The notes under the pieces are model-generated. The model was not told the origin of the DNA. It searched no databases and saw nothing but the letters and a program-made list of their open reading frames with translations. From positions 1 to 28,015 of the IMG/VR virus record IMGVR_UViG_3300010354_007616: 28,015 nt of DNA; one strand, 5' to 3'. Below, in pieces: positions 1 to 28,015 of this stretch. Made by a program: the position numbers and the translations under genes. The DNA is from a virus. How positions within the stretch are numbered: position 1 is the first letter of the stretch; every line of letters begins with the position of its first letter.

Positions 1-735
1 GAGAACGAGTTCCTGGGCAACCGGCAGGACATGTTGCGGCTGGTTGAGTTCATTAGGGACCGCGTCTCCACGTTCTTGGATTTGCCGCCGATCCGCCTGC
101 GTTTCAAGCCCTTCAAGATGGCGGATGACATGCCACGTACCCAGCTACTCATGCAGATGAGTCAAGCGGGTCTTGTGTCGCGCCGCACGATGTTGCAGTC
201 CATGGACTTCGACTACGCGACAGAACTCGAGATCATCCACAGCGAAATGCAGGACATCCAGAAGACCCAGCGACAACAGGCCATCGCGCAGGCGGAGACG
301 CAGGGTGAGGCCATGCTCGCCAGCACTAAGTACCAGATCGAAGCTCAGCAGGCGCAGCAACAAGCGGCCGCAGAGATGCAGGCCGCCCAGCCGCCTCCTC
401 CGGGCCCCGAGGGCGCCCCTCAAGGAGCTCCAGGGCAACCTGGCGAACCTGCACCGCAGGAGCAACCGCCAGAGCAGGCACCAGGCCAAGAAGCATCTCC
501 GACCGGCTCCCCCATGGTCGATTTATTCGCCCAGGCCAAGACGATCAGCAGCCAGCTAAAAAAGATGGATGAGGTTGAGCGGTACCAGGCTCTGGCCCGC
601 ATCAAGGCCCAGAATCCGGACCTTTACATGCTGGTCAACCAGGCCGTGGCTGGGGGGAACGGAAAAGACCGCCCCCTCCAGCCACTGCCTGAGAAGCTAC
701 CGCCCCGAGCTGGTGCTGCTAGAGCTCAGATCTAG
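1..735 (+). CDS. Portal protein, C-terminal part (5' end outside window)
   Basis: The reading frame is open from the first base, so the gene begins upstream; the in-frame ATG at 31 is internal. Portal proteins form the dodecameric ring at the capsid vertex through which DNA is packaged and ejected. The visible part has a helical region with the sequence RTQLLMQMSQAGLVSRRTML, typical of portal C-terminal domains, then a Gln/Glu/Ala-rich predicted coiled coil (about residues 75-130 of the visible part). A Pro/Gln/Gly-rich low-complexity linker and a short final helical segment follow. The assignment rests on this architecture and on terminase and prohead protease genes elsewhere in the window; the diagnostic stem and clip domains are off the left edge. 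The 3' end overlaps a convergent minus-strand gene by 39 bases. Another head-associated protein with a coiled-coil tail is the alternative. Confidence 0.62.
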   Translation, partial: ENEFLGNRQDMLRLVEFIRDRVSTFLDLPPIRLRFKPFKMADDMPRTQLLMQMSQAGLVSRRTMLQSMDFDYATELEIIHSEMQDIQKTQRQQAIAQAETQGEAMLASTKYQIEAQQAQQQAAAEMQAAQPPPPGPEGAPQGAPGQPGEPAPQEQPPEQAPGQEASPTGSPMVDLFAQAKTISSQLKKMDEVERYQALARIKAQNPDLYMLVNQAVAGGNGKDRPLQPLPEKLPPRAGAARAQI

Positions 736-927
736 CGCCACCAACATGACGGACTGGTTACCGCATCTCTGACACTTCCCTTCCTGATAGTGTGAGGACG
801 TGCGGTCATAGTGGCGGACGCAGCTAGGGCACGCCCAAATTGCGGTCCAATGTTCAAAGTGCCGGCAATCCCGGCAGTTTACGGGACGGGTGCACCACCC
901 GCCCTTTAGTTCACACGAGATCCTCAT
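697..927 (-). CDS. Small cysteine-rich (zinc-ribbon-like) protein, 76 aa
   Basis: No family is recognised with certainty. The 76-residue product has eight cysteines (C5, C12, C18, C21, C33, C36, C52, C55), six of them in three CxxC pairs, so it probably binds one or two zinc ions or another metal. The first CxxC is followed by R-H-F, resembling the CxxC-x-[YF]-F signature of two plus-strand proteins ending at 20529 and 21618. The ATG at 927 follows a good ribosome binding site: GGAG lies six bases upstream on the minus strand. The stop codon of the upstream 35-residue ORF directly abuts this ATG (TAGATG), so the two are probably translated as a coupled pair. The 3' end runs 39 bases into the opposite-strand portal gene. 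The regular cysteine spacing makes a chance frame unlikely. A regulatory or nucleic-acid-binding role is possible but not shown. Confidence 0.7.
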   Translation of the reverse strand: MRISCELKGGWCTRPVNCRDCRHFEHWTAIWACPSCVRHYDRTSSHYQEGKCQRCGNQSVMLVALDLSSSSTSSGR

Positions 928-1035
928 CTACTTCTCCGGGTCGAGAGCTTCCTCAACCGCCTCATCGAATTCCGACAGAGATGACAGGCAGCAGAAGACC
1001 GGATTGTACCCGATGAGTGCGCGGATCTTGTTCAT
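928..1035 (-). CDS. Very short ORF (35 aa) leading the minus-strand pair
   Basis: Read on the minus strand from ATG at 1035 to TAG at 930-928, this encodes 35 residues beginning MNKIRALIGYNPVFCCLSSL and ending in an acidic segment (EFDEAVEEALDPEK). It is preceded by one of the strongest ribosome binding sites in the window, GGAGGAG seven bases before the ATG. Its stop codon directly abuts the start of the cysteine-rich gene. Those two facts support real translation. It could be a microprotein or a leader peptide that couples translation of the gene behind it. No homologue is recognised and no membrane segment or known domain is evident. The gene is divergent from the RNA polymerase gene, with 96 bases between the two start codons. 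Confidence 0.55.
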   Translation of the reverse strand: MNKIRALIGYNPVFCCLSSLSEFDEAVEEALDPEK

Positions 1036-1131
1036 GGTAGACTCCTCCGGGAGAGCGGATAAAGTTGGATAGATAGGGGCTCTCCATCATTCTTATACCC
1101 GTACGAAGACCCAAACTTGCCAGGAGGCCAG
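1036..1131. promoter_or_regulatory. Divergent intergenic region between the minus-strand pair and the RNA polymerase gene
   Basis: These 96 bases separate two divergent start codons and probably hold control signals for at least one direction. At the right edge AGGAGG (1122-1127) is the ribosome binding site for the polymerase gene, and at the left edge GGAGGAG serves the minus-strand ORF. A TATAAG hexamer on the minus strand (plus-strand complement at 1092-1097) is a possible -10 element for the minus-strand pair, but no convincing -35 lies at the usual distance. On the plus strand TAAAGT at 1060-1065 is an even weaker candidate. The TTTCAA element seen in the other two intergenic gaps is absent. 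If this gene is transcribed by a phage-specific enzyme, the promoter may not resemble a host one. Confidence 0.4.
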
Positions 1132-4100
1132 ATGTCAGTTCTAGACCCAGAGAGAGTCATGCGGACTCTCGAAGACCGGGTGGCGGACAAGATCAAATCG
1201 TTCTTCCCGTTGAAAGGAAAGAAGCAGACATTGATCGTTCGGGACGTGTACACCGGTAAGGATGTCGACGTTGACGACATTCATGAGCAGAAGCGCGCCA
1301 GACTCCGAGGTAAAACCTGGTCGACCGGTGTGTACGGGAACATCGACCTGGTCGACAACGCCACCGGCAAGGTGGTGGATAGCGCCGATGGCATCAAGTT
1401 GTTGAGCCTACCTAAGATTACGCGTCGCTACAGCTACATCATCGAGGGCAGCGAATACCAGGCCGACAACCAGTGGCGCCTGAAGTCTGGCGTTTACGCC
1501 CGCGAGAAAGCCAACGGGGAACTGGAGACTCAGTTCAACTTGGCCAAAGGGCGCGGGTTCCGTATGGGCTTTGAGCCGCCCAAGCGCCGGTTCCAGATCT
1601 CATACGGTACCGCCAATATCCCGTTGCTACCGGTTCTTCAGGCGTTGGGTGTCCCGGACGAGCAGATCCGAAAGTCCTGGGGAGATCAGGTGTACGCTGC
1701 GGCGGTGGCCCAGAAAGGTAAGGGGCAGCTCGTAAAGCTGGCCCGAGCGCTAGAGCCCTACAAACCCGTGGAGACAGACTCTGACGCAATCCCGATCATT
1801 CGGGAGGCGTACAACGCGAGTGTTCTGAGTCCCGACACTACCGCCATCACACTGGGAAAGCCGTTCGACAAGGTGACGGGCGACGCGCTTCTATCATCGG
1901 CTAATAAGTTGTTGGGCATCAGCCGAGGTGAGCAGGAGGTCGATAATCGCGACTCCCTGCGGTTCAAGGAGCTGTGGTCGATCGAGGACCACCTACCGGA
2001 GCGCATCCAGAACTCCTCCAAGCGGATCCGATTCAAGATGATGAACAATCTGGACCGCAAGGACCAGGTGCGGCAGATCGTCACCAACGACGTGTTCAAC
2101 GTGCCGATCAAGGCGTTCTTCACCAGCACGTCGCTGTCTCAGCAGACCAGCCAGGTCAACCCGATCGACATGATCGGCGGCTTCCTGCGCACCACCATCA
2201 TGGGTCCGGGCGGCATCTCGAACGAGAACGCGGTCGGCATGGACGCCAAGATGATCGACGCCAGCTTCCTGGGATTCGTGGACCCCGTCCACACCCCTGA
2301 GGGCGAGAAATCGGGTGTGACGGGGCACTTGTCTCTTGGTGTGTCCAAACGTGGCGTAGAGCCTACCATTCGGGTGTGGGACACCGCGGCAAGGCAGTAT
2401 GCCGACAAGACTCCCGCCGAGCTGGCCCGCAAGAACGTTGCCTTCTCCGACCAGTACGACTTCGAGAAGGGAAAGGATCCGACTCCGCGGGGCAAATTCT
2501 CTACGGTGATCCCGGCCAACGGGAGCGACCCCATCATGGTCGATCCTAAAGAAGTGGGCTTCATCCTGCAGTCGCCCAAGAGCATGTTTTCGATGACGGC
2601 CAATTTGGTTCCGTTCTTGGCGTCCGACCAGGCCAACCGTGCCGGGATGGCGACCCGCCACATGGAGCAGGCTATTTCGCTAAAGTACCGAGAAGAGCCC
2701 CTCATCCAGGCGGTCAGTGGAAACCCCCAGGAACGCTACGGCACGTGGGAGAAGGTGATGGGATCCCTGAATTCCCACGCCGCACCTGTGTCTGGAAAGG
2801 TTGAGTCGATCACAGAGGACTCGATCACGTTGGTGGATTCCGCGAAGAAGCGGCATCTTGTGCAACTGTACGACAACTTCCCGCTCAACGACGCCAAGGC
2901 CTTCATCTCCAGCACCCCGACCGTCAAGGTGGGGGACACTGTCGAGAAGGGTCAGTTGGTGGCCGACACCAACTTCACCAAGGGTGGGGCGCTCTCGATG
3001 GGCGTGAATCTCCGTATCGGCTTCCTACCCTACAAAGGGTTGGTGTTCGAGGACGGTATCGTGATCAGCGAGACCGGATCCAAGAAGCTGACCAGCGAGC
3101 ACCTCCACAAGTCCCGCGCCTACCTGGACAAGGAGATGTACCTGGGGCTCAAGAAGTTCCGCGCCAACTACCCGGGTGTCGTGACGGACGAGAACGCCAA
3201 GAAGCTGGATGAGGACGGTGTCATCAAGAAGGGGGAGATCGTTAACCCCGGCGACACCATCATGACGATCCTGCAGAAGTCGGACCCGTCCACCGAACAG
3301 CTCATGCTCAAGGGCATCCACAAGGCTCTGGTGCGTCCGTGGAAGAACAAGTCCGTCACCTGGGACAAGCCTTACTCAGGCGTCGTGACGGAGGTGGTGC
3401 GCAACGGCAAGGAAGTGCAGGCCTTCATCAAGACCGAAGAGCCCGCCGATATCGGCGATAAACTTTCTGGGCGCCACGGCAACAAAGGTGTCATCACGGC
3501 CGTGATCCCGGACGAGGAGATGCCGAGGGACAAGGACGGCAATCCTCTCGAGATCATCGTGAACCCCTCGGGCGTTCCGGGCCGCATCAACTTGGGTCAG
3601 GTGCTGGAGACCAGCCTCGCCAAGGTGGCGGACAAGAAGGGCGAACCATACGCGGTCGATAACTTCCAGCCCGTTGACGGCAAGAAGATCATTCAGGTCA
3701 GGGGTCACTGGCGTACCGTCAAGAAGGAGACGGGCGAGGTGACGCGCACATGGGTGGATCCGCATGAACGCGAGGTCGGCTACCACGAGCTCGTCAAGAA
3801 GGAGCTCCAGGCCAACAAGGTCAGTGAAACAGAGGAGCTGTTTGACGGCGTGACCGGTAAGAGCCTTGGACAGGTTCTGGTCGGCAAACAGTACATCATC
3901 AAGCTGATGCACCAGATCGACAAGAAGTTGTCGGCCCGGTCGCACGGCTACGGCAACGAGTACGACCAGAACCTCCAGCCCAAGGGCGGCGGTAAGGCGG
4001 GTGCGCAGCGATTCGGCGAGCTCGGCTACTACGCCATGCTGGCGCACGGATCCGTCCACAACCTCCGCGAGGCCGCCACCTACAAGGGCGACAAACAACA

Positions 4101-7100
4101 GGATGAGGTGTGGACGGCGCTGCAGGCGGGTGAACCCCTGCCCACTCCGAAGCCGTCGTTCGCCTACGAGAAGTTCTTGGCCTACCTAAACGCGGTGGGC
4201 GTGAACGTCGACAAGGAGGGCAACGAACTGATTGTCCGCCCCTTCACGGACCCTCAGATCCTGGCACAGTCCAACGGTGAGTTGACCGACGCCTCCAAGG
4301 TGGTGCGCGGTAAGGACCTGAAGCCCGAGAAGGGTGGCCTGTTTGATGAGGAGGTCACTGGAGGTCCCGGAGGTAAAAACTGGTCTCACATCAAGTTGGC
4401 GGGCAGAATCCCCAATCCGCTGTTTGAGAAGGCGATCGTGTCCCTGATGGGTCTTCGTCAGGCAGATTATGACGCGGTAATATCCGGCGAAAAGGGTTAC
4501 ACCAAGGACGGAAGATTGGTTGCTGCGGACGACGCCGCTGTCAGCGGCCCTGCCGCAATTGTCGAGCAGCTGAAAAGGATCAAGGTTGATGCGGAACTAG
4601 AGAAGGCGCTGGAGGAGGTCAAGACCGCCAGAAGGACGGACCTCGACAGAGCCAACAAAAAGGTAAAGTACCTGCGGGCGTTGAAGAACACGGGCATGTC
4701 CGCCGACCTCGCGTATGCGCTCGGCAACCTGCCGGTCCTTCCCCCGGTGTTCAGGCCTGTCAGCGCCATGGAGGGTGGGGACCTGAACATCGATGGCGTG
4801 AACATGCTGTACCGCGACGTGGCGCTCATCAACGCCAAGTTGAAGGAGGCGGAGGGCGTGCTCCCGGACGAGGCTGTGGCAGTGCTGCGTAAAGATCTGT
4901 ATGACGCCGTCGACGCGTTAATGGGGACACGCCCCGGCAGTGAAGAGGCCGTGATGGACGACGGCCAGCCCAAACCGCCGGGCATCCTCACGATCTTGTC
5001 GGGCAGATCCAGCCCCAAGAGCAGCTATTTCCATGACAAACTGATGGACCGGCCGCAGGACCTGTCCATGCGCTCCGTGATCGTACCGGACACTACTCTG
5101 AGCTTGGATGAGGTTGGGATTCCGCGTAAGGGGGCAATGAAGGTGTACCGCCCCTTCGTGGTGAGGGAGTTGGTGCGGATGGGTTACACGCCGCTCCAAG
5201 CTCGGGAAGAGGTGGAGAAGAAGACCGCGCTGGCCAACCGTGCTCTCGAAGTCGTGGTTTCCCAGCGACCCGTCCTCTTCAAGCGTGACCCTGTCTTGCA
5301 CAAGTTCGGGATCATGGCGTTCCGCCCCCGGCTGCACGACGAGCTGGCCATCCACATCCACCCACTGGTCACTGGCGGCTTCAACGCCGACTTTGATGGC
5401 GATGCCATGGCGATCTTCGTGCCGGTCTCTAACGAGGCGGTTCAGGAAGCCTACAAGATGCTGCCGTCCAACAATCTCTACAACGCCGCGACCGGCAAGG
5501 TGATGTACCAGCCTTCCATGGAGAGCCAGCTTGGTCTCTACCTGCTCACGCAGTTCGGCAAGGAGACGGGCAAGAAGTACTCGTCCTCCAAGCAGCTGAT
5601 GGACGACGTGAAGGACGGCAAAGCCCTCATGACCGATGTGGTGACGGTGGATGGCAAGAAGACTACCGCCGGAAGGTTGTCGTTCTACAACGTCCTACCG
5701 GATTCAGTGCGTGACGAGTCCTACCTGACGGACCCCGCACAGGTTATGGGTGACAAGAACCTGCAGAAAGTCATGAGAAAGGTAGCCACCAAGAATCCGG
5801 CGGAGTTCTCGACCGTTATCGACAAGATCAAAGACCTGGGATTTAACCACTCCTACGACATCGGCTTCTCCTTCGACCTGAACGACTTCGACACTCTGCG
5901 GGACGTGCGGGCCGAAGCCCTCAAGAAAGCCGACGCCGAGGTGTTGAAGATCCGAGCATCCAAGATGACGCCTGCTCAGCAAGAGGCTAAGATCGTGGAC
6001 GCGTACACGCAGGCCACCAAAGACATGAGCGTGGAGGCCAAGAAGCTCTTGGGAGCTAAGGGCAACAAACTGTTCGCGATGAATCAGGCAGGCGTCAAAC
6101 CCAGCTGGGCGCAGCTGCAGCAGATGGTCATGGCACCCATGCTGCTCCAGAACGCCAAGGGACGGACCATCCCGGTCCCTGTGACTCGGTCCTACGCAGA
6201 GGGGCTCGACACTTCTGGCTATTGGGTCGCCAGCTCGGGAGCCCGTAAGGGTCTGGTCGAGAAGGTGCTGCAAGTCCAGGAGCCGGGCGCACTGTCCAAG
6301 CAGATCGTCAACACGGTGGTGCCGTACGTCGTCACCAACCCGGACTGCGGCACCAAGAACGGCATCGCGCTGGACGTGGATGACTCGGATCTGGTGGACC
6401 GGTACGTCGCCAAGGACACGGCCCTAGAGAAGGGCGGGGTCATTCCAGCTGGCACCCTCATCACCCCCTCGGTGGTGGCGAACCTCAAGGCCAACAAGGT
6501 GTCCAGAATCGTTACCCGCTCGCCCATGAAGTGCGAGTCCGCCAAGGGGCTGTGTTCGAAATGCTACGGTCTATCGGATGGCGGCCAACCCCTGGCCATC
6601 GGCACCAACATCGGTGTGCTGGCTGGCCAGGCTATCGGTGAACGCGGTACGCAGTTGTCGATGAAGTCGTTCCATACCGGTGGTCTGGCTGGGTCAGGCA
6701 GCAGCGTGGTGGGCGGCTTGGAGCGTATCTCCGAGCTCCTGAAGATGCCGAAGATTCTGCCCAACATCGCCACCATTTCGAAGGCCAACGGCGACGTCAC
6801 CAAGATTGAGAAGAGTCCGGTTGGTGGTTGGGACGTATCAGTCGGTAATGAGACCCACTACGTGCCAGCTACCCGCAGTCTCTTGGTTCAAAAGGGTGAG
6901 AAGGTCAAGAAGGGACAGCAGCTCTCTAGTGGATCGATTGACCCGCGCGAACTGCTCGAACAGACCAACATGGACACGGTGCAGCGCTACATCTCGGACG
7001 AGATCCACAAGGTCTACGCCGCTGAAGGTATCAAGCGCCGCAACGTCGAGGTCGTGACCAAGGCGTTGACCAACCTGGGGCAGGTGGAAGATGCGGGTGA

Positions 7101-7398
7101 TAGCGACCAGTTCATCCGAGGAGACTTTATTTCACTGAACCACGCCCAAGCCCTTAACCGGGAGAAGCAGTACAAGAACCCAATCGTCGTTTCTCCAGTT
7201 CTTCGTGGAGCGGAGACTTTGGCCCTCGATCAGTCTGATGACTGGATGGCGCGTCTGCAGTATCGTAAGCTCAAGGAGACGTTGACCCGCGCCGCCAACG
7301 AAAACTGGAAGTCCAACATCCACGGGGTACACCCGACTCCCGCTATCGCGTATGGAGCGGAGTTTGGTCGCAACCTCACGGGCGAGGGCCCGTACTGA
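1132..7398 (+). CDS. Single-chain fusion of RNA polymerase beta and beta-prime subunits
   Basis: DNA-directed RNA polymerase catalytic core, 2088 residues, beta followed by beta-prime. Beta signatures: HTPEG at 387-391, PFLASDQANR at 494-503, FED near 639-641, and DKLSGRHGNK at 776-785, whose K777 and K785 match E. coli beta K1065 and K1073. Beta-prime begins near residue 1030 and reaches GLFDEEVTG at about 1069 with essentially no linker. It contains the RSVIV block near 1314, the catalytic loop NADFDGD at 1418-1424 (D1420, D1422, D1424 bind magnesium), the bridge helix GARKG at 1703-1707, a four-cysteine zinc site (C1739, C1801, C1808, C1811) and the trigger loop SMKSFH with M1844 and H1848. 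The first beta-prime zinc ribbon and large insertions are missing. The ATG at 1132 is chosen because AGGAGG stands four bases before it; a TTG 15 bases upstream lacks a site. No alpha, omega or sigma gene is in view. Host-independent phage transcription is the inferred role. Confidence 0.96.
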   Translation: MSVLDPERVMRTLEDRVADKIKSFFPLKGKKQTLIVRDVYTGKDVDVDDIHEQKRARLRGKTWSTGVYGNIDLVDNATGKVVDSADGIKLLSLPKITRRYSYIIEGSEYQADNQWRLKSGVYAREKANGELETQFNLAKGRGFRMGFEPPKRRFQISYGTANIPLLPVLQALGVPDEQIRKSWGDQVYAAAVAQKGKGQLVKLARALEPYKPVETDSDAIPIIREAYNASVLSPDTTAITLGKPFDKVTGDALLSSANKLLGISRGEQEVDNRDSLRFKELWSIEDHLPERIQNSSKRIRFKMMNNLDRKDQVRQIVTNDVFNVPIKAFFTSTSLSQQTSQVNPIDMIGGFLRTTIMGPGGISNENAVGMDAKMIDASFLGFVDPVHTPEGEKSGVTGHLSLGVSKRGVEPTIRVWDTAARQYADKTPAELARKNVAFSDQYDFEKGKDPTPRGKFSTVIPANGSDPIMVDPKEVGFILQSPKSMFSMTANLVPFLASDQANRAGMATRHMEQAISLKYREEPLIQAVSGNPQERYGTWEKVMGSLNSHAAPVSGKVESITEDSITLVDSAKKRHLVQLYDNFPLNDAKAFISSTPTVKVGDTVEKGQLVADTNFTKGGALSMGVNLRIGFLPYKGLVFEDGIVISETGSKKLTSEHLHKSRAYLDKEMYLGLKKFRANYPGVVTDENAKKLDEDGVIKKGEIVNPGDTIMTILQKSDPSTEQLMLKGIHKALVRPWKNKSVTWDKPYSGVVTEVVRNGKEVQAFIKTEEPADIGDKLSGRHGNKGVITAVIPDEEMPRDKDGNPLEIIVNPSGVPGRINLGQVLETSLAKVADKKGEPYAVDNFQPVDGKKIIQVRGHWRTVKKETGEVTRTWVDPHEREVGYHELVKKELQANKVSETEELFDGVTGKSLGQVLVGKQYIIKLMHQIDKKLSARSHGYGNEYDQNLQPKGGGKAGAQRFGELGYYAMLAHGSVHNLREAATYKGDKQQDEVWTALQAGEPLPTPKPSFAYEKFLAYLNAVGVNVDKEGNELIVRPFTDPQILAQSNGELTDASKVVRGKDLKPEKGGLFDEEVTGGPGGKNWSHIKLAGRIPNPLFEKAIVSLMGLRQADYDAVISGEKGYTKDGRLVAADDAAVSGPAAIVEQLKRIKVDAELEKALEEVKTARRTDLDRANKKVKYLRALKNTGMSADLAYALGNLPVLPPVFRPVSAMEGGDLNIDGVNMLYRDVALINAKLKEAEGVLPDEAVAVLRKDLYDAVDALMGTRPGSEEAVMDDGQPKPPGILTILSGRSSPKSSYFHDKLMDRPQDLSMRSVIVPDTTLSLDEVGIPRKGAMKVYRPFVVRELVRMGYTPLQAREEVEKKTALANRALEVVVSQRPVLFKRDPVLHKFGIMAFRPRLHDELAIHIHPLVTGGFNADFDGDAMAIFVPVSNEAVQEAYKMLPSNNLYNAATGKVMYQPSMESQLGLYLLTQFGKETGKKYSSSKQLMDDVKDGKALMTDVVTVDGKKTTAGRLSFYNVLPDSVRDESYLTDPAQVMGDKNLQKVMRKVATKNPAEFSTVIDKIKDLGFNHSYDIGFSFDLNDFDTLRDVRAEALKKADAEVLKIRASKMTPAQQEAKIVDAYTQATKDMSVEAKKLLGAKGNKLFAMNQAGVKPSWAQLQQMVMAPMLLQNAKGRTIPVPVTRSYAEGLDTSGYWVASSGARKGLVEKVLQVQEPGALSKQIVNTVVPYVVTNPDCGTKNGIALDVDDSDLVDRYVAKDTALEKGGVIPAGTLITPSVVANLKANKVSRIVTRSPMKCESAKGLCSKCYGLSDGGQPLAIGTNIGVLAGQAIGERGTQLSMKSFHTGGLAGSGSSVVGGLERISELLKMPKILPNIATISKANGDVTKIEKSPVGGWDVSVGNETHYVPATRSLLVQKGEKVKKGQQLSSGSIDPRELLEQTNMDTVQRYISDEIHKVYAAEGIKRRNVEVVTKALTNLGQVEDAGDSDQFIRGDFISLNHAQALNREKQYKNPIVVSPVLRGAETLALDQSDDWMARLQYRKLKETLTRAANENWKSNIHGVHPTPAIAYGAEFGRNLTGEGPY

Positions 7399-7408
7399 TA
7401 GGGGGCAC

Positions 7409-8548
7409 ATGCGCATCGAAAGGGCAATAATCCAAGCGGTCAATGTCAGGGACTACTCCGTTGATGTCTTCACGGAGGACACCAGCAAGCCCTTGATTGG
7501 TGTGCCGATCATGACGCCTCTGAGCCATCCCGAGCACATGGGTGGCATCAACTTCCTACCGGAGGTGGGTTCCACCTGCTACGTGTGTTTCCCAGACGCA
7601 GACACCTACTTCGTCATGGGGTTTGTTGTGTCGGGCGGTCTGGTGGATCCGCAAGTAAGCCCCGGGCCCACATACATCGGCGGTAGAGATCCCTTGGAGC
7701 CGGGGGATGTCTGCCTCGCCACCGTTGATGGAAATCAGGTTGTTGTCCGCCGGGGCGGTATCGTGCAGATTGGCTCAAACGGTCTGTGCCAGCGCCTCTA
7801 CGTTCCGGGCCAGAACGTGATCCGCGACTACTTTCAACGGTACCACGCCATCTCGCCTCTCGGTGAAATCGACTGGGGGCACGCGCAAATTGTCTCAGGT
7901 GACGACCTGACCAACGGCACCACTCCCGTGATGGTTCGGTACAACATCAAGCGGCGCATCCAAGAGGATGTTAAAGAGGCGCCCTACACGTTTGAAGTCC
8001 GGTTCGGAATCCTGAACAGCACCACCATCGACTCCACAAAACTCGATAAGGCGCACCTCTTCGCCAATCCCGATCTCAAGACCAAGGACGGCACAGGATT
8101 ATCGAGTGATACGGAGGGAACGCTCAGCTTCACGATCTACGACCACACCGTCAAGAACAAGGTCGTGTACGCCATGCAGTTGAGCAAGGACGGCGACGTG
8201 TTCATGATCTCAGACGGTCACGTTCACATGGAGTTCGCGAAGACGCTGTATGTATACGCTGGCGAGCACATCACCCTAGAGACCGCTAGCGGGAGTAATG
8301 TACGGATCCGAGTTGGGACCAACGACGAGATTAAATTGGGATCCGACGACGCCAGTAACCCCGCGGTCCTGGGGAATGAGTTGAAAGCTATGCTGGGATC
8401 TCTGTTGAACTACATCGTGGCACACACCCACGCAGCGCCAGGAACCTCCGTTCCCCTGAACATCGCTGCCTTTGAAGCTCTGCGAGCTAATTTCTTGACT
8501 CCTGGTGCCGTCCTAATCCATTCCGACACCGTAAAGATTCGAAACTGA
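7409..8548 (+). CDS. Baseplate/tail spike protein with N-terminal OB-fold (gpV/gp5-like)
   Basis: This 379-residue protein probably forms the membrane-piercing hub at the tail tip. The first 75 residues match the OB-fold of gpV/gp5-type spikes: a hydrophobic strand, then PLSHPEHMGG, FLPEVGSTCYVCFPDADTYF and VMGFV. The middle is beta-rich, with short repeats such as VHMEFAKTLYVYAGEHITLE that suit a beta-helical spike. Near the C-terminus H339-T-H341-AAPG is the His-x-His motif often seen in these proteins, where it can coordinate an iron ion at the tip. No lysozyme domain is present. The ATG at 7409 begins ten bases after the polymerase stop behind a GGGGG tract, a weak ribosome site; 19 upstream in-frame residues lie inside the polymerase gene and are unlikely to be translated. 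The next gene, the tail fibre, starts 14 bases downstream. Confidence 0.78.
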   Translation: MRIERAIIQAVNVRDYSVDVFTEDTSKPLIGVPIMTPLSHPEHMGGINFLPEVGSTCYVCFPDADTYFVMGFVVSGGLVDPQVSPGPTYIGGRDPLEPGDVCLATVDGNQVVVRRGGIVQIGSNGLCQRLYVPGQNVIRDYFQRYHAISPLGEIDWGHAQIVSGDDLTNGTTPVMVRYNIKRRIQEDVKEAPYTFEVRFGILNSTTIDSTKLDKAHLFANPDLKTKDGTGLSSDTEGTLSFTIYDHTVKNKVVYAMQLSKDGDVFMISDGHVHMEFAKTLYVYAGEHITLETASGSNVRIRVGTNDEIKLGSDDASNPAVLGNELKAMLGSLLNYIVAHTHAAPGTSVPLNIAAFEALRANFLTPGAVLIHSDTVKIRN

Positions 8549-8562
8549 TCGTAGGTGGATAG

Positions 8563-11500
8563 ATGACTGAGACTGAACTCAAGGCAGCACTGCTATCGGC
8601 CTACCGAACCTACAACGGTAAGGATGAACAGTCCGTCCGCCAGGCGCTGTTCAGTATGTTCCGCTCCATGAGCGCGGGTCTGTTTGATGACATGCCTGAC
8701 GGAGAAGTGGTGGGCGGCGTGACCACCGATGCGGAGAGAACGCGGCTACAACAGAAACTTCGGTACGACCAGTTCTCCCTCACCCGGGAGGTCGCAGAAG
8801 CCTTTATTGACGAAGTCACGGAAGGCGCGTTCATCAACCTGGTCCGCAAAGTAGCGGGTCTCGACTCCACAGTCGTCACCTGCACCATGCTGGTGAACGT
8901 CGGCAACATCTCGATCTCTACCGAGAACGTCGACGGTATCGCCACGCCCGCCGCATGGGTACAGCAAAACTACGCCGCCAAGTCGGTCGTCACCCACACC
9001 GTAAACAACAAACTCCAAACCTGGTACGCGGTCCGCACCACCAGCACGGTTCCTGGGTCCGCCCCTACCCCCGCGCAAGAGGAGGCCGGCAAGTCAGCGG
9101 ATTGGGTGTCCCATGAGGTCAAGGCAATCCCCCGGACCGTCCGCTTCAAGTTGACGGGAACGCCCGCGCTGAACGACCAGATCCGCCTGACGATTGGAAA
9201 CCAGACCTACACCTACACGTACGCGGCGACGGACTCATCAGTCAACGACTTGGCCGCGGGTGTGACGGCTTTGGCGGTGGCGGACCCCAACTTCACGGTC
9301 ACCAATTCGACCGACGCGCTGAAGGGCCTGAACGCAGGGTTTGCGTCCGGTGTGTGGCAGACCGCCCTCACGTCGATGGGTATCTTGGCGTGGTCGAACG
9401 CGCAGGCCTACCCCATCAACTCGGTCGTCTTCCATAACGGACAGATCTGGACCAACAACCAGCAGACCGTCGCGGGTGAGGAGCCGGGCGTATCGAACAA
9501 GTGGATCCTGTCATCGTATGGTGTGGCGGGCGGTGATCTGGCCGGCAGCTACCCCAACCCCACCCTAGCCGTCATCACGGCCGCCACCACCAAGGGGACG
9601 GCCGACAAGACTCCGACCATCACGATCGATACGAAAGGCCGGGTCACCACACTGACGGAACAGTCGATCTCAATCACGCCGTCTCAAGCGGGCCTCGGTA
9701 ACGTCGACAACGTTCAGCAGATCCCCATGTCCTACTTGGACACGGACGGCACATTAGCGGCTAATAGCGACACCAAGGTGGCGACCCAAAAGGCCACCAA
9801 GACGTACGCCGACACCAAGATCCCGAAGTCACTGGCCACCCAGGCTGACCAATCCCTCTACTCCACCGCCGCCAACACGTGGGCCGCGTTCCCGTTTACG
9901 CTGCAGTGGCGCAACTTCGTCAGCACCACCAAGGCGGCGTGGGACGAGACCAACGGCATCCTAAAGTCCTTTGCCTTTCAGGTGGACACCGCACCCGCGG
10001 TCGCCCAGACCACCGGCATCGGTAAGTTGATCTGGAACGACACGTACGGCGCGATCGAGACGTTGCTGAAGGGCGGGAACGCAGACCTGTTGGTTGGACA
10101 GCAACTCTTCACGCGCGTCCGTAACGCACAGGGTGTCCAGATCACTAAGGGCCAGGCCGTATATCTGTTCGGAGCAACCGGGGTTCACAGTGAGGTCAAA
10201 CTCGCCAACGCCAACTCCGAGACCACGGCGGCACGTACCCTCGGCATCGTGGTGGAGACGATCAACAACAACAACGAAGGATTCGTCATTACCAATGGAA
10301 TCCTTCGGAACGTCAACACCGATCACCTAACTGAGGGGGCACTGGTGTGGCTGGATACGGTGGATGGGCAGACCACTTCCACCAGGCCTACTGCCCCTAA
10401 CCACGGCGTATTTCTTGGTATGTGCGTCCGCAAGCACCAGAACGTGGGCGTGCTGTACGTGACGGTAGTGAACGGACTGGAACTAAAGGAGCTGCACGAC
10501 GTCCTGATCAACGGGATTGACGCCGGCCACATCTTGATCTGGAACAACACCACCAAGGTGTGGGAAAACAAGGCGCAGTCAAACTTGTCGCTCACGTCCT
10601 CTCAGGTTGGTCTCGGCAACGTCACCAATGTGGCGCAACTCCCCCTCTCGTACCTCAGTACTGATGGAACGTTGGGCGACAACTCCGACACCAAAGTACC
10701 GTCCCAAAAGGCTGTCAAAACTTACGTCGATACGGCGGTAACGGGTCTGCTGGATTTCAAGGGTTCGACCGATTGCTCAGGCAACCCCAACTACCCAGCC
10801 GCCAGTAAGGGCGACGCCTATATCGTCAGCGTGGCCGGAAAGATTGGCGGTGCGGCAGGCGTGTCGGTGGACATCGGTGACGTGTACCTGGCGACCGCCG
10901 ACAATGCGGGAGGAACGCAGGCGGCTATAGGTGCCTCTTGGGCGGTCTTGGAGCACAATCTGGTTGGCGCTCTATTAGCAGCTAATAATCTCTCCGATCT
11001 GACCAACACGACAACTGCACGTGCGAATCTGGGCCTCGGCAACGTCGATAACGTGCAGCAACTGCCGATGTCGTATCTGGATACTGACGGGGCGTTGACC
11101 GCCAACCTAGACACCAAGGTGGCGAGTCAGAAGGCCACCAAAACGTACGCAGACACCAAGATCGCCAAAACCGGCGGCACAATGACCGGGAACTTGCTGG
11201 TGAGCGGCGCGAAAATCGGTGTCGGCACAGCATCTCCGGGCGTCGGCATCCATGTGGCCGGAACAACCACAACCGACATCATTCGATCGGACATCGGCTA
11301 CGACGTCAATCCAGTGCTCGCCCCAACAACACTGTCTGGCGTCGTGCTGGCTGTTGCTGGCAATGTGGACATCGGAAACCACCGATACTACGTGACGTTT
11401 GTCACCGCTCTGGGAGAAACCCAGTTCTACTTTGGCCCTGGTAACGTGGGTGTGTCGCTGACGACTTCTGCCGGCAATCAACAAGTTCGCTTGACGATCC

Positions 11501-13968
11501 CTGTATCAAGTGATTATCGCGTCACAAGTCGACGGGTCTATCGCTCAAAGGTTGGTGGCAATTATTGGGACGCCTACTTGGTAGCGACGATTGCCGACAA
11601 CGTGACAACCACCTACGACGACAACATTGCCGATTCTGCACTCGGCGCAACAACTCAATTTTTTCGCGAAAACACGACGGCCAAATATTTCACACAAAAT
11701 GGGATCGGGTTCCTGTTGGCATCCAACCAGAACACCGCCTTTGGCGTCGACACATTGAGTAACATCTACAACAACACGATTCTTGGAGCCGAAAACACTG
11801 TGTTTGGAAACAGTGCTGGCAAATCCATAACATCCGGAACCAAGAACGTGATCATTGGTCACAAAACTGGCCAATCTGTATCAACAGCAGCAGATACCAT
11901 TCTGATTGGGCACAGTGCTGCTTTTAATGGCAACCCCAATACCAGTATCTTTATGGGCCGAAACGTCGGCTACGCGAGTACGGCATCGGGTAACGTGTTT
12001 GTAGGTAACTACTCTGGTTCCAACAATACAACAGGCGGAAACAACACCTACCTAGGCAACAACACTGGCACAGCAACTACGACCGGCGGAAACAATACTT
12101 GCATCGGCGTGTATGCCGGGAACAATCTCAATACCGGCAGCTACAACATCATCATCGGCAACTGGATCCTGTCTCCCGCTGCGAACAGCGTCGGCATCCT
12201 AAACATCGGCAACACGATCTTTGGCACCGGCATGTTTTCTGGTTGGCCCCCATCGGCCACGCCAACAAACGGCTCGATCGCTATTGGCATCCAGACCCCG
12301 CTCGCTCGTTTGCACCTGCCCGGTGGAACAGCGACTGCGAGCACAGCGCCGCTCAAGTTTACGTCTGGCACGCTGATGACGAGCCCAGAGGCAGGGGCAA
12401 TCGAGTACGACGGAACCAATCTTTATTACACCGCTAGCACCACAAGAGAAACGCTGAACAACAAGGTGTCCAAAGCTGGCGACACGATGACCGGCAACTT
12501 GGTGCTGTCCAACAACTCGACTCTCGCGTTCACCCAAGGAGCGATCTACAACCTCACGCGAGGCATGCCTGGTGTGGTCGGGGACACCGTCGAGATCGGC
12601 AACATCACCAACACCAACTTCGCCGCCAACTGTGAATTGTGGTTCAACATCCACATCGGCGGATACGCGCAGTCCAAGCGATATTTCTTCCCGCTGTCCT
12701 ACAATGCCACAAACAATGTGTGGCAAAAGCTGTTGCCCATCTCCTCCACAGGTGCTTACTCGGGCGAGGATGCAGACGTCGAGATCAACGTATCTCTGTC
12801 TACGGCGTACCTGCGGATCCGTAGAACTTCAGTCGTGTCCTACCCCGTCACTGGGGCGGCTATTGACCTGATCCTGCTGATCAACGGGTCGTCCACCACC
12901 TTCACGGCCACTACAGGAACTGGTACAGGTGCGGCTGCGCCCACGGCGATCTACGCAGTGAAGGCTGAGGGCTTCTTGTCCGACTTTGTCGGTGTTGGTC
13001 TGACGTCGGTTCCGGCCACCAACCGCGCCAACATCATGTCGAATGTGTTGGTGACGGATCTCGGGTCCTACTCACTCAGCAGCTGGAACGGCACGGGGTT
13101 CAGAGTCCCGATCTACTCTTGCGTGACCACCACGAATGGAGGCAACACTCCTGTGGTGTCGCAACCCGCCTTGGTGCTGGGCCGTCAGGGAGTTGGCGGG
13201 CAGGCATACGGAAACTTTGCAGAGTTCAAGATCCGCCGGTGGGAGGCCAGCGGTGTCGCTGCACGTACGGGCTTAGATATCGCGTTAACGCACGGCAACG
13301 GCGATGCCGCCGGTACCAACATCATGACCCTGATATCCAGCGGCAACGTTGGTATCGGTCAGTTAACCCCCACTGCTGCACTTCATCTCAAAGCCGGTAC
13401 AGCCACGGTGAGTACCGCTCCTCTCAAATTCACGAGCGGCACGCTGCTCACGACCCCAGAAGCGGGTGCCGTTGAGTTCCTGACCGACAAGGCGTACCTG
13501 ACCATCACGACAGGCGCGGCGCGAAAGGAACTTACCCTCAACGATACGGCGCTGACGTCTGGTCAGGCGCCGTCCATCACGACCAACGGGCGTCTCACTA
13601 ATAGCAACAAATACGACATCTACGCGACCAGCACCACCAACGGAACCGCCAACAGCGCCGTGAACCTGACCATCGCGACCCTACCCAACAACGGGGACCT
13701 GCGGTTTGTCCGCATCACTGTCAAGGCGAAGTCCGCGGCGGCGCCGCCTGACGTGTTTGGTCGGACGCTCGACGCAATGTGGGGCAACGCTATGGGCACG
13801 TTGAGTCAGGTGGGGGCCGATAGTCTCGGCACCGCCATTACGATGGGAAACTTGGCCGCCGCCACCATCGCCACGTCGGCAAGCGGAACAACTCTCAGGG
13901 TAACCTGTACGGACGTAACGGGGTGCGGTGCCACCGTGACGTGGGAAGTTTTTGGAGAATACTACTAG
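8563..13968 (+). CDS. Giant mosaic tail fibre / receptor-binding protein, 1801 aa
   Basis: Host-recognition fibre assembled from modules common in phage tail proteins. In order: an N-terminal attachment region (1-120); two aromatic segments resembling CBM5/12-type carbohydrate-binding modules (about 128-185 and 273-318, the latter with W277 and W314); a GGDLAGSYPNPT linker; three copies of a GLGNV-to-TYxDTK spacer (371-420, 677-726, 817-867); a beta domain (about 513-675); a DFKGSTDCSGNPNYPAA module (from about 729); two MTGNL motifs (874, 1309); an Fn3-like part (about 911-1030); a Gly/Asn-rich repeat array (1070-1223); and two copies of an LHL-to-APLKFTSG unit. No S74 intramolecular chaperone is recognised at the C-terminus. 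The ATG at 8563 has AGGTGG four bases upstream. A stretch around 11640-12180 is visibly richer in A/T than its surroundings, suggesting a separately acquired module. Confidence 0.88.
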   Translation: MTETELKAALLSAYRTYNGKDEQSVRQALFSMFRSMSAGLFDDMPDGEVVGGVTTDAERTRLQQKLRYDQFSLTREVAEAFIDEVTEGAFINLVRKVAGLDSTVVTCTMLVNVGNISISTENVDGIATPAAWVQQNYAAKSVVTHTVNNKLQTWYAVRTTSTVPGSAPTPAQEEAGKSADWVSHEVKAIPRTVRFKLTGTPALNDQIRLTIGNQTYTYTYAATDSSVNDLAAGVTALAVADPNFTVTNSTDALKGLNAGFASGVWQTALTSMGILAWSNAQAYPINSVVFHNGQIWTNNQQTVAGEEPGVSNKWILSSYGVAGGDLAGSYPNPTLAVITAATTKGTADKTPTITIDTKGRVTTLTEQSISITPSQAGLGNVDNVQQIPMSYLDTDGTLAANSDTKVATQKATKTYADTKIPKSLATQADQSLYSTAANTWAAFPFTLQWRNFVSTTKAAWDETNGILKSFAFQVDTAPAVAQTTGIGKLIWNDTYGAIETLLKGGNADLLVGQQLFTRVRNAQGVQITKGQAVYLFGATGVHSEVKLANANSETTAARTLGIVVETINNNNEGFVITNGILRNVNTDHLTEGALVWLDTVDGQTTSTRPTAPNHGVFLGMCVRKHQNVGVLYVTVVNGLELKELHDVLINGIDAGHILIWNNTTKVWENKAQSNLSLTSSQVGLGNVTNVAQLPLSYLSTDGTLGDNSDTKVPSQKAVKTYVDTAVTGLLDFKGSTDCSGNPNYPAASKGDAYIVSVAGKIGGAAGVSVDIGDVYLATADNAGGTQAAIGASWAVLEHNLVGALLAANNLSDLTNTTTARANLGLGNVDNVQQLPMSYLDTDGALTANLDTKVASQKATKTYADTKIAKTGGTMTGNLLVSGAKIGVGTASPGVGIHVAGTTTTDIIRSDIGYDVNPVLAPTTLSGVVLAVAGNVDIGNHRYYVTFVTALGETQFYFGPGNVGVSLTTSAGNQQVRLTIPVSSDYRVTSRRVYRSKVGGNYWDAYLVATIADNVTTTYDDNIADSALGATTQFFRENTTAKYFTQNGIGFLLASNQNTAFGVDTLSNIYNNTILGAENTVFGNSAGKSITSGTKNVIIGHKTGQSVSTAADTILIGHSAAFNGNPNTSIFMGRNVGYASTASGNVFVGNYSGSNNTTGGNNTYLGNNTGTATTTGGNNTCIGVYAGNNLNTGSYNIIIGNWILSPAANSVGILNIGNTIFGTGMFSGWPPSATPTNGSIAIGIQTPLARLHLPGGTATASTAPLKFTSGTLMTSPEAGAIEYDGTNLYYTASTTRETLNNKVSKAGDTMTGNLVLSNNSTLAFTQGAIYNLTRGMPGVVGDTVEIGNITNTNFAANCELWFNIHIGGYAQSKRYFFPLSYNATNNVWQKLLPISSTGAYSGEDADVEINVSLSTAYLRIRRTSVVSYPVTGAAIDLILLINGSSTTFTATTGTGTGAAAPTAIYAVKAEGFLSDFVGVGLTSVPATNRANIMSNVLVTDLGSYSLSSWNGTGFRVPIYSCVTTTNGGNTPVVSQPALVLGRQGVGGQAYGNFAEFKIRRWEASGVAARTGLDIALTHGNGDAAGTNIMTLISSGNVGIGQLTPTAALHLKAGTATVSTAPLKFTSGTLLTTPEAGAVEFLTDKAYLTITTGAARKELTLNDTALTSGQAPSITTNGRLTNSNKYDIYATSTTNGTANSAVNLTIATLPNNGDLRFVRITVKAKSAAAPPDVFGRTLDAMWGNAMGTLSQVGADSLGTAITMGNLAAATIATSASGTTLRVTCTDVTGCGATVTWEVFGEYY
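9673..9822 (+). repeat. Tail-fibre spacer repeat, copy 1
   Basis: Encodes residues 371-420 of the fibre (ITPSQAGLGNVDNVQQ, then MSYLDTDGTLAANSDTKV, then KTYADTKI). It is similar in both protein and DNA to copy 3. Such units are common as shaft spacers in phage fibres and can serve as sites for homologous exchange. Confidence 0.85.
10591..10740 (+). repeat. Tail-fibre spacer repeat, copy 2
   Basis: Encodes residues 677-726 (LTSSQVGLGNVTNVAQ, LSYLSTDGTLGDNSDTKV, KTYVDTAV). It is the most diverged of the three copies, but the GLGNV, YL-TDG and DTKV-x-x-QKA-KTY anchors are all kept. Confidence 0.82.
11011..11163 (+). repeat. Tail-fibre spacer repeat, copy 3
   Basis: Encodes residues 817-867. 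From GLGNVDNVQQ to KTYADTKI it is nearly identical to copy 1 in protein and similar in DNA, suggesting a relatively recent duplication or gene conversion. It is followed at once by the first TGGTMTGNL motif. Confidence 0.85.
11770..12231 (+). repeat. Degenerate Gly/Asn-rich repeat array in the tail fibre
   Basis: Encodes residues 1070-1223, a run of short units of the form N-T-x-x-G-x-x-A/S-G-x-x-x-T-T-G-x-N (for example NTVFGNSAGKS, NVIIGHKTGQS, NTYLGNNTGTATTTGGNN). Similar arrays occur in phage tail proteins and trimeric adhesin heads, where they build a trimeric beta-roll. The coding DNA here is richer in A/T than the rest of the gene. Confidence 0.75.
12304..12414 (+). repeat. LHL / APLKFTSG fibre module, copy 1
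   Basis: Encodes residues 1248-1284: ARLHLPGGTATASTAPLKF followed by TSGTLMTSPEAGAIEYDG. A near-identical unit occurs about 1.07 kb downstream in the same gene. This unit is widespread in phage fibre proteins. Confidence 0.82.
13375..13485 (+). repeat. LHL / APLKFTSG fibre module, copy 2
   Basis: Encodes residues 1605-1641: AALHLKAGTATVSTAPLKF followed by TSGTLLTTPEAGAVEF. It pairs with the copy at 12304-12414. Both follow a G-IG-TP-type motif, so the duplicated unit probably includes that lead-in. Confidence 0.82.
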
Positions 13969-13977
13969 GAGGATCTG

Positions 13978-14172
13978 ATGGAAGTATCGATCGTCATTAA
14001 GCTGCCCGACGGATCGACCAAGACGGTCGACCTCATCAACGTCAACATCAGCACCTCATGGGGTAACGGGCATCTGGCGATGCCTCACGATCCCGGCGCC
14101 TCGCCGGTGTTGGTCGGAACCCTCAATCTCAGCGGGACCATCAAGGACACCTCCGTCCTAGGATCCATCTGA
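13978..14172 (+). CDS. Small beta-rich protein of unknown function, 64 aa
   Basis: Not recognised. The product is 64 residues, with alternating hydrophobic residues at the start (MEVSIVIKLPDGSTKTVDL) that suggest a small beta sheet, and it lacks cysteines. The start is secure: AGGAGG at 13967-13972 overlaps the tail-fibre stop codon and stands five bases before the ATG, so translation is probably coupled to the fibre. Its place directly behind the fibre suggests a fibre-associated role such as an assembly helper or capping protein, by position only. It is the last gene before a short non-coding gap with a candidate promoter. Confidence 0.75.
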   Translation: MEVSIVIKLPDGSTKTVDLINVNISTSWGNGHLAMPHDPGASPVLVGTLNLSGTIKDTSVLGSI

Positions 14173-14184
14173 TCTGACCACCTG

Positions 14185-14213
14185 TTTCAACGCCGCCTGG
14201 CGACTGATAAGAT
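14185..14213 (+). promoter_or_regulatory. Candidate promoter for the 14247-22741 gene run
   Basis: TTTCAA (14185-14190) and TAAGAT (14208-14213) are separated by 17 bases, the usual spacing for a sigma-70/sigma-A type promoter. The hexamers match consensus at three and four of six positions, so this is weak on its own. It lies in one of only two same-strand gaps of more than 70 bases, and the other gap carries the same TTTCAA at nearly the same distance from a TAnnAT element. Confidence 0.35.
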
Positions 14214-14233
14214 GACGCGAGGGCGTGATCTCT

Positions 14234-14246
14234 ATTACGAGGTAAT
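14234..14246. repeat. Small inverted repeat ATTAC-GAG-GTAAT at a gene start
   Basis: Five-base arms ATTAC and GTAAT flank a three-base centre and end immediately before the ATG at 14247. The structure overlaps the GAGG ribosome binding site (14239-14242). In RNA it could fold into a small hairpin hiding that site; in DNA it could be a protein-binding palindrome. The same arms with a different centre occur at 24613-24625. Confidence 0.5.
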
Positions 14247-16199
14247 ATGATGCAGCTGGTCCGTAAAATCGAGGGTCCGAAGTTCGAGAAGGTGGCGGCC
14301 AAGTTCTTGCTGAGCGAGAACCCGTCGACCTACGCGAGTGAGCTGCTGGCCCACCTGTACAAGCAGCACCCCTACCTGGGCCAATACCAGGTCAACCTCT
14401 CGATTGAGGGCCAAGACGACAGCCTCGGCTACATGTACGGGCTCTTTACGGTGCAGCCCGCAACTGAAGAGCAGACCCCCATGTCCCCGGGAATGATGAG
14501 CCAGGCTGGGCAGGCCAAGCCCGTAGTCCTCCGCATCCCCGTCATCGTCGACAATAAGAAGGCCCACTCCTTCGACGTGTTCATCTCGCCTGGTGGCGCG
14601 TTCATGCCGCTGAGTGAGACACGTGTTGCTGCTGCGCTGTTTCAGGCCAGCCCCTACGGAAAGGCCGAGGTGTCGGAGCAAAAGCTCACGGCCGACGATC
14701 AGATGCAGGACTACCGTACGGACGCGGGCCCCGGTACTGAGATGGGCCGCGCCTTCTACATGAGCAAGATGTCCAGCGTGCTCGACAAGATGGCGTCACA
14801 CATCGACCAAGACGTTGCACAGAACTACCTGGAGCAGCTTTCACGGGATCACCACCTGGTGTCCGCCATCAAACTGAACCCCCAGTTTGCTGACGCGGTC
14901 CTCAAGATCGACCAGGCCTCGATGCAAAAGACCGCTGCGGCGGAAGGACAGGATTGGGACATCGACGTGGCCGTCTACAGCAAGGCGCCGGGCGGTTACG
15001 ACGTCCTGTGTGGGTCCTATGACGGGCAGGTCCACCTCACCAAGATCAGCAACGCAAAGGCGGAGTCCCTGCCACTCGATGTTCGACAGACAGTTTTGAA
15101 CAAGGGTGCGGACATGGTGGTGGCCCACGACCACCAGCCCCTCGAAGAGGTGGAGAAGACGGCTTCGCTCAGACACGCCGATGAAACCGGTGTCTACTCG
15201 GTCATGAACAAGGCGGGTTCCGCGCAGAGAGCCGTAGTGATCAAAGAGGTGATGCGGCTCAACGGGGAGCTATCTGATGGTGTGCTGGTGATCGGGCCAG
15301 CCGGAACTTCTCTTCAGGAGAAGGTTGCGGGGGTCAGGTGCGGGGACGTCGACCTAGCGTCGATCAATGGGGCGACTCCTCGTGGGGAGGGTGTGTTCGT
15401 GACGTCCAAGGGCGTGATCGAGCCCATCAAGATCGCCAGCATCATCACGCAGCGGGATGATGTTACCTACCTGTATGAGCACCCGTTCTACGGGATGGGG
15501 CAGCTTAAACTGGCGAATGTCCGGTACCCCGTGCACATCAGCGGGAACGACTACCTGTTTCCCAAGGATGCGAAGTTCGTCCCCACCACCCCGGGGCTCG
15601 GCTACGCGGACGACCTGACGACTGTCGACAAGGTGGCGAGTCGGCGGGACCTGATCAATCAGGTTCAGCTCCTGTCCGATGGGTCGGAGTTCACGTTCCG
15701 TGGCTCCCCTATGGGAGCCCACAAGATTGAGAATGTCAAAGAGGCGCAGGCACTTTTGACACTTGGCCTTCTGGGTGACTCCGCCGTGTCTGCGATGGAC
15801 AAGCTGGCCAAGGCCAAGAAAAAGGGCGCGGTCATGTTCGTGGCGGCGAGGCACTACGGAAAGTCGGACAAAGTCAAGAAGGCGTCGGCCGAGCCGGTTG
15901 ACGTGAGCGGGATTCGCGTGGATCTTACCAAGGAGGCGGCCGCTCTGTCGGGGTCCGACACGGTGGATTCGGTCCTGTCACTCAACTTCATTACCCCGGA
16001 GAACATCCAGGGGTACATTGACTGCCTGCCCGAGTACGAGACTGCGGTGCGTAAGTTGGCCGAATTGTTGATCGGTGTCCGCCTCGGTCTGGCGGACGTG
16101 CCAGAGTCGGCGGTATCGTCGGCTCTCCAGGGCATGGAGCGCGCGATCATCGGCCTGAAGAAACTGCAGATCAGGGTGGGGCTGGAGAATCGTGCGTGA
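14247..16199 (+). CDS. Large virion-type protein of unknown function, 650 aa
   Basis: Not recognised as a named family. It is the first gene of a long coupled run with morphogenesis-like genes, so a structural role is likely by position. The sequence is soluble, mixed alpha/beta, with no clear membrane segment, signal peptide or enzyme motif. The second half contains a beta-rich region (about residues 330-450). It is notable for repeated short K-[TVML]-A motifs (near residues 15, 180, 230, 310, 470 and 520), more than expected for its length by eye; they could mark processing sites. Two adjacent ATG codons (14247 and 14250) are both possible: GAGG ends four or seven bases upstream. The stop codon overlaps the next start as GTGA. 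Confidence 0.85.
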   Translation: MMQLVRKIEGPKFEKVAAKFLLSENPSTYASELLAHLYKQHPYLGQYQVNLSIEGQDDSLGYMYGLFTVQPATEEQTPMSPGMMSQAGQAKPVVLRIPVIVDNKKAHSFDVFISPGGAFMPLSETRVAAALFQASPYGKAEVSEQKLTADDQMQDYRTDAGPGTEMGRAFYMSKMSSVLDKMASHIDQDVAQNYLEQLSRDHHLVSAIKLNPQFADAVLKIDQASMQKTAAAEGQDWDIDVAVYSKAPGGYDVLCGSYDGQVHLTKISNAKAESLPLDVRQTVLNKGADMVVAHDHQPLEEVEKTASLRHADETGVYSVMNKAGSAQRAVVIKEVMRLNGELSDGVLVIGPAGTSLQEKVAGVRCGDVDLASINGATPRGEGVFVTSKGVIEPIKIASIITQRDDVTYLYEHPFYGMGQLKLANVRYPVHISGNDYLFPKDAKFVPTTPGLGYADDLTTVDKVASRRDLINQVQLLSDGSEFTFRGSPMGAHKIENVKEAQALLTLGLLGDSAVSAMDKLAKAKKKGAVMFVAARHYGKSDKVKKASAEPVDVSGIRVDLTKEAAALSGSDTVDSVLSLNFITPENIQGYIDCLPEYETAVRKLAELLIGVRLGLADVPESAVSSALQGMERAIIGLKKLQIRVGLENRA

Positions 16200-16999
16200 A
16201 CCATCAGCCACATGAGTACTGGCTCAAGTACATGCTCCTGTTTTCGGGAGCGACCTTGGACCAGATCGTGGCGACGGCTCAGCTCTACCAGATGGTGCCT
16301 CCTACTCTTGCGTATCTGCGGGCACTGAGGGACCAGCTAGAAGAAACGAAGCCGTCCCCATTCCGCATGACCAGCGGCGCGACGCGTGCGTGGGTCAGGC
16401 GTCAGCGCGTCATGTCGATGGTTAACAACGACCCCGCGGCCGTGGAGGCGCGGACTCTATTATCCGATAATAAACTTCGTCCGATCCTAGAAACCTTGTT
16501 GATGACGGACATCGACCTCAACAAGATGGTGACGCACATCCACAACATCACTGGCCGCGCCGTTTCCAAAGAAGTGGTCGACAAGTACCGGCACTACTTC
16601 TGGAACCGCGACATCATGTCGATGGCGGATTGGTCCGCATACCTGGAGGACTATCCGGGCGGCAAAGATCTGATGTCCTGTCGGAAGCAGGGCGAGGAGT
16701 TCGCGCTGTGGAAGTTGGGGCACCGTGTCGAGCTGTCCAAGCAAGAGATCCTACAGACCATCATGCACGAGTCAGCCATGCGGTTTGTAGAACTCAACAG
16801 CTTCCACAACGGTATGAAGACCGCGATGGCGGCCAAGTTTTGGGCCGACAATGTATTCAGATCAGTCGAGGCGCTTGACCGGACCGGAGATTCTGTCAAA
16901 CAGGTGGTCGACAATCTTCGAGAGGTCGCCATCAAGCTGGGCAGGCGAGACATCTCGAGCGTGGAGCACGTCCGCAAACAACCGAAGGATAAGTCATGA
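16196..16999 (+). CDS. Unknown alpha-helical phage protein, 267 aa
   Basis: Not recognised. The sequence is strongly helical and rich in aromatic and charged residues, for example KYRHYFWNRDIMSMADWSAY at about residues 140-160, with no transmembrane segment. An N-terminal helical segment (about 18-50) could be a DNA-binding or protein-interaction module but lacks a clear helix-turn-helix signature. The start is a GTG overlapping the previous stop (GTGA), with GGAG about eight bases upstream; no in-frame ATG lies nearer than residue 12. The 3' end overlaps the next gene as ATGA. Such overlaps indicate translational coupling, so it is probably made in step with the 650- and 123-residue proteins. 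Confidence 0.82.
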   Translation: MNHQPHEYWLKYMLLFSGATLDQIVATAQLYQMVPPTLAYLRALRDQLEETKPSPFRMTSGATRAWVRRQRVMSMVNNDPAAVEARTLLSDNKLRPILETLLMTDIDLNKMVTHIHNITGRAVSKEVVDKYRHYFWNRDIMSMADWSAYLEDYPGGKDLMSCRKQGEEFALWKLGHRVELSKQEILQTIMHESAMRFVELNSFHNGMKTAMAAKFWADNVFRSVEALDRTGDSVKQVVDNLREVAIKLGRRDISSVEHVRKQPKDKS

Positions 17000-17367
17000 C
17001 AACAGCAGATTTTATGAAGGCGTTCGAGTCGGCAGCCGAGCAGTTCAATTCTGGGGCCATCATCATGGCGCCACCGCCACAGTTCGTGTTGTCGTCCACG
17101 AAGATTGACGGAGTTCGATCAGAGTACTGCTTGGGGGACTCTCACATCAAGTACCACTTCTGGCCAGACCCTGCGTTTCCGGAGAACTTCCAGGAAAGGC
17201 TTGCGTCGGCGTTCAAGCCCTTCCCTCCCAATACCGTCGTGATTGAGTACGTTCCAGAGGTCGATAGCTGGTACACTCACGTGCAGGATCTGCCGCTCGG
17301 GGCCAGTCCCGAGTTGGCGGAACAGCTTCTTAAAAAGGCGTCTGCGGCGGTTCGGGATGGCAGATAA
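16996..17367 (+). CDS. Small acidic phage protein of unknown function, 123 aa
   Basis: Not recognised. It is compact and mixed alpha/beta, with conspicuous aromatic residues in the middle (KYHFWPDPAFPENF, then VVIEYVPEVDSWY) and a helical C-terminus containing LLKKASAAV, one of the K-x-A type motifs common in this region. Its ATG overlaps the preceding stop as ATGA, and AAGGA stands about six bases upstream. The 3' end overlaps the next gene by 11 bases. Size and position would suit a tail-completion or head-tail joining protein, but nothing specific supports that. Confidence 0.82.
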   Translation: MTTADFMKAFESAAEQFNSGAIIMAPPPQFVLSSTKIDGVRSEYCLGDSHIKYHFWPDPAFPENFQERLASAFKPFPPNTVVIEYVPEVDSWYTHVQDLPLGASPELAEQLLKKASAAVRDGR

Positions 17368-18193
17368 GAAAGAACTACCGTACCTAAAGCAGGTGGCCCT
17401 CGCAGCGCCGGCTTTTGGTGCTAAGTCCTTGCTGGCAGATCTGCCGAAAGGGACAATTGAGCAGGCGGTAGAGAGGAAGTTATCGGGAGCCCCTGAGTCC
17501 TTTGGAAGTCTCCTCCGGCAGGGCGGTCTGGGGCGCGGCGGTGGCCGAGCCCTCGGCAGCGCCATGGGCATCCTGACCGCGCCGTTCTATCTCAAGGGTA
17601 TCCAGCTGGCTGGATCAAAAGATCCGACCGAGCGCAAAAAGGGAATCGGGCTGATCGCCGGTAGCGGCGCTGTAGCGGTGGGCCAGAAGGGGTTGCTGGA
17701 AGGCTATAGGGTGGGGCGAATTGAAGGACTCAACCCAGCTATGGCGGCCGGAAAAGGCGCTAAGCTGGGGCTATTCCGCGCCGTCTACAAGCTACCCATC
17801 ACGCTGGCCATGGCCGCGAGTCTGGTGAAGGCCCACAAGGATAAGGACCCCTCCGTCTACAAGAAGTACGTCCAACCGGCTCTGGTGGGCGGTGCTATCG
17901 GTGGCCTAAGTAGAACGGCTGAGAATGTATTCGAATCGGGGGCTCCCAAGAACCTGAAGGCCTTGGGGGGCGCCCTTCGAAGGTCTGGGCCAGCCGCGGC
18001 TGGTGGTGTTGCGGGCGGCTTGCTGGGTGGTTTGGTTCTGGCGGGCGCGGTCGATATCGCAAACAAGTTCATGAGTCGCCACAAGGAAAAGAACTCCAGC
18101 GCCGCCTTCGACGACGTGCTGATGGCGTTGCCTCCCACCGAGAGGGCGCGGGTTGTGCAGCTTCTAGAAGATCGACTTAGTCGGATGAGGTAG
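17357..18193 (+). CDS. Glycine/alanine-rich protein with hydrophobic segments, 278 aa
   Basis: Not recognised. It has several glycine/alanine-rich hydrophobic stretches: GLIAGSGAVAVG near residue 100, LPITLAMAASL near 150, ALVGGAIGGL near 175, and a long AAAGGVAGGLLGGLVLAGAV near 215. These suggest membrane interaction or glycine-zipper packing. Phage proteins of this kind can be internal virion proteins that enter the host envelope during DNA delivery, or tape-measure fragments; this one is too short for a full tape measure. The ATG at 17357 is preferred because it gives a short overlap with the previous gene; an earlier GTG in frame would overlap by more than 120 bases. The ribosome site is weak (GGCGG), so translation is probably coupled. 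Confidence 0.8.
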   Translation: MADKKELPYLKQVALAAPAFGAKSLLADLPKGTIEQAVERKLSGAPESFGSLLRQGGLGRGGGRALGSAMGILTAPFYLKGIQLAGSKDPTERKKGIGLIAGSGAVAVGQKGLLEGYRVGRIEGLNPAMAAGKGAKLGLFRAVYKLPITLAMAASLVKAHKDKDPSVYKKYVQPALVGGAIGGLSRTAENVFESGAPKNLKALGGALRRSGPAAAGGVAGGLLGGLVLAGAVDIANKFMSRHKEKNSSAAFDDVLMALPPTERARVVQLLEDRLSRMR

Positions 18194-18199
18194 TGTCGA

Positions 18200-19972
18200 A
18201 TGAGCCTGCTGCGCTTTATGGAAAAGCACGCTCAGACCCCGCCTCCCGCACCGCAGGAGCGCGGGAACGACGTCGCGACTATGAGGCCAGAATTCAAACC
18301 GCTACCGCACCAAGTATCGGCGATTGAAAAATTATTCGATAATAAGGGTCGCATGATCCTGGCCCACCAGATGGGGTCCGGAAAGACCGTTACATCAATC
18401 TACGGTTTCGAGAAAATGAGGCAGGCCGGTAAGGCTCAGAAAGCCCTCGTGGTAGTGCCGGCCGGTCTACGCGAAAACTTTGCCCGCAGCGGTGTTGAGA
18501 AGTTTACCACCTCTTCGCTGCAAGTCGTCGGTTCCTCAGAAGAGAAGAACCGGCTCAAGGACTACGTCCGTCCGGACGAGATCCGCCCTGACAAGACCTA
18601 CACGATCGTATCGTACGAGCAGCTGCGCCGGGACCCTGTCGGCATGATGCAGCGTACCGGCGCCGACACCATCATCGCGGACGAGTTCCACAAGACCCGC
18701 AACGACCAGTCCCAGATCTACCGGTCCATGATGCAGGCTCGGCAGTTTGCCACCAACTTCATCGGGATCACGGGGTCGTTGATCAACAACGAGCCCGGTG
18801 AGATCGCCAAACTTCTAAACCTATCCGAGGGCGGGCCGCCGGTCTCTCCCAGGGACTTCGTGAGCCGTTACACCCGTACCATCGGCACGACTGAGGGGTT
18901 TGGTGGCGGAAAGAAGCGGGTGATCGGGATCAACAACCCGGAAGAATTTGCTCTCAAGGTCGTGCCGCGCGTAGATTACTTTGAGACCGGTGACATCCCG
19001 GGCGCCGCCATGCCCCGCAAGGACGTCAAGAATGTGTATGTTCCGATGTCAAAGGAACAGTACCACCTGTACCAGCTGGCCCTCAACAAACTGGGCCCAG
19101 TCCAGGAGTACGTTACTCGTCGGGATCCCAACATCACGCTGAAGGAAGCGGATAGGCTGTTTACGCAGCTGACCCAAGCACGCCAGATCAGCAACTCTGT
19201 GGCCATGGGCCGTAAGGACGTATCTATCGAGCAATCGGCAGAGAGGACTCCCAAGGTCCACAAGGTCTTGCAAGATACGGTTCAGCACCTGCAGGATAAG
19301 CCCGACAACTCGGTAGTCCTGTACAGTAACCTGATCCGAGGCGGTGTTGACGTATTGTCCGCGGGACTCAAGAAAGCGGGGATTCCGCACGCCCTCTTCA
19401 TCGGAGCAGGCACTGAAGTGGGGGACGGTAAGGTCACCAACGTGAGCCGCTCTCAAGGCGTGGAAGACTTCAAGGCCGGTAAGGTCAAGGTGATCGTGCT
19501 GTCCGGTGCGGGGGCTGAGGGTCTAGATCTCAAAAACGCCACCGCCTTCTATTCGCTCGACGGGCACTTCAATCCTGAGCGAATCATGCAAGCAGAGGCC
19601 CGCGCCCGCCGCCTAGGTGGCCAAGCGCAGCGACCTCCGGAACAGCGGGTAGTTGATGTGCGCCGATACCAATCGGTCGTACCGTCCTCTGAGCAGCCGG
19701 GCGTGTTTGGCAAGATGCTGGGTAAGAAGACCCCCCAGACTACCGACGAGTGGGCCTACAATGTGGCGGGCCGGAAGTTCAGAACCTCCAGGCAGTTCTA
19801 CGACGTCCTGCACAAGCCCCACAAGTATGTCCGCAAAGAGTACTACACTCGGAGAGACGGAACCCGCGCGGTGCGGTATCTTTACGCGCAGCAAGTAAAC
19901 CAACCTCGCGGTCTGTTTGCTAAGCTGTTCGGGCCCAGAGAGCCTAAAGCTCCACCACCAGTTACCTTTTGA
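18200..19972 (+). CDS. SNF2-family (superfamily 2) ATPase/helicase-like protein, 590 aa
   Basis: ATP-driven double-stranded DNA translocase of the SNF2 type. Conserved motifs appear in order: a Q-like PLPHQVSAIEKL near residues 35-46; Walker A HQMGSGKT (56-63, K62); LVVVPAGL near 91; Walker B-type DEFH (161-164); ITGSLINN near 190; a second RecA domain with VVLYSNLIRGG near 370; VLSGAGAEGLDLKNA near 435; and the arginine-finger motif QAEARARR at 464-471. The C-terminus is basic and may bind DNA. The family includes RapA, which recycles RNA polymerase, and phage helicases. A RapA-like partnership with the polymerase at 1132-7398 is attractive but inferred. The gene sits among morphogenesis genes and its N-terminus carries an MEKHAQ sequence like the K-x-A motif of its neighbours, so virion packaging is also possible. 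ATG at 18200, GAGG about nine bases upstream. Confidence 0.92.
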   Translation: MSLLRFMEKHAQTPPPAPQERGNDVATMRPEFKPLPHQVSAIEKLFDNKGRMILAHQMGSGKTVTSIYGFEKMRQAGKAQKALVVVPAGLRENFARSGVEKFTTSSLQVVGSSEEKNRLKDYVRPDEIRPDKTYTIVSYEQLRRDPVGMMQRTGADTIIADEFHKTRNDQSQIYRSMMQARQFATNFIGITGSLINNEPGEIAKLLNLSEGGPPVSPRDFVSRYTRTIGTTEGFGGGKKRVIGINNPEEFALKVVPRVDYFETGDIPGAAMPRKDVKNVYVPMSKEQYHLYQLALNKLGPVQEYVTRRDPNITLKEADRLFTQLTQARQISNSVAMGRKDVSIEQSAERTPKVHKVLQDTVQHLQDKPDNSVVLYSNLIRGGVDVLSAGLKKAGIPHALFIGAGTEVGDGKVTNVSRSQGVEDFKAGKVKVIVLSGAGAEGLDLKNATAFYSLDGHFNPERIMQAEARARRLGGQAQRPPEQRVVDVRRYQSVVPSSEQPGVFGKMLGKKTPQTTDEWAYNVAGRKFRTSRQFYDVLHKPHKYVRKEYYTRRDGTRAVRYLYAQQVNQPRGLFAKLFGPREPKAPPPVTF

Positions 19973-19980
19973 GGACCGGT

Positions 19981-20529
19981 ATGCCGTTTACGTCTGAGAA
20001 ACAGCGCCGGTTCATGTTCGCGGAGCACCCCAGAATCGCTAAGCGCTGGGCTCACGAGAACCCAGAAGGTGATGAGGGTTTGCCAACGTACGCACATGGT
20101 GAGTCCACTAGCCCCGCTCTAAAGAAGAAGTGGGATCGCGTCAAACAGAAACTCAAAGGACAGTCGGAGGACAAGATGAAGTACAACGAGAAAGGTGTGG
20201 CGATGCCCGGTAAGGTTAATCCCTACGCCAAGAAGGAGAAGAAGGCCAGCCTAAAGGAGCAGCTTCTCCACAAGCTCATGAAGAAGAAGGATGCCGCGAA
20301 GGAGAAGAAGGCCGGCGTAAATCTCCGCGACCTCATCAAATCGGCGCAATCGATGGGCCCTCAGAATGTGCGTCCCTCGAAAGACGCGGCGGTCAGCTGC
20401 ATGACCTGCAAGTACTTCACACCGCTGTCAGGTAACCGATCGGGGCCCGGTATGTGCAACGTAGGTTCACGCCCGGTGCCCGTGAAGGGGACCGATGTGA
20501 GCGACGACTACCAGTCGAAGATGGGCTAA
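19981..20529 (+). CDS. Small basic phage protein with N-terminal MPFTSEKQRRFMFAEHP and C-terminal cysteine motif, 182 aa
   Basis: The N-terminus (MPFTSEKQRRFMFAEHPRIA) matches a short motif found at the start of many small phage proteins of unknown function. The middle is lysine-rich and helical (about residues 45-120). The C-terminus carries C140-x2-C143-K-Y-F followed by C159, exactly the spacing of the first three cysteines in the 67-residue protein at 21415-21618; the fourth position is Ser here. The full set in the neighbour resembles the four-cysteine pattern of high-potential iron-sulfur proteins, so this copy may bind metal poorly or use another ligand. GAGG six bases before the ATG at 19981 decides the start; a TTG 12 bases upstream has no site. 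Nucleic-acid binding is plausible from the basic charge. Confidence 0.82.
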   Translation: MPFTSEKQRRFMFAEHPRIAKRWAHENPEGDEGLPTYAHGESTSPALKKKWDRVKQKLKGQSEDKMKYNEKGVAMPGKVNPYAKKEKKASLKEQLLHKLMKKKDAAKEKKAGVNLRDLIKSAQSMGPQNVRPSKDAAVSCMTCKYFTPLSGNRSGPGMCNVGSRPVPVKGTDVSDDYQSKMG

Positions 20530-20551
20530 TGCCCCGTCGCAGGAGCCAGGC

Positions 20552-21145
20552 ATGTTTAACAACAAAGGTAAGGCCAAGCTGTTGGCCCGGTTCGCCAAGG
20601 AGAAGAAGGCCGACGGCATGATGTCGGAGGTCGAGGACGAGGGCGAAGCGATGGAGTCGGAGGGCGGCGGCATGGATGCCCCAGGCATGCTGTGCCAGTT
20701 GCTGGGCACGCTGTTGGCCATGCGTCAGAACTACCATTCGAGTCATTGGCAGATCAGCGGTCCGACCTTCTACGGGGACCATCTTCTGTTTGAGAAGCTG
20801 TACGGGTCGGTGAGCGAAGATATCGACACGTTGGCGGAGAAGATGGTGGCGAAGTACGGTTCTCAGATGGTGAGCGCGGTCAAGTTGAGCCACATCCAGG
20901 CTCAGGTGGTCTCCGATCTAGCGCAGCAGCCGGACCCATACCACAGGGGTTTGGAATCTGAGAAGGCCTTGCAGGCGTTGACCAAGAATGTGTACCACGG
21001 GCTCAAGGAGTCGGGACAGCTGTCTCTCGGAATGGACGACTTCTTGATGGCCATGGCCAACACACACGAGACCAACGAGTACCTGCTGGGGCAGCGCGTG
21101 GCTGGTGGGCCTTCGATGGGGCCGATGGCACACAAGGCAATGTAG
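20552..21145 (+). CDS. Dps/ferritin-like protein, 197 aa
   Basis: Dps proteins are ferritin-fold dodecamers that oxidise and store iron and can protect DNA. After a charged extension of about 45 residues (lysine-rich, then acidic), the sequence shows the Dps core: NYHSSHW, then GPTFYGDHLLFEKLY, then EDIDTLAEK. Spacing reproduces the inter-subunit ferroxidase set of E. coli Dps (H51, H63, D67, D78, E82) as H65, H77, E81, D92 and E96, with glutamate replacing one aspartate. The C-terminal helix (FLMAMANTHETNEYLLGQRV) also fits. Most residues for iron oxidation are therefore kept, although activity is not proven. AGGAG stands six bases before the ATG. The gene lies in a virion-type run, so the protein may be packaged with DNA or protect it in the infected cell. 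The extension is unusual and might target the protein to the capsid. Confidence 0.85.
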   Translation: MFNNKGKAKLLARFAKEKKADGMMSEVEDEGEAMESEGGGMDAPGMLCQLLGTLLAMRQNYHSSHWQISGPTFYGDHLLFEKLYGSVSEDIDTLAEKMVAKYGSQMVSAVKLSHIQAQVVSDLAQQPDPYHRGLESEKALQALTKNVYHGLKESGQLSLGMDDFLMAMANTHETNEYLLGQRVAGGPSMGPMAHKAM

Positions 21146-21160
21146 CGGATTGGGGTCGTG

Positions 21161-21406
21161 ATGGTGGATTTGAGCGAGCAGGTCAAGAAGGCAGCCGCCG
21201 AACTCCGGGTGAAGTCCCTCAAGGACATCCAGGTGGAAACGGCTAAGACGTGGGCTGGCCGAGCCTGCGTGGCCTCAGGCCTTGGACTGAAGCAAGACGC
21301 CATCGAGTATGCTCACGAGGCCATCGAACACGCGGCCCTGTCCGGCAAAGAACGGCTCCTGACGGACATTCGCGCGTCTCTGCAGGCGTGCGGGGTAGAG
21401 GTTTAG
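21161..21406 (+). CDS. Small helical protein of unknown function, 81 aa
   Basis: Not recognised. The 81 residues are almost wholly predicted helix, with a lysine/alanine-rich start (EQVKKAAAELRVKSLKDI) and a middle part (TWAGRACVASGLGLKQDAIE) that resembles a single tetratricopeptide-like hairpin, possibly for protein-protein contact. It follows the Dps-like gene by 15 bases and abuts the cysteine-motif gene. A GTG immediately before the ATG could also start it; a GGGG tract five to six bases upstream favours the ATG at 21161. Confidence 0.75.
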   Translation: MVDLSEQVKKAAAELRVKSLKDIQVETAKTWAGRACVASGLGLKQDAIEYAHEAIEHAALSGKERLLTDIRASLQACGVEV

Positions 21407-21414
21407 TGGGTGAC

Positions 21415-21618
21415 ATGCACCAGTACGTTCGGAAGGAGTTGAATCCTCCGGGGCTGGTCAAGTCGGTGGAGGAGGGTAGGTCATGCAGGTCCTGCTCGTT
21501 CTTTTTGATGCGGATGGCGGACCCACAGGGCGCCGGGTCCTGCTCGGCGGTTAATGTGGAAGTTCCGGTTAGGGAAGACTTCGTGTGTTCCCTGCACCAC
21601 GGAGGAGATGATGAATGA
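21415..21618 (+). CDS. Four-cysteine small protein, HiPIP-like spacing, 67 aa
   Basis: Four cysteines are arranged C24-x2-C27-x15-C43-x14-C58, with S-F-F after the second and a glycine two before the third. High-potential iron-sulfur proteins use a similar CxxC...GxC...C layout to hold a 4Fe-4S cluster, so an iron-sulfur or zinc site is likely; which one cannot be told from sequence. The domain closely matches the C-terminus of the 182-residue protein upstream (same first three spacings and a shared VPV), indicating a duplicated module. An alternative GTG start at 21406 overlaps the preceding stop and has GAGG four bases before it; ATG at 21415 is the conservative choice. The 3' end overlaps the next gene by eight bases. 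The GC-rich codon use matches the neighbours. Confidence 0.78.
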   Translation: MHQYVRKELNPPGLVKSVEEGRSCRSCSFFLMRMADPQGAGSCSAVNVEVPVREDFVCSLHHGGDDE

Positions 21619-22741
21619 CGCCACACGCAGCAGGTTGATTGAGAAACTGGCCAAAGTCGATAAGACCGAGATGGGGGCAGGGCTCGCCTTGGGCGGGTTG
21701 GCTCCCTTGGCTCTCTCAAGAAACAGGTTCCTGAACACCGACCTGCCCGGGACCAGGCTGACCCGTGAACAACTTCGCGGGCAAGTCCGTAGAGGCGACA
21801 TCCTGCTGACCGGGAAACCGGCAAGCATGTCCAGCAAGATTGACCGCGCGATCGCCCTGTCATCCGGAACACCCAACGCCTACCACGCCGCCCAGATCGC
21901 CGGAATTAACGAGCACTCTGGGAATATCTTTGTTCACGACCACGGCCCTTCAGGGACACAGTTGAGCCGAGAGCTTGACGAGACCAAGAACGTCATCACT
22001 GTCCTGCGCCCCAAGAACCCAGAGATTGGGGAACGAGCCATCGCCAACATGGAGGCGCGTGGAAAGTTGACTGGCAAGATCTATGAAGGGCTTCGTGAAC
22101 GCGGCGTGCCAGAGGATGTGCTCGGCAAGAACCTGAAGAGTTTCTACTCTCCCTACAAGCCTGCGGCCAAACAACTGATCGCGGGCATCCCGGGAGGCGC
22201 CAAGGCCACGGAAGAGTCTCTGGCAATCAAGCTGGACGCTCTCAAGAAGATGGAGGTCGACCTGCCCAAGATCCTGGACGACACCGCCCAACACCTGAAG
22301 GTGCACGGAAAGCTCCCCGAGGGCACCCCGCTCAAGACCTTGAACGACATCTGCACGACTGCGCTGGCGTCCGCGGGGGCTCCCGTCGGTAAGGGAACGA
22401 ACGTCTCCGAGGCCATGGGCGTCGACTTTCTGCGTGCTGCCGGCCCTGGTGCCGATAAGGCTTATGACGTTGTTGGGCACTACATCCCTGAATACCAGGC
22501 CACGGCAGGAAAGTGGGCCACGCGGTTCAGTAAGGCCCTTCACCCTACCGTGATGGCCGCCGCAGGTATTGGCGCCGGTATCATCGGCACTAAGGTGGTG
22601 AAAAGCTTAGTCCAGCAGCCCAAGATCAAGTCGACTTTGGATAACTTCAAAGAAAAGTTGGACGCCAAGGGCACAAACCTCCCCAAGGCCCCGAAGATGC
22701 CGAGCATCCCTAAGGCGCCGCGCATGCCGTCGCTCACATGA
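21611..22741 (+). CDS. Possible permuted NlpC/P60-like (papain-fold) enzyme, 376 aa
   Basis: The N-terminal half resembles permuted NlpC/P60 (YiiX/YaeF-like) proteins, which are cysteine hydrolases or acyltransferases acting on peptidoglycan peptides or lipids. Seen in order: RRGDILLTG (G62, D63), an AYHAAQIAG block with candidate catalytic H92, and NDICTTALASAG with candidate nucleophile C248. In permuted members the histidine precedes the cysteine, as here. A hydrophobic glycine-rich segment (about residues 315-335) and a proline/lysine/methionine-rich tail follow, and residues 18-35 are also hydrophobic, so membrane contact is possible. If correct, it could open the host envelope at entry or act at lysis; position among virion-type genes favours entry. 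GGAGG ends five bases before the ATG at 21611, so that ATG is preferred over the one three bases earlier. The family call is moderate. Confidence 0.6.
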   Translation: MNDATRSRLIEKLAKVDKTEMGAGLALGGLAPLALSRNRFLNTDLPGTRLTREQLRGQVRRGDILLTGKPASMSSKIDRAIALSSGTPNAYHAAQIAGINEHSGNIFVHDHGPSGTQLSRELDETKNVITVLRPKNPEIGERAIANMEARGKLTGKIYEGLRERGVPEDVLGKNLKSFYSPYKPAAKQLIAGIPGGAKATEESLAIKLDALKKMEVDLPKILDDTAQHLKVHGKLPEGTPLKTLNDICTTALASAGAPVGKGTNVSEAMGVDFLRAAGPGADKAYDVVGHYIPEYQATAGKWATRFSKALHPTVMAAAGIGAGIIGTKVVKSLVQQPKIKSTLDNFKEKLDAKGTNLPKAPKMPSIPKAPRMPSLT

Positions 22742-22943
22742 TTGTGACGGACCACCTCTGAAAGGTTAGGCGGCATCCCGGTAGGATCGTCTGTGCGATG
22801 GTCTTGACGGCGGTCTTCTCCGGCTGCGTCAACGGCCACCGTATATGCAGCACTATCGAGGAGCCTTGATCCTCGTAGCGATCCAGTGTATTGCCGATCG
22901 CTCGGGACAACGTTTCCACGATCTCGGAGTACCGCGTGTTCAA
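22734..22943 (-). CDS. Lone minus-strand gene, unknown function, 69 aa
   Basis: Not recognised. The frame fills the space between the 376-residue gene and the terminase gene, overlapping each by eight bases (the terminase overlap assumes its GTG start). The protein reads as a plausible small alpha/beta domain: a helix (RYSEIVETLSRAIGNTLDRY), a strand (SSIVLHIRW), a second helix (EKTAVKTIAQTIL) and a final strand (CRLTFQRWSVTIM). Its codons end mostly in G or C like the other genes, which a chance frame need not do. The proposed start is TTG at 22943 with GGTGG three bases upstream, a rather short spacing; a shorter form is possible. It would be transcribed toward the 376-residue gene. Confidence 0.55.
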   Translation of the reverse strand: MNTRYSEIVETLSRAIGNTLDRYEDQGSSIVLHIRWPLTQPEKTAVKTIAQTILPGCRLTFQRWSVTIM

Positions 22944-24609
22944 GGTCCACCCCCGTCAGTCCAAGGGATCCCACAGGACGTCCTTGGAATTGTTTCCGTC
23001 TGAGTTCACGTCCCATATGATGCGGATGCCGCACGAGGGGGTGCTGGCCCCATTCTCGTTTACGGGTCGTGAATACCTAGTCCCCATCTACGACACCCCG
23101 CACCCGCGCACGCTGTTGATGTTCGCCCGCCAGTCCGAGAAGTCAACGACTCTCGGCAACAAGATCCTGGCACTGTCGTGCCTGCGCCACCACTTCAAGT
23201 CCCTGTTTGTGAGCCCGTCTCAACAGCAGACCGAGGTATTCAGTCGTGACAAACTGTCGTCCCCGCTCAACCTGTCGGAAGACCTGCGCACGTTCTTGGA
23301 CAAGAACGCCAACAACGTGCTGTTCAAGCGGTTCATCACCGACTCCAGCGTGACGTTGAGGTACGCGTTCCTGCACGCCGACCGTACCCGTGGTATCCCG
23401 GCAGACGCACTGTTCCTGGACGAGATCCAGGACATCCTGACGGACGTGATCCCGATCATCGAGGAGTGCATGTCGCACTCCCCCTACCAGCTTATGACGT
23501 ACTCCGGCACCCCCAAATCACTCGATAATACGATCGCCTACTACTGGAACACCTTCTCGACCCAGAATGAATGGATGATCCCGTGCGACCGATGCGGTGG
23601 GGCGGACTATCGGCATTGGGACGTGATCGGCTACGACAATATCGGCCCAAACGGATTGATCTGCAGTAGGTGTAAACGGGATATCGACCCACGTCATCCC
23701 GAAGCACAGTGGGTATCGCAGCGTTCGGCGCGTTGGCTGCAGACGCCAGACGGGATTCCGTTTGAGGGATATCGAATCCCGCAGATTCTGACCAACTGGG
23801 TGAACTGGCCCAAGATCTTGGACAAGAAGAGCCGGTACGGAAAGGCACAGTTCTACAACGAGGTGTTGGCGCTACCGTATGACTCCGGCGACAAACCCAT
23901 CAAACGGGAGACGCTGGCGGAACAGTGCGGCAGTATCTCGTTCGCGGACTCCGTCAACTTCGCGGGTAGGTCCACCCTGTACATGGGGATCGACTGGGGC
24001 GGCACCACCAACGCGGGTGGAGGCGAGGAGGGGAGCGTCAGGAAGTCCGCACCCGCCAGCAGCTACACCGTGGTGTCGATCGGTGGCTACCTGGGCGGTA
24101 AGTTTCAGTACATCTACTTCAAGCGGTTTGAGGGTGAGGAAGCGGTCATGGACAACATGCTGCCCGTCATCATCCAGCTGGTTGACCGATACAAGATCTC
24201 GATCATCGGGACCGACTATGGTGGTGGCCTCCATCCTAATGATCGTCTGATCCGACAGTTTGGTATCCGCCGGGTAGCCCGCTACCAATACGTCAACACC
24301 CGCAAGATCTACTTCAACAAGGACCTGCACCACTGGATGGTCAACCGGACCGAGGCGCTCATGGCCCTCATCAACGCCATCAACCGTAAGGACGAGATCC
24401 GGTTCCCCACATTTGGTGACTGGGAGTTCCCTTTCGCGCAGGACCTGCTGTCAGTCTTCACCGAGTACAACAGCTCCAACACCCAGATGATCATCACGAA
24501 GGCACCGGGTTCCTCCGACGACACCATGCACTCCATGATGTACTGCTGGCTGGCCAGTATGATCGAACACCCACGGCCAGACATCCTGGCGGCTGACCGA
24601 TCCCCCTAG
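22936..24609 (+). CDS. terL: Terminase large subunit (DNA-packaging ATPase and nuclease)
   Basis: Motor that cuts concatemeric phage DNA and pumps it through the portal. Numbered from the GTG at 22936: Walker A ARQSEKST with K69; Walker B LFLDEIQD with D162 and E163; coupling motif SGTP near 195; a zinc-ribbon-like insertion with C217, C220, C243 and C246; then an RNase-H-fold nuclease with D353 (GIDWGG), D427 (GTDYGG) and D528/D529. The zinc ribbon between ATPase and nuclease, followed by FEGYRIPQI and FYNEVLALP, resembles the GpA/lambda-type branch of terminases. The GTG is chosen because GGAG stands six bases before it and conserved-looking sequence starts before the first ATG (23017), which lacks a ribosome site. 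A TTG at 22891 is also in frame. No small subunit gene is recognised nearby. Confidence 0.94.
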   Translation: MFKVHPRQSKGSHRTSLELFPSEFTSHMMRMPHEGVLAPFSFTGREYLVPIYDTPHPRTLLMFARQSEKSTTLGNKILALSCLRHHFKSLFVSPSQQQTEVFSRDKLSSPLNLSEDLRTFLDKNANNVLFKRFITDSSVTLRYAFLHADRTRGIPADALFLDEIQDILTDVIPIIEECMSHSPYQLMTYSGTPKSLDNTIAYYWNTFSTQNEWMIPCDRCGGADYRHWDVIGYDNIGPNGLICSRCKRDIDPRHPEAQWVSQRSARWLQTPDGIPFEGYRIPQILTNWVNWPKILDKKSRYGKAQFYNEVLALPYDSGDKPIKRETLAEQCGSISFADSVNFAGRSTLYMGIDWGGTTNAGGGEEGSVRKSAPASSYTVVSIGGYLGGKFQYIYFKRFEGEEAVMDNMLPVIIQLVDRYKISIIGTDYGGGLHPNDRLIRQFGIRRVARYQYVNTRKIYFNKDLHHWMVNRTEALMALINAINRKDEIRFPTFGDWEFPFAQDLLSVFTEYNSSNTQMIITKAPGSSDDTMHSMMYCWLASMIEHPRPDILAADRSP

Positions 24610-24611
24610 TC

Positions 24612-24626
24612 CATTACTCGGTAATG
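24612..24626. repeat. Inverted repeat CATTAC-TCG-GTAATG after the terminase gene
   Basis: Perfect six-base arms around a three-base centre, two bases after the terminase stop codon. It is too weak, and lacks a following T-run, to be a convincing intrinsic terminator. The inner arms ATTAC/GTAAT are the same as those at 14234-14246, so a shared protein-binding site or processing hairpin is possible. Confidence 0.5.
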
Positions 24627-24637
24627 TCGAGACGGGC

Positions 24638-24667
24638 TTTCAACTCCGGACGAGCCGGTGCTACCAT
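24638..24667 (+). promoter_or_regulatory. Candidate promoter for the head-gene run from 24692
   Basis: TTTCAA (24638-24643) is followed after 18 bases by TACCAT (24662-24667), in the context GTGCTACCATGCTG. The TAnnAT element fits the loose -10 of high-GC bacteria. Transcription would start about 20 bases before the GTG at 24692, leaving a short leader containing the GAGAGG ribosome site. The same TTTCAA with 17-base spacing occurs at 14185-14213. Confidence 0.4.
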
Positions 24668-24691
24668 GCTGTAGGTTGCGAGAGGTTTACC

Positions 24692-25693
24692 GTGGACCTA
24701 GAACAGTACCTGCTTTCAAAATCTGCTTGCGGCGCTGACTGCGGTTGCGGGTGCAGCGGGAAAGTCGATCCCGACACCCTGAAGATGTACGGCCAAAAGG
24801 CCGCCACGCAGTTTGTGGGTGAGCGCGTCCCCATGAACGACTCGATCGTTCAGATGGCCAAAGAGGCCAACCTCAACCACGAGCAGGTTAAGCGTGTCGT
24901 TGAGCACGCCAACAACCTGGCCTTCTCTCAGATGTTCAAAGCCGGGTTCTCTCAAAACATCACGTTCCCGATGGCCGACACCTCAGTGGTCATGCAGAAT
25001 CTGGAGGCGCCCATGCAGGTCAAGCAGGCCAGTGTCGAGATCGTGAGAGGCGAGCGGTATGTTCCGGGCCAAGAGCGAACCTCATTGGAAGCTGCTTTCG
25101 GGTACAACGCCGTCACCCGCGCCATCGAGAAGGTGGCGTCCCCCAAGGTCGACCGACCCGTGATGGTGCGGCAATACTTGGACAAGGTCGGGCAGGTTCG
25201 TCAGGCGCAATCCGACATGGAGATCTTGGCCGACTCATTTGAGCTGAAGCTGGTCGAGCTGGACCGACTGGTAAAGACGGCAGCGGCCGAAGGGTTCTCC
25301 GCGGAAGTTATTGGGTCTTGTGTGGACTCCGCGAAGCCTTCTGAGCTGATGCGGGGATTTCTGTCGGAGCGGTACGGTGCCAGGGTTCACATGGACTCAA
25401 TCACCAAACTGGCGCAGATGGGGATGGAGGTGGCTCCAAACCCGATTACCGACACAGTCGGTATCCTGCAGGGCATGCAGGAGCAGCTCTTCCAGTTGAG
25501 GGACTCCGTAGAGGCCGCGATGGCCTCAGTTGCACAGATGCTGTCCGTTATGCAGCAACCGATGCAGCCGAACCCTACGGCGGAACTGTTCTCCACCAAG
25601 CAGGCTCCCATGCCGGCCCAGCCCGCACCCATGCCCGTGGCACCGGACCAGCAGATGCCGGCCCCACCCATGTCGCCTCTGGAAACCTACTAG
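24692..25693 (+). CDS. Head-region protein of unknown function with N-terminal cysteine cluster, 333 aa
   Basis: Not recognised. It opens the last gene run, which ends with the prohead protease, so a capsid-assembly role (scaffold, minor head or internal protein) is likely by position. Near the N-terminus C13, C17, C19 and C21 form a tight C-x3-C-x-C-x-C cluster in a glycine-rich setting, suggestive of metal or iron-sulfur binding. The central part (about 60-270) is mainly helical and contains K-x-A motifs (IEKVAS, LVKTAA, ITKLAQ). The last 50 residues are a Pro/Met/Gln/Ala-rich low-complexity tail like that of the portal. The start is a GTG with GAGAGG six bases upstream. The stop codon overlaps the ribosome site of the next gene. 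Confidence 0.82.
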   Translation: MDLEQYLLSKSACGADCGCGCSGKVDPDTLKMYGQKAATQFVGERVPMNDSIVQMAKEANLNHEQVKRVVEHANNLAFSQMFKAGFSQNITFPMADTSVVMQNLEAPMQVKQASVEIVRGERYVPGQERTSLEAAFGYNAVTRAIEKVASPKVDRPVMVRQYLDKVGQVRQAQSDMEILADSFELKLVELDRLVKTAAAEGFSAEVIGSCVDSAKPSELMRGFLSERYGARVHMDSITKLAQMGMEVAPNPITDTVGILQGMQEQLFQLRDSVEAAMASVAQMLSVMQQPMQPNPTAELFSTKQAPMPAQPAPMPVAPDQQMPAPPMSPLETY

Positions 25694-25702
25694 GAGCCCC
25701 CG

Positions 25703-26311
25703 ATGTCCACGCTAGTTAAAATGGCGTCGGCACCCGCGCTTCACCCCGACATCAGACGGGCCGTGGAGACTTCGCGGGACGCGTGGAACCGCGAAGGACA
25801 CGCCAAGACTGCCAACGTGGTGGCCAAGGTGCTGGCGGCTCCGTTCAAGGCGGTGGGGCGCGGCGTAAAGAATGTTCTGTTTGGGCGTGTCGCTAAGTCT
25901 GGACCGTTTCGAGGAGCCCGGATGGTAGCGGTGAAGGGCGAGAAGGCCTGGACGCCAATTGACCGCCGAGCCTTCCTCGGCATCAAATCCGGTAGGGTCC
26001 CTGGCGAGGCCATGGTCGTCCAGAAAGATGGCAACACAATCTACCTAATGAGAAACTTCCAAGAGGGCGGCCTGGTTGGTGCGGCCAAGCGCAATCCACT
26101 CAAGGCTGTTGCTGTTGGCGGTGGCGGGTACCTGGTGGCCACCAGCCCAACCGCTCGCGGTATGGTTACGGGTCTGATCCCCAAGATGCCGGAGAACCCC
26201 GTCAGCGAAGAAGTCGCGGCACAGTTTGCAACCCCGTCAGCAGCACCAGTTGGCTTGGCAAAGGCCGACTGGAAGCCTACTGTCACAACCATCGTCCCCA
26301 AGAGAGTGTAG
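25703..26311 (+). CDS. Unknown head-region protein sharing an ALHPDI motif with the prohead protease, 202 aa
   Basis: Not recognised. Its N-terminus (LVKMASAPALHPDI, residues 4-17) closely matches LVKTASAALHPDI at residues 27-39 of the prohead protease two genes on. A basic stretch follows (about 40-75), then a central beta-like region (GARMVAVKGEKAWTPIDRR) and a glycine-rich segment (about 130-150) that may touch membrane. No catalytic motif is seen. AGGAG overlaps the previous stop and stands six bases before the ATG, an arrangement repeated exactly at the next gene. Probably an internal or minor head protein, inferred from position. Confidence 0.8.
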   Translation: MSTLVKMASAPALHPDIRRAVETSRDAWNREGHAKTANVVAKVLAAPFKAVGRGVKNVLFGRVAKSGPFRGARMVAVKGEKAWTPIDRRAFLGIKSGRVPGEAMVVQKDGNTIYLMRNFQEGGLVGAAKRNPLKAVAVGGGGYLVATSPTARGMVTGLIPKMPENPVSEEVAAQFATPSAAPVGLAKADWKPTVTTIVPKRV

Positions 26312-26320
26312 GAGTCGTCG

Positions 26321-26971
26321 ATGAGCCGTTTCAGCGAAGCAGTCAAGCTTGCCAGTCGTAGGTCAGGTGGACGGTCGTGGGAGCATGACCCCGGCACCCC
26401 CAGGAACGTCTCTAGAAGTGAGAACCTGGCGGCGTCCCTTGAGAGCAAGTGGGGAAAGGCGGCTCCGCACGGATCTGGCCAGGCGTTCGATGCCCTTACA
26501 GAAAAGGTTGTCGAGGGCCCCAAGGGTCTGGCAAGGTTGAAACAAATCCTGACCAGTCCGGCAGCCAAGAAGTTCGGTCTGTTTGGTGTCGGGGCCCTGG
26601 GTATCGCGGGCGGTTTGGCGGCTGCGGACGCCATCCGCGATTCCATGAGCCACCGAGTCGGCAAAGACAAGGCCTTCAAGAACATGATCAAGGAGAACCC
26701 CTCGCTGGCCAAAGAGAACCCGGCCCACGTCAAGAAGGTGTTCAACACCCTCTACACCTTCAACAAGGACATGGCGAAGGACCCGTTGGTGGCAGGGTCG
26801 TTTGCTCGAAGGTCGATGCAGTTCAAGGAAGAGGGCATCCAGCCGATGGACGTCAAGACCTTGACCGAGATCCAAAAGAACATGCGCGACGCCAAGGGCC
26901 GGGACTCCCTCGCGAAGGGCGTGATCGGCGACCTCGGGACGATCGGCGGGCTGTCTAGGTTTGCTGGTTAG
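26321..26971 (+). CDS. Unknown head-region protein, 216 aa
   Basis: Not recognised. It begins MSRFSEAVKLASRRSGGRSW, carrying the K-x-A type motif near the N-terminus. A short hydrophobic glycine/alanine-rich segment (about residues 85-105, FGLFGVGALGIAGGLAAADA) could be a membrane-active helix, and the rest is charged and helical. AGGAG overlaps the preceding stop codon and lies six bases from the ATG. A long minus-strand frame overlaps this gene and its neighbours but lacks comparable translation signals. The size and single hydrophobic segment would suit an ejected internal protein, which is speculation. Confidence 0.8.
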   Translation: MSRFSEAVKLASRRSGGRSWEHDPGTPRNVSRSENLAASLESKWGKAAPHGSGQAFDALTEKVVEGPKGLARLKQILTSPAAKKFGLFGVGALGIAGGLAAADAIRDSMSHRVGKDKAFKNMIKENPSLAKENPAHVKKVFNTLYTFNKDMAKDPLVAGSFARRSMQFKEEGIQPMDVKTLTEIQKNMRDAKGRDSLAKGVIGDLGTIGGLSRFAG

Positions 26972-26980
26972 GGGGGATTG

Positions 26981-27247
26981 ATGTTGGCAGGGCGGCGAGA
27001 GAGAATCCTCCACAAGCTGGCGCAGATGGTCGGAGCCCCTAAGCCTCCGACCAACCCTGCGGGTGCCCCGCAACTTGTGCCCCCTCCGATGGGCACGAAT
27101 CCGTTGACGGCCACCAGCATGACTCCCAAGCCCAACCAGGCCCCCGCCATCCCGGCAGGCGGTGCTGCCACACCAATGCAGACCCCGTTCAATACGCCAA
27201 GACCTCTCAACACCCCCGCCGTCCAAATGACCAAGGCAACGTACTAG
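26981..27247 (+). CDS. Proline-rich small protein of unknown function, 88 aa
   Basis: Not recognised. After a basic helical start (AGRRERILHKLAQMVGAPKP), which again carries the K-x-A type motif at K12-L-A14, the remaining 65 residues are Pro/Ala/Thr/Asn-rich and probably disordered. A G-rich tract (from 26970) ends shortly before the ATG at 26981 and acts as the ribosome site; a TTG three bases earlier is in frame. The stop is 13 bases before the protease start. A short helix plus disordered tail directly upstream of a prohead protease could suit a scaffold or core component, but this is inference from position. Confidence 0.72.
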   Translation: MLAGRRERILHKLAQMVGAPKPPTNPAGAPQLVPPPMGTNPLTATSMTPKPNQAPAIPAGGAATPMQTPFNTPRPLNTPAVQMTKATY

Positions 27248-27260
27248 TGAGGGCGCCCGA

Positions 27261-28015
27261 ATGCTAAAGCTCATCACACTGCCGGGCGTAAGTGACGCAG
27301 GGGACATCCTGGTACAGGCCATCGTCCCGGATGCCCCGTTGGTGAAGACGGCGTCCGCGGCGCTACACCCGGATATCCAGAAGTACCTCAATGACCTAAA
27401 GTCCAGACCCGAGAAGCTGTACGTGCTGGTCAACGCGCTGGGTGCGGGCGAGTGGTACGGCAGCAACATCAACGGCGATTACTTTGAGGAACGGGAACTC
27501 AACACTCCGCAGGGCTCAGAGTTTGGGTTCCGCACGTTCTTGGACTCGGGTGTCTACCGACATCACGTCAACAAGGACATCAAGAAGTCGTTCGGTAAGG
27601 TGATGGTGTCGGTCTACAACCCCATCATGCACCGGGTTGAACTGGTCATTGAGGTTGACCGTGCAAAGGCAGCTCAAGAGGGCCACGGAGATCTGGTCGA
27701 CCAACTGGACGCCGGTAAGAACCCCGCCGTCTCGATGGGCTGTCGGGTAGCGTTCGACGTCTGCAGTATCTGCGGCAACAAGAGCAAGACCCGCAACGAC
27801 TACTGCCTGCACGCCAAGACCATGATGAACCAGGTCTTGCCGGACGGTAGGAAAGTCTACGTCCTGAACCCCAACCCCAAATTCTTCGACATCTCATTTG
27901 TGCTGATTGGCGCGGATCGCACCAGCTACGCCATGGCTAAGGTGGCGTCGGTGTATGGCGTATCACACGGTAATACTCTGTCGGCGGAGCTGGCGGAAGA
28001 GTATGGGATGCGTGA
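27261..28015 (+). CDS. Prohead (capsid maturation) protease, 3' end outside window
   Basis: Serine-protease-like protein that would cleave scaffold and capsid proteins during head maturation. The frame is open to the last base, giving 251 residues. Candidate catalytic residues are H101 or H102 in YRHHVNKDIKKSFG and S158 in AVSMGCRV, the order and approximate spacing seen in phage prohead proteases. A zinc-finger-like insertion follows the serine (C168-x2-C171-x10-C182-x-H184), then a strand-rich NPNPKFFDISFV block. The N-terminal region includes LVKTASAALHPDI (27-39), shared with the 202-residue protein upstream and a possible self-cleavage site. GAGGG is seven bases before the ATG. The major capsid protein would be expected just beyond the window. 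Confidence 0.75.
   Translation, partial: MLKLITLPGVSDAGDILVQAIVPDAPLVKTASAALHPDIQKYLNDLKSRPEKLYVLVNALGAGEWYGSNINGDYFEERELNTPQGSEFGFRTFLDSGVYRHHVNKDIKKSFGKVMVSVYNPIMHRVELVIEVDRAKAAQEGHGDLVDQLDAGKNPAVSMGCRVAFDVCSICGNKSKTRNDYCLHAKTMMNQVLPDGRKVYVLNPNPKFFDISFVLIGADRTSYAMAKVASVYGVSHGNTLSAELAEEYGMR

Follow-up and report, generated by a model that had tools for sequence, protein, structure and literature searches.

The window, i.e., the whole analysed stretch of 28,015 nucleotides from the virus record IMGVR_UViG_3300010354_007616 of the IMG/VR collection, carries a frame of 2088 codons with an ATG start and without internal stops (translation could also begin earlier, at a TTG at 1117). The original prediction that this gene encodes the beta and beta-prime subunits of RNA polymerase fused in one chain agrees with the order of Pfam domains found in the protein, namely Rpb2 domains 3, 6 and 7 followed by Rpb1 domains 1, 2, 3 and 5. 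Superfamily features are present as the DxDGD loop and as Rpb2 domain 6 (2.8e-52) and Rpb1 domain 2 (1.3e-27), both over cut-off; the matches of Rpb2_7, Rpb1_1 and Rpb1_3 are below the curated cut-offs, and TIGR02386 matches the beta-prime half with 554 bits, below its cut-off of 963.5. The predicted model of residues 501–1550 resembles bacterial and plastid beta (Z 29.4–35.6, rmsd 2.3–3.7, 50 rows listed), and that of residues 1031–2088 aligns along its length with bacterial beta-prime (Z 32.8–34.6, rmsd 4.0–5.5, 952–1025 residues, 50 rows listed). Judged from sequence, the assignment of the product as a phage-encoded fused beta/beta-prime RNA polymerase of bacterial type is supported.

The position in a structural-gene block of a phage, which was also predicted, is borne out by a weak portal match upstream and by terminase and head protease genes downstream (Table 1). 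The portal gene of the window clusters with genes located upstream of the polymerase in relatives, and in 87/137 contigs and records a portal gene ends at most 2.5 kb before the polymerase. The SNF2-type helicase may be linked to the polymerase. A small zinc-ribbon frame adjoins the polymerase gene and might conceivably provide in trans the ribbon that the polymerase has lost. Contigs of the clade reach 198 kb, and its isolates have genomes of 181–188 kb.

Table 1. Features of the window, with positions counted from its first letter
Feature	Position	Strand	Basis
Portal protein, C-terminal part	1..735	+	phrog_64, phrog_2833, weak; upstream of polymerase
Promoter-like motif GGTATAAGAATGATG	1085..1099	-	Divergent from polymerase gene; same strand in relatives
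RNA polymerase with beta and beta-prime fused in a single chain	1132..7398	+	One frame, 2088 aa
Beta half, residues 1-1030	1132..4221	+	PF04565, PF00562, PF04560; phrog_24349; bacterial beta alignment
Beta barrel block GDKLSGRHGNKG	3454..3489	+	K777, K785 invariant (invariant columns, two alignments)
Sealed junction: strands 1024-1029 and 1032-1037 with two residues between	4201..4242	+	DSSP of predicted model
Beta-prime half, residues 1031-2088	4222..7395	+	PF04997, PF00623, PF04983, PF04998
Deletion site of first beta-prime zinc ribbon (~34 aa lost)	4384..4389	+	Alignment gap vs bacterial beta-prime
Catalytic NADFDGD loop, residues 1418-1424	5383..5403	+	Frame and alignments
Second zinc site, cysteines 1739, 1801, 1808, 1811	6346..6564	+	Alignment
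Trigger-loop block GERGTQLSMKSFHTGG	6637..6684	+	Alignment
SNF2-type helicase	18200..19972	+	PF00176, phrog_62
Terminase large subunit, GpA type	22891..24609	+	phrog_675, PF05876

A direct passage from the beta C-terminal block into the beta-prime N-terminal block had been noticed in the letters, and the alignments agree with it. Alignment of predicted models to solved chains put the bacterial beta end within approximately residues 1034–1049 and matched residue 1031 with residue 18 of E. coli beta-prime, so that there is no room for a linker; the junction block has a pLDDT of 89. The joint is sealed in all 133 phage contigs and records showing it (137 were sorted), with equal spacing in 132 of them, and no clade member sampled is cut at the ancestral beta/beta-prime boundary. 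In phages of groups II and III the chain is cut elsewhere, with cuts in relatives lying after the catalytic barrel or approximately 100 residues into beta-prime; full union in one chain is thus not essential, and only the joint is kept. In Salmonella phage Arash and the Vibrio phages D69 and D181, the C-terminal portion of beta-prime is encoded by a gene of its own; in D181, a homing endonuclease additionally lies within beta. The locus L314 comes closest to an exception, with a break in the chain some 40 residues ahead of an intact joint.

These counts come from two profile scans, in which the best 80 of 135 and the best 80 of 163 relatives were kept, so that the sample favours near kin, and from the 40 listed of 65 matching phage records, of which 11 were examined. 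The joint count dropped 21 repeat contigs, four bacterial loci and the phage L006 with separate subunits. Four loci labelled phage in the collection (L005, L007, L008 and L009) are bacterial rpoB-rpoC regions; none of them is included in the phage counts, and three (L005, L007 and L009) served as bacteria in the trees. The polymerases of Arash, D69, D181 and D148 are approximately 30–32% identical to that of the window, the evidence for Vibrio phage D148 being tblastn rows only. The Rhizobium phage beta-prime as a single scan query found no relatives, two sequences of this type gave six loci, and a scan for NADFDGD codons gave at least 120 stretches in at least 80 loci. A motif-bearing frame was found in 85 of the 86 loci of the two latter scans, some plainly by chance. 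The joint was recognized by HMM in 25 of the 86, at least five of which (L299, L321, L330, L349 and L360) were already in the first set, and by eye in L312 and L314. Other loci were fragments short of the joint, chance matches or different polymerase types, such as L284 and L285, in which a beta-prime of about 900 aa precedes beta. No paper on a one-chain polymerase in this phage lineage was found in a literature search whose scope did not extend to bioRxiv, subscription journals and supplements.

The earlier statement that every catalytic element is present stands for the barrels, the trigger-loop block, the second zinc site and the aspartates, with one reservation: the N-terminal zinc ribbon of beta-prime, a non-catalytic element, is deleted. 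The pattern of this first beta-prime ribbon occurs in 0/133 phage relatives vs 18/18 bacterial controls, and the cysteine pattern of the second zinc site in 119/122 phage relatives. K777 and K785 of the beta half are taken here to be the catalytic lysines, and the block at 6637..6684 is presumably the trigger loop. DFDGD or DYDGD was found in 120 of the 125 phage contigs and records with a frame reaching the loop, the other five all having a large insert in that region of the chain.

Three rival explanations can be weighed on these data. An assembly or frameshift artefact, to which the beta half of L013, split over two frames, might point, is practically negligible in probability: a hidden stop or frameshift near 4200 is excluded because a 93% identical protein, the nearest relative, is encoded on another metagenome contig (L010) and 93 further complete one-chain frames exist, so that the intact chain recurs in relatives (94 frames in the phage clade, or 73 clusters at 95% identity). 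Fused beta/beta-prime subunits occur in some bacteria, and bacterial fusion models of NCBIfam (NF007172 and NF011417, which we take to represent the fused RpoB-RpoC of Helicobacter and Wolbachia) are among the matches, yet an origin by recent capture from bacteria, whether of a fused rpoB-rpoC or of two neighbouring genes, is ruled out as highly improbable. The scores are far below the fusion-model cut-offs (581.2 vs 5372 bits and 500.6 vs 4632, about one-tenth), and the best 80 bacterial beta-prime matches belong to several phyla and are only 26–31% identical (31% for the best among the matches listed). When a tree was built for each half, a single branch split 18 bacteria from 34 clade phages, so that neither half lies inside one bacterial genus and all the bacteria are on one side. 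Group II formed one side with SH-aLRT support of 68–79, and group I had support of 63–93 in the beta tree and 99 in the beta-prime tree. These trees, quick ones (SH-aLRT only) with long-branch warnings, contain bacteria and phages but no archaea or eukaryotes, and can neither root the clade nor give a date for the fusion. A relic that serves as a structural protein and is inactive as a polymerase would suit a gene that lies among structural genes and has lost the first zinc ribbon, but the conservation of the DFDGD/DYDGD loop, the lysines, the zinc site and the trigger-loop block makes it very unlikely.

A promoter-like motif, GGTATAAGN5TG, precedes the polymerase gene of the window on the other strand. 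The pattern has 199 sites in 21 of 28 clade records vs six for the reversed pattern (hand sums), 173 of them opposite the polymerase strand; it is absent from the other seven records, and two of the 21 show no opposite-strand bias. Two contigs carry 12 and 11 sites vs simulated means of 0.52 and 0.55 (40 sequences each), and six bacterial genomes (about 35.5 Mb) contain 11 sites. The pattern was extended by N5TG after inspection; without this part, the 8-mer, counted in whole contigs, gave 15 sites vs simulated means of 6.7 and 6.5 (maximum 13), i.e., about twofold. At least two sites seem, by eye, to be inside tRNA genes. Sites with a minus-35 box, GC[AG].AA, 16–20 nt ahead of GGTATAAG, were too few (2 and 1) to support a claim. 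The opposite strand of Arash bears replication, nucleotide-metabolism and tRNA genes. The same phage has a same-strand motif ahead of its sigma operon, so that its sigma is not simply late.

The alpha domain PF01000 was found in none of 24 long clade records vs 13 of 14 control genomes. A sigma-like protein is encoded in 25 of 28 clade records, always on the polymerase strand (25/25, strand read by hand); no copy was seen in a 143 kb contig, in the 54 kb contig nearest to the window or in the window itself. Sigma70_r3 (region 3) is over cut-off in the protein of L254 and region 2 in a homologue on G013, region 4 is weak at these genes, and the phrog_351 sigma factor is matched at 5e-14. At E<=1e-5 the protein occurs in four of 50,697 phage records, namely Arash, D69, D181 and D148, the isolates in which the sealed polymerase was seen (in D148 by a tblastn row only). 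A further sigma, with region 2 above its cut-off, is present in records of groups II and III (8/8). The same sealed joint is common to a wide group of bacterial viruses with their own sigma-like factor.

Most probably, the gene specifies a core enzyme of the phage whose assembly does not involve alpha and which acts together with a phage sigma. The gene product would be the core of a DNA-dependent RNA polymerase in one polypeptide, where covalent joining may replace the alpha dimer of bacteria in bringing beta to beta-prime, so that the core would assemble alone. Together with the sigma-like partner, it could read the GGTATAAGN5TG promoters and drive the opposite-strand block. As the polymerase and sigma genes lie among structural genes, the enzyme may be produced late, enter the virion and, once injected, start the next infection; packaging, suggested by gene position and motif strand, is the least certain step. 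In our opinion, this explanation as a whole, from the one-chain core to packaging, is quite probable. More tentatively, and with somewhat less than even confidence, we propose that large tailed phages form a lineage, set apart from the published mReC by its capsid family, whose alpha-free one-chain core and own sigma would be produced together with the structural genes, packaged and injected to read the opposite-strand GGTATAAGN5TG promoters, and in which subunit boundaries moved after the sealing.

A polymerase that is made during infection for middle or late phage genes and stays outside the virion is a real possibility, although it falls a little short of an even chance. It is consistent with the same-strand motif before the Arash sigma operon, with the Arash annotation, which places 'structural protein' on gp8 and not on the polymerase gp206 (mildly against packaging), and with phiKZ-type phages, which have one virion and one non-virion enzyme according to PMC7598289. 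The closeness of the portal gene to the polymerase and the motif facing mostly the strand of the Arash replication and metabolism genes argue against it. It is rather unlikely that the sigma-like protein and the motif serve the host RNA polymerase, with the fused enzyme using other signals. The late sigma of T4 belongs to the host RNA polymerase, the motif presumably resembles T4 late promoters, and the second sigma of groups II and III would fit such a division, but the sigma-like protein accompanies most clade records, and all four phage records with it have the sealed polymerase. With a one-chain core of cellular type and no alpha found, it becomes testable with one protein whether alpha is needed beyond joining beta and beta-prime, and whether the virion contains the enzyme can be examined in the isolates Arash and Vibrio D69. 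An independent transcription system could be formed by the motif together with the sigma-like protein, and cuts at new places indicate that subunit boundaries can shift during evolution. Surveys assuming separate beta and beta-prime genes may overlook or misfile the one-chain lineage.

Among known enzymes, the fused RpoB-RpoC of Helicobacter and Wolbachia likewise has beta and then beta-prime in one chain; these are cellular polymerases with alpha, and their models span 2890 and 2839 positions vs 2088 residues here. Arash, D69 and D181 share with the window the sealed joint and a polymerase behind a portal-like gene. The mReC are likewise tailed phages with recognizable beta and beta-prime, and the window shares the NADxDGD motif with them as NADFDGD. 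They branch apart from bacteria, archaea, eukaryotes and the large viruses of eukaryotes; the clade described here is separate from the 18 bacteria used in both trees. The main text of the mReC paper names fusion for crAssphage only, and the paper reports eight capsids detected among 97 contigs, all PF07068. This capsid family was found in 0/27 clade records, including the window, a fragment with no capsid gene identified. Among nine phages with unjoined beta-prime, four matched it over cut-off, one at E<=0.001 and four not at all; they serve as the positive control because 0/14 control genomes matched. The mReC paper places 27/31 terminases with a VOG match in one family and 4/31 outside it, with 17 in PF03237, whereas the window terminase has PF05876 as its sole Pfam match (E<=0.01) and phrog_675 first, unlike the PF03237/VOG01069 of mReC. 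The phiKZ/AR9-type enzymes, as described in PMC7598289, PMC13282480 and PMC7824862, are likewise phage relatives of cellular polymerases without alpha, but their core consists of at least four or five unjoined polypeptides, in contrast to the single frame of the window. According to PMC7481178 and PMC10770324, on crAss-like phages and P23-45, the P23-45 polymerase is inside the virion and the crAss-like enzyme likewise has both barrels in one chain; the crAss enzyme was unmatched by the beta/beta-prime models of PMC7481178, whereas cellular models match the window polymerase directly.

The polymerase gene encodes, as the original prediction had it, beta and beta-prime fused in one chain of 2088 residues, and its single frame matches in Pfam Rpb2 domains 3, 6 and 7 (residues 339-993, best stretches) followed by Rpb1 domains 1, 2, 3 and 5 (residues 1197-1876), with Rpb2_7, Rpb1_1 and Rpb1_3 lying below the curated cut-off. 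The best PHROGs matches, phrog_24349 for the beta half and phrog_25354 for the beta-prime half, are two separate families, both without function. In the window, an IMG/VR virus record of 28,015 bases, the gene indeed sits in a structural-gene block and is flanked by phage genes for a portal end and a baseplate (both weak matches), an SNF2 helicase, a terminase and a head protease. As noted in PMC7824862, the presence of such a helicase goes along with that of polymerase genes in one group of jumbo phages, and in the isolate Arash a helicase gene directly follows the beta-prime C gene. Frames resembling the small Cys-rich one of the window are present in many window-like relatives.

Coordinates of features in the window and in loci of the phage and virus collections (L-numbers)
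Feature	Record	Position	Strand	Remark
One-chain beta/beta-prime polymerase	window	1132-7398	+	single open frame, 2088 codons
Promoter-like motif, GGTATAAGAATGATG	window	1085-1099	-	about 40 nt before polymerase start, opposite strand
Small Cys-rich frame	window	697-927	-	76 aa, between portal and polymerase; Zn_ribbon_SprT match below its cut-off
1801-aa protein	window	8563-13968	+	sole match tail-collar-fibre, weak
SNF2 helicase	window	18200-19972	+	
Ferritin/Dps-like protein	window	20552-21145	+	PF00210 and phrog_3636
Beta of Vibrio phage D181	L003	4905-10473		interrupted by a homing endonuclease gene
Beta half in two frames	L013	7240-10506		302 + 763 aa; intron, frameshift or error
Broken chain	L314	2-4123		break about 40 residues ahead of the joint; joint intact
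One-chain member	L312	5736-12722	-	2328 aa; joint region diverged
Insert carriers	L038, L039, L042, L043, L045, L047, L049-L052, L054, L055, L065			
Insert carriers, continued	L072, L073, L101, L126, L127, L129, L130, L137, L139, L153, L158-L160			

The joint, i.e., the boundary between the beta and beta-prime parts of the chain, was considered in an AlphaFold model of residues 501-1550 (59 sequences, mean pLDDT 87.5, pTM 0.76). The structure check originally proposed for the fused termini places predicted strands 1024-1029 and 1032-1037 only two residues apart (pLDDT about 89), and this pair, by strand assignment rather than pairing, would fit a hairpin. The alignment of bacterial beta chains with the model, such as that of B. 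subtilis 6wvj (Z 30.4, rmsd 3.7), runs to about residue 1034-1036; some Thermus and Mycobacterium beta rows reach residue 1048-1049. A second model, built for the beta-prime half from 52 sequences (pLDDT 84.6, pTM 0.76), matches E. coli 4yln over 1025 residues (Z 33.8, rmsd 5.4), its first residue, 1031, corresponding to E. coli beta-prime residue 18. So far as the models show, the fusion lacks any beta tail and about the first 17 beta-prime residues by E. coli numbering, and it has gained no linker, which agrees with the earlier claim of a linker-free passage near residue 1030.

Aligned with bacterial beta-prime, the phage half still has the catalytic motif NADFDGD, the SGARKG block, the block GERGTQLSMKSFHTGG and all four cysteines that make up the second zinc site. 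Its N-terminal zinc ribbon is missing, with a gap of about 34 residues in its place. The prediction that every catalytic element is present holds with one reservation, this missing ribbon, which is not itself catalytic. Among the phages sharing the joint (the clade), the zinc-ribbon pattern occurs in 0 of 133, against 18 of 18 bacterial controls, and that of the second zinc site in 119 of 122. DFDGD or DYDGD is found in 120 of the 125 members whose frame reaches the catalytic loop, and in the remaining five a large insert occupies this place. Compared with Staphylococcus beta, phage beta is shorter by the N-terminal 28 residues, three internal stretches (30, 66 and 13 residues) and a C-terminal tail of 38, and longer by a single stretch of 35. 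Inserts of about 305-521 aa are present in 26 one-chain polymerases; they are probably inteins, as judged from the L043 insert, which sits inside the catalytic loop and has a match to LAGLIDADG and a weak one to intein models.

Five full-length one-chain relatives with 62-93% identity, two of which lie in contigs of about 180 kb, came from a first scan, together with a partial one. Two profile scans then returned 78 and 80 loci, from the best 80 of 135 and the best 80 of 163 relatives. Altogether 137 contigs or records were sorted, 134 from IMG/VR and three isolates. The joint is visible in 133 of them and sealed, without a gene boundary, in all 133, the other four being fragments that do not reach it; across it the profile matches are equally spaced in 132, and in one the distance is greater by a single residue. 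No cut boundary was seen in the frames of 104 of the 137, of which 94, with lengths of 2031-3249 aa, are complete and form 73, 62 and 27 clusters at 95%, 80% and 60% identity, and 10 end with the locus. The chain is cut after the catalytic barrel in nine (about 1525 + 610 aa), including the isolates Arash, D69 and D181, at a place that, from model ranges, corresponds roughly to the cyanobacterial rpoC1/rpoC2 boundary. In 18 others the break falls some 95-115 residues inside beta-prime, and 11 of these also show the cut after the barrel. Another two records are incomplete. A scan by catalytic codon only returned, among the loci listed, sealed joints (25 by HMM and two by eye, at least five being repeats of contigs already sorted) beside other polymerase architectures. 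No clade member cut at the ancestral beta/beta-prime boundary was seen among the sorted contigs and these listed loci. L005, L007, L008 and L009, filed as phages, look like pieces of bacterial chromosomes with separate rpoB and rpoC and were not counted as phages.

Separate trees of the two halves, the check first suggested for the origin of the enzyme, were built from 53 rows for beta (52 once the long-branched phage GN1 was dropped) and 52 for beta-prime. They all set 18 bacteria, with support 99-100, opposite the 34 clade phages, and the members with the chain cut elsewhere (groups II and III) are jointly on one side with support 100. Bacterial beta-prime matches, the best 80 of at least 595, have 26-31% identity and belong to Actinomycetota, Bacillota, Chloroflexota, Atribacterota, Patescibacteria and other phyla. 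Recent capture from bacteria is excluded by these half trees, which, being quick, with long-branch warnings and no archaea, neither date nor root the fusion.

The bacterial alpha family was found in none of 24 long records, against 13 of 14 control genomes. Sigma region 2 is above the cut-off in 13 of the 24, including all eight of groups II and III. A second, more divergent sigma-like protein, traced from weak matches and having sigma region 3 above the cut-off and a match to phrog_351 (RNA polymerase sigma factor), is present in 25 of 28 records; the three in which it was not found are a 143-kb contig, the window and the 54-kb contig nearest to it. In all 25, the best sigma-like match is on the same strand as the polymerase (hand reading against contig ranges). 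This protein matches four of 50,697 phage records, Arash, D69, D181 and D148, and the same four isolates have the sealed polymerase (among part of 65 matching records; D148 from tblastn rows).

Counts without a preset motif gave GGTATAAG as the top 8-mer upstream of genes in two contigs. Each has 15 copies, nine of them intergenic by predicted genes, against 5-6% intergenic DNA, and seven precede a gene on their own strand by no more than 200 nt; at least two copies appear to fall in tRNA genes. With the N5TG extension, noticed by eye after these counts, GGTATAAGN5TG has 12 and 11 sites in the two contigs, against simulated means of 0.52 and 0.55 (40 simulations each). Hand sums give 199 sites (about 42 per Mb) in 21 of 28 clade records, against six for the reversed pattern; the motif is missing from the other seven records and from phage GN1, and about 35.5 Mb of six bacterial genomes contain 11 sites, against 37 for the reversed pattern. 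The strand opposite the polymerase carries 173 of the 199 (binomial p about 8e-28, related contigs not being independent). In Arash, 18 of 19 sites are on the minus strand, which carries replication, nucleotide-metabolism and tRNA genes, and 11 of the 18 are no further than 60 nt from an annotated 5-prime end, against 11% of positions (four of the 18 lie beyond the gene list used, two of them fitting by eye). The main structural genes are on its plus strand, together with polymerase and sigma, and the only site there comes before gp9 and the sigma gene gp10. The 8-mer also occurs, by hand count, in 44 of 88 portal-polymerase gaps (the window and 87 relatives), always on the minus strand.

A one-chain core with catalytic parts, a fixed joint, a linked sigma-like protein and a strand-biased motif, with no alpha found in the long records, are what is observed. 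We suggest that the covalent joint would take over the role of the alpha platform, alpha being given the role of assembly platform in PMC10770324, and that the sigma-like protein and the one-chain core may form a phage holoenzyme for the motif. More speculatively, the polymerase could be made late with structural genes and then packaged. Counted for this is the portal gene: its end is no more than 2.5 kb ahead of the polymerase in 87 of 137; it is further upstream in 21, was not seen despite more than 3 kb of room upstream in 12, and 17 do not allow a decision. Counted against packaging is the annotation of the Arash polymerase, gp206, without a structural note. In our opinion, a virion role is plausible but unproven.

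As stated in PMC7481178, the eight capsids detected in mReC, the published tailed-phage lineage with a beta and beta-prime polymerase, are PF07068. This family was found in none of 27 clade records and is above the cut-off in four of nine phages whose beta-prime is not joined to beta, Yersinia phage GN1 and Rhizobium phage Y65 among them. Because of this distribution of PF07068, we infer that the clade may be a second lineage, apart from mReC, at the base of whose clade a phage 'RNAP1' under diversifying selection is placed in PMC10159854. No description of the one-chain variant was found in the literature searched. It may be concluded that the one-chain polymerase is real and represents a widespread variant of a known enzyme, carrying a testable claim on what alpha does.

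Follow-up and report, generated by a model that had tools for sequence, protein, structure and literature searches.

The window analysed here, a stretch of 28,015 nucleotides of viral DNA, ends within a gene for a head (prohead) maturation protease. In the list below, as in the later ones, a slash marks the predicted cut.

27261..28013, + strand: head (prohead) maturation protease, 251 residues present, 3' end beyond the window
27345..27353, + strand: predicted self-cleavage site 1, LVKTA/SA, cut after residue 31
27939..27947, + strand: predicted self-cleavage site 2, MAKVA/SV, cut after residue 229

The protease matched the head maturation protease family phrog_18299 (E 3.2e-9, 37.4 bits), and no relevant match was found in Pfam or NCBIfam. 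Its fold retrieved phage G gp19 from BFVD (E 5.6e-17, probability 1.00), together with numerous proteins annotated there as prohead proteases (E 1e-8 to 1e-6, probability 1.00); the model gave no significant match to solved structures in the PDB, and sequence searches linked neither the protease nor the major capsid protein (MCP) to any solved structure. In a low-power hhalign comparison with one T4 gp21 sequence no homology was found (probability 0.2). H102 and S158 were invariant in 48/48 aligned sequences and are the likely catalytic residues. In loci L002, L005, L010, L021 and L027 and in Salmonella phage Arash, the protease gene sits between the core genes and the MCP gene. The motif at the predicted self-cleavage sites is kept in relatives: K-x-A lies within the first 45 residues of 58/63 distinct protease-homologue N-termini (12.2 expected), and K227 and A229 are at least 90% conserved in the 48-member alignment. 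In the AF2 model, pLDDT is below 50 before site 1, the confident domain spans residues 33–227 and confidence is low from residue 228; both sites are thus at the edges of the confident domain, with disordered flanks.

A preliminary description of this DNA had noticed K-x-A near the N-termini of head-region proteins, and all eight examples that it quoted were found in the sequence. Compared with shuffles, the genes from position 14247 on showed a clear excess (54 K-x-A, 32.2 expected, z 4.3), also in their first 40 residues (13, 5.8 expected, p 0.004), and the genes before 14247 were at chance (21, 23 expected). A refined motif, [LIVMF]-x-K-(not P)-A-[SAGECQ], with a small or acidic last position, occurred 19 times from 14247 on (2.9 expected) and once before it (1.9 expected). 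K-[TVLM]-A had been thought absent from both spike and terminase; this held for the terminase, which has KNA and KSA only, but not for the spike, with three KVA and one KLA among nine K-x-A in all (6.6 expected, that is, chance).

Arrays of sites were found in two core-like proteins.

14247..16199, + strand: 650-residue acidic core/scaffold-like protein with a predicted cleavage-site array (K-x-A and refined-motif counts)
14289..14297, + strand: its N-terminal site FEKVA/AK (K-x-A in 10/16 distinct homologous N-termini, 2.4 expected)
14787..14795, + strand: internal site LDKMA/SH (refined motif)
14928..14936, + strand: internal site MQKTA/AA (refined motif)
15156..15164, + strand: internal site VEKTA/SL (refined motif)
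15630..15638, + strand: internal site VDKVA/SR (refined motif)
15930..15938, + strand: internal site LTKEA/AA (refined motif)
16053..16061, + strand: internal site VRKLA/EL (refined motif)
24692..25693, + strand: 333-residue core-like protein with a site array (K-x-A and refined-motif counts, homologues)
24719..24727, + strand: its N-terminal site LSKSA/CG (refined motif)
25130..25138, + strand: internal site IEKVA/SP (refined motif)
25274..25282, + strand: internal site LVKTA/AA (refined motif)
25406..25414, + strand: internal site ITKLA/QM (refined motif)

The internal recurrence already remarked on in these two proteins is real. The 650-residue protein contains 17 K-x-A (4.6 expected) and seven refined sites (0.48 expected), the 333-residue protein eight (1.7 expected) and four (0.19 expected). 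Full-length homologues of the former carry 9–17 K-x-A each; in the family of the latter, K-x-A was present in the first 60 residues of 42/44 distinct homologues (14.4 expected), and its Arash homologue, gp220, has seven sites and was detected in virions.

Across 63 non-redundant relatives, the K-x-A excess was confined to a region reaching from about 3 kb upstream to about 5 kb downstream of the protease gene, and was 2.0–2.6-fold in most of it. Over the same region the ratios for A-x-K, R-x-A, KA, K-x-x-A and K-x-S were near or below 1, and the K-x-A ratio in minus-strand ORFs was 0.97. The motif was carried by scaffold-like proteins, flanked the protease domain on either side and occurred once close to the MCP start; away from the head cluster it was enriched only in the first 30 residues of proteins. 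Three control families were at chance, namely terminase (6/47, 6.3 expected), g267 (1/19, 2.3 expected) and g279 (7/11, 7.1 expected). When the complete Arash genome was examined by shuffling, gp220–226 contained 24 refined sites against 1.2 expected, and the rest of the proteome was near chance. Arash virion proteins beyond the head cluster had no overall K-x-A excess, and K-x-A is therefore not a general virion mark; in these virion data the peptide-coverage column looks unreliable (primase 89.7% from two unique peptides).

When the 2,186 instances of K-x-A in proteins of the head cluster were profiled, the subsites were protease-like from P5 to P2', with the consensus P5 [M/L/F], P4 [E/V/T], P3 K, P2 [T/L/V/Q/I], P1 A and P1' [S/E/A]. 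A literature search gave no relevant report of K-x-A as a prohead protease site. A signal peptide with an A-x-A-like cut was rejected, the N-terminal segments being charged and having no hydrophobic core.

The MCP is modelled with an HK97 fold, and in the alignment A occupies P1 in 34/39 homologues, with K two residues earlier in most. N-terminal sequencing of the MCP of Bacillus phage G showed shortening from 282 to 255 residues (PMC5646251, Table 1), and the cut therefore falls after residue 27, which is the aligned A. For cleavage of MCP or scaffold in vivo, this shortening is the one published record. The site there reads V-A-L-A/Q: P1 agrees and P3 is A, not K. In the Arash and D69 MCPs a G one residue past KEA aligns to the phage G cut, leaving a one-residue ambiguity. 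Phage G has a homologous protease (gp19, 30% identity) and MCP (gp27), and K-x-A occurs close to the ends of its protease and portal; no cleavage consensus for gp19 was found in the literature.

Because of the localisation to head genes, the sites flanking the protease domain, the conserved MCP site and the phage G cut at the aligned A, we interpret K-x-A as a cleavage consensus, which bears out the processing half of the "capsid-targeting or processing tag" proposed earlier. We are highly confident that the prohead protease of this phage group recognises the motif and cuts there; the enzyme would also trim N-terminal cargo peptides that are probably carriers. Judged from sequence, K-x-A very probably marks cut sites in shell, scaffold and packed-in proteins, and the sites of this phage should likewise be cut; it is primarily a cut-site code, found in scaffold, protease and MCP too, more than a cargo tag. 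During head assembly the protease would free itself at KTA/S and KVA/S, cut the 650-residue, 333-residue and post-protease-gene core proteins at many sites so that the pieces leave, and remove about 27 residues from the MCP. It would also trim short N-terminal peptides off the SNF2 ATPase and the 202-, 216-, 89- and 376-residue proteins, all predicted to be packed inside.

18200..19972, + strand: SNF2-family ATPase, predicted packaged cargo (PF00176, E 4e-21)
18224..18232, + strand: its predicted N-terminal site FMEKHA/QT, cut after residue 11
20603..20611, + strand: weak N-terminal site EKKA/DG of a Dps/ferritin-like protein (sequence)
21644..21652, + strand: N-terminal site LIEKLA/KV of the 376-residue protein (sequence)
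25718..25726, + strand: N-terminal site LVKMA/SA of the 202-residue basic protein (K-x-A in homologues)
26345..26353, + strand: N-terminal site AVKLA/SR of the 216-residue protein (homologue conservation)
27014..27022, + strand: N-terminal site LHKLA/QM of the 89-residue protein (refined motif)

The last of these, earlier given as 88 residues, reads as 89 from a TTG start, and its quoted N-terminal motif is present. Within the window the sites of the SNF2, 202-, 216- and 376-residue proteins are singly not significant; they gain significance because they are conserved in relatives. K-x-A was found in 15/16 distinct SNF2 N-termini (5.0 expected), in 12/14 of the 202-residue family (5.6 expected) and in 26/29 of the 216-residue family (12.2 expected), the latter despite an otherwise divergent N-terminal region. 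The close relative L002 has VKEA/DG at the Dps/ferritin-like position, and a search for relatives of the 376-residue putative "peptidase" found none.

In three relatives the start MNALEKYA/AK is common to many proteins that are small and basic but whose bodies are unrelated. We counted 32 distinct starts on 27 unrelated bodies, with one pattern match in a reversed-genome control; ten of the tagged proteins are in one genome, G001. The exact MNALEKYAAK module was found in relatives only and is absent from the window; it was not seen in Arash or in Vibrio phages D69, D181 and D148. LEKYA/A fits the inferred protease consensus, and a second K-x-A follows in 19/32 starts (6.9 expected). The bearers, mostly 96–187 residues long, have mean net charges of +0.155 and +0.123 per residue, against 0.002 and 0.007 for all ORFs. 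Synonymous and replacement changes in codons 2–10 number 182:63 and 109:67, and the ratio reverses in later codons; since the module differs mainly synonymously and the following codons mainly non-synonymously, recent DNA duplication of the module was rejected. This start tag of 10–20 residues on more than 20 unrelated proteins apparently marks virus-particle cargo. Small basic internal proteins of T4 likewise have unrelated bodies and common short N-terminal targeting peptides of 10–19 residues (PMC9026906).

Given the N-terminal enrichment beyond the head cluster, the MNALEKYAAK module and the T4 precedent, the N-terminal peptides may target cargo to the capsid. They would probably bind the core, bring the cargo into the prohead and then be cut, like T4 capsid-targeting sequences. 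To this extent the targeting half of the earlier proposal stands, but the Arash SNF2 protein is packaged without a site: gp217 (SNF2/DNA helicase) is present in virions with 38 unique peptides (PMC10585845), and Arash and D69 SNF2 have no N-terminal site, so the peptide is not universally required for packaging. The RNA polymerase of the window also lacks such a site. With confidence only a little above even, we propose that the module of about 20 residues, MNALEKYA/AK[KR]xLxxxLxKxA, is a transferable head-loading code for fast-changing small basic proteins and the SNF2 ATPase, for injection, and that it is an independently evolved counterpart of T4 targeting with a head protease of new specificity.

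The packaged Arash SNF2 without a site, and the module running on (L13, L17) beyond the first K-x-A, are also what would be expected if the sites are cut and the peptides on SNF2 and on the small basic proteins have no role in capsid targeting, serving instead as another address (replication compartment, phage RNA polymerase) or as a block on premature activity. We consider this possible but rather unlikely, because the module holds the head-protease consensus, its carriers share small size and basic charge with the internal proteins of T4, and T4 provides a precedent of targeting propeptides of 10–19 residues (PMC9026906). Uncut K-x-A copies acting as docking motifs for a scaffold or shell protein, many of them holding the core together, would account for the core-protein arrays and the N-terminal cargo copies; however, the MCP of phage G has been measured to lose its N-terminus up to the aligned residue, the P1' preference for S/E/A and the sites at both protease-domain edges are typical of processing, and terminase also docks on heads without the motif excess, which makes docking very improbable. 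As the proteins are rich in K and A and, taken one by one, often fall short of significance, K-x-A might arise unaided from Lys/Ala-rich amphipathic helices. We give this hardly any credence: the excess survives composition-matched shuffles, A-x-K, R-x-A, KA and K-x-x-A show none, and synonymous changes outnumber replacements in the module and not after it. The shuffles and residue controls rule out such an artefact.

Returning to cleavage at K-x-A, the system resembles T4 gp21 and its capsid-targeting sequences (IPI–III, Alt) in having a prohead protease, a scaffold cut at several places and an N-terminal MCP propeptide (PMC9026906), and in the short N-terminal peptides common to small basic proteins with unrelated bodies. 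By analogy the N-terminal module resembles a T4 capsid-targeting sequence, but sequence and specificity differ: the T4 site is of glutamate type and here it is K-x-A/[SEA], the tag sequence is unrelated, more proteins are tagged per genome (ten in G001), and an SNF2 ATPase is among the predicted cargo. The phiKZ-like SPN3US protease gp245, which cuts A-x-E/S, shares P3-x-P1 recognition, serine favoured at P1', multi-site propeptides, C-terminal self-cleavage and an RNA polymerase in the head (PMC10052503); it differs in A-x-E versus K-x-A, and most of its propeptides have 111–254 residues, against about 8–35 for the N-terminal ones here. Arash and D69, D181 and D148 share with this phage the protease (43–48% identity), gene order, site arrays and an MCP site at residue 27–29, and differ from it in their split RNA polymerase and SNF2 without an N-terminal site.

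Such a cut-site code would make head-bound, processed proteins predictable from sequence in a large uncultured phage group and would give hypothetical genes a likely role as core, shell or packed cargo. The start module hints that phages without a cultured host carry whole arsenals of packed proteins, which are probably injected, and is a second candidate peptide, unrelated to that of T4, for loading proteins into phage heads. Certain homologues of the 202-residue protein start with MNELEKQAAK, resembling the shared module.

K-x-A motifs were counted in the genes of the window, an IMG/VR virus record of 28,015 bases, on either side of position 14247. The preliminary description had proposed K-x-A near the N-termini of head-region proteins as a tag for capsid targeting or processing; its eight examples were all found in the sequence, and the recurrence in head-region genes was borne out. 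From 14247 on, K-x-A occurs 54 times against 32.2 expected (z 4.3), and 13 times against 5.8 within the first 40 residues, whereas in the genes before 14247 it is at chance (21 against 23.0). The excess is carried by two core- or scaffold-like proteins of 650 aa (14247..16199; 17 against 4.6) and 333 aa (24692..25693; 8 against 1.7). K-[TVLM]-A, said to be missing from the spike, does occur there, at chance frequency. A refined pattern, [LIVMF]-x-K-not P-A-[SAGECQ], was found 19 times downstream of 14247 (2.9 expected) and once upstream (1.9 expected); because it was derived from the same kind of data as these counts, independent tests in relatives weigh more.

The last gene of the window (27261 to the end) encodes a head maturation protease (phrog_18299 match, E 3.2e-9); phage G gp19 and numerous database entries labelled prohead protease are matched by its predicted fold, and H102 and S158 are invariant in the alignment. 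Its relatives include Salmonella phage Arash gp222 (48% identity), Bacillus phage G gp19, proteins of Vibrio phages D69, D181 and D148 and of Mycobacterium phages of the I3/Bxz1 group, and those in at least 80 IMG/VR loci. In relatives, several short genes separate the protease gene from the downstream gene of the major capsid protein (MCP), which is modelled with an HK97 fold.

N-terminal K-x-A was found in 58 of 63 members of the protease family (12.2 expected), 42 of 44 in the 333-aa family (14.4), 26 of 29 in the 216-aa family (12.2), 15 of 16 in the SNF2 ATPase family (5.0), 12 of 14 in the 202-aa family (5.6) and 10 of 16 in the 650-aa family (2.4), counts taken over related loci whose members are not independent events. 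The SNF2 and 216-aa N-termini are divergent apart from K-x-A. Terminase N-termini (6 of 47, 6.3 expected) and those of families g267 and g279 were at chance.

We also profiled K-x-A by distance from the protease gene in 63 non-redundant loci, with ORFs called mechanically and some starts wrong. Observed/expected was 2.1 at 3 kb, 2.3 at 2 kb and 1.0 at 1 kb upstream, where N-termini alone were still enriched (62 against 26.6). Over the 5 kb that begin with the protease gene it was 2.2, 2.2, 2.6, 2.1 and 1.9, and beyond that 0.9-1.3; a second rise (1.4-1.7) at -8 to -7 kb marks the position of the 650-aa gene homologs. Minus-strand ORFs gave 0.97, and in these loci no comparable excess was found for the rearranged controls A-x-K, KA and K-x-x-A or for R-x-A and K-x-S. 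In the complete Arash genome gp220-226 hold 24 refined sites against 1.2 by shuffling, and the other proteins are near chance.

K-x-A in the head proteins is very probably a prohead protease cut site, a prediction based on the MCP site and the phage G cut, the protease domain edges, the subsite preferences and P3-x-P1 precedent. A single conserved site is present in the MCP; it reads ...TEAGKEKIA|ALGG in many relatives (the bar marks the predicted cut) and LVKEA|GA in Arash, and the aligned residue is A in 34 of 39 sequences. The phage G MCP is encoded with 282 residues, but N-terminal sequencing gave 255 for the mature protein (PMC5646251 Table 1), so that 27 are lost. Its residues 19-30, TEEGRVALA|QAM, align without gaps to TEAGKEKIA|ALG, which places the measured cut exactly after A; there is no K at P3, so this cut anchors P1 and not P3. 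The alignment of the Arash and D69 MCPs has a one-residue ambiguity at the cut. In the protease, the AlphaFold model has a confident domain at 33-227 with disordered flanks, and two conserved sites lie at its edges (residues 29-31, KTA|S; 227-229, KVA|S). The T4 prohead cut site is [L/I]-x-E; for herpesvirus assemblins the preferred site is A|S. K-x-A occurs 2,186 times in the head proteins, and the subsite preferences there from P5 to P2' were [MLF]-[EVT]-K-[TLVQI]-A|[SEA]-A. A P3-x-P1 scheme is known from prohead proteases of large phages; in SPN3US, for instance, it is A-x-E, and serine is preferred at P1' (PMC10052503).

Outside the head families, the first 30 residues were enriched in refined sites in three related contigs of 173-180 kb, G001 (12 against 1.9), G002 (14 against 1.9) and G003 (14 against 2.1), with sites beyond residue 30 at chance; in relatives G004-G006 the enrichment was weak or absent. 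One module, MNALEKYA|AK[KR]xLxxxL, recurs at many of the enriched N-termini, with 32 distinct starts on 27 unrelated bodies (ten in G001); the pattern matched once in the reversed-genome control, and nine IMG/VR contigs contain the module's DNA pattern. L13 is conserved in 94% and L17 in 81%, which is independent support since neither position was in the search pattern, and a second K-x-A follows in 19 of 32 starts (6.9 expected). Synonymous to non-synonymous differences in G001 are 182:63, mostly synonymous, in codons 2-10 and 82:267, mostly non-synonymous, in codons 12-20, so the peptide is under selection. The MNALEKYAAK module is absent from the window, where the N-terminal peptides have a looser form.

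Clusters of fast-changing genes, small and very basic, with the MNALEKYAAK start lie at 98.0-101.3 and 114 kb in G001 (loci L094-L096), at about 9-18 and 124 kb in G002 (L116, L122) and at 0-8.5 and 171-173 kb in G003 (L099, L107); among the clustered genes no similarity was detectable beyond the common start. The module is borne by small, strongly basic proteins. Small size and basic charge are also features of the T4 internal proteins, which have at the N-terminus a targeting propeptide of 10-19 residues that the prohead protease removes, and in T-even relatives other basic proteins bear similar peptides (PMC9026906). By this analogy, we infer that the module may be a capsid-targeting peptide.

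The Arash virion contains RNA polymerase beta and beta', both among its most abundant proteins, a sigma factor, the SNF2/DNA helicase gp217, gp218 and gp220-226 (PMC10585845); the coverage column of Table 2 there looks implausible (e.g. primase, 89.74% from two unique peptides) and was left unused. No K-x-A was found at the gp217 N-terminus, which shows that the site is not in every case required for SNF2 to be packaged. RNA polymerase beta starts MPKSA|SE in Arash and MPKKA|SD in D69. Beta and beta' are split in these two phages, whereas they are fused in the window:
1117-7398, fused RNA polymerase beta and beta', 2,093 aa, with the catalytic motif NADFDGD.
All seven relatives checked have the fused gene as one open frame, about 2,060-2,114 aa long.

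Five relatives encode, away from the protease gene, a conserved protein whose length is about 335 aa:
G001 176759-177751, conserved ~335-aa protein
G002 52720-53730, conserved ~335-aa protein
G003 104047-105057, conserved ~335-aa protein
G004 57243-58289, conserved ~335-aa protein
G007 22056-23096, conserved ~335-aa protein, directly upstream of the portal-RNA polymerase block
Four of the five copies carry three to five refined sites, and the protein is predicted to be a further core or scaffold component. Arash gp242, a virion protein with five sites, has a similar site pattern but no detectable similarity to it.

Between the SNF2 and terminase genes lies the gene of a Dps/ferritin-like protein (20552-21145), which may have a site at its N-terminus, EKKA|DG, and is a candidate DNA-binding cargo. 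Two small proteins, at 19981-20529 and about 21403-21618, share similar C-x2-C...C segments (SCMTCKYF..., SCRSCSFF...) and possibly bind metal or an Fe-S cluster.
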